Below are positions 1-64,000 of a stretch of DNA of 64,000 nucleotides, one piece after another (position 1 is the first letter of the stretch; each line of letters begins with the position of its first letter). Source of the DNA: Camillea tinctor (Eukaryota > Ascomycota > Sordariomycetes > Xylariales > Xylariaceae). The position numbers were made by a program, and so were the translations under genes. The stretch is taken from NCBI GenBank assembly GCA_022578605.1, contig MU394061.1, positions 770,046 to 834,045 on the forward strand. Direction: 5' to 3'. Below the pieces are notes generated by a model, which saw nothing but the letters and a program-made list of their open reading frames with translations, did no database searches and was not told the origin of the DNA.

Positions 1-2
1 CG

Positions 3-104
3 ATGGCAGGGGCCAGCCAGAAATGGGCTGAAGACGCCAGCAAGTTTGCTAATCAACAAAAGAGAAAAATGCTGCTGGGCAGCATCACAAGCAAGTTTAT
101 GTAA
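3..104 (+). CDS. possible 3' end of a gene running in from the left edge
   Basis: An open frame enters from the window edge and stops at 102-104. The visible peptide is about 33 residues, polar and lysine/glutamine-rich (AGASQKWAEDASKF...GSITSKFM). It could be the last exon of a plus-strand gene outside the window, or chance. No domain is recognisable in so short a piece. Confidence 0.25.
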   Translation: MAGASQKWAEDASKFANQQKRKMLLGSITSKFM

Positions 105-859
105 TTCCTAGCCCGATTTCAGAAGAACAAGTTCATAGTTCCTACATTATTAAGGGGAGTTATGGGGCGATCGCTTTTTTTTTATTCACGTATTTGCGAA
201 ATTGGGCTCACGGGAGTTAGGTTTATATTATCTGAGTTATGGTATTCCATAGTCGATCAAGTACCTTAAATGAGAAATAGCAATTTGACCTGTACCCTGA
301 TGTTTTTACAAGTTGAAAGGTTAGCATAACTGGGGATCTTTGCATCCATGAGCTTACGTTTGGGTATCAAAAATAGCGACTTTATCCTGCGAACTACTTT
401 CACCACCATCCCCTCGAGCGGGAAAATGTCACACATTCAGCCGCAAATGAATGGCTCAATAGGCATCAAGCGAAATCCTCAAGCGAGGTCTAAATAAGAG
501 CTTTATTTACCATAACTGGTCACTCCATATACATGTTACGGAGGTATGACCGCGGCAGTTGAAGTATCGGCTTGGTTTTCTTAACAAAAGACTAAACTAG
601 GTAGTACCTCACAAGATCTAGACGAGTTCTCATTTTGGGACTCATAATACCCTAGGTTACTTACATTTAGCTCTGCTAATTATCCAACCTAGTCACCTAT
701 TTACATTCTCGTCCATTGTCTAGAATAAAACAAACGTCTCCCTTCTCTCCCATGTCCTCTTGCCTGCTGCTTAATAACGCCCAAGAGCATAGAGAACAGT
801 TTAAGTCTCGCTCCTGCGGCTATCAACCTTGGAATACGTAACATCCCCCCAAAAACAAT
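105..859. other. intergenic region upstream of the GH3 gene
   Basis: No convincing ORF on either strand. The last 140 bases before the GH3 start are pyrimidine-rich (CTCCCTTCTCTCCC near 740), as is common in fungal promoters. No further sites can be assigned with confidence. Confidence 0.5.
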
Positions 860-3800
860 ATGCTCCTCTTTTCACCAACCCCTAGTATTTCCCCCCTACA
901 ACCCTTCCTCGTTCTACTTGCTGCTACCGCCTTCCTTCCCCTACTCGCCAACGCCCAGCTCCCCACTTTCCCTGAGTCGTTCCCTTCACCCTGGCGTAGC
1001 AGCAGTAGCGACGACAACGATGACGGGTGGGCAGACGCGTACGCTCGCGCACGCGAGCTCGTCAGGAACTTGACCCTCGTCGAGAAGGTCAACCTGACGA
1101 CCGGCACGGGCAACCAGGCGGACCTATGTACGGGGACGACAGGCGCGGTGCCGAGGATCGGGTTTAGAGGCTTGTGCTTGCAGGACGGACCTGTTGGCGT
1201 GCGATATAGTTAGTGTCCCCCCCTCCTTTTTTTTAATCTTTTTTCTTTACGTTTCTCTTGGGGATGACGGAGGTTGGGATAAACGAGATGGGTTATCGCT
1301 AATACCTGAAAAGCTGATCTGAATTCTGCGTTTCCCGGCGGCATCAGCGCCGCGGCAACGTGGTCGCGGTCCTTATTGTGGAGACGTGGGGAGGCGCTCG
1401 GGAAGGAGTTCAGGGATAAGGGCGTAGGTTGGTCAGACCCTTTTTCCTTTTTTATTGTGAGGATGATATATACTTGATTGGTTTCTATATCAAGAGAACG
1501 CGTTGCTTTGTAAAGATGTAATATCTATCCCATGGTGATCAAAGCATAGCAGCAGGATATGAAGATATGAAAAGGACTAATGATTTCCACCCCTTCGTCA
1601 CCAGATGTCCAGCTTGGGCCTGTTGTTGGACCCTTGGGTCGCGACCCTGCTGGCGGGCGGAACTTTGAGGCCTTTGGCCCTGACCCGTACCTTGCAGGCG
1701 TATCGGTGGCGGAGACGGTTCGCGGCACGCAGAGTGCGGGCGTCATTGCGAGTGTGAAACACTACATATTAAACGAACAAGAACACTTCCGTGGCGGGAT
1801 CAGCACCAATATTGATGATCAGACTATGCATGAGTTATATCTGTGGTGAGTACTATTACCAAGATGACTGCCTTATCCCCTCCCGGTGTGTTGGTACATG
1901 GTTAAGACTTACACACCACACTACTAACTATCTGAGATCTTATAGGCCTTTTGCGGATGCCGTACGCGCTGGGGTAGGAAGCGTCATGTGCTCGTATAAT
2001 AAAATCAACAATACCTTCGCTTGCGAAAACTCTTACGTACTGAATAGGTTACTAAAGAACGAGCTCGGCTTTCAGGGGTTTGGTAAGTTCTGCTTAAGAA
2101 TCTTGATATCATACAAACTCCATGTACGGGCTGACGATGACAGTGGTAACCGATTGGGGTGCCCAACATAGTGGCGCAATCAGTGCTGTGTCGGGTTTGG
2201 ACATGGCTATGCCCGGGGACGGCCCCCCAAACAACGGTTATGGATCGTACTGGGGAGGCGCTCTCACAGAAGCGGTGCTCACGTTGGCAGTTCCCTCGTG
2301 GCGTCTTGACGATATGGTAGTCAGAATCCTAGCCGCCTTCTATAAAGTCGGACGAGATACGGAACAGATCGATATCAACTTTTCAGCATGGACAAATGAA
2401 ACCGTCGGGTCCCGGTACTGGGTTGCGAAGATGGGGAACACAACCATCAATCAGCACGTCAATGTCCAAGCCGATCACGCGGAGCTGATCCGGGAAATGG
2501 GCGCCAAGTCGGCCGTGCTATTAAAAAATGTCAACAGTGCTTTGCCGCTGCGTAAGCCGAAGAGCATTGCAGTTATCGGCGAAGACGCACAAGACAACCC
2601 GAACGGCCCAAACGCCTGTGTTGATCGAGTCTGCGAGACCGGTACCCTTGCAATGGGCTGGGGTTCCGCAACGGCCGAGTTTCCCTATCTCATTGCCCCT
2701 GCAACTGCTTTGGAAGCCCAAGCAGTGGCAGACGAGTCAATTTTCATGAATATCAAGAGCAACTGGGATTTGGACGCTGCTCGTGTTGCTGCAAGCAACG
2801 CTTCTGTGGCTGTTGTTTTCGTGAATGCGAACTCAGGGGAGGGATACGTAACATTAGATGGCAATTTCGGAGATCGAAACAACCTGACCCTGTGGAATGG
2901 CGGCGACGAACTGGTAAAATCTGTGGCGGCAGTCAATCCAAACACAATTGTCGTTATACACAGCGTGGGGCCAGTGATAGTTGATTATATGAAAACGCAC
3001 CCGAACATTACCGGGCTTCTATGGGCTGGCCTTCCGGGCCAAGAGTCTGGCAACGCGGTCACAGATGTGCTTTACGGGAAGACCAATCCCCAAGGCAGAA
3101 CACCGTTTACATGGGGCAAGGATGCTAAAGATTGGGGCATCTCGACCCTGATCAACTCGACGACCGACGAGCCACAGCAAGACTTTGCCGAGGGTGTGTT
3201 CATCGACTACCGGTACTTCGACCGCGAGGATATCGAACCAAGCTTTGAGTTCGGCTTCGGACTCAGCTACACCAATTTCACGTACGCGAATCTCACAACT
3301 ATCCTGCAGGATTCCGGCCCCTACCGACCTGCGAGTGGAATGACAGATCCAGCGCCTTCATACGGGGGTGTCAATATGGATCCTAGCAGCGCACTGATGC
3401 CGGAAGGCTTTGAGAAGATTCCCAGGATGATCTACCCATGGATTAACAATGCGAGCTTGCCGGATACCCCTAACATTGATGATGTACCCATGAGTAGTCA
3501 TAAGTCAAGCACACTAGTCACGAACCACCCTAGTCACGAGCCATTTTTACATATAAAATTAACCATCTTTTTTTCAACTTTTTTATTAAGCAGTATATAG
3601 GTTTATCATTGAAATGACACTTTTTTTGTATTTTTAATATATTAAATCTTTTTTTAATTTTTTTTTTCAATTTTATTTGAAAAAGTTATTTAAAATCTCG
3701 CTACTAACAGATTTATTAGTAATTTATATGGTAAAATGTTATAACATGCTTATTTATAAATCTATAATACAATTAAAGCGGTTTTAAATAATTAAAAAAT

Positions 3801-4411
3801 ATTAAAATTAACTTTAATAATTTCTTTATTTAAAAATACTTTTATTATATTTTTATTATTTATTTTAGCTATATAGTAGTTATTTATAAACATAGCATTT
3901 TTAACAATTTGTATGGGAATTTGGTGGTTCGTAACTAGGATGGTTCGTGACTAGTGCGCTTGACTTAACCGCTCTGCGCAACCGGTTTTGCCCGCGGGAG
4001 GTGCGCCAGGCGGAAACCCAGAGCTGTACAAGACGGTCTATACTATTGCTGTGGATATAACGAATACAGGTGCCGTTCCGGGGGTGGATATTCCCCAGCT
4101 CGTAAGTCGTTGTGGTTTATTTCTTGTTCGGTGGGCGCATTTAGATTTACAGGCTAACGCTTATCTAGTACCTCTCCCTAGGCGGTCCGACAGACCCGAA
4201 GGTTGTTTTGCGCGGCTTTGATGAAGTGCCTCTCGATCCCGGCCAGACCAAGACTGTGGCTTTCAACGTAACGTATCGTGACTTGAGCAACTGGGACACG
4301 GATGCGCAGGATTGGAGGATAAGTTCGTTCACTAAGAATGCGTACGTAGGGGCAAGCTCGAGGGATCTAAGATTGCAGACGGAACTATTCATTCCGGAGT
4401 ACTTGAGTTGA
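860..4411 (+). CDS. secreted GH3 beta-glucosidase, interrupted by a MITE
   Basis: Beta-glucosidase of glycoside hydrolase family 3, releasing glucose from cellobiose and other beta-glucosides outside the cell. Exons: 860-1208, 1314-1427, 1605-1845, 1946-2082, 2144-4101 (with the 463 bp insertion at 3503-3965) and 4169-4411. Introns have good CTAAC-type branch sites. Without the insertion and one TA copy, the exons give 858 codons plus stop, the usual length for fungal GH3 enzymes. Residues 1-32 are a signal peptide. The nucleophile Asp is in VVTDWGAQ (about residue 284) and the likely acid/base Glu is in NSGEGY (about 513). [12 protein letters not shown] (exon 3) and [10 protein letters not shown] are family landmarks. 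The C-terminal fibronectin-III-like domain ([12 protein letters not shown] to [11 protein letters not shown]) lies after the insertion. As it stands, the frame leaves the conserved sequence at 3503 and stops at 3600, so this allele should make a truncated protein lacking the FnIII domain, unless the insert is removed from the RNA. Confidence 0.93.
3503..3965. mobile_element. 463 bp MITE with TA target duplication, Tc1/mariner/pogo type
   Basis: The element is bounded by inverted repeats of about 45 bp (left arm begins AGTCAAGCACACTAGTCACG; right arm is its near-perfect complement ending GCTTGACT). It is flanked by TA on both sides (3501-3502 and 3966-3967). Each arm holds two tandem copies of a CTAGTCACGARCCA motif, plausible transposase-binding repeats. 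The interior is very AT-rich and has no ORF, so it is non-autonomous. TA duplication and TIRs point to the Tc1/mariner superfamily. It lies inside exon 5 of the GH3 gene. Confidence 0.88.
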
Positions 4412-4810
4412 AAGGCTTGCGTTCTGGTAGCATCGTTAGTGATTACGTCCTGCCATTCTGAATTTGGCCGTGCTGGATCAAAAGGGAGCACATTAGTGTA
4501 TTGGCTACTATTATATACAGCTTCTCTCGCTAAGGTACATATATGTAGAGTAGATAGCTATTTAATAAGGAGTCTTGATAAACACCACCCTTTTCTTTTT
4601 CCCAATATTCGTTCTTAAGTCCTAGTTTTTTTAGACAACAATAGTATGAATGGAGATGGGGAAAATGCGGCCTATGTAAAGCTAGCTCTAAGACAGCTAA
4701 CATGTTCACAATAAGGAAGTGTCTTTTTCTTAGGGCTTCGATTCTCGATAATAGTGTACTCAAACTATTTAAAACAGCTACTGGGATGACCTAACCCCCT
4801 TGGCCAGTCT
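4412..4810. other. convergent intergenic region between GH3 and GH5
   Basis: A 400 bp shared 3' region of two convergent genes. AT-rich stretches suit 3' ends, but no specific terminator or RNA gene is visible. Confidence 0.5.
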
Positions 4811-6129
4811 TTACAATCCATTTTTCTCCTTGATGGCACTGATATGGTCCGCAACCATACAATCCCAATTACCCTCTTCATAATAAACTGTATTCCCGTC
4901 GTCTGAGGTTTTTGTTCCTGAACTCGGAAGTGTATCTCCATATTGCCAGAACATGTCCCCTGCGATTCCATTTGTCTCCAGCGCTGCATTTTGCCAGGGA
5001 TTCTCAATAGTGCAATTATTGGTCCCTCCATCTATTGTTCATTAATATTCTACTGATCTTGGATGTTCGGTTTAATATAAGGACCTACATTCTTCGAAAA
5101 GGCACGGTTTACCCGCGGCAGCACAAGCAGCACCGTGCAACTTAATCCAAGGAGTGCCCCAACTATAGGATTGTCCCCCTATTCTCGTTAGTATAGGATA
5201 CTCATAGATCCGTAGAAGCAGCTCACAACTATCTGGGTATAAGTGTAAAGTAGCGAAGTCGAGAGTTGTGATGTTCAAGTTCGATTGCCATATATATCCA
5301 CCAGCCGCTAAAGTATATGGGTATTCGCCGCTATCTCCGGTCAGGGGGCCAAATCCCTCATCGCCCATCGTAACCATGTGGTTCGAATCTAGGGACTTAA
5401 TATAGGCCGACATCTCTGTCGCCCAGTTGTATATTATGGAGCTACTCCATATTAGCGTGTGTGGTGACCCCTCGCTCTATGGGATAAGCCTTACGAGTCG
5501 CATCCACTGCATCTTGGTTCATTCGCGAGCTCCCACGCGAAAACAGCTGTCGAGTTAGAATACCTGCTTACCACAGTTTTTGTGTAGGTCTTGTACTGGT
5601 TTTGGGATGTTGAATCCGTAAACCAGCTTGTCGCGGTGCCCCCGAACGCTTTCACGTAGGCGTTAATGCCGCCATAGTCCGACCAGTTATTGACAAAGTT
5701 AATGATAAGCTTAAGATTGTTGAGCTCTGCGGCCTTGACGACGTAATCTAGCCTCTCGAGGCCATAGGAGCCTGTATTAATTTCCGAACCACTAGCTGAG
5801 AGGTACTGGTACCAGACAGTTCCAGCACCGGGCTTGGTGTTCACGTCGTTGAATCCCCAAACCCGGACGATCTTGAGGCCTGAAGCTGCGATGTCAGAGA
5901 ACACCTTATCCACGTCCTCATCCTCCGTCAAGAAGCCGCACCAGTAGCAGTTGGTCCCAGCATAATACTGAGAGGCACCATCAATGTTAAATAAAAGGCC
6001 GTCCGTTTTCGCGAATGTTGGCGCGGAGCTTGCTACGGGCGCCGCGATATCGCGATTCCCTCCTTTCCCATCGGGAGAGGCCAAAGTAGAGGCCAAAAGA
6101 AGAGGAAGCAATGCGATCAATTTCTTCAT
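4811..6129 (-). CDS. secreted GH5 endo-beta-1,4-mannanase
   Basis: Mannan endo-1,4-beta-mannosidase of glycoside hydrolase family 5, cutting beta-mannan backbones outside the cell. Exons on the minus strand: 6129-5495, 5441-5227, 5178-5089 and 5031-4811. Introns are 48-57 bp, one with a perfect TACTAAC branch site. They sum to 386 codons plus stop. A signal peptide ([18 protein letters not shown]) is followed by [14 protein letters not shown], typical of fungal GH5 mannanases. The acid/base Glu is in [12 protein letters not shown] (about residue 204), the nucleophile Glu in CLFEEYG (312-313), and the conserved LHLYPDSWGQSYSWG spans the second junction. No cellulose-binding module is present. 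It converges on the GH3 gene, so the pair looks like a small plant-polysaccharide-degrading locus. Catalytic motifs are intact. Confidence 0.92.
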
Positions 6130-7023
6130 TTAGGCAACTTTTAATGTGTACCTATACCAAAAGAGACTGATATATTTTCACTAGATAGGTCCTTTGTTGT
6201 CTTGTTTGGCTGACTTGGATGTTGATATTTATATTGCGGTCAAACTGCTCTTTAAAGAACCACTCGCGTGTTAGCAGGCCCCTCTTTTCCAGGAACCAGG
6301 CTTGAGTGGACGTAACATGGTGTGGAGAGGACTTTATAGACGTATTTCTCCCAAGAATACTCCACCAATGAGTGTTGACAGCCTGAATGTGATATCTCTA
6401 TGTAGTCACGGAAGGTAAGGATCCACCCCCATTAGTTTGGTCGGGATAACTCATTTTGTTATTTCGTGTCCCGGGAAATATATCCTACTTGTCAAAGTAC
6501 GAAATAAAACGTTTCACCCCCAGTCAGCGAGAATGATACGGGTCTCCAGAACGATTTGAATTAGAGACGACGACATAACCTAATAAAGAACAAATGGTAA
6601 ACGTAATGGCCGTGGATGTTCATTGGAATTGACTTTTTGTTAATTAATCACTAGAAACCCGCTGCCACGACCCTATGAGAGTTGATACTACATTGCGCAA
6701 CAATACGAAGAGCTGAAAACAAGCCTCTCTAACAAGGCGTTTTTTGTAACCATTGACGTCTTTTATTAATCTCTATCGTTAATGACAAGGTGATTGTTCA
6801 TGAGATATTTATGGAACTTTTGGTAGACAATGTCTTGATGTTTTTGTTTAAGTAATAATGGACCTGACTGCTCCGTAAACTAAGTCTTTATCACAAATTT
6901 GTATTTAAATGTTACAATTTGCAGAGGTTAGTGAAGGTGGGCTGATTATTTTACAAGAATAGACCTGTAGAGTAAGTATTCGTATTAAACGGCGTTCAGA
7001 ACCTCAAACCATTAAATTTCAAG
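6130..7023. other. intergenic region, GH5 upstream and His-rich gene upstream
   Basis: A divergent promoter region of about 900 bp. No ORF or repeat of note is seen. The sequence CAAGATGACC marks the downstream start codon. Confidence 0.45.
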
Positions 7024-7407
7024 ATGACCACCCCAAGTGTCTTCACCCATATTATGATTATATCAATCGTCATCACTCTCTCCACTTCCGCCGCAATTAG
7101 TCGTCCAACCAATGGCATCGAGCTTGGACGCCTGCATACTCATGAACATCCATATAATTGCACTCTCCACCATGATCATATTCATAAAAATATGACAAGA
7201 CAACCAATAGATGACATACATCACCCTCAAGGTGCCACGAATCGATCTGGAGATATGATAAATAATTCACCTAAGGACGACGCAGGAGACCACAAGCCCG
7301 ACTTTGGTTTTGTTGGTCAAGAGGAAGACACCGAAGTTCTCTCCCCAGTGCCAGCCTTGGAGTCCCCCCAAAATGCAAGTATGGCTCCTTCTATTGATGC
7401 CCTTTAA
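7024..7407 (+). CDS. small His-rich secreted protein, unknown function
   Basis: A single-exon ORF of 127 residues with a favourable start context (CAAGATGACC). Residues 1-24 form a hydrophobic signal peptide (IMIISIVITLSTSAAIS). The mature part starts with a His-rich segment (LHTHEHPYNCTLHHDHIHKN, about 38-57), followed by an acidic, Asn/Asp/Pro-rich tail. It has only one cysteine and several N-glycosylation sequons. I do not recognise the family. Secretion and a His cluster could mean metal binding or an effector-like role, but that is inference. It lies between the GH5 and lipase genes, themselves both secreted. Small size and lack of a known domain mean it could still be a chance ORF. Confidence 0.45.
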   Translation: MTTPSVFTHIMIISIVITLSTSAAISRPTNGIELGRLHTHEHPYNCTLHHDHIHKNMTRQPIDDIHHPQGATNRSGDMINNSPKDDAGDHKPDFGFVGQEEDTEVLSPVPALESPQNASMAPSIDAL

Positions 7408-8287
7408 GTGGAGGTTTTGTTCTTGGTTCTTTTAGCTGCTATTCTAGTTATTATGCTCAACGCCTGAGCAGGGCTCAGGTTCTAATCGCCTAGATATATA
7501 TCATAAATTAGTAAATCTTATATAAATGTTAAGTTTGATAAGCAATTGTGAACGGATTTATCGATTCTAAACAAGTCACTCACTCATGTAGAAAGTGGAG
7601 GCGGATATGTATATTAAAGGGGTCTTAGAGTAGAGAAGTGTTCAAAGAGGTTGCAAGAATGCTCGTGAGCCAAATCTTGAGTTAATATCTCCAAAACACT
7701 GAGCAAAAATCAACTTCAGGCCAGAATACAACCTACATAAGAATCTCAAATCTCCGAAGTAAAACACTAGTTTTGAAAGGGCACAATGATATTGGAGTGG
7801 CAAATGTGCAAGGTTTCTGACCTTTTCCCTACAGGGACATAGGTTTAGACTTTACTTATGTCAAAGTATCGTTGACCAACCTACATCATAACAATGTTAT
7901 AGTACTACCCGAGTGGTTTTCCCTTTTGTATTTGAATGCGAGAAACCAGAACTACAACTACCTTTGATACTGTTACTTATACATCAAACATACTCCCTGT
8001 TCCCTTTAATAGTACGTACTGCCAAGTACTGCATGTTCAACACATCGCCCCTGACAAACTCCCGTGACGAGGAGCATTATATCGATTAAGTTCTGGTCTT
8101 GCCATTTGAAGTATCTAGGGAGGCATTTATACTTTGATATATTGAATTACTATGTGATTATACACTGCCCTCTTAAACCACGCCTTTTGACAATATGTTG
8201 CATTCATTTGGTTTAATACGCAACTAAAAGTTTCTTAAGAAGATTAATGACGAGCTGCCTGTTCACTGCTAGGTAAATTTCATTTAA
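7408..8287. other. intergenic region
   Basis: About 880 bp, downstream of both the His-rich ORF and the minus-strand lipase. No coding signal or repeat is recognised. Confidence 0.4.
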
Positions 8288-9837
8288 TTAGAGTCCCTTG
8301 GATTCTGCCAACCATATTTGTTGTTTGACGGAGAAACGGTCCGTAATCGGGCTCAAGGTTGTCTTTTTACAACCCTTTTCTAGCTGTACATTATTAAATC
8401 GGTCTGCAATCCAAGTTAAATACTCTGCTTGTGCAGCCTGGAACGACTCTAAAACACTAGGGGTTAGTAATTGCCATATTTGGTAACCGTTTTACTGTTT
8501 AGACCGTATCTTGGGAGCCAACACTCATACACTTAGCCATAGTAGGCAGCTGTGACTCCAAGACTGGGCTGGGACAGGCCAAAAGGGGGAGTAAACGACT
8601 AATAAAATTACTCACGATCATGGTCAAGGTCGGGATAGAGTATAAGCTCTGCCGTTGACTCAGGAAATGCGGTACATGTCTCGTTGAAATCATCCTCGCA
8701 GAACTCTGCATATGTCAATGTGTCACCGATTCCCTGCACAACAAGCATCGGCGCAGCTAGTGCGTAGGGCCCGGCGCCATTGTATCTCTCTTGCCAGTCG
8801 ACAACGAGCGGGTGGTTAAGCCAGCTTGTGTTTTTGTACAATTCTGATTCGGTTAAATTGCCATAGAGAGGGGCTCCCGTATATAAGCAACCCTGGTCCG
8901 CCAATGGAATCCGGCTAGCAACAATATCGCCAATGTAGTCCTCCAATTTGATGTCAGGGAAGAGGCGCGACAGCGATTGGATAAAGAAAATGGAGACGAC
9001 ATCGCCGACTGGTCCACCATTTGCTCGACGGAACGATTCCGGGATTAACCGCAAAGGGCGCAAGGCGGGAGCCCCAGAGACGGCCCCGATGAAGCCACCC
9101 GTGGCCTTCCCCGGCCTGGCCTCGCGTTCGTTAACCCGCCAAGCAGTCATCCCACCTTCGCTATGCCCGATAACGACCCACTCCTTAGACATTAGATTTC
9201 CCAGGGCCTTTCTGGCAGCTTGGAGACCGAAACTGACATCGCCAGCATGTAAAGCACCAGACTCATACATGAACCCCTGGGGGATATCACTGCCCTGGCC
9301 AGCATAATCAGGTGCAATGACGAGAAAGCCGCTCTGAGCAAGAGCAAACGGTCCTTCCCATTCGTAATAGAGGGTTTTGTGATTTGAAGGCGCGCACTGC
9401 CGAGTCCCGCCCGCTGTACCATGAGTCCAGACCACGGTTCGAAGGGGTTTATCCGCCCCAATAGGATTAGAAAAAGGAATCAGAACGAACGCTGTCGCCG
9501 GGATTGGGTTGCCATCAATGTCCTCGCTCATATAAAAAAATCGCGATAGCGACATGCCGGCAGGAATCGTCCATTGCTGAGCACTCTGGTCTCTCGAGAG
9601 GTCTTCCCACTTGACCAAGTCACCAGCAACATATGCAGAGATGTTGGTGGGATTTGCGTAGAAAGGGTCAGTAGCGACATCTGTGCTAACCCATCTGCCG
9701 GACTCGTAGGCAAGGGCATCCCTAAAAGCGGTCTGGCAATCTATATTGCAATTGGGGGAGACATCGGCAGCGATGGTGTAAGTTGAAAAAATGAAGCTTG
9801 CCAAGGCAACAACGGAGAGGTGTCTGAGAGACATCAT
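8288..9837 (-). CDS. secretory lipase / alpha-beta hydrolase (LIP family)
   Basis: Extracellular lipase-type serine hydrolase. Two exons (9837-8616 and 8448-8288) give 460 codons plus stop, the usual size of fungal secretory lipases. Signal peptide MMSLRHLSVVALASFIFSTYTIAA. WTHGTAGG forms the oxyanion region, the catalytic Ser is in GHSEGG (about residue 226), the Asp is probably in VQGIGDTLTY, and the His in LDHDQSF (about 406), just before the intron junction. Ending the gene at the first stop (8608) would cut it right after this His. Reading through the 167 bp intron adds a family-like tail (AEYLTWIADRFN...KGC). That intron (8449-8615) is an introner-like element, listed separately. The promoter faces a long gene-free region. 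Confidence 0.88.
8449..8615 (-). mobile_element. introner-like element (copy A) forming the lipase intron
   Basis: A 167 bp intron, donor GTGAGTAATTTT, branch TTACTAAC, acceptor TTTTAG. It shares blocks with copy C: CCCCCTTTTGGCCTGTC near the 5' end, a TATGGCTAAGTGTATG block in the middle, and ATGGCAATTACT before the branch. The other introns of the window do not resemble one another. It is spliced in the sense of its host gene. Confidence 0.78.
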
Positions 9838-12800
9838 CCCTTTAAGATATTGTGTTGCCAGATACTCGAGAGGTAGTTAACACACGTAAACCAAGTCGTC
9901 GTCAATGCTTAGCTAAGTGTTGAACAACATAGTTAGGTCTCGGTCTTATATAATCATAAGTATATGACGATCGTCATCTTGAACCTACTCAGCAACCCAG
10001 TAGTAACAGCAAGGCCGTGGTCAGTCGAATGTGCCGACGGGTCAAACATCGTAATCAGCACGTAAGTGGGGATAGAACCCGAGGCATGGAAAACGGCAGG
10101 CAAACCAACGGCTCTTAGAGACATACCATACTCACGATAAACCGCGATACAAGGCTTTTAAGTCATCTGCCGTTTAGGGGTACCGTAGGAAGCCCGAAAA
10201 AAAGACAATGGCAGGTCGTTGTCTCTAAGTGCTTACGAACAGAAACCGACATAAAGTAAGGTAGGATTGAATCCTTTCCTGATATGGCAACCATACCCCA
10301 GCCCTTTAGTACACATCACGATTCTTGTGGTGCTTATCATCACCTGAAAAGGAAGAGATCAAGGGTCCATGCCATTGATTCAGGGATCTTGACTGTCTTG
10401 ATTGCGGGGTACAACAGAGAAACAAAAACAAGGCGATCCAAATCGGGAGAAGTGATTGTATATTGTGCAGTAGCGTCTGCACTTACATGTCTACCTAGGT
10501 AATCATTATACTAACCTAGGTTAGATACTTATATGGCCCATGACCCATCAACCAGGTTTCATTTTCCTCTACCTTACCTGCTGTGTTCTGGGTCGGGAGT
10601 TTCTCATAGCTTGTTGGCGTAACTTAATCTATACATATTGGGTTTTCTTTTCGTATTGATGAAATATATCTTACAAGGTTTTTAATATCTTCTTACTTCC
10701 TTTTGAACATATATAAAGACATTAGTGAGATAGCAATCACTTATGTCTCGTCAAGGACGGTACGTTGAGTTACAAATAACATCACACAGCCGCATGTTCG
10801 ATTAGTAGTAATTGTTTCTACTCATAAGCTACTTTGGTGGGGGGAAAATCTATTCGATGTCAACACGTAAAGAGACAGGCAGCTAATAAAGTAAACAGAA
10901 TCTCGTTTAGTCTCTTTCATTTCCACACCTCTCAATCGGATACAAGAACAATGCTACAAGGGACAACAGAGCTCTAGCCACTGTAAGCTAAAAAGACAAA
11001 GGCATTTTTAATAGACACCCTATGTAATGTCTTTGTCTCTTCCATTTAATTTTTAGTATCATAGCTGCACGTTTCGAAATAAATTCATAGTTGAGGATGT
11101 TCTATCCTAAATGGTCAATTCCGGATCGAGACTCAAGTAAAGCATAACTATACTATTACTATCACCATCATCAAGAGTTACATTTTTAGGTCAAGTCCTA
11201 GGTATAATCCTCGACACTTATTACCAGATGTACTTGATCATACAAGAACAGGTAAGATGTGCCAAGCAGACCGAACGGATCTTTGGTGTTCTTAATATGT
11301 AAACACGGACCCGTATTACCGGAATTGGGTCGTCTGCAGTCACCCATGTGCAGGAACCGCTTACTGTCTAGGTATACAGTTAAGGACTTACTTTGATGAC
11401 CGTAAAGTGGAATGCGAGGCATGTGGTAAGCTACATACCAGCTTAATCAGTAATATAAAAATAAGTCCCACCTAGTAATTCATTCGATATTACTTAAAAT
11501 TATATCTTCTCTCAATTTATCCCTCTTTTTGAAAAAAAAAAGGGGGGGGGAAGGCAAGTAGGAGAAGAAAGAAGCATTCTCTTTGAAAGTAATGTAAATT
11601 GAAAGTCTTAAATTTACAAGCATTATCATCTTCTTTATTTGTTTTTGTTTTATAAAAAAGGATTTACTATTTATAACTACCTAGGTAGTCTTCATTTCTT
11701 TATAAGGATAACAACAATAAAATCTGTTATATTAAATATTTAATTATTACCTTAAAAGTTGAGTTTATTGCAGCGATTGTGGCCACATATACTGCAATAA
11801 ACTTTAAAGTCAGTCAGTCAGTCTCGAAATTCAGATACTCTTTTGTAAGGTACCGTTGAGAACTCTAGTTAATTTAATAGTGTTGATGGTCCACTGTACG
11901 GGTTTTGCTACTCCGTACAAGCTTAAAACTGTGTATATCATATTAGGACCTAAAATTATCAAACGTAATACATCATAATTTAAATATAATCAAAGTAACT
12001 AACACTGAAGTTGAATTATATAGTGATACAGCGTATAGGATACCACAACACAAGATACATGGCAGTACATATCTTATTAAGGACATAGGTAGGTATATAT
12101 CATTGTATGATATAAATAAAGTTGGTACAATTATTTAGCTTTAATATATCACGAAAGGATCTGAGCTATCTAAGATGCATCAGTCTTCTTGGGATGGAAC
12201 ATATGTGTTATTGAGGGCTTAGCAAGAACTCAGATAATTATTATCTCCTTGTGAGGGAAATAGAACTATAACTACCAACAGCAACAAAAACTTTCTCCAT
12301 CCAGGGCTTAGATCGCGACACATAATTACTATAACCTTGGAATAGCTTAGGTATGTTCAAAGCTCTCTAGTTGTGGTGCTATTTTGTAATGTAAAGATAT
12401 ATATTATCACGAGCACATTAATACGGCTTTCTTTTGGAGTAAACAGCGAACAGAACTTCTCTTTACACCATCTGGGTAACATATTATATTTCGAAATATA
12501 CTGAAACTGTCATGATACAATAATTCAATCTCTTGAGGCGTTTGTTGGGTTTTGTTGGGTATTTATGCGTTGCTAGGTTTCAGCTCCTAGTAACAACAAA
12601 GTGCATACACAGCACACATTGATCTTGTCCATAATTCCTCATCTTATTAAATGAGGCGATAGGTGAGGGAAAGGATGAAGTGTACCAGTACAAGAGAGAG
12701 TCTGTCCATTGGCGTAGGCCCGCTATATATATACATGTAGTAGTAACATAGTACCGTATAGTGGAGTGGTAACCCCATATTCCAATACGTCCTGCCATGG

Positions 12801-13159
12801 TGCTACATAGTTAGCAGCCAATACCTATCCCTGTCCCTTCAAAGTCTGTTGCCAAGACATGATATTTGCATAACAGCATTGAGCCACCCCTAGGTGCGGC
12901 CATTCAGCCCTTATGCATAGGTCCGCTCATAAGCCAAGCAGATTTCGAGTGATATAAATGTTGGTTTCTCAGGTTTGATTTTACAAAAGAGTAAACCACT
13001 TTCATCAGTCAATATTAGATCATCCCTACCAACGCATAAATCATCAATTTAATGAGCTTTTGACATCTTATCATGGTAATGGGATTAATTAAATCCAAAA
13101 CTACTACGACCTTGAATCACGACTCCTCTTTCCTTTAACAGAATCCAACCGACATTGAA
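9838..13159. other. 3.3 kb gene-free region
   Basis: No ORF on either strand looks coding. Visible items: the palindrome TACCTAGGTA at 10492-10501 and 11678-11687, a purine run (A then G) near 11534-11550, a perfect 12 bp hairpin at 11762-11803, and a stretch at about 12203-12310 faintly resembling the solo-LTR family of this window. Otherwise AT-rich and unremarkable. Confidence 0.4.
11762..11803. repeat. perfect 12 bp inverted repeat, 18 nt loop
   Basis: AGTTTATTGCAG at 11762-11773 pairs exactly with CTGCAATAAACT at 11792-11803. The loop contains TGGCCA. It could be a tiny MITE remnant or an RNA hairpin; no neighbouring gene explains it. Confidence 0.5.
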
Positions 13160-15059
13160 ATGGATAACCTCATTTACGAGACACTGGTAGGTACGGAAAT
13201 TCGTCTACTTAAAGTCTGTCCTGGTGAAATCGGGGACCCTATCAACTGTGAGATCAAACGTATCCCATTAGATACGGACCCAAAGTATATCGCCCTATCA
13301 TACGTCTGGGGTGGTAATTCAACCAAATACAAGATCGATATTAATAATCGCGATTTCTCCATCGGCGAGAATCTCTATTTCGCCATCGATCAGCTTAGAC
13401 ACTATAACAAGAAGTTTGTGAGGTACTTTGTTTGGATTGACGCAATTTGTATCAATCAAAATGATACCGCTGAGAAATCAAAGCAAGTAGGACGTATGTT
13501 AGAAATATACGCCCGGGCACATTCCACGATCGCTTGGTTGGGACGCCCTGAACCCGTGGACGAACCGTATTAGTTAGTGACCGTTTTTAGGATTCATCTC
13601 CTTCTTTCAGCCTGTCCCGGGAGTGAAAGTTGCCTGTATAACCTAGACCTATGAGATTTGACTCCCGAGACATGGTTTCAGGATTTAAAAAGTTCCCGAA
13701 GATGGCAATTACTGACTCCTTATATCACTGCGAGTTGTTATTTGAGAAGATTGTGGGAACGCAAGAATTTGTCCTAGAGGCCATGAGAAGAACTGGAGAT
13801 TCGATTGCACTCTTTGAAATGAAACGATGCATAGAAAATATCATGATTAACCCCTAGTTTACTCGTGTTTGGACGTTGCAGGAGTGTACCATTGGAAACT
13901 ACTGCAACACTTGCGCAATATCATTCGGCCGCTATTCAATTTCTTTGGAGTCATTCATGAAGCAATTCGCTGTCACAGATTTACGTGAAACGGCTCCAGC
14001 TACATTGGGGCACATGGACTATCTCAACGCGTGGTCAGAAATCAATGCCACACACGAACTTATGGATTGGATTGTCAAAAGAGGCAGATACTTTTTTTTT
14101 TTTACCAAACCCTGAGGACAATGAGGCAATTGCAACGGATCAGTTGTTAGGCTTCTCGATGCGACAGCACGGCGACAATGTAGTCAGCTCCATGATACCA
14201 TCTACGGGGTCCTGGGTCTCTGGGTCTCTGGGAATTTGTACGACGAAAATCTCTTCCAAAAATTCTAAAGCCTGACTATGAAACCTCGTACGCGGATGTT
14301 TGCCGTCAATATTCCGGGTATCTCCTCGAAAACACTGGCGATCTCAGAATTATTGCAAAGAGTAAGTCAAACCTCCCGGCAACAGAACCATCATAGGTCC
14401 CCGACTTGAGTTATCTCGACCTTCGTTCAAACCACGTGCAATTTACAACAAATAAAGAACAGGTAAAAATATCATCAAGTGGTCGGGAGCTTTCATTGTC
14501 AGGATACCAACTGGCGTCTATCGTAGACACTATGGACTCGAGCTGTCACAGCTCTTCCTTGCTCCCCTAGGATTGGTTAATACAGCGTATCAATCAGTTC
14601 GAGGAAAGGATCTTGAGGCGGGTGGTTGCATATAAAGGGATAACGATTGAGGCAGGACGCGACCAATTCATGGCTTATGAGCTCAAAAGAGACGTTAGTA
14701 CCAGAACTTACGAATCGTTAAGGGACTATCAACAGGGTGAGACAAAGACACGGTCAGTCGAGGGACAGGATCCGGAGCTGACATCGGCAGCACTTGAATC
14801 CCTAAGTCAATGGTAAAGGAAAGCTATGATGCTCATGGATACTGGACATGTCCTATTTCCAGACAATGAAATTATTCAAGCGAAGTCGAACGATCTGGTG
14901 ATAACCTGCAAGGGTGATGCTCTCCAATTTTTAGTACTTCGACCTATTACAACAAAGTTCCTACTCATTGAAATAAGGCGTCATGATCATCGGGGTTTTA
15001 GATTTGGTTTAAACAAATATCTCAAGGTTAAGGACATAAAAGAGTTCACCATTATATAA
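13160..15059 (+). pseudogene. decayed heterokaryon-incompatibility (HET) domain gene
   Basis: HET-domain proteins take part in fungal non-self recognition. The first frame (13160-13573) carries the opening HET motifs (PKYIALSYVWGG, VWIDAICINQND with the QVGRMLEIYARA helix). Conservation resumes at 13729 and continues through FTRVWTLQE, IYGVLGL and a C-terminal tail to 15059. Lesions: in-frame TAG at 13571, TAG where NPW-FTRVW should have Trp (13855-13857, a G-to-A change), a shift at the 12-T run 14092-14103, another break near 14175-14195, TAG near 14394, and TAA at about 14815. The first junction, 13577-13728, is a degenerate introner-like element whose splice sites have been lost (GTGACC donor, no AG). 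This is a dead copy. G-to-A lesions fit RIP or drift. Confidence 0.82.
13577..13728 (+). mobile_element. fossil introner-like element (copy D) in the HET pseudogene
   Basis: It aligns along its length with copy C: GTGACCGTTTTTAGGATTCA matches GTGAGTAATTTTGGGAGTCA, then CCTGTCCCGGGAG, GACTCCCGAGACATGG and ATGGCAATTACTGACTCC. The flanking HET reading frame joins in phase 0 across it. Its donor is now GTGACC and its acceptor lacks AG, so it can no longer be spliced normally. Confidence 0.72.
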
Positions 15060-16676
15060 AAGCATCGAGGTCCCGAGATATTTTATAGAACTGTTTCTAG
15101 TAAAAAAGGGAAAGGAAAATAAAAAAAAAGAGTTGAGCGTCCGATATCTAAATATAGCCTAGAATATCAAAGACTTATTGTAGTACGGAACTTCTGCTGT
15201 GACTTGATATTTTTAAAACCTTGGCCAAAGGTAATAGGTCAATTGTCTTTTCTCTGTTTCCCATGACTACGATAATTTCCTAGTAGACAGTCCCATCTAC
15301 ACTTCCCTTTGCACTTTGTTTACTTTACCGTCTAATACGGTCAACTTGAAGGGCTCCCCCATATTTTGATCCCCTAGCTTCTTTTATACAATTTGAGTAT
15401 TACATCAAAGTCACCTTATATCATTGCCATTAGCTTCTAGTCACAAATGACCTTCAACAAAGCTACGTGAACCTATGTATAAGCATATCCTGGAAAAATT
15501 AGATTTTGAAAAGTGATCTTGACAAGTATTCAGAAAGCTATAAAGAATAAGTTAATTGAAGCACAGGAGGTTATGAAATTGTGGTTTTATGTGCATCAAT
15601 ATTTAGTCACCGATTTTTGACCTAGGGATTTCTATTAGATTCTATGTAAGATAGGGACCTGCTGTATTCGAGACATGGAACTATGTCATACGCGATCTCA
15701 AAAGCTAGGAGGACCTGGTTTGTTGAATGCTACGGCCGTATGATCGTCAAGGTTCAAGCCAGTCTAGCCAAGTAGTGGATGTTTCTCAGGTGTCCAAGAT
15801 AAGCTGCACATTCACGGCATAGATTCGGCATAGTCTTCCCGAACCTGTGGAGTATAGGAGGGCATGGCATATGGCAAGGCTTTAACCTAATTCTGTAACC
15901 TAGCCAATTACCTAAGCTCCTAATTAGTGTATAAAAAAGCAAAAGTATGTATCATTAATACTGCTAGACTCAAACATATGACAGGCTAAAGATGGAAGAA
16001 ACGTGGATAAGCACGGATGGCTCTAAGTACGAATTCGGGGTTTGAGGTTGTGGCTATCTATAGCTTGCCACCAACTCAGAAGTTACACTGAGACCTCAAC
16101 CTCACCTAGTGCTTATTATACGTGCGCTTAACTGGCTCAGACCCCGGACAATCCTTCTGCTTAGTAACAATGCAGGTTGGTGAAGTCCGAAGTTGCAAGT
16201 CGCATATAAGAGTTGTGATTGGCTGAGTTTGTACCGAATTTGAGTTTCGGTATCCGACTGTCCCCTTCACTCTCAATGTTGCCGATACTGCATCTAAGGC
16301 TCCGAACGGAATTTCTATCTCTCTCTCTCTCTCAAAAAAAAGCAATCTTACATGTATTTCTGACAAGAGAGGAGGAGGTAAGATGAAGAAGAAAAACTTG
16401 TGCTATTTCTTTTCTTTTCTTTCCTTCCCCCTCCCCCCTAAAATTCTCCCAAGCCTTTCTTACAGTATTCATTTCATGAAGTTTCCTCACTTATTCCTTC
16501 CACTCTCCTATTGTACCTTGCCCTCAATACGTCCGAATGCCGAATACAGCTTCATGACAAAACTGTCAGCCGTGTAGCGTTTTCGGATTTCTTCTACCGT
16601 ACCCCCTCCACGTCCGATAGATCCGGATCATTAAGCCGTCGTACATATTAATATCGGTGTCCCGAAACGTATATAT
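15060..16676. other. intergenic region, 1.6 kb
   Basis: AT-rich at 15060-15500, no coding signal. A short CT microsatellite lies at about 16316-16333 and a pyrimidine-rich promoter-like tract at 16400-16450 ahead of the FSH gene. Confidence 0.4.
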
Positions 16677-17519
16677 ATGAGTCCTCCGCATAAATTTTCG
16701 CACACTATGTGTAGTTGGTATCTCAACGGCAAGTCTGCCGAAAACCCAGATCCAACACTACACTTACCACGCATGCTCTGCCTCCACGGCGGCGGCACCA
16801 ATGCACGCATCTTTCGCGCACAATGTCGGGCACTATCGAAGACTCTAGAGCCGTACTTCAGGCTAGTATATGCGGAAGCGCCTTTTGAGTCGACAGCGGG
16901 ACCGGACGTGTTGTCTGTATATGCTAACGACGGTCCCTTCAAACGCTGGTTACGCTGGCTTCCTGATCACGCAGTGGTGGATGATGACTCTGCGATACAT
17001 GACATTGATGCCTCCCTGAAAGCAGCCATGGATGCCGATGATGCTCTCGGTGCTACTGGCCCCTGGGTTGCGCTCATGGGGTTTAGTCAAGGCGCCAAGC
17101 TAAGTGCTAGTTTATTATTTCGGCAACAAGTGCGACTTGCGCGGACCGGACGAGCCGATTCAGATTGGAAGTTTGCTGTCTTGATGGCAGGGCGCGCTCC
17201 CCTCGTGAACCTAGACCCGGACATCTTCCAGTCTTCGCTTCTGAGCGGCCCTTCACAAATCGGTCTCAGCGGTGGGCCAGACCTGATGGAAATGATGAGT
17301 GAGAACCACATTTTGAGGCTACCTACAATACACGTTCACGGCATGGCCGATCCCGGCTTACATCTACACCGCGAGCTGTTCGAGCAATACTGTGACCCGT
17401 CTAGCGTCCGATTGGTGGAGTGGCCCGGTGCACATCGGGTCCCATTAAAGTCGACGGATGTGCAGCCGGTGATAGATGAGATCTTGGAGGTGGCGAAGAA
17501 AACCGGGGCGTTGAAATAA
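16677..17519 (+). CDS. FSH1-family serine hydrolase
   Basis: An alpha/beta hydrolase of the fungal FSH family (Pfam FSH1), a single exon of 280 codons. MLCLHGGGTNARIF is the family's N-terminal strand and oxyanion motif, the nucleophile Ser is in GFSQGA (about residue 137), the Asp in HGMADPG, and the His in WPGAHRVP near the C terminus. All three catalytic positions are present. Relatives include yeast Fsh1 and the LovG-like thioesterases that release polyketides, but no polyketide synthase lies in this window, so the substrate is unknown. The start at 16677 precedes the core by about 32 residues; the next Met (MCSWYLNGK) is an alternative. No signal peptide, so probably cytosolic. It is convergent with the MFS permease. 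Confidence 0.9.
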   Translation: MSPPHKFSHTMCSWYLNGKSAENPDPTLHLPRMLCLHGGGTNARIFRAQCRALSKTLEPYFRLVYAEAPFESTAGPDVLSVYANDGPFKRWLRWLPDHAVVDDDSAIHDIDASLKAAMDADDALGATGPWVALMGFSQGAKLSASLLFRQQVRLARTGRADSDWKFAVLMAGRAPLVNLDPDIFQSSLLSGPSQIGLSGGPDLMEMMSENHILRLPTIHVHGMADPGLHLHRELFEQYCDPSSVRLVEWPGAHRVPLKSTDVQPVIDEILEVAKKTGALK

Positions 17520-17936
17520 TAACTGGGCGGGCTGTCACGATAGGCGTTGGATTTTGAGAAATTACGATACGGATTAATGTTCATTTCCCGGTACAAATAG
17601 ATCCTAACAAGATGCATATAGAAATGATTAGACTCCTATTACAATCACAGAGCAGCTTATGGCGCATGAATATACCCGAAAAGCCGGTGATCTATCGATG
17701 TATTATTTCCCGTATCGTCAAGTCATCGATCATCCTAATTTATTTTTGGTGGTGGGGGGTCGATCCAGAGGGCTCTCTAGAAGCCATTACCGAACCCTGC
17801 CAACTACTAGATAAGTATTGCGAATCAGTTTCCTCGAAACAACCATATTACAATATACACTATAGAGTATTTATCGAAGTACCGACGATAGTAATTGCCC
17901 AACCCTCTAGTGTAGAACTACCACGTATATGGCACG
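17520..17936. other. convergent intergenic region
   Basis: 417 bp between the FSH hydrolase and the MFS permease stop codons. No feature recognised. Confidence 0.5.
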
Positions 17937-20211
17937 TCAGTGTTCGAAACGGAAATCTAGCCGTTTGCTACCCTGGTCCTTAGTCGTAGAAAGGTATACA
18001 AGCCTTTGTTCCGACGTCATGGCGTCCCATTGCCTATCGCGAGACTTGTTCCTAGCGATATAGTAAAACTTGACCAAAAGATAGATTATAATGTTCATAC
18101 ACAAGATTGCCAGCAACTGCCGGTTCCCGCGGCGGTAAAAAGGGGCATCGTCAGTGCGGTAAATATTGGACGCCACAATAGCGCCAGTCTGCACAAACAT
18201 ATTATAGCAAGCCGCAGAAACTGTGCGGGACCTGACTGTATTAGAGTTCCTGGAGTTCCAACCGACTTGGATAGGATGAGCTATAATGGCAACATCTGTT
18301 AGTTGCCGGCTTGTTGGATGCACCGCTTGACGACTCACCATTAGGATATCCTAGAAGGAGAGTGGTGATAGTCCAAACGACCCATCTGTTTTCTGTGGCA
18401 AGATCTGCGACACATAGATATATCAAAAAGGGCAAGATCCAGATCTGGCCGATCAGAGCGACTAGGGTAAGCTCTCCCAAGACCTCGGACCCATACGTCA
18501 GAGCAAGCATCAGAATTACTATAAAATTTAGCCAAACGTCATTCAGGGGCACGGCTATCTTTTGTACTTACTATGGATAACAGTCCAAGGAATAGAAAGG
18601 ATGTTAGAGGCGAACGTATCAAATCCCATGTTCTTAAGTAGAAGCGTAATGTATTGCTGCTCGGGCGTTGCTGGGATCTGGAAGACAAGACCGAGTAGGT
18701 ATAATGGCCTGTCATTCTCGTAAGCACATGGTCTAATAACATCACTACGCGTGTTAATCAACACAAACCAGAGATCAAAGTCTTTCAGGCATTTCCATAA
18801 CAGTCGAGGTGTGATCGGCTGCCGATTATGCATATCGCTTTTACTAGGGTCTTCGCGTAGTACCCTATTAACCATTATGGTTTCTTCTCGTGGCGTGAAC
18901 CAACCGTGCTTCCCTCTAAACCAATTAGCCGTCTGGCAAGGTCCGGGTGGCATGAGGCCGAATGAGAAGATCCCAACGATGAGGGTAAGTAAAGCCTATT
19001 CAACGAATTAGACATAGGTGAAGGTTGAGCGTACACCATTATATAGAAAGTAGTCACCTCTAAGAGGAACAACCATCGCCAACCTACATATCCCTCTACT
19101 CCCCGCAGTTGCAGTAGTCCTGCAGCTAAGAGCGCTGACAATATGTCGGCTACGCTCATCATGGTCCAAAAGAAACCCAGGCGCAGCGTCATCTCATGGT
19201 GCTTATAGAAGTAAGAGAGGTACAAGATGACCTAGTTTCGCGAAGGGATATCAGAATCTTAGCCAAGATAGCCGCTTGATGATACGGCCATGAACTTACG
19301 TCAGGTATAAACCCGCCTTGAAGCATCCCCAGTAAAGCACGAGTAGCCAGAAAAGACTCACGTCCCGAGAGCCAGAACTGGCTTGCAGCCACAATGCTCC
19401 AGAGGCTCATCTGAGCTGGAATCCACCTATCGGGGCCCATCCATTTAGACACAAGCTGAGACGGGAGTTCCGCAAGAAGAAAAGCCAACTTGAACACGGT
19501 GTTACCTAGGTTATAGTCTAGCCCATAGTTAGTGTCTCGATATTCTGAGGTTATACATCCCCTACGTACCATTCGTAGTTAAACGCAGATCATCGAGGAA
19601 GTTGTCCGTCAGTGCTTGAACCAGGTTTGCCCGGTCTAGCTCAAGAGCCCTATAGGATTCACTGTTAGAGCAGATGGTAATACCTAGTCTGATTTTTATT
19701 CATCCCTAATAGGTATAGGAAAGTGGTGAGCAAGTGCAAGGTCATACATGAACATTATGCAGGCCCAGATCATTATGCGGAGATCAATCTTGCGGACGAT
19801 CGCATATTCTTCCGCCCAAGTCCACCGAGCTCTAGGGTCGAAACGGTGGAGGTTTTCCCTAGATCAAGAGGATTATCGAATGCTTAGCTTATGTTGGGCA
19901 TGATCCTCGGCAAGTCATCCTATAACTTACCAATCGCTCCGTGGCTGGTACTTCTCCGCCGTTTCTGGATCGTCAAACACACTAGGCTATAGCTGATGTT
20001 AGGAATATTGGTTTTGAGATACCAGTGTGCTTATGAGATAATTATTGCAGACCTGCGTTGCGATTGCATCTCGGTTGAAGTCTTTCGTTCTTTGGAAAAA
20101 GAACCGCTTCTCCTCTTTTGGAACTCCTAATGGAGGGATATTGTCTAGTGAGGATGTCGACTGGATAGCACTCTCCTTGCCAGCGACCTGTTGAACGAGG
20201 ACAGTTGCCAT
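17937..20211 (-). CDS. MFS permease of the Dal5 (anion:cation symporter) family
   Basis: A plasma-membrane transporter of the family that includes yeast allantoate permease Dal5, for small organic anions or amides. Ten exons: 20211-20053, 19986-19931, 19858-19748, 19649-19570, 19517-19300, 19231-19058, 18995-18769, 18708-18572, 18518-18339 and 18280-17937. They sum to 561 codons plus stop, in frame throughout. Landmarks: [17 protein letters not shown] (TM1), [19 protein letters not shown] (TM2), [73 protein letters not shown], and a C-terminal KRLDFRFEH. Intron 1 has a weak donor (GTCTGC); the others are ordinary. Substrate cannot be told from sequence. It looks functional. Confidence 0.9.
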
Positions 20212-22200
20212 GGTTCGTTTTTTACGGTTAATGTATTCGCCGTAGTTCTCTGGGTTTTGCAATGGGGTTAACAGGAAAATCTATCATAGATATCGGGTAT
20301 TGTCTGTTTTATATCAATTGTTTCAAGGTTGGTGCGATAGTGTGATAGAAAAGACCGACGCGCAACCTGCAGTATGGTATCATCACACAAGAAATGATAT
20401 CTGCATTGCCAAAAGCAAATCGTTACAGGGGGCGAATCAGTTGCGCCATAAGATCCTTCACCGGCTACTAGGTATTAGATATAGACTATATAGATAAGAA
20501 GAAAATCTTAATAGGTTCGTCCTTTGCCTGTCTTCTCATTGCGTGCGTGCGTGAACGAGTTAGACAAGATGTAGAAGGGTCATACTAGGCTTGGCCCAAC
20601 TACTTTCAGCAGTTCCACATGGATAGGATAGAAGAATCACGTCATATATACCTAGAGATAGGAAACCCCAAGTTAGATTCTATTATAGTCCTAATTCTGT
20701 CCAGACGGCCGCGGTGAATGCTGCACACATACCCTCGCAAAGCCCGCCTAAGCTTATGTAGCCTATATCAGGTGTATTCTTTTAGTAACATAACATTATA
20801 GGATCTACGAGGTTTCAAGTTGAATTGTAGCACTAAATAGGTTGCTAGTATTACAGTAACTTTGCTGTTAGACTGCTTTATGGATGCCAAAGGAATCTAT
20901 GGGTGAGAATCTTTCAGGATCACTATATACCCCCACGCGGCTTGATAATATTGATTGAAAAAGTACCGCACGCATATAGCAAAAGATCTAAGATGATAAA
21001 TATGTAATGTTAGAGAGTGTTCGGTGTTGGAGATTGATGGTGACATTTGGGGTTGTAATGTCGTGATTCTGTCGCCATCGGGACTTCTCCATACTGCATT
21101 CTTATCATTGCTAATTGGCCTAACGTTGAACCATGGCGGTTCCAAAGTTTGATATTGGCAGTCCAAAATTGTGGCAAATGCTCAGATACTGATAAATATC
21201 TGAAGACCATGACTGCTTATTATAAGGAAAACATCTGAGCCATTTATGGATGTAACAACAACCATCTAAGATCCGACCAGATGTAAGATCCTTAATCCTG
21301 GTCCTCCTGGTGTTAACATGAACACGTAACAAGTGGCCAGAGAGACGCCATCACGCAATCGACCTCTTGTGATCAAATATGTAAGATTGCAGGCTCTGAT
21401 TAGCCAGTTGGTTATCTACTCTCTAGTCAAGGGACATTCATTATAGGCTTGAATGACGATTTTTCTTTCATATGGTTAGTGTCACGAGGGAGAAAGTAAG
21501 TACTCAGCCCAGGTAATCAATATATTATTGTGCAAGGAACCTAGACTACAGCTACGCATAGCGCCGTTACCTATATACAGAAGAACCTTCTTTGTTCCCT
21601 TATAATCTCTGACAGTTGGTGCAACGACTTTGTGCGAGTCTTCCATATATTCAGAAAGAAGAACGATTTCCCGTTGATTCAGAACCCTGAAAATATTGTT
21701 CAGTAGATGCTTCAAAGTATCATATAACTAAGTTTACCTACGTATAATGAAGTTTTCGTTGAGATCATCGGGGTGAAAAACTAACCATCGTGTACTGTCA
21801 CTCACGTTATAGTTGGATTGCGATCTAACTACCTGGTATGCAACCTTGGATACCTACCTAAGTTATACCCTATTCATCTCATAAGTCCAAGCAGATCACA
21901 TGACCATATGCCTTTTCAGTATCTTAATAAGCCATACTTGATCATGGCGAAGATAGCATTATGTTTATCTTCAACTGTTTACCTGGTGAGAAGTTAGCGC
22001 GTGTTAATGGGGTTACGAAGACTATCGCACGGGTAATAAGCTCACCTAAGATATCGTGTATAAACCATTCCTGTTGAGATCAAACTGTGCCTACGGGTTG
22101 ACTTTGGTGAAATGGTGATAGTTGTCATCTTGCTAAAGAATCATAGCGTGGATATCTCCGAGGTTGTCCGTGTACGATTAACGCACATGTTACGCACGTG
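20212..22200. other. intergenic region with one solo LTR
   Basis: A 2 kb stretch without a supportable gene. It holds a 135 bp solo LTR at 21480-21614, listed separately. Confidence 0.45.
21480..21614 (-). mobile_element. short solo LTR (135 bp)
   Basis: Runs TGTCACGAGGG...CTCTGACA, with ends TGTCA/TGACA. It is clearly related to 46746-46870 and 47243-47370: same CAGGTAATCAATA, GGAAC...AGACTACA and GTTACCTATATA blocks. Flanked by GTTAG and GTTGG, a decayed 5 bp target duplication (4 of 5). Confidence 0.72.
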
Positions 22201-23208
22201 TTATGAGCAACTGGTATTCACTACGACTTGATCGCGTGCAGTTTTGCGCTGTTCGGCCCACTTCACCACCAACTCGAGGTCTTTGTTATGCTGTTCGGCT
22301 GGGATATATATCCACTGCTTGAGCTCGCTGCTCCAAGATCGATTTGGGAGCCAGCTTTCCAACATGTCATAGTTATTTCTGTGGTAGGGGAGATCATAGG
22401 TAAGGGGGCCGCTGCGACTCAGCCAATGGTCAGTGCCCGAGTTGATATCGTCCTGGGTAATGTGGAAGCGTGGCCGCTGGATGCTCTTGTTGACTGAATG
22501 GCGGCGTATAGACCTAATGGTGGAGTTTAGGTGCATTTCTAAAAGTCGCAAGTAATAAAGGGGACTATATAGCGCCTTGCGCACGAGAGCCGCATTCCGA
22601 GCTATGAGGGATTGATTCCACTCGGGAAGGCTACCTCGCGGAATCGTGGGAATAGGTTCGCCTTTATCTAGATGGTCTTGCCAGTAGGCGAAATCAACAA
22701 CTAGACAGAGTGCTGACCAACGCAGTAGGCACGTGAGACAGGTGCATATCTCGGCTGGATCGGGCTGTTGAACGTGTTGGTAGTACGGCTTTCTGTGGAT
22801 GGCCGTGAGTTCCCGACGATCAGGATTTTTCAGATGACCGTGCACAGCCGGGTCAACGTCTGACAGAAGGACGGGGAGTCGAAAGCATTTGTCCAGGCAC
22901 TGGAACCTCGTGCGATGGACAGCCCTAGCGAGACTGTGTTCCTCCTGAGCAATGAGGACCTGAAAGAATTTGCTCACTTGCTGTAGGGTGAGTATATCTC
23001 TAGGACCGAGGAAAACCAGCACGTTGAGGACAAGCTCATATGGAAGATTTGACAAGTTGTGGGATTTTCTTTCTGATTTCTTTTGGGCTTTCCGAGCCTG
23101 TTTTCTCTTAAGCCGCTCAGTGCGCTTTGAGCGTAGAGTGAGTACTCCCGTCTTGTCCTCAAGCACTCTCAATTCCTCGTCCCCGGGAACCTCCACCACC
23201 TTCCCCAT
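22201..23208 (-). CDS. F-box protein
   Basis: A single-exon ORF of 335 codons. An N-terminal basic segment (KRTERLKRKQARKAQKKSERK, about 28-48) looks like a nuclear-localisation or RNA/DNA-contact patch. It is followed by an F-box (about 50-88, NLPYELVLNVLVFLGPRDIL then QQVSKFFQVL). F-box proteins join substrates to SCF ubiquitin ligases through Skp1. The rest has a CxCxxC patch (EICTCLTCLLRW) and a Trp-rich C terminus but no known repeat (no WD40 or LRR), so the substrate is unknown. It is divergent from the Dabb gene across about 500 bp. The frame is complete. Confidence 0.85.
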   Translation of the reverse strand: MGKVVEVPGDEELRVLEDKTGVLTLRSKRTERLKRKQARKAQKKSERKSHNLSNLPYELVLNVLVFLGPRDILTLQQVSKFFQVLIAQEEHSLARAVHRTRFQCLDKCFRLPVLLSDVDPAVHGHLKNPDRRELTAIHRKPYYQHVQQPDPAEICTCLTCLLRWSALCLVVDFAYWQDHLDKGEPIPTIPRGSLPEWNQSLIARNAALVRKALYSPLYYLRLLEMHLNSTIRSIRRHSVNKSIQRPRFHITQDDINSGTDHWLSRSGPLTYDLPYHRNNYDMLESWLPNRSWSSELKQWIYIPAEQHNKDLELVVKWAEQRKTARDQVVVNTSCS

Positions 23209-23716
23209 GTCGGCAATGTTGCGCCGGTTCAGATGAAGAACTTAGGTTTGAGGTCGCGAAGGTAAGCGAGAGGATAGATGATGTAATTTTGAGAATGGGC
23301 ATCTGGTGTAAGGTTGGTGTTACAAGTTACCTAAGCTATCTTCGGTGTTCAACCTTATCCTTATCAGCTCACCAACCTACCTAGGTAAGGTATAGGTAAT
23401 AAGCTAACCTTAACTTAAAAGTGGGTGGGTTCTAACAGGTTGTGAGGTCATCAAAGTCGGGGTGGGAATGCGGTGGGAATGCGGAGAAGGTCGGGGTTTC
23501 TAAAAGATACATACAACTTCGATACATGTAAGCCCGGCCCTCTTCATCTTAGGTTGAGACTACTACTAAAGCGACCTAACCTAGTATTGGGAACCTTTGC
23601 CTACAGTATGTAACTACCAAAGACATGACATAACATAACATGACATAACATAAACGTATCTGACCTAATCTTTCTTCCTCCCAACACACACAAGAATAAT
23701 ATAGGTGACAGCAACC
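23209..23716. other. divergent promoter region of the F-box and Dabb genes
   Basis: 508 bp containing the palindrome TACCTAGGTA at 23378-23387 and short direct repeats: GGTGGGAATGCGG twice near 23460-23483, and ACATAACAT units near 23628-23654. Confidence 0.5.
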
Positions 23717-24143
23717 ATGACTATCTATCACGTTGTCATGTTTAGGTTCAAAAGCCTTGTTCCCCCGGAGGAGGTCCAGGCAGTAAGAGCATTTTCATCA
23801 TCGCCTGCCTAGCTGCTAACCCACCCGAGCAGCCCAGCGAACGTACCAAGGTTGGAGAACTAACACAGCATTACAGGCCTGTGATCGCATGTTGGCTCTG
23901 GGCCATAAATGCACTCATCCCACAACACAGTCAACATACGTCACCGTGTTAGGTGGTGGAAGGGACAATAGTCCAGAAGGACTGCAGAATGGAATGACAC
24001 ATACATTCATCTTCCAGTTTGAGAATGAAGAAGACAGGAAGCATTATCTGGAGAAGGACCCTGTCCATCTCGAGTTTGTCGCCAGTATTCAGGACATCTT
24101 GGATACAGCGCAAGTTGTTGATTTTACACCCGGTGTATTCTAA
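23717..24143 (+). CDS. stress-responsive A/B-barrel (Dabb) domain protein
   Basis: Two exons, 23717-23782 and 23877-24143, with a 94 bp intron (GTAAGA donor, CTAAC branch, TTACAG acceptor), join in phase 0 to give 110 codons. The protein opens with IYHVVMFRFKSLVPPEEVQA. It continues with TYVTVLGGG, HTFIFQFENEEDRKHYLEKD and HLEFVASIQDIL, the pattern of dimeric alpha+beta barrel proteins (Dabb, PF07876). Members are small cytosolic proteins; some act in stress response and some as cyclases. The exact role here is unknown. A CT microsatellite follows directly after the stop. Confidence 0.88.
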
Positions 24144-24207
<64 letters not shown>

Positions 24208-25681
24208 CTTTTTTTTTTTTGGCTCCCTTTCTTTTTCTTTGCCTTTTTAGGGAAGGGGAGGGAGGCTGGTAGAGAAAAGCGAATGAAAGGGAGACCAAGG
24301 GAAAAGTGGGAAGTAAGCCGGTAAGGCGGTGCACATTGGAAAGAGACTGACTACAAACAACTAGATAAGGGAAAGGGGAGAGAACCTTAGGCCTGGGATT
24401 ATGGTTATATAATTCATATTTCTATTTTCGAAATTGGCAGGCAGGGTAATACATCCGTTTAAAACACACATGAAACAGAAAGTATAGTAACCTACTAGGT
24501 GTAGGTTGATTTGCGCGTACGGAGTAGAGTATAACCTACCTTCCATAGATGCAGGTGTGGGAATTCAGGTCGATCAAAGAGGTACCTACTACTGTAAGTG
24601 CAGCCCTACGTCATACCCCACGCAGGCTCATGAGATAGGTACCTACCTAGACACTAAGGTGACATATTACACTAGCACTGGTTACTAGGTAGAGGTGTAT
24701 GTAAGTATGTATATATGAATGTATACTAGAGGTACATACATCACATACATACATGAATTAGAACCAGGTTTAGGTATGAGAGTTAGGTAGATTAGCTTAG
24801 CTTTTAGCTGGCACATGCAATGAAAAAAAATCATAGAACGGTAGGGAGGGGAGGGATAGGGAGGGGTCACAGTGAGGAGAGCAACCCAGAATCCATTCGC
24901 CTGCAGAACAAAGCCCATAACTCAATCCATCGGTTCATTAATCAACCAAACATCAATCCACTACAACTACATCTCTCACCACCATTACATCTACTACTAC
25001 TACTACTACTACCACCAACACCACTACCACCACCACCACCACCAAGACCATTCACAACCAAACAACCAAATAAATACATACACATACGTGCATACAACCT
25101 AGAACAATCGCGTTTGTGATAGATCACCTATATACACCTTTTCTGTCTCACCTTATTTTTTTTTCCCTTTCTTTTTTTGTTTCTTTTTCTTAATTTATTT
25201 ATTTTTCTAAAATCTTGACCGAACCGATCACTGAGGTCGCAAATCGCATTGTGGTCGAGACCTCCCTCCTCTAGGCTTAGATACAAAGACGGACAGACAG
25301 ATAGACAGACAGGACAGGACAACAGAAGAACGAACTGACCGAACCCGTGCGAACTCTGATTGTCTTTTGCGCCAACCCGACTTACAACCTACAACCTCCA
25401 GACACGGCTACTTTTCCCACCTTATCCATATCCTCATCCTTCCTCATCTTCATCCTCTTTCTCATTCTCATCCCCCCGTCTCCATCTCTCTACCCTACAT
25501 CTCTCTATCCATATCCATCCCCACAAACCACCGCCAACGCTTCTCTACTGACCCAGCCCGGCCGCCGAATTCATTTTACATTTCACCCTCTCCCGGCGTC
25601 TTGTCGCCAATACCTCCATCCCCGCCGCCATAGCCATCGTCCGTTCTTCCATCTTTGCCGCTCCCAGATCGACTAGTCACC
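24144..25681. other. intergenic region with microsatellites; 5' leader of the next gene
   Basis: A (CT)n run lies at 24146-24208 and a (TAC/CAC)n tract at about 24985-25048. A long C/T-rich tract from about 25390 to 25680 directly before the next start codon is probably its promoter and leader. Frames open across these tracts are low-complexity and were not called. Confidence 0.55.
24146..24208. repeat. CT microsatellite
   Basis: Near-perfect (CT)n interrupted by a few TTT, starting a few bases after the Dabb stop codon, in its 3' UTR region. Confidence 0.9.
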
Positions 25682-26937
25682 ATGTCGCAAAAGCAAGCAG
25701 CCCCCATGCTCATCAATGTTCCTCCTCCTCCATCCAATCCGGAGACTCCGAGTGATATGCCGTAAGTAATCGGAATATGTGCCCCTCCCTGCGACCCCTG
25801 CGACCCCTGCGACCTATCTCTTGGTGACTATCGCTAACGATTCTATCTTCTGCCAGCGGCACTCCGACCAGCACCACTACCTCTCTCTCTGCCCTCTCGA
25901 CCACCGCCATCAAAGACGGCCACCGCGGCGGTCATGCCCTTCACGGCCTAGGTGGTCCCCGGGGCCATTCCCATCACGGTTCCACTAATAGCCTAGAAGC
26001 CGAGCGCGCAGATCGCATTAGCCGTCTCGCCGGACTTGAGCGCGTCTCTACCCTGCGCGCGCACCAACAACACGGCCCCAATGCCTCTTCTCCGCAGACC
26101 ACCCCTACCTCGACCGGCTTCCCGCCCCAGAATGCAGGCACCCCCCTGACTCCCGCCTACTTCGACTCCAACGGCCAGCCCACCGCTGTCACTAAGATGA
26201 GCACCGTGGGCACTGCATCCGCCACAGGTAGCGTCGGTGCGCGGACTACGACCGAGGCCCAGTTCGAGATGGACGCCGATCTGACCGAGGTCGACGAAGA
26301 TACTATGAGTACCGACACCAACTATCGGACCATGGACGTTGACTCTACCTCGGGTGCCATCGATCCCATGGATGAGGACTTGACCAGCCGTTCGGTTGGC
26401 GGCTTTGAGGACCGCATGAGCGACGACGGGACTGCTAGCTTGGTAGGCTTTGGCGAGGGCGCAAACAGCACCGTGAGCGGCCCCATATACCATCGCAGAC
26501 CCTTGCCGGGCGCTGCCGGTGCCCCTGGCGCCTGGGGCCTGGAGAGAAGCAGCTCGGGGCTGAGCCAGGAGGCCATGATGAGAAGTCGGGAAATGCGCGA
26601 GCTGGCCGGCAACGATACTCCTATCAGCTCGTCGGCTGCTGCTGAGAGACGCGAAGCCAGATATGTCGACGGCGTCGCCGTTGATGGTGGAGGTCATGTC
26701 GGCACCACAGATGACGATATGTTCGTGGATACGACAACTCGTGGACCCATACCTATCCAACCTGGCCAGCCGCAGACGAGTGCTCTTAGGGAGGGCGTAG
26801 GTGGCCCAGCCACGCGCGAGGCTGCTGAGCGCATTATTCGGGAGCGCCTCGATGGTGGCGAAAGTCGTGCTCCCGTTCTGAGCAGTTCGAGCGGTGGGGA
26901 CAAGCTGGGTAAATTCTACTTTGAGGATAAAAAATAG
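25682..26937 (+). CDS. conserved Ser/Thr/Gly-rich fungal protein, unknown function
   Basis: Exons 25682-25761 and 25857-26937, with a 95 bp intron (GTAAGT donor, CTAAC branch, CCAG acceptor), give 386 codons plus stop. The protein is soluble and largely disordered. It has a Pro-rich N terminus, a His/Gly patch (HRGGHALHGLGGPRGHSHHG), an acidic centre (TEVDEDTMSTDT, MDVDSTSGAIDPMDEDL), the motif DRMSDDGTASLVGFGEG, and a C-terminal helix (TREAAERIIRERLDGG). Codon use is GC-rich and strongly coding. I recognise no named domain; the layout suggests a nuclear or signalling protein, but that is inference. A C/T-rich leader suggests solid expression. Confidence 0.82.
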
Positions 26938-27980
26938 CAAGTCGCTTATTGCTCTGGTTTTCTTTTTTTTTTCTTTTTTTTTTCCTTTTTTCAATTACCA
27001 TCCCGTACAAAATTAGGCCTATTGAGGTACTCGGAGTTTCTATTGGCGTTTGTGGAAGGGAGGAACTGGGAAAGGGGAGGGGGACAGGGGACAATATTGA
27101 GCTTTATCTGCCTTCACTAACACATCAGGCAGGTGACCGGATAGTTTTTGGGTTGCTCTTCTGTTTTTGTTGGTCAAAAGAGAAAGGAGACATTCATTTT
27201 ACACTATTAAGATGTAAGGATGTCTATGCATGCTACCATTGACTGTCCTGTTTTGCTATGTTGATTCATCCCCCCCCCCCCCCCCAGGCATGTGATCATA
27301 TCACTCCGATATGATACCTTTATTGCCTTTTCTCTTAAAGGAATCATGATCTTAAGTGTGTTGGTTTGCTATTCCTCAATGGTAAAGTTTAATTTACGTC
27401 GTTTTTGTACGATAATTTATGTGTAATCTCCCAGCGCCCTTATTTATGAGGCTGTTGGACTATCGAGTATTAATAGCTTAGAAAGACCATGACAACGAGA
27501 TTTGAAACATATAGCAGTGTGACGTTACGTCTACTAAGTGAAAGGAACGGAAGTAGAATTGGGTGGAAAGGATGTGATCTACTCCATGAATAGAAGGAGA
27601 ACTGTTCTACCTGTTGCCAAGAATAAAGAAGGGGACAGAGTCTACTAAAGAGGGACATACCTAATATCGTGATTATCTACCGTATAACTTCAAGTATCTA
27701 GCTAGATAAATGTACTGTCTACACATGGTATTCTGCAGACTATGAAGCAATTCGCTGTGTTCGTGAATATGATTCGACCCTACATAGTTTTCAGCAGAAC
27801 ATTCTGTTCCGTAACCAGTTATACCTTATTCGTCCGCCCCGGTGTTCTCTTCTTCAGGATATACTTTCCCACCAACTAGATGAAATCCAGCCCGCTTAGT
27901 ATCTGCGGTTATTCGTTGGCTTCTCTCCCCTAACACACATGCTATGTTCATATTCGCCCCTTTCACTTTCACACTTGCTA
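26938..27980. other. intergenic region
   Basis: T-rich 3' region just after the stop (26955-26992) and a 17-base C run at about 27270-27286. No gene seen. Confidence 0.5.
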
Positions 27981-28871
27981 CTAGTCATAATCTCTCTCTC
28001 CCTCTCCTCTCTCTCTCTTTCGTGTAAGTGAGAGCTCATATTGCTTCGGCCGTTTCTGACCATCGCCTAATAAGTTATCGACAGCCTTGGCAGACCTTTC
28101 CCTAACCCCCGTGGCCGCAGAAACCTGTCCCTTTTTCTTCTTGGCCTTGGCTTCGGCCTCCCTTGCCCTCCTAATCATCTCCGCCTCCATCGTCTCAGCA
28201 GTCTTCTGCTCCTCGCTAGCATATTCATCCAGAACAGCCCTGAAAGTCGAACACTGGTTCTCCTGACCCCACCACTCCCTGCGCTCCCGTAGCCGTCTTG
28301 CCGCGTTGTCCTGCTCCTTGGTACGGGAGCTTCGAAAGTACTTGCAGCAGGAGCAGCGGGTCAGTAGGCAAGATTAACCCGGTCTGCTATCCAACGTAGT
28401 GGGCTGGCGCAGCAGAGTCACCGCAAGCTGCACAGCTACGGTCTGCGATCAGCCAGGTCACATATTTATCTGGATAACATACACATGTTGGCGTGTAAGT
28501 ATTTTTGTATGGCTTTTTGTGACTGCGAAGGCGGACGAATAGAAATAAAGGGAATGCGTCCAGTAAAGTTCAGGAGATCACCTTCTTGAATCAGAGCAGC
28601 CTCATCAGTATTGGCAGCAGTTGACGTCCGAGCCTGGTTATTGCTATCCGGGGTCAGTTGATAATATATAGAAAACGAAAGTAGAATAGACAGCATACCC
28701 AAAATATGTGCCTTGTGTGTCCCCGTCGGGAAGTGTATCTTGTTCACTAGTTGAATTGTCTTTATTGCTTTCAAGGGGGTCCTCTGTAAGCTGGGTCCCG
28801 AAATCGTGGGTGTTATCAGATTCAGAATCATCGGGAAATTGAAGAAACTCCGAAAAATAGATCAATCTCAT
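27981..28871 (-). CDS. possible multi-exon gene, Cys-rich plus charged coiled-coil; structure unresolved
   Basis: Several coding-looking pieces lie in order on the minus strand. An acidic N-terminal piece from 28871 reads SEFLQFPDDSESDNTHDFG. After an intron at 28644-28697 comes a second piece (NNQARTSTAANTDEAALIQE). A Cys-rich piece follows near 28410-28520 (CVCYPDKY...DRSCAACGDSAAP). The last is a long charged piece, 28345-27981 (RRLRERREWWGQENQC, then a Lys/Ala/Glu coiled coil). A TACTGAC branch site before 28345 supports an intron there. I could not find splice sites that keep all pieces in one frame (the second-to-third junction fails), so it is either mis-joined or decayed. No family recognised. 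Confidence 0.4.
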
Positions 28872-31494
28872 CTGCCGTGTGCATCACGGATGACTTATTG
28901 CAGTAACAAGCGATCCAGCTTGAGTCCGTCAAAGTGCGGGTTGCTTTATGGGACTCAAAATAAATTTGGCACTCCGTACAGGGCAACTTATCAAGTTTAT
29001 GGAAACCGTAACAATCAAGGATAGATGTGGTGAACGAGAGATAGAATGGCTTCGACTTATTAATGACTGATTTCGCGGCATACGTGTCTCGACATATTTC
29101 TATCGCCTGTCCTAGATTTCTTCTGATGCGTCACCAGAACGAAAGGCGTTCAGATTCGTAATGAGATAGTAGAATCTTAATTGAATTGAATATGGCGTTC
29201 CGGGTAATAGAGTAGCAATGTATAAACAGAGGTATATGTGTCAAGCTGATGACAGACGGCGTTGGTATCCCCATAAAATATATGGCTCGGCATAACGATG
29301 CAGACAGGAGTTATTTGAATAAAGCTAACTCATTGATCATTTGCATGTAACTATATTGTCCATGGGTCTGTATGACTTTATTTTGTATTACATAGCTATT
29401 CTCAGAACTATCACCTGGTCGTGGACAACACGATTTGCCATGTGATAGTCTCTTGAAGAAGATAATATACAGTTATAATAATATTACTTATTGCGTCCTT
29501 AAATACGATCCTCTTTAACAACGCCTGTTCACGTCCTATTCAAAAATACCTCTTTAAATGTCTAATGTTGGAAAACGCTTGAACATAGTTAACAGAGCCT
29601 CCGAGGACCTCTACCTTGAAACTTATAGTCCTGATCAGTTGTTATTGAGCAAATACTAATATTCGGATAACAATATCTCTATTGCTCATAAATGTCTGAG
29701 ATTTAACCCACCCCTTCCTAATTCTTCATGGAACAGCCCATGTGCTGTACGCTTTGTATATGCATATTACTACACAACTTACAATACGTATTAATAACAT
29801 CGGTAACAAATGAAAATAGGGGAGGAAGACCGACACATAACTTGCAATTTCCTACGTAAGGGTGCGAGTTATCCAAAAGGGAGAACATTCTAAATAAACA
29901 AGAAAACTAACCAGTTGAAGAGCAAAGAAGCTTATTTGATTATCAAAGTAAGGCAAGGAGAACTAGGAATCTCCCGTTCTGTTTGAACCGAAGCCGATTT
30001 TAGCAAACAAGCCCATGTATTCGGGTAGAGCTATAGGGCACGACAAACGCGACCTCTAGGGACGTTATCAGCGTGTTATGTTTTAGAAGAGCAAGAATAC
30101 CGAGATATGATACTTTCGATTAGAAAGGCTGCCTGACGCAGGGTAAGTAGAAACAAACCTATTAGGCTGGTAGAATTGGGTCTAGTATAGGTTACAAGAT
30201 TCACAACCCTCGCTTAACTTAATAGCTAGTAAACATTTAGGACTCTATTGCCGGTGTTTCCAGATTGGAGATAATAAAAACCTATGCATTTGTAGCATGC
30301 GCAAAGCGGCAATCCTAAGAATATCTTTTGTGATGGAGGTCGGTGGAACCGTGGGTTCGTGTTACCGGCTGATCTCCAGAATCCAAGATCCCGGGCTACG
30401 ATATGTGATACCTACGGGTCCCAGAGAAGCCGCCTGCTGCCCACCCGGGTTCTAAAATTACAGTCCTAGGTCGGCAGGAAATGAATGATGGCCGGTCGAT
30501 CATCTGTGTTTGATCTTCTTCTCCCCACACTCCCGATCTGGATCGTCATTTTGCATGAGGATATCGAGATTGATGATCATATGGGCTTTATGATTAGGGT
30601 TGCGGGTTAATTCACATAAATCCCGTTTTGCCTTCTACATTTTATAACGCGTTATTTATGGTGTTGACCTAAACCGATACAGTACATAGTAGAGAGTTTG
30701 AATTTATAGATGAAGAGGGGGTAGTAGGTATTACTTTACCTAGTAGTGGCGGCCAAAGTTTAGAATTGAGATCATCGGTTAGAGACGCTTGGACCGGACA
30801 ACTTTTTTTTTTTTTGGGGGGGGGGGGGGGGAAGGGGGGTTTGAAATCAGGATGCAACCAAATCTACACTTTTTTTTAGAACAGCATATACAGGTGAGTC
30901 TCCTAACCTAATAAGTTGTCTTGCAAATAGTTTGGTGTTCACTATCAAACGTATACTCATGTATGTCTTGTTAAACCGTAACAGCATAGACATGTCACGG
31001 GAACCAGAGGTGGTTGAGAGATCCGAACGAATACACAAGACACGAATCAAAAACGCCCCTCATTCAGCCCAAACCACGTGGAGAAATAAATCAAATTAAC
31101 AACGGTACTGAATGGAAACAGAGCCAAGTCTCACAACACTTCAACTGCAAACAACTGTGCTGAAAACGAAGCCAACACGTAAGCCTTGAACACTGGGCAG
31201 TCTTGCAAAGGTTTATTGAAATGGGGACAGATTCACAAAATACGAGAAGTAGTAGTTATAGTATAAGGTTTCTCTAAATTCGTTGTCATGGCGAGAAATA
31301 GAACTGATTACACCCCCTCCTTTTTAACCAACCAATAACCAACCCATCTCACGTACATAGTCATTCCCTTCGACCTCCTAATATACCAGTTGTAAACATC
31401 CGTATGTCCATCCACATCCGTAATCCAACCCCTTAAATACCCATATTAACATCCCCTAAACACTCCACCCACAAATTACTAGATGCTAGCCCAC
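28872..31494. other. 2.6 kb intergenic region
   Basis: No convincing gene. It contains the T13/G16 homopolymer pair at 30803-30831. Short ORFs here are in low-complexity or AT-rich sequence. Confidence 0.4.
30803..30831. repeat. T run joined to G run
   Basis: 13 T followed by 16 G. Such a run is prone to sequencing error and, if real, could form a quadruplex. Confidence 0.85.
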
Positions 31495-32169
31495 TTAGAA
31501 GAGGGCAATGGCGAGGACACCGGCAGCGGCGGCAGCCATCTCGACACCAGAGCCAACGCGGCCGGCAGCACCGGTAGCGATGGGGGGAGAAGAGGTGGTA
31601 GGGTAGCCGGGGACGGAGGTGCTGGGCTTAGGAGGGAGGTAGCCCGAGCTGTAGCCAGTACCGACAGGGGGGCTGACGGGAGGCACGCTAGTAACAGGGT
31701 AGGTGGGAGTAGAAGGGGGGACCGAGGTCTTGAGGGTAGTGGTAGGGTAAGAAGGGGGAGCCGAAGGCGGGTACGAGGGCACACCAGCAGTGGTGCTCGT
31801 AGAAGCCGAAGAGGCGGGGTACGAGGGAACCACGGGCTTGGAGGTGGTGGTGCTAATCACGGGAGTGGTAGCAGGGTACGAAGGAACCTCGTAAGTGCTG
31901 CTAGTCGAGGCCGAAGAGGCCGGGTACGAGGGGACTTCGTAGGTGCTGCTGGAAGAGGGAACAGCAGGAGGGTACGAAGGAACACCGGCAGTGCTGGTGG
32001 TAGACGAAGCAGTGGTAGCCGGGTACGAGGGAACCGAGACCGAAGAGGTGGTCGGGTAGCTCGGGTAGCTGGGCTCCTCAGGAGCAGTAGGGTACTCCGG
32101 AGTTGTAGGGTAGCTGGCGGAAGCAAGGCCGGCAAGGGCGAGAGCAGCGAACTGAACGGTGACCTTCAT
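31495..32169 (-). CDS. YP-repeat, Ser/Thr/Pro-rich cell-wall protein, probably GPI-anchored
   Basis: A single exon of 224 codons. A signal peptide (MKVTVQFAALALAGLASA) is followed by about 180 residues rich in Ser, Thr, Pro, Tyr, built on a repeated VPSYPA unit (VPSYPATT, VPSYPPAV, VPSYPASSASTS and so on). The C-terminal hydrophobic tail (VEMAAAAAGVLAIALF), preceded by small residues (GAAGRVGSG), fits a GPI-attachment signal. Heavy O-glycosylation is expected; the likely place is the cell wall or membrane surface. The antisense strand is also open for 251 codons, but that frame is a Gly/Arg-rich shadow of the repeats. Not an enzyme as far as can be seen. Confidence 0.85.
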   Translation of the reverse strand: MKVTVQFAALALAGLASASYPTTPEYPTAPEEPSYPSYPTTSSVSVPSYPATTASSTTSTAGVPSYPPAVPSSSSTYEVPSYPASSASTSSTYEVPSYPATTPVISTTTSKPVVPSYPASSASTSTTAGVPSYPPSAPPSYPTTTLKTSVPPSTPTYPVTSVPPVSPPVGTGYSSGYLPPKPSTSVPGYPTTSSPPIATGAAGRVGSGVEMAAAAAGVLAIALF

Positions 32170-35100
32170 TTTGAATATATTAGGTTTATATGTCTTGTAT
32201 GTACAAGGGTTGTTTTTTTTGGTCTTCCTTGGTGTTGAAGTCTGGACGAAGCGGAAAAGACGCTCGACTTTGTTATTAGAAACGAATGACTGTGTCGGTG
32301 GTATTAATTATTATTATGGGTGGTGGTGGTGGTTGGTAAGGAAGAAGAGAGAAAAAAAGGGTGGCTTCAGAATGCAGGAACAGCACATCTTTATAATTCT
32401 GACTCGACTGGCTTAACTGGGTTTTCTGGTAACACGACCATCAGGCCGTCGTATGCTGAGCACGCAAGGTGACATGGAAAACACAACAACATACAATGTA
32501 ACCCTGGGGTGGGAATAGCCCTAAGCTGGTCTGGGGTGGCAGGTGGTTGAAATTACCAGAGCCATAGAAATACGAAAGTCATTACTCAAAACGATAGAAT
32601 ACGAATGGCGGGCCAATAGCAGGCCCGCGCATGTCAATTGTCTCTTTTGGGGCATGACTTTCAATCGACTATCCCGACTTGACAGCCATGCAGACGGGCC
32701 GGGCTCCCTATAACGACTTATAGAGCCCCTGATTGGATGAGAGTGGGTCTAGATTGTCGCGCCATTTACCCTTTGTATCTGCTTATAGCCCATCTAGTAA
32801 GATCTCCTTGTGCCACTTGTATTGCCTGTGTTCTCTCCTAAAGCTGTCAAAGTGCTGTCTTGTTAACGTCTGTGTGGTTGAACATGTCATGTACATACAT
32901 ATATAATCGCCCCTGCAGGACATCAAGACATATAATTCTACGAGACCCATTCCTCTGGGCCTCTAGAATACTACTACACACAATGCATAGTTTAACTACC
33001 TACTTAACCTATCTGCCTACCCTTACAACCGAGGATGGTTATGTACGGTATATTATGTAGCTTACGGGCGAACGTCCCAAGTCGTTCCCGTACCTTACAT
33101 GATCTGCAACGACTAACTCCGAATCCCATCTGTACGCCAAGCCAGGCCATGCTAGGGGCATCAACAGGGCACCCCGTCCAAAGTTTGAGGGAGAGATAAA
33201 AAGACTCTACTATATACCTTGATGATTTATTAATTCAAATCACCGAGGTTTTGGCACGCAAGCCGGCGACAAGATGTTCTGGAGCTAGGAAAATTGGCTC
33301 TATATACAAGGTGGCTATATATCTTGTCTCGGGTCCATTATGATTTTTCTTTCTTTCTCGTATACATACCTCCTACCGATTTCGCGTTAGGAGCTTTTAG
33401 CGTGCTGGCCTGAGTAGGGAAAAGAAGTAGTTGTAAGGAATCAACAACGATAACAACGAGGACAACGGTGACAAGGCCTTTACTAACTCATCATCACGAT
33501 GATTCTAAGAACCCTCTTCCCTGTCTCTTACACTAACTTCGCCTTGTCTTCACACCGCACTCTTCACCGTCTTTATTATAAGTGGATACTTCATTGGAAA
33601 AGTCTAACTGAACCGTCGCAGGCGTCGGCCGAGGGCAACTCGTTTATTCCATTGAATTGTGGGAACTGATTCTTTTATAGCCTGTATTTATTTTGTATAA
33701 GACAGCTAGATCGGGAATCGACATCGCGCACTTATGTAGTATAACCTACACATACTGCCAGGTTGGGTACATCCATATACATATATATGGCACATATGGT
33801 AATGATTAAACGATTTCCTATTAACAAGAGGTTTCGTTCACATTTCTAAGGTTTTCTTCTTTTTTTCTTCTTTTCTTCTTTTTATTTTTTTTTTCCTTTT
33901 TTAAACTGCTTTTCAATTTCTTTTACGTGCTGTATCGTTTGACTCGCATACTACCTAGTGGTTGGGGACCGAACTCGGCATTCTCCTGCATGGTACGTGC
34001 GGCAGCGGTTGTTGTTGCGCTGCTGCAAGCAAATAAGGCGTGATGGGAACATCAAAAGTGGAAAGTCGTTTAACAACACACCAAAGGGAAGGGGTCGGAA
34101 TCTAAGAACAAAAAAAAAAAAGTGTCGCCTTAAGGTTAAAGGAGGGGCAGGTACGTGCGAGGAGCTGAGACTTGGCGGGAACATAAAGGAACATGCCAAG
34201 CTCCAATAAGAATTATTCATTAAAATTAAAAAGTGAGAAAACAATGCAGAAAACGGCAGGAGGCAGGAATATCATTCCCCATTATTCGAGCTACTCACGT
34301 CGGCGTTTCCTGATGCAGGGTTGTTCCTATCTTTATTGGTTTTTTTTTTTTTTTTTTTTTTTTGTTTTTTTTTGGGTAGGGGGGGGTTTTCCCCCCTTCC
34401 TTTTTGTTCTTTTCTTTTCTTATCCAGTTCCATTTTAGGGGATGAAGCCATAAACGTGTTAGTTGTTGCACTTGTGGATAGATAGCCAATGGATAGCCAG
34501 GAATAGCTCGACATGGCAGGCATGCGCGCACGTATGAATTTAATCGAAACAACAAAATGGCACGTGATATATAGGCCGACAAGCTACCTAGTGTACACAA
34601 CATACCTGGCAGCCTAGGTAAAATCTGTATTCTTGTTGTTTACAACTAGGTATGTGTAGGTGTAGGTGGTAGGGTGGATTATCTAAAGATGGGAGAAGCG
34701 TCTAGGTTCTGACCATAAGGTGGGTAGTGTAGATCGATCCCTCTAGCAGATCGAACGAACGTGCGATTCAGGTAGCGAAATTTGTATGGATCAACAGCGA
34801 CATCCTAACACACTATACATCCTACCTTACATACAATACATAAGGTACCGGGCTGTAGGTGGGTACTTTTTTTTTATTAATTTTTTTTTATTTTTTTTTT
34901 ATTTTTTTACTTTTGACTAATGTAGACCTTTATGTGAGATATAATAGGCATGCACCTTGATCCTCGGTACCCGGCAAAGCAAAACAACTCTCGAGCTTTT
35001 TACTATTTTAAGTTAAGTTCCCCCCCATTAAAGTTGGAGGAGCGAACCTAAATATGACATAGGGAATGGAAGAGATTTTTGATCTAATGCAATACAACCT

Positions 35101-36807
35101 AGTAATTTCAATAATTGATTACATAACACAGATTTAGACCTAACTACCTAAACCTAGTATCTCACATGCTATAAGTGGTTTGGTCTCTGCTTATGCCACC
35201 GATACAAAAGAACTCAATATGTGATATGTGTTGGAAAGGAGTACATAAACAATAACGATGATATTATTGAACAATATCCGTTGTAACGTAACAACTAGAC
35301 TAGGTAGCCGAGCCCCGAAGGGTGAAAATGAAATGAGGTAGGAAAAAAAGGAATCCAAACCCTCCCACGTAAAAAGGAGGCTCACGTAGCAAAAGGAACA
35401 GGGCCATAATACACCAACGCGCTTATAATGTATATAACTCGCCAAAAATCCCAAACCACTAATGTTTAGAAAGAAAAAAGCGAGGCGCTATTACCGATTA
35501 CACATTATCTTATTGTAGGTATGTAGTGTCTCCTCCCTTTCCTCCCCACTCCCCCTCTTCCCCCCCAGTATATATACGTATATAACATAGTGAGCGGGCT
35601 TCTCATAATCTCCGCCGTCGGCTGGGTTGAACGGTCCCAGAGGGAGACGACGAAAATCTTACAGGTGATATGTTTACCTACCTACATAGCTACGCTACAT
35701 GCTTACTTTATCTCCCTTTCCTACTTGTCACAGCTTACTAGCATACGAAGGATGCATAAAAGATAAAGGTAGGTAGTAGTAAACTACATATTTGCTGCGT
35801 AGTATAATTTCATATATGTATACCTGCCTAGCAACCTCCTTGACCTACCTCTTTTCTATTTCCCAATTCCAAAAGTATTCACCCTTAGCCCCTGAAAGGA
35901 TTGCCGCCAGAAGGAACCTTACTTTGCAAGTCTGTGTATCCCCCCCGGTTTTCTTATCACGATGGTGTGATGATCTATAAGGCATTTGTGGAAATCATCC
36001 ACTCTTCGATCTTCTAGGGCGTCTCGCTGAGTCTTAGCACGACCCACACGATCGTCATAGACCTTCACTATATCTCCACGAACCACACCTCGGAGCACTG
36101 TAATTCTGTGATACTGTAGGTCAGATAGATACATTACGGATGATTAGTGCAGAACTCGCAATAGTTCGATGGCAGACTTTGTGGTATAAGCATACCTAAT
36201 AAGTGATCATTGCATTGTCTAGCTTCACTAAGCTTCCGTCCGTCCACATGGGTTGGCAGGGTAGCAAGCCTGTAGAAAAGCTATCAACGGTGTTCATCAA
36301 GACGATACAACCGCTAATTTGCAGATACACATATATGGGAAGGAGCACTGGCACAGGTCCGAGGGTCAGTCTACTAGTTACTAAGACCAAACATGTACGT
36401 GATCAGCATATTAGATGGCATCACTAATACTACACTATGAGTTCGCGGTGCGCGAAAAATGAGCGGACGAAAATGAATATAGGGCCCTCTAAGTTGCTAG
36501 GGCCCTTTCAATATGATACGTGATAGGAGCCGAAAGAATGGGAAGAACAATTATTAATTCGTGTTACCCACTAATTGCTTTGCAGTCGTATTATCAAATG
36601 GATATGCAGCAACAAAGGAGTTATTCCTCTCAGAGAATCCCCAAGATGATCGGGATATCTTCTCAACGATGATGAGAATAATCTGGACGCAATTGCCCGT
36701 GGTCTCTTTCATCGAAATCCTACACGCATTGGCTAGGACACTCCGATTTCTCGCCACATTCAACTCACTCCCGAACGGTCAAGACCCATTCGTGGAAGAC
36801 TGTGTTA
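32170..36807. other. 4.6 kb intergenic region
   Basis: Long and gene-poor, with many poly-T/poly-A and pyrimidine tracts (33850-33905, 34340-34378, 34867-34910). A plus-strand frame at 36561-36821 (HALARTLRFLATFNSLPNGQ) looks slightly protein-like and overlaps the 3' end of PNS1; it may be a gene remnant. Nothing else is supportable. Confidence 0.35.
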
Positions 36808-39073
36808 CTATGCATGAATAGCCTCCTGGACCTGTGGATAGACTTGTACCATGGCTTGATACAGCTCTGGGTGGTTTTGCATCAAGACCTGAGGCTCCCA
36901 AGCAGTGGCCACAAAAATTGTATCAATTCCACTGTTGATAGGGGATGTGAAGATATTGCAGATTTGTAATCCAATGAGGAATGCAAATGCAACGATAACT
37001 AATTCATTCATTTTAGCAGTGTCCCAGGATACCAAAGCTACCAAGCTGTGGAATTTTGCGAGGAACTTACTCGGAGTATAACCGCCGTCCGAGTTATACG
37101 CTGGGCGCGTGAATAGCTAGCAATCACCAACTCAGTATCGATTCGACTACCTTAACTCTTGTGCAGGGCATCGAAAGGGCTCTACTTACCACATATAGGT
37201 ACGACAGTAAAGCACAAGCATAGCCAACAAACGTACCACCAAAGCCAAGCACCGGACCGATCAAGCATTCATTGATCAGAGCATCGATACCGCGTTGCTT
37301 GATCATGCTACACACCATTAGCCGGAGTGAACACCACACAGACATTCGCCGATACATACGTCCAGGTATCTTTAGCCGCAGGAATATAAGCTTTCCCATA
37401 AAGCGCAATGTAAGAGAAGGCATAGCGGTTGAGGAACTCGGCGGCCCATTCAAGGAAGCCAATAAGGCAACCCAGTATGCAAAACATAATGCTGCCGAGA
37501 ACATTGCCCTCTGCTGCCTCTTGTTGCTGCGCTACTGAGCAGATTTGCCTCAGGAAGTTGATAATGGCAACTAGAAGCGATCCAAGAGATATCGATCCGA
37601 AGGAGTAGGTCAAGCTTCTGCGCAGGGCTCCTCGTGTAGCACCCTTGGGGAAATTATGGGAGTGGAAATACCAGCAGCCATAAACACCTGAGATGGTTGC
37701 GTGAATAGTATTCTTGAGCCACTCGCTAAACCAGTACATGGCAAAGGTAACGAATACAAGCAAGCCGATGACCTTTGCATTGCTACAGCCACCTGCCCCT
37801 TCGGAACAAGCCGCGCTATTGGGAGAATACTTAGCATAGATGGCCACCAGTGTGACCGAATACCATGCTGCAAAAGCGACGCCGACTAAGCCACCAATTG
37901 CGCTGACTGTATAGACATGGCCATAGTTCTTCGAAACTTGCACAGCTGTCTTAAGCATCAAGGCACTGAAAGGAATGCGCGGGATCCACGTCTACGAGTC
38001 TGCGTATCAGCAAGATATAAACAAGGTCGGGGCTCTGCTAGCTCAACTTACAATAAAGCAGAATATCAGGAACGCGACAAAGACCAAGAACACAATTCCT
38101 CCTGACCAGTAGTGACGGTAAAGCATGTAGATAGCAGTTACCAGGCCCTAGGGGAAACGCGTTAGTCGACATGCTCTCAGCTTAGGGAATAGAAGAAACT
38201 GTGTCTAGGATAGCCTACAAATACAATATTGAGAATGCCTGTGACCCAGATAAGTTGCTTCGGGAAGAATCTAATGAGGAGCATATAGCAGGAACTCAAC
38301 ACGACCGCGACACAGAGGCAGAAGATGCTGTGAATTAAATATAATAGTGTCAGCGATAGACTCGGGAACAGGTACTAAGTGTAGACAGCCCATGAGGTGA
38401 TCGTCACTAGGAAAAGGCCGACTAACAAGAGGACAATGGTATTGGTGTTGAGTCCAACTGCGCGACGGCCATCATAGATGCCTGAACCTTGAGAGATCTT
38501 GGTTGCAGCTAGGGATATGTTAGACATGTTATGCACTATTCCACTTACTGCACAGAAAATGCCATGCTTAGAAACTGGGGAGGAGACTCACAATAGCCTT
38601 GAATGGAGATGCCCGAGACAGCGACAAATCCAAGCATGACAATCAGGAACTAAGTAGGTACACATAGTCAATTATCAACCTCAAGACTTCGGTCAAGAGG
38701 AAGGGAGGAAAGGGGAGCTTACGAGAGCGCCAGCCCAGAGGTCCTGCATAAACGGTAGTCAGTAATGGCTATGTTGGATAACTTCTTTACTCTTGAGATC
38801 GTGTCTCGGGAGCTAAACCTCCTACGAACTCATACGCTTAGCTATGATATGACTCCCGAAATTACTCACATTGTACTTTGGCCGTTCTACTTTGAAGGCT
38901 TGGTCAAACATGGGCTTCTCTCCGACAAAACCATTGTAGCCATCCTGAGGCAGCGGTGCAGGGGCATTCTGGCCGTAGGGAACACCATAATGAGGCTGTG
39001 AGTTCCCATGCTGAGGCTGTGAATTGTTGTAATATGCAGCTGCTTCTCCAGCCTGCTGCTGATTGGACGCCAT
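36808..39073 (-). CDS. PNS1: PNS1/CTL choline transporter-like membrane protein
   Basis: A multi-pass plasma-membrane protein of the choline transporter-like family (yeast Pns1; substrate in fungi uncertain). Ten exons: 39073-38870, 38743-38723, 38649-38592, 38508-38376, 38327-38219, 38147-38052, 37991-37360, 37307-37190, 37116-37071 and 36998-36808. They sum to 535 codons plus stop, in frame. The N-terminal 60 residues are Gln/Asn/Pro-rich and cytosolic, then VERPKYNDLWAGAL, a family landmark. The core reads WISEWL-like YWFSEWLKNTIHATISGVYG, RGALRRSLTYSFGSISLGSL, CILGCLIGFLEWAAEFLNRYA and KQRGIDALINECLIGPVL, ending in PELYQAMVQVYPQVQEAIHA. Exon 2 is only 21 bp. Intron 1 (38744-38869) is an introner-like element sitting inside PKYN|DLW. 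It looks functional. Confidence 0.92.
38744..38869 (-). mobile_element. introner-like element (copy B) forming PNS1 intron 1
   Basis: A 126 bp intron, donor GTGAGTAATTTCGGGAGTCA, branch TTACTGAC, acceptor TATGCAG. It shares with copy C the 5' 22 bases, an AGCTAAGCGTATG block, GGGAGG/GCTCCC-type pairing, CTCCCGAGACACGATCTC and CATTACTGACT. It lacks the CTTTTGGCCTGTC block, so it is an internally shorter variant. Confidence 0.85.
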
Positions 39074-39791
39074 GGTAGCAGGTCGCAACCGGTCACAGCC
39101 TGTCTCAATGAAGTATACACTTAGATAGACCAAGAGCTACCTATATTTTAGCGAGCAAATATTTAGGGGGTCTAGTGATTACCAGGAGAAGAAAACTTTG
39201 TTCAGGGAAGAAGGGAATAAAATAAAAAATAAAAAATAAACTATGCCGGGCTTTGATAACCGAAATGTTGTGATGATGTGATGATTGTTTTGGTGCAGTG
39301 GGTTGGGATGGAATGTTGAAATAACGCCCCCCATCCACTCCAGTTACAATAATAAAACCCCACTAGTAAAAGCTTGTGAATCTTTGGTAGACGGGTAGAA
39401 CGGCTCAAGCTACCTGCCAAACTTATTAGGTGGTAGACCTAATTAGAATACTAATCCAGCTATGAGGCTTTCCAAACAAGTACAAATCTAATCACAGACC
39501 ACACGTACTATTGGCTGTAGCTCGGTTCATAACGTCATCTGTGCCCCGCGACAAAACACAACAAATGGCTATCCTAATGAGAGAGCACACCTCTACCTCT
39601 AAGACCTCATAGGGGAACAAAGCGGTTATAAGCATATGTGCTCCGATATCATATATTCCAAGACGATAAATAGTAAGACATGTTTCAATTCCAGACAGCA
39701 CTAGGTTAGGTTGATTCACTAACCTAACCTTATAACCCTATAAAACCTACCTATTACCAGGTAACCTTGATTAATATCAACTTTATTGTGT
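39074..39791. other. intergenic region
   Basis: 718 bp between PNS1 (5' side) and the 3' end of the MFS gene. No feature beyond AT-rich promoter-like sequence (AATAAAAAATAAAAAATAAA near 39219-39239). Confidence 0.45.
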
Positions 39792-41417
39792 TCATCCCAA
39801 ACTGATCCCCTGGAACACCCCAATTGTGGCCGAATACAATGCGGCGCTGACGAAATACGGCACACCCAGAGTGGATGTTTGGATACCACGGACCCATAGG
39901 GCAGCCATCAAGGGGGCACCAACAAGCGAGCCCAACGTCTTTACCATCATGACAATCGAGAAAACATGCATCTCTGAATCACCCTCCGGCTCATCCCCAT
40001 CGCGAGGCGATACTGATGGGGACTTCAACAAGCCCAATGTGAACACGGGAAGTGCAGATCCAAGCGCATAAAGCATCAAAGACCCTACCAAGAATGGGAT
40101 CGTAGCTGCAAGAGCGATAGCAAGAGCACCCAACACAGAGATAACCAGGCAGATACGCGCATATCGGATATTGGCTCGATCAGACAAGGCTCTAGATTGT
40201 AGATGGTCTGCTGATCTCCGTGATGTAACAACTCCAGGTACAATAACAGTAAGGAGGATAAAATTCACGACAGCTTTGGCCGAGAGTAGATAGCCAGATG
40301 AGGCAAAGGTCCAATGATACCTCTTGGAGATGTACTGGGCGAGGAGTTTTGTATCCGAACTGGCAAGCGAGGTGAGGAAAAAGCTCCCAAGTAAAAAAAC
40401 TAGGTTCCTGCTCCGGACGGTAGATATCAAAACACGAATTCGTTCCACAATAGGCGTCATTAGCGAAGCACTGGAATTGCGTGCCTTCAAGGTTGGGGAC
40501 GACACGAGGGGCTGTCGCTGTTCATCATCATCTTCATTCAGAGTGGTAGGAGAAGCGAGGTTTGGCAGTATGGATACTATAGGAACAGCCAGAAGGAGCA
40601 GGAAAACTCCAAGCCAGAACGGGAGGAGGAGCTTTACGGTCATCAGAAAGCCAGCTAGCGCAGGTCCGCAAAATGACACTACATACGAGACCGAGCTCAT
40701 CCAGCTAAAGTAAGTCGCACTAGAAGAATAGATAGTTCGTGTCAGCCGTCGATGGAGTATCTTGCCAAAAAGGTACATACCGGAGCACATAATCATCGGT
40801 AAGGCTGGATGCAAGGTAGTAAGTCATCGAGTTGAACACACAGTCGCCCCCAAACACCGAGAGGATAGGTCCAATAATGAGGACCTTAGGGCTGAGCCCA
40901 GAACATCCAACGATGATGGTCCAGGAAAGCATAAATATCCTAGGTGCAATGTTGAGCCAGAGAATAACCTTCCTCCCGTATTTCTCAGCCAGGAACCCCA
41001 GAGGTATGGTCATGATGAAATCTAAACATAGTATATGTATTAGTCCTTAAACAGAGTCTATATCGCATGTCTGCTTGACGTGCCGGACTCACCGCCGAGA
41101 ATCCAGCCAGTCTCCATCATACCCACGATCCAAGCCAAGCCTTTCTGAACCTCATCTACCTTGCAGAGCTCCTCGTTTATGCCCTTACTCGGGTCAACAG
41201 AAGGGTCGTGTGTGCCATAGTATTCTCGGCATAACACTTGTTCGACTAGCCTATTGAGAGGTAATTGGAACAAGCTTCCGGTCGCGAGATTGACCAGTAA
41301 TAAAAGGGCCAGTATAGGTGCGATCGCTAGACGTCGCGGTCCTGGAGCACGAGCACGAGCACGAATGGGACGGGTCGGCGCATCTTCATCGATAGAAGTC
41401 CTGACTGACGAGGGCAT
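39792..41417 (-). CDS. MFS transporter
   Basis: A major facilitator superfamily membrane transporter. Three exons, 41417-41093, 41021-40781 and 40719-39792, give 497 codons plus stop. The first TM is LAIAPILALLLLVNLATGSLF after an Arg-rich cytosolic start. FIMTIPLGFLAEKYGRKVIL holds the MFS loop 2-3 signature (G-x-L-A-x-x-Y-G-R-K), and an acidic loop (LNEDDDEQRQ) sits between the halves. The extracellular segment after TM1 contains two cysteines and a charged loop (YYGTHDPSVDPSKG), a layout seen in fungal transporters of the TCP/adrA-like kind. Substrate is unknown. All membrane segments appear to be present. It lies in the same orientation as PNS1, but there is no reason to think they are linked. 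Confidence 0.88.
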
Positions 41418-42169
41418 TATGCTTGATTGAAGTTGTCAAGTCTGTAGTTTGTGGTGGGGAAATTCTAGACTAGGGGGTTATTTAAAGACCCCCCAGTCCC
41501 CGGGCAAATTGAACTAGTAGGTATACTAGTAGAACTTAAAAAAAACTACGGGGATAGGGGGGGTAGCAGGTTACATACTACTCTAATAAGTACCTACCTA
41601 ACCACCCACAAAGAGCCCTTGATTGCTGCTTAATAACAGCGGGATATACCTATACACAATACCTAGGCCTTAGCAAACCAACCCTCCCCTCCATCCACTG
41701 AGTCTGTGAGTGCCTTTTTAGCGACATGCTCACCGAGAACAGACACAATATATTTTTCCGGTTTCCCATTTACATTACGCCAACTCTAGATACCCGCATC
41801 CCAGCAACGTTTAAACTATGGAAGGGACATGGCTGTTAATGGATGAATCTGAGAGAGATAACCTAGTAAGTAAGTACTACTAAGCACCTACTGTATGAAC
41901 AGTAGCTGATAGATAAGGTAGATCACCCGTGCAGATCACCGGATCACCGAATCACTCGAGCTGATCCTGATAGCCTGCGCAGGTGTCCAGGTCGATCTAG
42001 CGAGGACGACGATCTTATATGATATCGCCCGCGACTAATCTTTTCGTCTCCCCCGTGTATAATGAAAAGGTGAGGGGGGGGGGGGGGGGGGGGGGGGTTT
42101 AATAATGGGTGGCAGCCGCCAGGGGGTTAAAAAAAAGAAAAAAAATTGTTTGTGCTTAGNNNNNNNNNN

Positions 42170-42225
<56 letters not shown>

Positions 42226-43146
42226 TTTCATAATGGAGGTCAGCTGCCATCGGGTTCAATAACCGATATCACATTCTTGTGCCTTTGTACTCGAGTCACA
42301 ACATACACTAGATATTATAATAGTGACAAGAATTTGTGGGAGGCGACGTCATGGCTGTGTGATTGTCTAGTGCCTAACCTACTCCTTTACAACCTCCTAT
42401 ATGTAACCTATATATACCTAGGTATATATTTATAAAAAATAAAAATAAAAGTTGGGTAGATACTTTATCATCATCTGCCCCTCCCCCCTCTAAACCATGT
42501 GAGACCAGAGCAGAAGAATTCAGTACGAAAGAAGCACCATCTCAAATCCCTTTTCCTATAAGACTATGTGTACATAGTAAGGCAAGATGCTAGCGCTGAA
42601 TAGGGATTTTCCTTGTCACCACTTGCTACTATCCCTTGGTAAGTCTATCAAAACTTCCTGCTGTGTGCATACGAGTGGATAAATAGGACAAGAGAAACAG
42701 AGGGCCTTTGGGGTTTAAGAGAGTTTATTACCCTCTGCTCTGTGGTCTCATGATGGATAAGGATTATTCTTTACCTTCTTGTTAACACAGCAAAGAAGTC
42801 CTCTTTTAAAAAAGAACAGAAATAGTAAAATAACAAGAACGGAACACCATATAGGGGCCAGTTGCAAAGTTGCATCTAATCCATCCAACCCCCAAAAGCA
42901 CCAAAAAAAAAAAAAGAGCCAAAAAAAAGATTATATCATCCCTTCGTGAAATATCCTGAAGTCCTCCTCTTCATCCTCCTTTTAAATACTGGCACCCCCA
43001 GGTATGCGTTATTTCATTGCCCCGGCCGTCCCTACATTTGTTTATCAAAGCACGTATTAAATTTTAAGAGGAATATGCCGCCTTCTCGTCTTCGCCTTCC
43101 CCCCATATCCAACACCAGAACGAGGTGAGTAGGATGAGCATCTCAA
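41418..43146. other. intergenic region with an assembly gap
   Basis: 1.7 kb with no gene. It includes the palindrome TACCTAGGTA at 42415-42424 and the G-run/N-gap/C-run at 42074-42225, described separately. Confidence 0.5.
42074..42225. other. assembly gap flanked by G and C homopolymers
   Basis: 24 G at 42074-42097, ten N at 42160-42169, then 56 C at 42170-42225. The sequence right after the G run (TAATGGGTGGCAGCCGCC) is a damaged duplicate of that after the C run (TAATGGAGGTCAGCTGCCAT). This suggests one locus represented twice at a failed homopolymer join. Confidence 0.8.
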
Positions 43147-44223
43147 CTATCGATCCCCACCAAAAAGGCTGAACCGAAATCGATCCCTCTTCTTTTGTGA
43201 CGAACGGCCGAACGACTGTTGTGAACTTATGCGTCGGTGGTATGTATGTCGCATATCGAGTTCGTCGTCGTCATCCTCATCGTCGTGCATGCTCATCCGG
43301 TGCATCTGCTGCTGCGGCGGTGGAGGTTGGTGCTGCGTCTGCTGAGGAGGGAATGATTGTTGGTGCTGCTGCTGCTGCTGCTGCTGTTGCATAGACGGCT
43401 CTCGTGGCAGGGGAGGCTCTCCGCGCAGCGCCCTTTCGACATCAAGGTACTGGCGTCGGTAGTCATCGTGCTTGTTCTTAGCCTCGAGAAAGCGGGCTTC
43501 CGTCTCGGATCGGCGCTCCTGCAGCACTCGCAACTCCTCATCCAGGCGAGCCATCTGCTCCTCCTCCCGGCGCATCAACTCCTCGTACTCGTGCACCTTC
43601 TGATCGAGAGGCTGCAGGACGCAATTCATGACGCTGGGGCTCTTGAGGCGCTGGATGGAGGCGGCAGCGGCGGCGGCGGCGGCGGCGGCATCTAGGGCAG
43701 CTTCACCGGAGGAGGTGGGGCGGCCCTGCGGGTTCGCATGGCTAGGGGAGGCGTTAGGGCTCCAGGTGGAGGGGGGTGAGCCGGCGCGGGTGGTCGGCCG
43801 GGCACCGGCGGGAGGGGGCTTGGTGTTCTGACGACGGCCATTCTGACGCTGGACCTTGGCAGCAGCAGGATTCTTGTCAACGAGCATCTCCTCGGAACGG
43901 CTCCCGGAGTAAGACGGGGGCCGCTGGTTGGGGAAGGAGTTTGTGACGGGCGGCCTGCTCTGGTTGGGCTGAGCAACATTTGGGAGACGTTGCTGAGTAG
44001 TGGCTGACTGAGGAGGCATGGCGGCTTGCATGGTGACTCCAGCGTTGGGATTGGCAGGACCTGACGGACCTCTGTTGCTGTCTAGGAAGTTGTAGAAATC
44101 ATCATGACTATCAAAGTGCGAGTTGTTGGCTCTACGCTGGTGCACGGCATCATCCAAGTCGCGCGGCGCACGGACTCGGGTGGGCGAGTTCATAGTGGCG
44201 GTAGTAGCGGGATAGACGTCCAT
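43147..44223 (-). CDS. polyQ / coiled-coil protein of unknown function
   Basis: A single exon of 358 codons. The N-terminal 200 residues are Pro/Ser/Asn/Gln-rich and disordered, with a polyalanine run before SIQRLKSPSVMNCVLQPLDQ. A coiled coil spans roughly 210-270 (VHEYEELMRREEEQMARLDE onward). Then come a polyQ/Pro-rich stretch (eight Gln), an acidic DDEDDDDELD patch and a basic C terminus (SSQKKRDRFRFSLFGG). A second Met at codon 11 is an alternative start. The mix suggests a scaffold or regulatory protein, but no named domain is recognised. GC-rich codon use is strongly coding. Repeats of CTG/CAG and GCC/GGC may vary in length between strains. Confidence 0.82.
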   Translation of the reverse strand: MDVYPATTATMNSPTRVRAPRDLDDAVHQRRANNSHFDSHDDFYNFLDSNRGPSGPANPNAGVTMQAAMPPQSATTQQRLPNVAQPNQSRPPVTNSFPNQRPPSYSGSRSEEMLVDKNPAAAKVQRQNGRRQNTKPPPAGARPTTRAGSPPSTWSPNASPSHANPQGRPTSSGEAALDAAAAAAAAAASIQRLKSPSVMNCVLQPLDQKVHEYEELMRREEEQMARLDEELRVLQERRSETEARFLEAKNKHDDYRRQYLDVERALRGEPPLPREPSMQQQQQQQQHQQSFPPQQTQHQPPPPQQQMHRMSMHDDEDDDDELDMRHTYHRRISSQQSFGRSSQKKRDRFRFSLFGGDR

Positions 44224-46382
44224 GGCAGTTGATTTGGTGGAATGCGAAAGGCGAAAGGGGGCAAGAGAAGAGACGAAAGGACGGGTTAAAGTTTGGTCTG
44301 TTAGCTACATAGGGAAATAGATTAGTAGAGTAAGGTAAGTTGCGAAAAGGTTGGGGGGGAGAATTGGGGGAGAATTGGGGGGATTGAGGAGAATTGGAGA
44401 GTTGGGAGTGGGAGGTTGGTTGTTTTGAGTGGGCGTTTGGACCGTGCAACTATCCCCAGCCTCTCTGGTCGCGACTTTTCTTGCTGTTCTATCCAGAAGA
44501 GAGAGCAAATCGGAGGGGCTGATTTGCATGTGCTGTGCATCATGTACACTAAACCTTAGCTAGGTACCTGCTACCCAATCCGTGGCGGTGTGTACCCCTA
44601 CTACCTGCCGTCGCAGATACTCTTGCGCAGTCATCGTCCAATCACCGCCATCCCATCATCACCGTCCCCCTGTAACCTAATACATACGTGTAGAAAATAG
44701 TAGTGTAAAACAATATATGCAGGTCCATCTGTTCTTTCTCTTCTTTGCTTCCCTTCTTCCTTCATCCCTACCATTTTCTTATCTTTTCTCTCTCTATTAT
44801 TTTCCTCTCTTTTTTTTTATACACACATTTACCTCTAGTACTCACCTACTTGTTATTTGCTGTTCCCTAACCTTCTAGTTGTACTAAACACAACTAAACA
44901 CTCCTAGTAGTAAGAACCAGTTTAGCTTAAGCACATGAAAAATAAAATAAAATAAAATTCAACACGAGTCGGTGGATACTACTAACTACTGTTTTTACCT
45001 AACCCGACTTTATTACGTATACCAGCCTAGATACATAAATATAGTCCCGTTTTCCCGGCCCTACTCACATAGTCTTTTTATTTCTCTCTCTTTTCCCCTC
45101 AAAAAGAAAAAACACCCGAAACTGTGAGCCGGTTATGTGACCTACTGTTGTGTCGAACCACGTGGCCGTTGCTGTTTCGAAAACAGCTTCTTGCCGTCAT
45201 CTATCAAGGCCAGAATTATCGCTCAACGTATCATATAGGGCTTTCGTTACGAGTTCGCTAACAGGGGTTCTATCCAGATAGTGGAAGTAAGTCCCACTCG
45301 TTACGGTCCGAACCGGAGGGATGATTATAGTAGATTAGGTATACTATTATTTACTATTCCAGACACCCATGAGATATCATCTCCGCAAGTAGGTACAATC
45401 CCTCTAATACATTTAAGAAGAAATAGACCAGCTGTTACTACACTGAAGCCGCACGTGTTAGGAACTATTCCAAAATATAACATTGTTGGTGAGAAGTCTA
45501 ACCTATATCGAAAAAACCTCTCTACCTAGGTACTTGCCTGCCTACCTACCTAATCAAAGCCTTGATAAAATAGTATTTCTACATATGCATTTCCAGGCGC
45601 CAGGAATTTCGAATACGCCTACTCTATGAGATTGATCGTGCCTAGTCTCAAATCAAATAGAGTAACCTACCCGATTTAGTATATACTCGCTCACATTAGG
45701 CTGTCGTGGTGCATGCTTACCCGATTGACTAAATTATCTAGACACTTCTGATTGGGCACGAATATACAATATTTAGGTACCCGAATACCACCTATCGTAG
45801 CAAATGCATTGGCCGCCTGTAAATCACTTATCCCCTAACATATATATATACCTACCTAGGTATACAAGGCGATATTTCAACAACGTTAACTCTCATGTTT
45901 GCTTGCGCTGATGAGATGTAGCCACTTGTTACACTAAATCTAATTTGGGGGACCTATTACGCAACGAGGGTGTGGGATTTGAATAAAGTCTATTACTCCG
46001 CGTAAGAGTCTAGTTGATGAGCAAGAACCCAGATATAAATACACATAGTAGGGGGAGCCTAGCCGTAATAAGTGGTGTTACGTCCCACACCCCAATAATC
46101 CAACGACCCAAGCTTGGTTAAACTTACGGAGTATAAGTCTTTAAATCTATTTCCATATTCTTGTGGCACAATCCCAACCGATTTACTGCCTAATCTTTAA
46201 AGAATCAACCTTATTTTGTTATGTTTCAGTACTCGTTAATCGGTTGAAATTCTCCATTCCTCCTAGGGCTATTTTTACCTAATACCTGTCCTACTTCTAC
46301 TAAATGTATATTTATATCTTTAAAAACACTAATATGGAGCTGCCACCAATATAATATAAATAACTATAGTGGTCAGTGCGCG

Positions 46383-46457
46383 CGCTCTCAGAAACTATGG
46401 GGCGAAGCTCCATAGTAAGGTATATAAGGAGCTTCTTTTTTCCTATTTCTGAGAGCG
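46383..46457. mobile_element. 75 bp palindromic MITE-like element
   Basis: CGCTCTCAGAAA at 46383-46394 is the exact complement of TTTCTGAGAGCG at 46446-46457. Inside, GGGGCGAAGCTCCATAG and AGGAGCTTC can pair further. No clear target duplication. Could be a miniature element or a fold-back structure. Confidence 0.55.
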
Positions 46458-46745
46458 TTACTAGGCACACGATCTTATCTACGTTTTTCCCTACTTTATA
46501 TTATTGCTTATTATCGTGATAACTAAAGTGCAACACAATACACCATGTTAAACATGGATTAAAAGTTGATTTAACAGCCTTTCCCATGTCATATTCTTAT
46601 TTGTTTGTCGTGATCCTCTTCTCGAGCCTCAAGCTATTTGGTAAGGACTTAGCTATCGGACTCTACTAACCTACTTTCTATAGGTAGAAGGACTACTGTT
46701 TAAATCGACCCTTTCTATCCCCCAATATAGTTTGATATATCCTAC

Positions 46746-46870
46746 TGTCACGATGGGCCAAGCAAGTGCTTAGGTAATTAATACGTTGTTGTATGAGGAA
46801 CTAGACTGCAACTACGGATGTTACTGTTACCTATACAAGAACCTTCTCTGTTCCTTCTTAACCCCTGACA
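46746..46870 (-). mobile_element. short solo LTR (125 bp)
   Basis: Runs TGTCACGATGGGCC...ACCCCTGACA, ends TGTCA/TGACA. Flanked by CCTAC and CCTAT (4 of 5 match), a probable 5 bp target duplication. About 85% like the inverse of 47243-47370 by eye. No internal domain or partner LTR in the same orientation. Confidence 0.8.
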
Positions 46871-47095
46871 CCTATTGAGGGGGCTTTTGGCGACGTCGCA
46901 ATATGTACACTCTATAAGAAAGCGTAGTTGTTTTTGTCACACAATATATATATATGTATATATAACCAAAAGAACATACTAGCAAAGAGCATACCTATAA
47001 TATACAAATAAGTTATTGTTTTCGCAAGCAACCCCTATACTCTCAGGTCTCGACGTTCGAACTCACTCACAGGCGGCAATAGGTGTATACCAAAA

Positions 47096-47220
47096 TTTCA
47101 AGATAGATCAAGCAAATTCTTAGGCGATAGGTACCTTTCTGGGCAAAGAACATACCACGACTATATGACACCGTTACATATATAAGTGGATACCCTCTTT
47201 GTCCCCCATAACCCCTCACA
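47096..47220 (-). mobile_element. degenerate solo LTR (125 bp)
   Basis: Same length and order of blocks as 46746-46870 (ATCAAGCAAATTCTTAGG, CCGTTACATATATAAG, CCCATAACCCCTCACA) with many substitutions. Its TGTCA start has become TTTCA, and no target duplication remains. An older insertion of the same family. Confidence 0.6.
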
Positions 47221-47242
47221 CGGTATAGAACTTCGTAATAAG

Positions 47243-47370
47243 TGTCAGGGGTTAGGAAGGAACAAAGAAGAGATACTTATATATAGGTAGCAGTGACATC
47301 CATAGTTGTAGTCAGTTCCTCGCACAACAACGTATTGATTACCTAAGCACTTGCTTGGTCCCTCGGGACA
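47243..47370 (+). mobile_element. short solo LTR (128 bp)
   Basis: Runs TGTCAGGGGTTAGGAAGG...CCCTCGGGACA and contains a TATATATAGG TATA-like box. Flanked by ATAAG and ATTAG (4 of 5), a probable 5 bp duplication. Opposite in orientation to the two preceding copies, so they are separate insertions and not the two ends of one element. Confidence 0.8.
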
Positions 47371-48932
47371 ATTAGCAAAAGGACCCTTCGACAATATAAA
47401 AACTTTCACCCAGTCTCTTGGGTATCAACAACTTTAAGATGTGGCATTTCACTAAGAGCATGGGTGCCAGAGGTGATAGACCCGAAGGTACACGGAACAA
47501 GAAAAGAATTTCTATCTAATGTATCTGCATTATATCTATTTATAGTTCTAGTTCCTCAAATAAAAATACCATAATCACCTAAGTTGTTGCTAAATACCTC
47601 GTGGCAATATAAATCAGAAATACGCAGGTATACAGATAATAAATAACGTTATAGTAACTTGGATAAGGGATTTTATTACGACACATAGCCATGTAGTTTC
47701 AAGTTAATACTTTATCTTAGAATAATATAAAGGAGCTGGCCTAATTGACTTTATATATTTCTCTGGACCATCTGACCGTATATCGTTTAACTCATTTCTA
47801 TAGTTCTCGAAACCCCTCTTGAATGGAGGCCTAATTGCTGAATATATTCATCTACTGGTCGAATCAATGTCGCACTACCATGTAATATCACCACCATTTC
47901 CCGATATAGCAGGTGGGCGTACTATGATATTTCATATTTAGTCAACATGCGTCAAACATAAAGACTCTATCAAATTATGAAATAAGGCTTACCATTGGTG
48001 ACTCAAGGAGCGGATTGAGTTGCCACTTTGAGAGAAGTCATAGGGATCCTTCAAATACTGGCGATTCAATAGAGATGAATTTTCGTAAATTGGCTACATT
48101 ATACGATGCGTGGTTTCTATTAGGTACATGCTATCGCTAGGATCTAGTGTTTCTATAGTTCTGGTTGTCAATGAGAAAAATGTATAGTCCTAAACAACTC
48201 ACGTAAGCTAATATAACATCGGAGTCAGTAGGACTAGTTGAACGGCAGTAGTCATATCATGGGTCTTTATTCCAGTTTACAAAGATAGAGACGGGTCAAT
48301 GATAGGTTGTTAATATACTACAATGATGTAAATTGAATCCTTCGGACTCATAGAGCCTCAGCTCACCGGGTTGGGTTGCCCTTGGGGAGAACCATGAACA
48401 GCAGTTTTATCTACCGATTGGAATTTAACAGAATCTAGGACATTGCCTTCATCGTAAATTATTTGAACCCGACTAAGTGAGTGGGTATAGTTAGTATGGT
48501 GAGGCCTCTAGTCCTAGGTTATTTTGATTGGGCAATTCTTACGAGCTACGACCCTGTCAGCAACGACTATTGGTTAGCCTTAAGACAGGGCTGATTCTTC
48601 ACGCCAGGAATATAATCACCGAAAGTTTAGCACTGACGAGTATCTTAAGATCATGACCAAGCACATGGCGTCACCTCGTAGCCCCGCGTAAATGTCCTAG
48701 TCTAGTTGTGATGTGACTAGTGAGGAGGTCTTGGCAGTGGTAGTTCTACTACCCCCGAAGCTTCGATAGACTGGAGAAAGTTACGATGAACTCATCTTCA
48801 CTTCTCACAACGCAGATCAACCCGGCTTCTAATACCAGGCTGCAATCGACCTTAACAAGATATCCTGTGGGGGCGAGGCATCACTAGAGAGACCGCACAA
48901 CGATATAAGTTGAATAGCAAAGACTCGACAAT

Positions 48933-49835
48933 ATGGCGTCTAAAGACAACTATTTAAAACAAGAATCCTCACGACCACCAAATCCCAATCGTTCCCGATA
49001 TACTCATTCTCTAAAGCAAGACCCGAAACACAGAAGACAAGACATATTCAAGATGAGCGGGTCTCAAGCCCAACCATGCAGTTTCGCCGACATTGCAATC
49101 TCATACCGTATCTATATCCTTGATGACCTTCTCGCAGAACCCCAAGTAAGTGTGCAGATTTCAGTTTTATAGACTGCGAATATATCTTTGGTTGAATCTA
49201 TTCTTTCATTACTGGTCTCTTATGTCAGGGAGGAAATCCTTAAGTTCTACGACAGTGGCTAATTCAGCTCGACACGATAGGAGATAGTCCACGATTGGTA
49301 CCGTAACGTGTTATACATCAGTCAACGACATCGTCAGGGCAACTCCTTTGCGCCGATTGAGATGTCCCACGAAATCTCTATTTTTGATCTCTCAGTTGGA
49401 GACACAGTCTCTTCTATCAATATCAGCCCCTACACCGGTCCCCACTGTGTAGAACTGGACAGTTCGTGCACATATCTCCAGGCCTGTGTTGATGGCGGCA
49501 ATGTTTGGATCAGTCCGGAATCTATGGCTGTGACCAACTTTGAATCTGTAGGGAAAGGAACTCGGGCCCAAAGGTCTAGTGAAGACTTCATTGCTGAAGT
49601 TGATCTACGATCCGGGAAGATGCGCCATAGAGTTAATGTGCCAGAGAGCGATAGGAATGCTACAGATGGGAGACATGTGGCATTTTCAGCTCCTGCTATT
49701 CGTTTTGCGAGCCGTTCATCTAGCAGTGGCCTGCCCGTGGTCGATGTCGCAAATGACCCAATCATTGATGTGCTCAAGTCGAAGTTCTCGGTCAGGACAA
49801 TTTATGTCACGTCACGGAATATTATGTTGGTATAA
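48933..49835 (+). CDS. unidentified ORF pair, possibly one two-exon gene
   Basis: A first frame from 48933 (polar, with FKMSGSQAQPCSFADIAISY) runs into a good donor (GTAAGT at 49146). A second frame, 49308-49835, codes 175 residues (SHEISIFDLSVGDTVSSINI, VELDSSCTYLQACVDGGNVW, SAPAIRFASRSSSSGLPVVD). I could not find an acceptor that joins them cleanly, because AG sites at 49164, 49171 and near 49231 lead to stops. No domain recognised. It may be a decayed gene; the surrounding region is repeat-rich. Confidence 0.35.
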
Positions 49836-51799
49836 TGTTTCGACACAAGATGGTCAATTAGCTAAGTGATCAGATTACAACCAAAAGTCGAAAACAAGCT
49901 AGATTACTAGTCACTGCTATGCTAGCATGGCAATCAGCGGGATATACCCCTATTCAATAGCAGCAATGTATATTCGATGTCTTTTTCATTTAGGGTTTAA
50001 GCTATAAACTACTCAATTAGTTAGATTCGATAAAAGGTACCTATCCGGTCATTTCCTTTGATGTTTCCGCGATTTGAGCTTCAACTCGCTCAACACATAT
50101 GCTAGGAACCAGTACTTTGTTGAACAGAAGAATGATCTATGCAATTACCCAAAAAGTCATCCAGCCAATTTTATTATCCACTATAAAAAGAACTAAATAG
50201 AGTAACTAGATATAATATGTAGTCACAAGACTAGAGACCGGTACTCACAGTAGCACATCTAAAATGACCAAATTACAAGGCTAGCTAGCAAGAGTCTTGT
50301 ACATTCTCCACCAAACGTATCCCTAAACTTACATTCATAGACTTACATCGATGAAACCTCATTCATATGTAAATACTATTTATAACCACTATGTAGCCGC
50401 AATGCAGTAAGCATGTGGTGAATTATCTATAATCCACATTACTCTTTTGAGAAGATTGTTCGGTGAAGTGCATGAATCCAATTGAATGGCATCTATAACC
50501 TACTTGTGTGATCAGTCTGATTTCTGATAGTTAGATACAGTCATCTTATCAGATATCAATGAACTAACCTGCGATTTACGGCTTATGCCACCTTCCAGTG
50601 CTTCCATTTCGGTGAACTCAAGGCTTGGCACACCTACCTCAAGCTCAGGGCTGACGGTAGGCCGTAGATGTATTATCCAATCACGACTCAAATAGAAAGG
50701 GTTGTCAAAGATCCTTGCAATAATACATGATTTATTTCTAAGTAATCAACTCGACAGCCAATAGGGAAATATAGAAGAGTCTCAGCATTTATAGCCCCTA
50801 TACCTATAATAGAGAAACTAGAACTTGCCTTGAAACTACAACAAACTTTATTTATCATGACATTTGGGTATGTAATGAGTTTTAGCACGTAAGCTTCGAG
50901 AACATAGCTGATGACTAAAACCACAGTTCAGAAGAATCTTTGTTTATTATTCGGTCAGCACCGTTGGCAAGTTATAATTTTTAGTCTTATTTAAAATATT
51001 ATATACTACAAAATGTTTTTCTAATTAAGCACATAATGGAGAACCATAATAGGATAGAAACTTTTTCTTTGTTCCCACCTAACCCCTGGCAGTAAGGCTA
51101 CCTGTAATGCATTCATATTAGACACCGTTCCCAATAAACTAGGGAAGTTGGATGTATATTATATATGGGATAGATGCGTAGATAGTAATGTTGTTCTAAG
51201 ACGATTCTGCCTGTTTTAGTCAAGTGTATGCAGTTCGTAGATTATGGATGGCTCAATCCCTTAACTTTTGCATGGAGCTTCCGAGTGTCCCGTGTTAGAG
51301 GGCAGGATATTCTACCATGGGCATAGACAGGGGAAATTCTAACCAAAACTAGCAATATAATACCTGAATAATGAGTGCTTCTGTTCGTTGGATCCATATT
51401 TACCTATATACAAGATTGTCGTGGGCAAAGGTGAACGCTAGTTGCCCTCTGGTGATTATCTCAGACATGGCACCCTACAACAAAGACGATGTGGATACTA
51501 GATATCGTTGGTATATTGAATAGATTAAAGACTATAAAGGACACCTACCTAGTTACAAATTAAATAGCTTCAAACTATACGCACCACAGTATTGACGTCG
51601 TTACTGGTCTTAATTTAATACCGTTGCTCTCAGGCAGAGCTGCAACCTAGTAGCCAAATATTTCGCGTGGTTCTTGGGGTGAACGGCCTTCTAAAGTCAT
51701 TCGATAGATGCTGGTTTCCATTTTGGATACAGCTTATGCATTCAATTTCGAAATTAGACAAATACATGCTCGATTATCCTCATTAATAAGACGGACTAT
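49836..51799. other. 2 kb intergenic region
   Basis: A possible exon remnant on the minus strand at about 50567-50665 (SPELEVGVPSLEFTEMEALE) and a partial solo-LTR end at 51055-51091. Nothing else supportable. Confidence 0.35.
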
Positions 51800-52937
51800 T
51801 TATTCAACCTCATAAATTTCCTCCAACATAGATTCCAAATATTCCTTCTGCTCCATAAGAAATAGTCGGATGTTAGTTAAATCATATGGACGGTGCGTCA
51901 CTGCCCGGCGACGCTCCTCCTTCAACTTAGCACGAAAACGTTCATCTAGGACATACAATCTGTACTCTGTGTATTGGGGGTAGAGCTCATCAAGGTTGCT
52001 TATACCCCGGACGCCGGTAAGTATGGTCTCATCTCGAACAAATGGGGACTTGGGCCGCAGAGCAGTCACCATGGAGATACGCTCACGACCTCCAAATGCC
52101 TTCAAGGCCTGGTGATAGATATATCTTCCCTGCATAACAACAGCCGTTCCCTGAAAGAGCTATTAGTAAACATATATGATCCAGGGTCTATAAAAGTTAC
52201 CATTGCGGGACCCCGAACTTTTTTCTCCTCCCCATTAGGCAGCCTGATCGCAGTCTCGCCACCGACCATATCTGTGCAGTCGGAGACCATTGTCACGCAG
52301 ACAAAAGGGAAGCTATCATAGTGCCATGCGAATTCGGTCTTGTCATTATCAGTGAGTACCTTAGCATTCGGGTCATTGATAGAAATATTGATGTTGGCGA
52401 CTTCGTTGTCGAAGGCTGGAACCAACTCAACTCCAGCAACCTCGGATATTTTGCCGAGGACTTCAGGCGAGTACCAGGCTTCATAAGTAAACGGGGCTCG
52501 TCTATAACTCGAAATTAGCACACAACTGCTGTCAGCAAATCTAATTTTAGCTAAACGTACTCGTAGCCCATTGCCCGTACCATATTGGGACTGAAGTCGG
52601 AGCTGTACCGGTAATTCTCCAGTACTAGGTCACTAAAAACCTCCCGCCTCATCTGCAGCATTGCCTCCTTGCTAAATAAAGGGAACGGGTCGCTGACGGC
52701 ATTCGGAGAGATCCCATGGCCGTCAAGCCCAATCTCTTTCATCGTATAGATCTTGGCGGGAGGTTGGTAGGCAAGATGTTCTTCTGGGTTCCATGCAACA
52801 GGTTGCGTCATACGAGCCTCGTCAATGAGAAAATCAGGGATTGGAGTGGTCGGCCGAGTAGCCTTCTCAACTTTAGGCCCAATGACATGAGGTGCCTTTG
52901 GGGACTGGACTGCCGGTACAATTGTCAGGCCGGGCAT
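51800..52937 (-). CDS. Fe(II)/2-oxoglutarate-dependent dioxygenase-like protein
   Basis: A probable non-haem iron oxygenase. Exons 52937-52561, 52501-52201 and 52150-51800, with introns of 59 and 50 bp, give 342 codons plus stop. The iron site is visible as H-x-D in FAWHYDSFPF (His186, Asp188) and a distal His in RYIYHQALKAF (about 239), with a downstream Arg. The spacing of about 50 residues fits the double-stranded beta-helix fold. ETAIRLPNGEE between them is typical of prolyl-hydroxylase-like and phytanoyl-type members. The N-terminal 60 residues are Pro-rich with no targeting signal, so it is probably cytosolic. Substrate unknown; no secondary-metabolism backbone gene lies beside it. It is an intact gene amid repeats and pseudogenes. 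Confidence 0.82.
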
Positions 52938-53820
52938 TTTGCTGTAGTATAAAGAGAACAGATTTATTTCTGTATTTATTGATTGCGAGTTGTCAATTTT
53001 TGTCTGTAATGGCGAGATAATAGTCCGCTGGAGAAATAATATATAGGTAATTGTGATTTATACTTATATCTTCATGGCTTGTGTCATGATAGGATAGTGC
53101 AAATGGAGACGGATCTCATATCTCTCCCAACTCGTAAGATAATGAAATCTCACAGGAGAATACATGCCGATGCATATCGTATTCATTGTAATTCCGCTAC
53201 GATTTCCTTCTATCACTCATGCTCCGATACTATTAGTCCTCTTCGGTTGTATGTCCGAAAAGCCTTATCTGCACAGAGCTACGTAGTTGTTAAAATCCCG
53301 ATTATCGCCTAATACTATGGATGCATCGGGTCGGCTGTTAGGTCTCGGTTTTAATTCCCGATCCCTGTAATTCCAAAGCTGATTATAACATTTTCATCTT
53401 GTGAAGTCTTCCCCTTCTCCAAAGTATTTGAAACGACGAGCCGTGATGTTGGGCTGTATACACTAGGTTAACCTAATCCTAATGAATGTATATATCTGAA
53501 GATCACTTTACTATTCATAATGCCTCGGTCACTCTTTTGGGAAGTTAGAAGGGAGCTACCCTGTACTGAAGCCTGTCATAATCGTTTCCCCTCGTCCTAG
53601 TCAGATCTATGAGCTCTGCTTGAGTTAGCTACGAAGATCCATTCTTCATAACCTATGTCAGCTTCTTTATAATAGTAAAGTATATAAGAGGATGTGATAA
53701 TCTACATAAAGCATCAAGTAAATTTCTGCAGCTTTTCCCTTGCCTATTCCAAGTCTAAATTTGTACCCTTTTGCTCTTTCTACTGAAACATGTTATGAAT
53801 TTTGACTCACAAAACACAGC
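52938..53820. other. intergenic region
   Basis: About 880 bp between the dioxygenase promoter and the truncated permease. No feature recognised; the missing 5' half of the permease is not found here. Confidence 0.45.
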
Positions 53821-54550
53821 TTGAAGAGTAAAAAGGTTACCCGTTGTGAAAATCACTGGCCCCCAATATTAAAGCACATCGTCACGGCACTTCTTGCCAC
53901 TACTGTCTTCTCGGCTGGCAACACATATGTTTACTGCGCATCAAGAAGCCTGTATGGCCTAGCCCTCGAGAAGTGTGCACCGAGGATTCTCAGCAAGTGT
54001 ACAAAAAAGGGTGTTCCGATCTACTGCTTTGCAGTGGTCATGCTGTTTCCGTTCTTATCATTTCTACAACTCTCAAGCAGTACGGCAACTGTGCTGGGCT
54101 GGCTCATCAATATCGCCACCGGTGCGATATTGATTGATTACATCGTTATATTCATAACGTATATTTGCTTTCACCGAGCTTGTACGGCGCAGGGTTTTAA
54201 TCGTTCCATTTTGCCCTACTATGGCCGTTTTCAGCCTTGGTGTGGCTACATCGCCCTGGCCTGGGAGGTGATGATCATTATATGTTACGGATACGAGAGC
54301 TTGAGCCCTTTCGATGCGAGTGCTTTTGTCACTGCTTACACAATGCTCATCCTGGCGATTTTTTTTTCTTGCCGGATACAAGGTAGTCAAGCGTACCAAG
54401 TGGCTCAAACCAGAAGAGGTGGATCTCACCCGGGAGGCAGAAACCATCACAGCATATGAGAATGCGCTCGAAAATGCTCCTGTTAGCTTCTTCAGGGATT
54501 GCTATAACTTCTCTCTAGGTAAAGTGAAGATCACCAAGATTGGAGATTAA
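53821..54550 (+). pseudogene. amino-acid permease, 5'-truncated and frameshifted
   Basis: The C-terminal half of an amino-acid/polyamine/organocation permease of the yeast general amino-acid permease type. It begins near TALLATTVFSAGNTYVYCAS and runs through SRSLYGLALEKCAPRIL, KKGVPIYCFAVV and GWLINIATGAILIDY to the last membrane helix. A run of nine T at 54359-54367 shifts the frame; eight would keep it. The remaining tail (YKVVKRTKWLKPEEVDL) sits in the next frame to 54550. The first 300 or so residues, with TM1-6, are absent upstream. Non-functional as it stands. Confidence 0.82.
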
Positions 54551-55658
54551 GATACCGAACTCGCTGCATATGCACGATATCTAGAGAAGTTCGTAAGTTT
54601 ACACACGAAAGACTTAAATTTGCCGACCATGACTTTTTAGACTACACCCTTCTGAGATTCATAATGTCTCATATTCATTGCAGCTCAGAATTGAAAATCA
54701 CTGTACATCAAATGCCAAGAATGTCGCCTCTGGCTCCCTTAATAGCCAACCACCTACAAACTACGTCTAGAGGGATGTCCCTGTAGCTCTTGCACTCCCA
54801 CAAGGTTCCATTTCAAAGGTGAATATAAATTAATGCTACACGGGCCAGAGCCTGGATCTATGCCGTAAAGGCATAATCGACTTTGAAAAAAATACCCCTG
54901 ATGGGCCGTCGTCACCATCAACTAGGTCAGATATACCACCACGGATTGCCATTGCTATGTTTACTTGCACTAGGACACGAAAATCGCTGTGGAACTGCAT
55001 TGTACGCTGTGCACGTTGGATCTATAGGGCCACGCATCGTGTGTACACTATATTAACCCAACTAGGAGATCATGACTAGGAAACTTCCCCACGTATCCCC
55101 CCGCATGACCCGACCACGCACGATTGATTACTACTAGGCACAAGGTGAAGTTCAGCTGCTTAGGTTAACAAGGCTCGGGTCTAGGTCCCGAGCCATTGCC
55201 GATCCTATGGAAGTTAAGGTACCTATAAAGTTTACAAAATAAATCCAAGTATTATCAAGGGCTGTTCGAGGAGACACTTTCTCGGATATACTCATGCAAA
55301 AGATTATTTTGTTGTATGTGCTATGCGTAGTCCTGCTAGGCCTATTGATTTGTCCCTTATACAAAGCTAATAACCGGCTCGGGACATATTAAACCTACCA
55401 AGTATAGACCTAGAGAGCAGGTTAAGACCTGTGAGGGTAAATAAACAAATAAGACATAGCGGGGTATTGGTTAGCAGAGATTGTAGATATATACCCGGGG
55501 AAAACTTTAATATTCACGACCTAAGGTAAATGTTGACTACATAGCATCTTATTGTGGTCAGTGTTTGGAAATAAACTGTAGGTAGGATTTAGGTATTCGA
55601 CTAGTAGGTAGGTACACGATCTTGCATTTCTCAAAACTATATTGCTTTCTTACAACCA
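54551..55658. other. intergenic region
   Basis: 1.1 kb between two broken genes. No ORF or repeat is supportable. Confidence 0.4.
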
Positions 55659-56111
55659 TTACACCAATGTCAACATGTTCTCGGGCAGACTCTCTGGGTC
55701 ACCTATCTCTTGTACAATGGACAGAAACTCTTCCGATGAGATACCAATATCTTCAAGAAAGTCCATATTACTCGTTTCATGGGGACGCGAGCAGTGTGAG
55801 TGATACTCTGAATCTGTGATCATTGCTAGGGTACTCGGCTCGTTATCCGATGATAGTAACCTATCATGTCCCTCGTTTGCTTCAACCTCTGACCCTTCTG
55901 TGGGGAATGGGTTTAGTGTTTGGTGGCCTTGCTGCTGGACCCGGGCGATGAGCTCCTGGAATAGTTTTTCTAAGTGACGCAATTCCGATATCCTAGCTCT
56001 AGCTACTCTATTCCCTCGGGTAATCAAGTTTCTTAGGACTTGGTGTGCTAACTGGCGGCATCCTTGATAGTCAACTTCACCTGGGAAAAGAGCATTGACC
56101 ATAGTGACGTG

Positions 56112-56290
56112 CTGTAATAAAGAGAGTCAGTAACTGTCATGCTAGGTAACCTCTTGCTCTTGAGACCTTGTCTCGGGAATTTAACCTCCCACAAGCGCAT
56201 ACGCTTGGCTATAGTTGGAAAATTTGACATTCGGGCCGAGCCGAGACAGGCCAAAAGGGGGGCGGATAGATGACTCCCAAAATTACTCAC
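56112..56290 (-). mobile_element. introner-like element (copy C) in the transcription-factor gene
   Basis: A 179 bp intron and the longest copy. Donor GTGAGTAATTTTGGGAGTCA, then CCCCCCTTTTGGCCTGTC, TATAGCCAAGCGTATGCG, GGGAGG/TTCCC pairing, GAGACAAGGTCTC (a perfect 5 bp hairpin), branch TTACTGAC, acceptor TTATTACAG. Its donor is 2 nt from the acceptor of the neighbouring intron (56293-56443). Confidence 0.87.
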
Positions 56291-56292
56291 GA
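56291..56292 (-). other. inferred 2-nt micro-exon (TC)
   Basis: The upstream exon ends GCC GCT C and the downstream exon begins CAC GTC ACT. Only by including the TC between the two introns does the frame continue as FGAALHVTMVNALFPG, the conserved pattern. Skipping it shifts the frame. Confidence 0.6.
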
Positions 56293-58585
56293 CTATAAGT
56301 AGCAATATAGATTAGTCATTAGCCTCCCGAGCAAAAACTAAGCAGGCGTTTATTCCTGTGAGCTAAAATGTCTTCTCCCATATTTCTTTCAAATGGTATA
56401 AAGATAGGGCAAGAAAAAAAAGGGGTATTCCCAGATTACTTACGAGCGGCTCCGAAAGCGAACTCAATATCGTATGGTAAAAATGCTTCTGAAGCACTAT
56501 TTAGCACTGCGATTGTCATGAGGGGGTGGTAGAATTCGGATACCACCTAGAAGACTATATTCACTAGTCAAGATTTGAAGTGTCTTGGCAGCTGACTTGA
56601 TGCCGGTCGAGATGACTGATCCTGTCTGAGCCAAGAAACTCTTCCAGTTTTCATCACCTGGGTATCCTAACATATCTAGCCTTTCCTTCAAAACTGATAG
56701 TAGAAGGGGGCGTGTTGCGACTATTACACACTAGAGTGAATAAAAAGGTAAGGTTTTTGACCATGGTCCAGAATACAAAGGTAAAGAAGTCTAGTGCTGG
56801 ACTCACTTGGTGATACAGTAATGTCAAATAACATATGCCTCGTGGCAGACTTCCTATGCAGTTCTGAAGTTTAAGACGCATAATCTTCTCTATCTCCTGG
56901 GCATGGTGGGCTAAAGTATGTAATATGGACCGCGTCTGCTCGAGAAATGTTTCCAATGGGGTTACATTTGGCTTATAAATGGCTGTTTCTAGATTTTAGA
57001 CGAAGCACTTATCTGAGACAACAAAGTTGGACTTACTGGTCAAGATAATCGACAACAGATGTGAGAGGTTCACTTGGAGACTACGAGAGCTATCGCCTCC
57101 CGAACCCACATTTGGTGGATTGACCGGTGTTGTGATGTCACTGTCCTGCACCGACATAGGCAGTCCGAGGGCCGATGAAAAATGTCTGTCCATGATATAT
57201 AGTGTCCACCACAGGTCACGACAATGGGTGGTTGTTTCCGTCCCGAGTTCTTTCTCTGGAAGTTGTGTGTGTAAACCCTCCAGTTGGACAATGCGTATGG
57301 GTTGGCCAAGCTTGTGGGGAGAATCAGTAGTGATAAATTTGGCCGGTATATGGGTTCTTACATAGATATGTGCCGATTCTCTCTCGTATATTGAAAACAA
57401 GTACAGCCCAATGAAAGCTAAGACCTCGATTGCTAGCAAACTGTCTTTCCAGAGGGAGGTGGTATCAGGAACTAGAGCCATCGCCTGCTTGAAAATTTTT
57501 GCACCAGGAGGTTCCTGGGTATCTGTTGGAGGTGCCTGGAAGGCTGTCCCAAACGCAAGGATCAGGAGGAATTTGACAAACCAGAGGCGGCATTCATCTA
57601 TCCTTGGGGATGCATTAGTATAAAAGTTTCTTATCTGATCCTCGAATTCAGCTTCGTCAAACAAGCGATAGGTCTGCCCAAGATGAAACTTGACAGTATT
57701 AAAGAGATATATAGCGTGGTTAAACGAAGGTAGAGTGCTAAGATCGGGAAACTCAGCGGATGACGAAGTCTCCCAGGTCAAGGTGTATACGTCTGGGTCT
57801 ATTAATCCGGGGTGGGTTGAAGGGTTTTCAGGATGTAGCTTCTCGTCTAACATGAGCATTAGACGGACCGTAAAAGACCACGTCGACCATGGAGCTAGCC
57901 ATACTACCACCGAAAGCTTAGCAATAAGTTCACCAATTAGCAGGAAGCTGACTCACCCCAGGCGCGTTTGTTCTTACTAGTATTCTTAATGGTCTTGGAA
58001 GGCATTGTGAACAAGTTAGTCCAGACACCCATAGGTCGGTCAGAATGTTGGTACGTGGGCGTAGGGCTAAGGCTCTGGCCTGCTTCAGGTCGCTGAAGAG
58101 CCTCGACTGTTGGTGCAGGTGAAACTTGTTTGTTTGTTTGTTTTATTGTTTAACGTCTAGGCTAAAGTGGCGTGTGCCTCTTTTTAGCAACCTTTTTAAG
58201 GGTATAAAACGTGGCGAGCTATAGGTATATTTATTTGTGCAAGTATATTTATATTTATTAAAGCTAATTTTTTGCTTTAAAAGCTTATTATTTTTTAATT
58301 AATAGTTGCTATAAACTAGTTTTATTAACTTGTTATTATATAATTTTATTTTAATATATTGTTTTTAAAAAATATATTAAAGAGTTTTTTTTATTTTTAA
58401 GTAGTATTTTATGCTTTAATAAGCTATTATTTAGTAAATAATAAATAATTTTAAAACTTTTTTTATAATTTTATGTTTTTTATTTATTTAAAAATTAATT
58501 ATTATAAAATAAAAGTATTATTTTTTATTATTATTTTATAGCTTTATAAAAGTTATTATTTTTAACTTTTTATTATTTTTTTTAT

Positions 58586-58588
58586 TTT

Positions 58589-58643
<55 letters not shown>

Positions 58644-58752
58644 TATTTTACGTTTAAAATAAGCAATGAAATTAATTAACTAACTAGCTATTTATAACCT
58701 TAAGCCTATATAAACTATAAAACAGTTAAAGTAAGGAGTTTATATTTTTATA
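58586..58752 (-). mobile_element. 5'-truncated tRNA-headed repeat, copy 1
   Basis: A (TAA)n tail at 58586-58642 is followed by ATATTTTACGTTTAAAATAAG and AACCTTAAGCCTATATAAAC, matching the tail-proximal part of the full copy at 60023-60864. It breaks off at copy 2. Heavily AT-shifted. Confidence 0.6.
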
Positions 58753-59096
58753 ATGATAATAATAATAATGATATATTTTACGTCCGGAGCAGGCAATAAA
58801 CTAACTAACTAACTAGCTATTTATAACCTTAAGCCTATATAAACTATGGAACAGTTAAAGTAAGAAGCTTATGCCTTTGTACTTACGTGTTGAAAATTTA
58901 CATAGAAAATTTTTCGCGCTAATGCGCCTTACTGTAGCTAGCTTTTTTTAAAGCTTTGCTAATAAGGTTGTTAGTAATAAATATTAATAAATAAAGTTAG
59001 TTAATAACAGTACTTTATAAGAAGCTACCTTATAAAAAGCTATTTTGTAAAAAAGGAAATATTAGCAATAGTAAGGTTGTTAGTAACAAATACCTT
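58753..59096 (-). mobile_element. 5'-truncated tRNA-headed repeat, copy 2
   Basis: Tail (ATAATAATAATGAT), then the same order of blocks as the full copy: AAGCCTATATAAACTATGGA, GTGTTGAAAATTTACATAG and CGCGCTAATGCGCCTTAC. It lacks the tRNA-like head in its own orientation and abuts the head of copy 3. Confidence 0.65.
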
Positions 59097-59972
59097 GGCC
59101 ACATGGCGCAGTAGTTAAGCGCCTAGTAGACATTAGTGTAGAATATTAATGTAATGGGTTTGAATTTTATTGTGATTTAACTAATTATTTTTTTTTAAAG
59201 TATATATACTTTTTATTAGCTATTTATAGCTAATAAAAGCATTATTAGCGAAACTTTTTGCTAAATACTTATATTATTGCTAGTTAATTGCTAATATATA
59301 TATTTTTTTTGCTAATATTTTAAAGTAATATTATAAATAAACTAAAAGTATTAGCTAAATAAAAATGCTAACAACTAAAATATTTATTGCTAATAATTTT
59401 ATTAATAAAGTAACTGTTGTTAATAACTTTATTATTGTTAATATTTCTTTTTTTATAAAGTAGCTTTTTATAAAGTAGCTTTTTATAAAGTACTGTTATT
59501 AACTTATATACTTTTTTATTGCTAATATTTTTTTATTTAATAAAGTAGCTATTGTTAACTTATATACTTTTTATTGCTAATATTTCTTTATTTAATAAGG
59601 TAGCTGTCGTCGACTTATATACTTTTTATTGCTAATACTTCCTTTTAATAAGGTAGCTATTGCCGACTTATATACTTATTGCTAACCTTACCATCGCTAA
59701 CACCCCTTACAAAGTAACTCCTTATAAAGTAGCTATTATCGACTAACCTATTAGCAAAGCTTTAAAAAAAGCTAATTAACGGTAAAGTGCTATTAGCGTA
59801 AAAGATTTTTTATGTAAATTTTTAACATGTAAGTATAAAAATATAAGCTTTTTATTTTAACTGTTCTATAGTTTATATAAGCTTAAAGTATAATTAAATG
59901 CTATAATAAATAGTTTAGCTATAAGCTCTTGCACTAAACGTTAAATATATTATTATTATTATTATCATCACA
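59097..59972 (+). mobile_element. full-length tRNA-headed repeat, RIPped (copy 3)
   Basis: Begins with a tRNA-like head (59097-59178): acceptor GGCCACA, D arm GCGC-AGTAGTTAA-GCGC, and a T arm that has decayed. Then a body of about 770 bp ending in (TAT)n/ATCATC at 59947-59972. It is the inverted counterpart of copy 4. Compared with copy 4, nearly all differences are C-to-T or G-to-A, the RIP pattern, on both strands. Confidence 0.7.
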
Positions 59973-60022
59973 ATAAATACCTTATTAAAATGTTAATAAT
60001 AGTAAGGTTAGTTGTTAGCAAT

Positions 60023-60864
60023 ATGATGATGATGATGATGATGATGATATATTTAACGTTCAGTGCGGGAGCTTATAGCTGAACTATTTACTATGGTATC
60101 TAGTTACACCCTGAGCCTGTATAGACTATGGGACGGCTGGAGTAAGGGGCTTATGCCTCCGTACCAGCGTGTTGAAAATTTACATAGGAAATCCTCCGCG
60201 CTAATGCGCCTTACCGTTGGCTAGCCTTCTCCAAGGCCTTGCCGGGGGTTGGTTGGTCGGTAACAGCACCCTGTAGGAAGCCACCCTATAGGGGGCTACC
60301 CTGTGGGGGGTGTCAGCGATGGTGGGGTTGGCGATGGGTGTGTGGGTCGGCAACAGCTACCCTATTGGAGGGAGGTGTTGGCGATGGGGGGTATGTGGGT
60401 CGACGACAGCTACCCTATTGGATAGGGAGGTGTTGGCGATGGGGGGGTGTGTGGGTCGGCGACAGCACCCTGTAGGAAGCCACCTTATAGGAGGCTACCC
60501 TGTGGGGAGGGGGGTGTCAGCGATGGTGGGGTTGGTTGTTGGCGACAGTTACCCTGTTAGTGGGGCTATCGGCAGTGGATGTTTCGGTCGCTGGCATTTC
60601 CATTTGGCTAATGCTTTTTGGTCCATTTGCAGTGCTACTCTGGGATGTTGGCGGGGGAAGTGTGTATGCCGGCAATTAGCCGGCAATAATGTGGGTGCTC
60701 GGCGAAAAGTTTCGCCAATAATGCTTTTATTGGCTATAAACAGCCAATAAAAAGTGTGTGTGCCCTGGAAAAAGGGATGGTTAGTTGGACCACAATGGGA
60801 TTCGAACCCATTACATTAGTATTCCACACTAATGTCTGCCAGGCGCTTAACCACTGCGCCATGT
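60023..60864 (-). mobile_element. tRNA-headed repeat, not RIPped (copy 4)
   Basis: On the minus strand it starts at 60864 with a tRNA-like head (D arm GCGC...GCGC, 7-base anticodon loop GTGGAAT with T33 and central GGA, T arm ATGGGTTCGAATCCCAT), about 78 bases. It is followed by a body of about 760 bp and a (ATC)n tail at 60023-60050. The body has a G-rich minisatellite (60300-60560, units with GGTGTTGGCGATGGGGG). Structure: a pol III-type head, body and simple-repeat tail, as in SINEs, though long. Frames open across it (60239-60750) are repeat shadows. Confidence 0.72.
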
Positions 60865-62189
60865 ATAAGTTTATAGTTTTTTATTTGCATTATTTAGCGC
60901 TTTTTAAATGTAAAAAAAAGTTATTTTTTTTACTTTAATTTTATAGGCAGAAATAAAGTGGCACAACATTGTCTCTACTCCTACTAGCCTCCACTTATGC
61001 CTAAACAACACAGCGGTAATTTAAGGACTTTTTAGCTACCTTTCTAATAACTTTTAAGCTAACTTCGTTGCTTTTACGAAAACAATTAACCGTATTTGCT
61101 TTTTTGTTTACACCATTTAATAGTTCCTTAAACATAAAAATATTTTTAAAAACGAAAAAGCAAACTAATAAACTAAAAAAAAAAGCGCTAACCTTAATTG
61201 CCTTAACTACCTCTTTCTTAACCTTTTTAAACTTCTTACCTTAACATATACTTAACGCGTTAATAAACTTAAAAAATATAAAATATTTTCTACTTATATA
61301 AAAAGTAAAAACTGTTTATAATTTTTACTTTTAAAAAGCTTACGTTTAGCTACTAAACTTTATATTGGCTTTTAGCTAAATAAATAAGCTATAGCAACTT
61401 TATAAATTATTATTAACGCTTTAATTATTTTAAAGCAGTTAATTGCTATATATATTAATGCAGCTAAAAATAAAACTTTAACTATATTATAAAATGTTAG
61501 TATACTTAATACATAATATAAAAATTTAAAGTTTGCTTAAAACGTAAAACTTAGCATCAAGGTTGTGATTTAGTTACTAATTAGTTACTAAATTAACTAG
61601 CCCCACTAACTAAAGTTAGTTAATAGCCTAACTAAAACTACATAAATTAATTAGTATAATAATTAAAAACTACATAAGTTAGTTAATAGCTTAACTAAAA
61701 CTACTATAGTTAGTTAGTAGCTTAACTAAAACTAACTACACTAATTTAAGTTAGTAACTACAAAAAAACTAAAAACTAACAAAAATAACCCACTTTTTTA
61801 ATAAACATAATTTTTATTAGTATTTTTATATTACATATTAAAAAAAGTAGCGTATAAAGAGTTTTTATACATGTAATTTAAGCTATTTAAAAAAAGAAAT
61901 TATATATAAAATTACATTACGATTTTATATAATTAAATCTTTAAAAAATATAATTTTATTTTTAATATATAAAAAGTTATTTAATTTTTTAATTTAAAGT
62001 TTATTAAAAATTACAATTAAGCTTAAAAAAATGTTTAAACTTATTAACATTATAATTCTTTCAATTTAATTAATAAAATTTTAGTTTTTGTAATAAAAAT
62101 TATAATAAATCTTATATTTAATTTATATTATATTTAAAGTTTTAAAAAGCTTTTTATTCTTTAAATAAAATCTATTTATTAACCTATTT

Positions 62190-63960
62190 AATTTTCTTCT
62201 TCTTCTAAAACCTCCATATTATTAGTATATTGCTATTGTAATTCTTTTATATTATTAAATTTCCAACTTTTTAATAACGTTAACCATTTTACAGTTTTTA
62301 GCTGTAATTTATTTTGATTTTTAGTAATTATATTACTAAAAATTAAAAATATACGCTTTATAAAAGCTGTTGTTGCCGGTATTGCTAAATAACGTTTAGC
62401 CATAATAGCTAAAATAAGAAATTTATTTAAATTAAATTTTTACTATAATAAAATATCGGTTTATTATAGTAATTAGTTTTATATTAATATAAAATAAAAA
62501 AAATTAAACTTACTTCTTTAAAGTATTTTTCTTCATTTAAATAATTATTTAATTCTTCATTTAAATTAAATTCAATGCTTAAATAAATATCATCATTTAA
62601 TAAATTATTTTTTAACGATATTTTAAATATATTATCGTTATTTAATTCATTAAATGACATATTAAAAAAGTCGTTTTTATTTAATTGTCTTTTAACCCTA
62701 TTAAACATTAATATAAAAAATATTAAAATATAAAAAATATAAAAATATAACATACTTTTTAAATTTAACTTTAAATAATTAAATTACATCATTTTTTATA
62801 TTTTCATAATAATATAATAAACCATTTTCTTGAAAATGGCTAGTTTTTTGTGTAGGATCTAATATAATACTAAATAAATACGAATTAAAATAACTAGTAT
62901 TTAATAGTTTATTTGTTAAATTTCGTGAAAAGTATTTATTTAGCTTTTTAGCACTACGTAATATTGCTGCAATAAAGCCATTTAAAATAGGTGCCTATAT
63001 AAAATTAATAATTAATTATAAAATAATAAAAATTTAAAATAAAAAATAACTTATAATTTTTAGGTTATTTTGTAGTTGTTAATTATAATTGCGTAATAAA
63101 TTTCGCAATTTATTTCAAATTTGGTATATAAATAATAAGCCTCGAGACATTGTTATGTAAATTTCAGCTTGTAAATAAATAGTTGGTTTAATAAAAATTT
63201 CGAAAATTTGCTGTAATTTTTTTAAAGTATACCAATCAATATTATTTAAAAATAGCTTTTTAAATTTTAAATAGTTAATATTTCGATTAATATATAATAA
63301 AGAATTTTTTAATTTTAAAAAAACCTTTATTATATTATAAGTCGAATTTTAACGTGTTGGTAAATCTATAAATTAATTAGTAAAAAAATAAAAAAATAAA
63401 AAAATAAAAATTAAAAAATAAATTAATTAAATATTAATAGAAATAACGTTTTTTTTATAATTATTATTTAAAATTCCATCTCTTTTTGCGTTATTTATAC
63501 TTTTTTTTAATAATTTTTAAATATTATGCGTATATTTCGTTAAAGTAGCAATTTGGCAAATTCGATTAATTAAATTTAAAAATAATTAATAATTAATATA
63601 AAATTAATAAAATAAACTAACCTTTTTAAATTTCGTTTTTATCGTTTATTTTAATTTTAAGTTTTAATAAAGAAAGCTAAATATTAATGTATTTTGTAAT
63701 AAAATTAAATACATTTTTATTTGAAATAAAGTTTTTTAGTATATTTTGTACAATTAAATTAATAATATGTGCTATATACCTTATATTGTTTGTAAAAGGG
63801 TTATAATGCCGATTATTTATAGTATTTGTAAATTGTTAAAGGAAAATATCGTTATTTCGAGCATTATTGCGAGTAATACTAAAATAAATTAGTTTTAATA
63901 TTAAAAAATAAAATAAAAATGAAATAAAATAAAAATAAATACTTGAAAATATGATTTAAT
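62190..63960 (-). pseudogene. RIP-degraded hAT-family DNA transposase
   Basis: Conserved pieces of a fungal hAT transposase appear in order on the minus strand: RHYNPFTNNIRYIAHIINLI (about 63830-63720), NNIDWYTLKKLQQIFEIF (about 63250), ILDPTQKTSHFQENGLLYYY (about 62865-62800), FNLNEELNNYLNEEKY (62575-62525), and the C-terminal dimerisation motif MAKRYLAIPATTAF...SNIITKN (62403-62317). Introns, stops and AT-biased substitutions break it throughout. The N-terminal part lies beyond the window. No inverted repeats could be picked out. Confidence 0.7.
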
Positions 63961-64000
63961 TTTATATTTAAATAATTTGAAATTATTTGTTTAAATATTT

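Follow-up and report, generated by a model that had tools for sequence, protein, structure and literature searches.

How new spliceosomal introns originate is an old open question, and sequence clues to the machinery that inserts them have so far been scarce: random sites are reported for the Xylariales and, as cited, a splice-like AG/GY preference for the Dothideomycetes. Repeated introns (sister stwintrons) have already been described in the Xylariales, with no bias reported in flanking exons, phases, or sites. The introner-like elements of the Dothideomycetes have a stable predicted structure or inverted repeats as cited in PMC8469720, which also implies an AG/GY site and codon-phase preference. 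In the survey of PMC9860276, the ascomycete families stood apart as outliers that lacked both inverted repeats and duplications. Here, we describe an intron family of Camillea tinctor, a further member of an order in which repeated introns abound; a family favoring A|TG sites represents a rare handle on genomic intron gain.

Intron copies in the window

The window, that is, the whole stretch of 64,000 nucleotides that was analyzed, contained three live copies on the minus strand: a copy of 167 nt in a secretory lipase/alpha-beta hydrolase gene (8449-8615; flanks gatC|AGTC), a copy of 126 nt with an internal deletion in a PNS1-like gene (38744-38869; flanks AAT|GAC), and a full-length copy of 179 nt in a gene for a putative fungal transcription factor (56112-56290; flanks TC|CACG). 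None of the three lies at a TG site (0/3). On the plus strand, a fossil copy in a HET pseudogene (13573-13730) has lost its acceptor AG, and its aligned ends are preceded by A and followed by TG, like typical sites of the family; the names PNS1, transcription factor, and HET are those of the preliminary description of this DNA. That description had placed the fossil at 13577-13728, slightly short of its aligned extent, and had assigned it and the three introns to one family, a grouping upheld by full-length covariance matches (E 1e-38 for 56112-56290, 3e-36 for 8449-8615, 2e-24 for 38744-38869, and 2e-18 for the fossil). The training alignment included the three live copies and excluded the fossil, which was matched nonetheless. 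The shared sequence blocks reported there were present in the copies, although less exactly than stated: the GTGAGTAATTT start was exact in only three copies, with GTTAGTGACC in the fossil, and the CCTTTTGGCCTGTC block was exact in only two. With up to one mismatch, GTGAGTAATTT occurred three times in the window versus 1.7 times in shuffles; thus, this block by itself is not significant, whereas the full-length match is.

A fifth copy, decayed and without its donor, was detected by the covariance model at 53714-53874 on the plus strand (47 bits, E 9e-10), and our reading of the translation suggests that it extends into an amino-acid-permease-like reading frame. This copy, the A|TG site bias, and the full-length hairpin were absent from the preliminary description. 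Rfam gave no match within the window.

With the lipase copy spliced out, the resulting protein matched a Camillea tinctor protein at NCBI over 460 aa at 100% identity, and the model of that protein removes exactly 8449-8615. In the transcription-factor gene, a 2-nt microexon, TC (56291-56292, minus strand), seems to separate the introner from an upstream intron (56443-56293), since the reading frame needs TC there. The preliminary description considered the other introns of these genes to be unrelated to one another, but this upstream intron starts with GTAAGTAATCTGGGAA, recalling an eroded version of the family's 5' end. In the PNS1-like gene, the exon 3' of the introner comprises only 21 nt (38743-38723), as set by the next donor.

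Copy number and coding context

A first set of 124 matches was reduced to 99 distinct places by discarding duplicate matches to a single place and weak shadows on the opposite strand. Four places without GT-AG ends, among them the fifth window copy, were then removed, leaving 95 copies; in some, the acceptor was reassigned to the closest AG, no more than 5 nt away, and the window fossil was counted after such a shift and scored as non-TG. One copy used as a query gave at least 28 matches across the genome, itself included. Pattern searches of the genome found 131 places for the 5' pattern (16 for the reversed control), 153 for the 3' pattern (5 for its control), 104 for an internal pattern (3), and, with a weaker contrast, 213 for a second internal pattern (87). 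The samples comprised 98 of the 100 listed places for the 5' pattern, 81 places with at most two mismatches of the 100 listed for the 3' pattern, and 100 listed of the 104 internal-motif places. Among the 33 places found by the internal motif only, one lay inside a locus already read (L003), 20 were fetched (15 loci matched at 45 bits or more), and 12 were unread. In the later match sets, 38 of 40 matches were used in one and 16 of 20 in the other (at least 45 bits). Altogether, 146 copies were read with GT-AG ends, and a rough mark-recapture estimate (67 and 81 places at a limit of two mismatches, 31 common to both) placed the family at approximately 175 copies. Well over a hundred related introns have spread into many unrelated genes. 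One internal 17-mer had no exact match in IMG/VR.

Copies ranged from 55 to about 215 nt in length, which extends the 126-179 bp reported for the window and agrees with the internal loss suggested there. The near-identity that had been attributed to the copies was not borne out: the best pair reached 88% identity, and the median was 71%. The family probably proliferated in an old burst, and its copies are not near-identical mobile elements.

The view of an introner-like family lying in sense orientation in coding sequence matches what the genome shows. Removal of the copy in sense left a frame open for at least 150 nt on both sides in 62 of the 95 copies, compared with 9.1% for random excisions of 178 nt and with 18/91 and 22/91 when the acceptor was shifted by 1 or 2 nt. 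In the later sets, the frame was open after removal in 19/36 copies chosen by end patterns and in 13/15 chosen by an internal motif; selection by the internal motif only still gave GT-AG ends in 15 of 16 matches. No frame was open for at least 90 nt on both sides in 18/95 copies, including two of the window's three live copies, the adjoining exons of which are 2 and 21 nt long. Antisense frames were open for 90 nt in 37/95 copies; in the set chosen by the internal motif, 7 of 15 had one open for 150 nt. Most copies read are GT-AG introns by prediction, and their splicing in sense would keep the coding frame open in unrelated genes; faster loss of other copies could also give rise to this sense, coding distribution. 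A Pfam domain match spanned the splice junction in nine of ten proteins submitted, from 91 available, and the domains of the host proteins were unrelated. Shared ancestry through gene duplication, or chance similarity, instead of spread, is extremely improbable: some hosts do come from large gene families, methyltransferases and MFS among them, but all hosts, with their unrelated domains, would need a common duplicated ancestor, and two methyltransferase paralogues (L065; C53, L025/L106) hold copies at different places.

Insertion sites and their state before insertion

The insertion sites showed a strong bias toward N|T, N|TG, and A|TG. The first base of the 3' exon was T in 122 of 146 copies, followed by G in 85, and the full A|TG was found in 54; in the flanking-exon background, TG amounted to 6.2% and ATG to 1.7%. 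Among the 95 copies, the most frequent flanking bases were C at -2 (34), A at -1 (49), T at +1 (82), and G at +2 (61), with A|T at the site in 46. TG sites with a called frame were in phase 1 in 51 cases, phase 0 in 13, and phase 2 in 9. A phase bias produced merely by where TG occurs was rejected, as the available phases were 40%, 15%, and 45%, respectively.

It might be argued that selection on splicing left T or TG after the acceptor, copies that landed elsewhere having been spliced poorly and lost. The T is indeed retained in old copies (23 of 25 under 100 bits), and GUGA and AG stay unpaired in the hairpin, with exon CA and UG as bases that could lengthen the stem. However, 35 ordinary introns found mechanically in the same genome showed no such preference (+1 T in 8 and TG in 5; Fisher P 2e-11 and 1e-6, respectively, against the family), non-TG copies such as the annotated lipase copy can be spliced in frame, and flank pairing was not associated beyond independence. 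We consequently consider this explanation improbable.

Direct repeats of three kinds (2-6 nt) were sought in the 95 copies and reached 4 nt or more in only two, both of 4 nt, indicating no target-site duplication. A 3-bp duplication (GTG at the donor, (G)TG across the acceptor) was also rejected, because a genuine duplication at that position would leave the spliced sequence one base short and because homologues at three sites show that the ATG is older than the insertion. At two GH13 sites and one MFS site, chosen for a Met inside a recognizable motif, the Met split by A|TG was Met in 53/53 homologues (first GH13 site), Met in 41/53 and Leu in 12/53 (second GH13 site), and Met in 71/72 (MFS site), and the alignments had no gap within eight columns. 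Two intronless GH13 paralogues read through both GH13 sites, and the lipase site likewise had gap-free homologues. These comparisons show that the split Met codon predates insertion at the three sites tested in depth, and that at these sites and the lipase site the introns entered formerly continuous coding sequence with no residues gained or lost. At two further A|TG sites, the Met was not kept in the homologues shown.

The main rival to RNA-mediated reinsertion is a nonautonomous DNA element, moved by an enzyme that would cut at A|TG (full form palindromic, CA|TG) without target-site duplication, with element ends coinciding with splice sites. Helitrons insert between A and T without duplication, and they end in TC...CTRR with a 3' hairpin. 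The A|T insertion without duplication is shared by the Camillea family, the ends of which are, in contrast, GT...AG with inverted repeats. Inverted repeats at both ends and a short, partly palindromic target would suit a DNA element, as would the finding of PMC9860276 that many introners elsewhere are DNA elements. Nevertheless, target-site duplication was absent, copies found by an internal motif were still mostly intronic and coding, and the preference was lopsided (+1 T 86%, -1 A 52%). A palindromic target or flank pairing was rejected, since flank pairs were not associated beyond independence (66 vs. 64.3 expected at -1/+1, 48 vs. 46.4 at -2/+2). No match exceeded about 215 nt, with the limit that a 178-position model would reveal a much longer element poorly. 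On balance, a DNA element appears unlikely.

The hairpin, the proposed mechanism and known systems

The consensus was predicted to fold into a single near-full-length hairpin (-65.8 kcal/mol, z -6.4). Its 5' arm begins at donor nucleotide 5 and its 3' arm stops 2 nt short of the intron end; therefore, GU and AG come to lie side by side. About half of 53 single copies had significant near-terminal complementarity at their ends. Stem pairs were kept in 80.8%, versus 80.4% in shuffles; once inserted, copies lose the hairpin almost as though it were not under selection. RNAalifold detected just eight weak pairs among 27 copies, linking the donor to the branch-point region, and covariation support for the hairpin was rejected: the hairpin emerges from the consensus, and shuffles keep its pairs almost equally well.

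We propose, with a probability slightly better than even (about 0.55), an introner-like family in which hairpin-protected excised RNA was reinserted by A|TG-preferring machinery in an old burst. The ancestral form would have been a canonical U2 intron of approximately 177 nt, the RNA of which folded end to end as one hairpin. The excised intron RNA, protected by this hairpin, would be the mobile form and may have entered transcribed genes through reverse splicing into DNA or RNA-templated break repair, with the inserting machinery preferring A|TG; the burst in which the family spread would now be old. The most likely mechanism that we infer is RNA-mediated reinsertion that depends on splicing and prefers certain sites, and none of the reverse-splicing models considered accounts for the A|TG preference. 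A more specific version, which we advance tentatively as possible, is a hairpin-RNA intron family inserted at a short A|TG target and favoring in-frame Met codons, in a retrohoming-like process in which the spliceosome replaces the group II intron. If true, a fungal introner would have a target that resembles no splice-like site, together with a structured mobile RNA. The non-splice-like target bias, exact ends, absence of duplication, and ancestral end-to-end hairpin place testable constraints on the inserting step.

The DNA-transposon introners of PMC9860276, and of Huff 2016 as cited there, resemble the Camillea family in being introns that arose by insertion and in having inverted repeats, whereas the Camillea family lacks target-site duplication and its element carries both splice sites; unlike the ascomycete outliers of that survey, as reported there, it does have inverted repeats. 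The introner-like elements of the Dothideomycetes (PMC4457414; van der Burgt 2012 and Torriani, as cited) are likewise repeated spliceosomal introns at new positions, with two in one gene, that degenerate with age; the Camillea site is A|TG and not splice-like, and the host belongs to the Xylariales, not the Dothideomycetes. The sister stwintrons, also of the Xylariales, are repeated U2 introns in unrelated genes that are seamless, in sense, and without target-site duplication. In both families, (near-)terminal inverted repeats join the terminal Gs, the 5' arm starts from donor nucleotide 5, variants of the 3' arm still pair via G-U, older copies lose symmetry, and short canonical copies arise through internal deletion. 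A twin-intron reading of the Camillea family was rejected: G precedes the donor (GGT) in just 22/99 copies, and the exact forms of five palindrome (WTTCTAGAAA)/NTIRE-10 sequences were found in 0/99. In contrast to the sister stwintrons, the Camillea family consists of a single canonical intron and favors A|TG and phase 1.

Copies of the family in the window and in the genome

The introner family of Camillea tinctor is genuine and belongs to a known kind. Within the window, the three live introns, all on the minus strand, at 8449-8615 (lipase), 38744-38869 (PNS1-like) and 56112-56290 (transcription factor), aligned with one another and with the decayed fossil copy in the HET pseudogene when read directly from the sequence, and a covariance model trained on 27 copies, the live introns among them but not the fossil, matched all four (E 1e-38 to 2e-18). 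Thus, the relationship proposed in the preliminary description was confirmed, and its coordinates for the live introns were exact. The fossil exists, with a span of approximately 13573-13730 in place of the proposed 13577-13728. The shared blocks stood as a full-length family match, whereas GTGAGTAATTT failed as a stand-alone signal, being not significant in the window (3 matches vs 1.7 expected). In the same search of the window, a decayed fifth copy was found at 53714-53874 (plus strand, E 9e-10). The lipase protein, spliced as previously drawn, showed 100% identity across all 460 residues to the NCBI Camillea tinctor protein, whose public model excises 8449-8615 exactly. In the transcription-factor gene, a 2-nt microexon, TC (56291-56292, minus strand), apparently required by the frame, separates the introner from intron 56443-56293; the latter is ordinary-looking, yet begins GTAAGTAATCTGGGAA and resembles a worn family member.

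The genome-wide search yielded many further copies with ends like those of spliced introns (146 with GT-AG were read), as expected of the family proposed earlier. A single copy used as query gave at least 28 genome matches including itself. The 5' and 3' end patterns occurred at 131 and 153 places with at most three mismatches (16 and 5 for the controls, the former reversed), an internal 17-mer at 104 with at most two (3 for its control), and another internal pattern at 213 with at most three (87 for its control). Mark-recapture on the complete lists with at most two mismatches (67 and 81 places, 31 in both) gave about 175 copies, a rough estimate because the 5' and 3' ends decay together. Several copies may share one gene, with three within about 1.1 kb at one locus (L018) and three within about 0.7 kb at another (L003); in L003 the copies at 1501-1677 and 1695-1855 (plus strand) leave an exon of only 17 nt between them. 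The listed places were in excess near contig ends (27 of 70 within 100 kb vs 18 expected, P 0.01), in a test restricted to contigs of known length of at least 400 kb and comparing only contigs with hits. Small contigs, e.g., C74 and C109, were rich in copies, and the window, whose 64 kb close a contig of 834,045 bp in a 44.7-Mb assembly, is itself a contig end and holds 5 copies.

Coding context and insertion-site bias

The 146 GT-AG copies comprised three sets: 95 identified by similarity and by end patterns, 36 that were read when the site bias was already known, and 15 for which an internal motif was the sole route of discovery. After removal of the intron, the frame was open for at least 150 nt on each side in 62 of the 95, compared with 9.1% of random 178-nt excisions, 18/91 and 22/91 with shifted acceptors, and 14/95 antisense frames; the corresponding counts were 19/36 (antisense, 2) in the second set and 13/15 (antisense, 7) in the third. 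The third set weighs most, because a search by internal motif is blind to splice sites: matches of at least 45 bits had GT-AG in 15 of 16 cases, and 5 of 20 internal-motif loci were without a match of 45 bits. In 18 copies of the first set, no frame stayed open through 90 nt of both flanks; some of these adjoin tiny exons, which measure 17 nt in L003 and, in the window, 2 and 21 nt. A Pfam domain match spanned the junction in 9 of the 10 spliced peptides submitted, from 91 available (methyltransferase, P450, FAD_binding_3, Sugar_tr, NmrA, Hydant_A_N, HET, Tannase and ADH_N); the match in the remaining peptide (DUF2838) did not cross it.

The acceptor was followed by T in 82/95, 30/36 and 10/15 copies of the three sets (122/146 pooled) and by TG in 59/95, 17/36 and 9/15 (85/146), and the copy lay between A and TG of an ATG triplet in 36/95, 13/36 and 5/15 (54/146); in flanking exons, TG occupies 6.2% and ATG 1.7% of positions. 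None of the three live window copies is at a TG site, and the aligned ends of the fossil are preceded by A and followed by TG. Of the 73 TG sites for which a frame was called, 51 were in phase 1, an excess (40% expected), and only 9 in phase 2 (45% expected), the expectation coming from the TG supply of 65 host exon pairs. None of the three kinds of direct repeat tested was enriched at insertion sites. Selection on splicing could contribute to the site bias; however, ordinary introns of the same genome, found mechanically, are without it (T after the acceptor in 8/35, TG in 5/35).

Homologue alignments (53 for GH13, 72 for MFS and 31 for lipase, of 120 listed in each case) showed that the ATG at a site can be older than its introner. 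One GH13 gene carries two copies: the Met split by the first was kept in all 53 aligned homologues, and at the Met split by the second 41 homologues had Met and 12 had Leu. For an MFS gene, 71 of 72 homologues kept the split Met. No aligned row had a gap within 8 columns of these sites, and alignments to three solved GH13 structures among those listed agreed. The GH13 and MFS sites were chosen for a Met in a recognisable motif, so they illustrate that an ATG can predate insertion and do not give the share of such sites. The lipase site was gap-free with a variable residue, and the methyltransferase and glycosylasparaginase sites had no gap in the homologues among those listed, with Met not kept. 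Two intronless GH13 paralogues encoded in this genome align across both sites, where they carry Ile, Leu or Val, but their identity of about 45% is too low for the empty codon to be recognised.

Divergence and the hairpin

The 91 copies (of 96 aligned) that covered 120 or more positions of the consensus diverged from it by 8-36% (median 17%), and pairwise identity reached 88% in the best pair (median pair, 71%); none of these copies were near-identical. C to T changes in the family alignment were somewhat more frequent before A (19%) and G (21%) than before C (14%) and T (11%), a weak hint of possible RIP-like or methylation-linked mutation. Lengths ranged up to about 215 nt from 55 nt, in a copy (L036 1465-1519, contig C64, minus strand) that has little beyond the two family ends, shares a GH13 gene with a 168-nt copy, and retains a hairpin fold (-22.9 kcal/mol).

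The consensus RNA folded at -65.8 kcal/mol vs -41.1 for shuffles (z -6.4) and individual copies at a mean z of -2.4; of the 53 copies scoring at least 140 bits, 51% paired their two ends better than shuffled versions did (5% level). The arms start at intron nucleotide 5 and stop 2 nt before the intron end, and each of the two common 3' ends before AG, TTAC and TTGT, can pair to the 5' arm, TTGT doing so via G-U. Stem pairs were kept at 80.8% vs 80.4% after redealing the 3' letters (7 of 500 shuffles as high), and double changes numbered 98 vs 82.7 (18 of 500 as high). Since pairs are barely better kept than in shuffles, the hairpin seems to be a property of the form that spread rather than of resident copies; PMC8469720 argues along similar lines for the stwintrons (twin introns) of Hypoxylon.

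Mode of spread and comparison with known introners

Exact ends, sense orientation, mostly coding location and absence of duplication fit the insertion of intron RNA, and we infer reverse splicing or break repair as the route by which this RNA would have entered its sites. The bias for splitting ATG fits, and may have arisen from, either a putative step of the endonuclease or integrase-like type or a preference of whichever complex carries out insertion.

Our literature search found no paper on Camillea tinctor introns, and no report of this target in titles and opening lines of the introner papers listed (insertion motifs, Sordariomycetes, Xylariales), a scope outside which most subscription papers, including van der Burgt 2012, fall. 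PMC12403724 and PMC8469720 describe their own insertions as seamless, with no duplications and at sites that seem random. For Dothideomycete elements, PMC8469720 mentions a claimed AG/GY and phase preference and inverted repeats seen by others; according to PMC9860276, both inverted repeats and duplications are absent from ascomycete families. What is new in the Camillea tinctor family is the target bias together with the hairpin.
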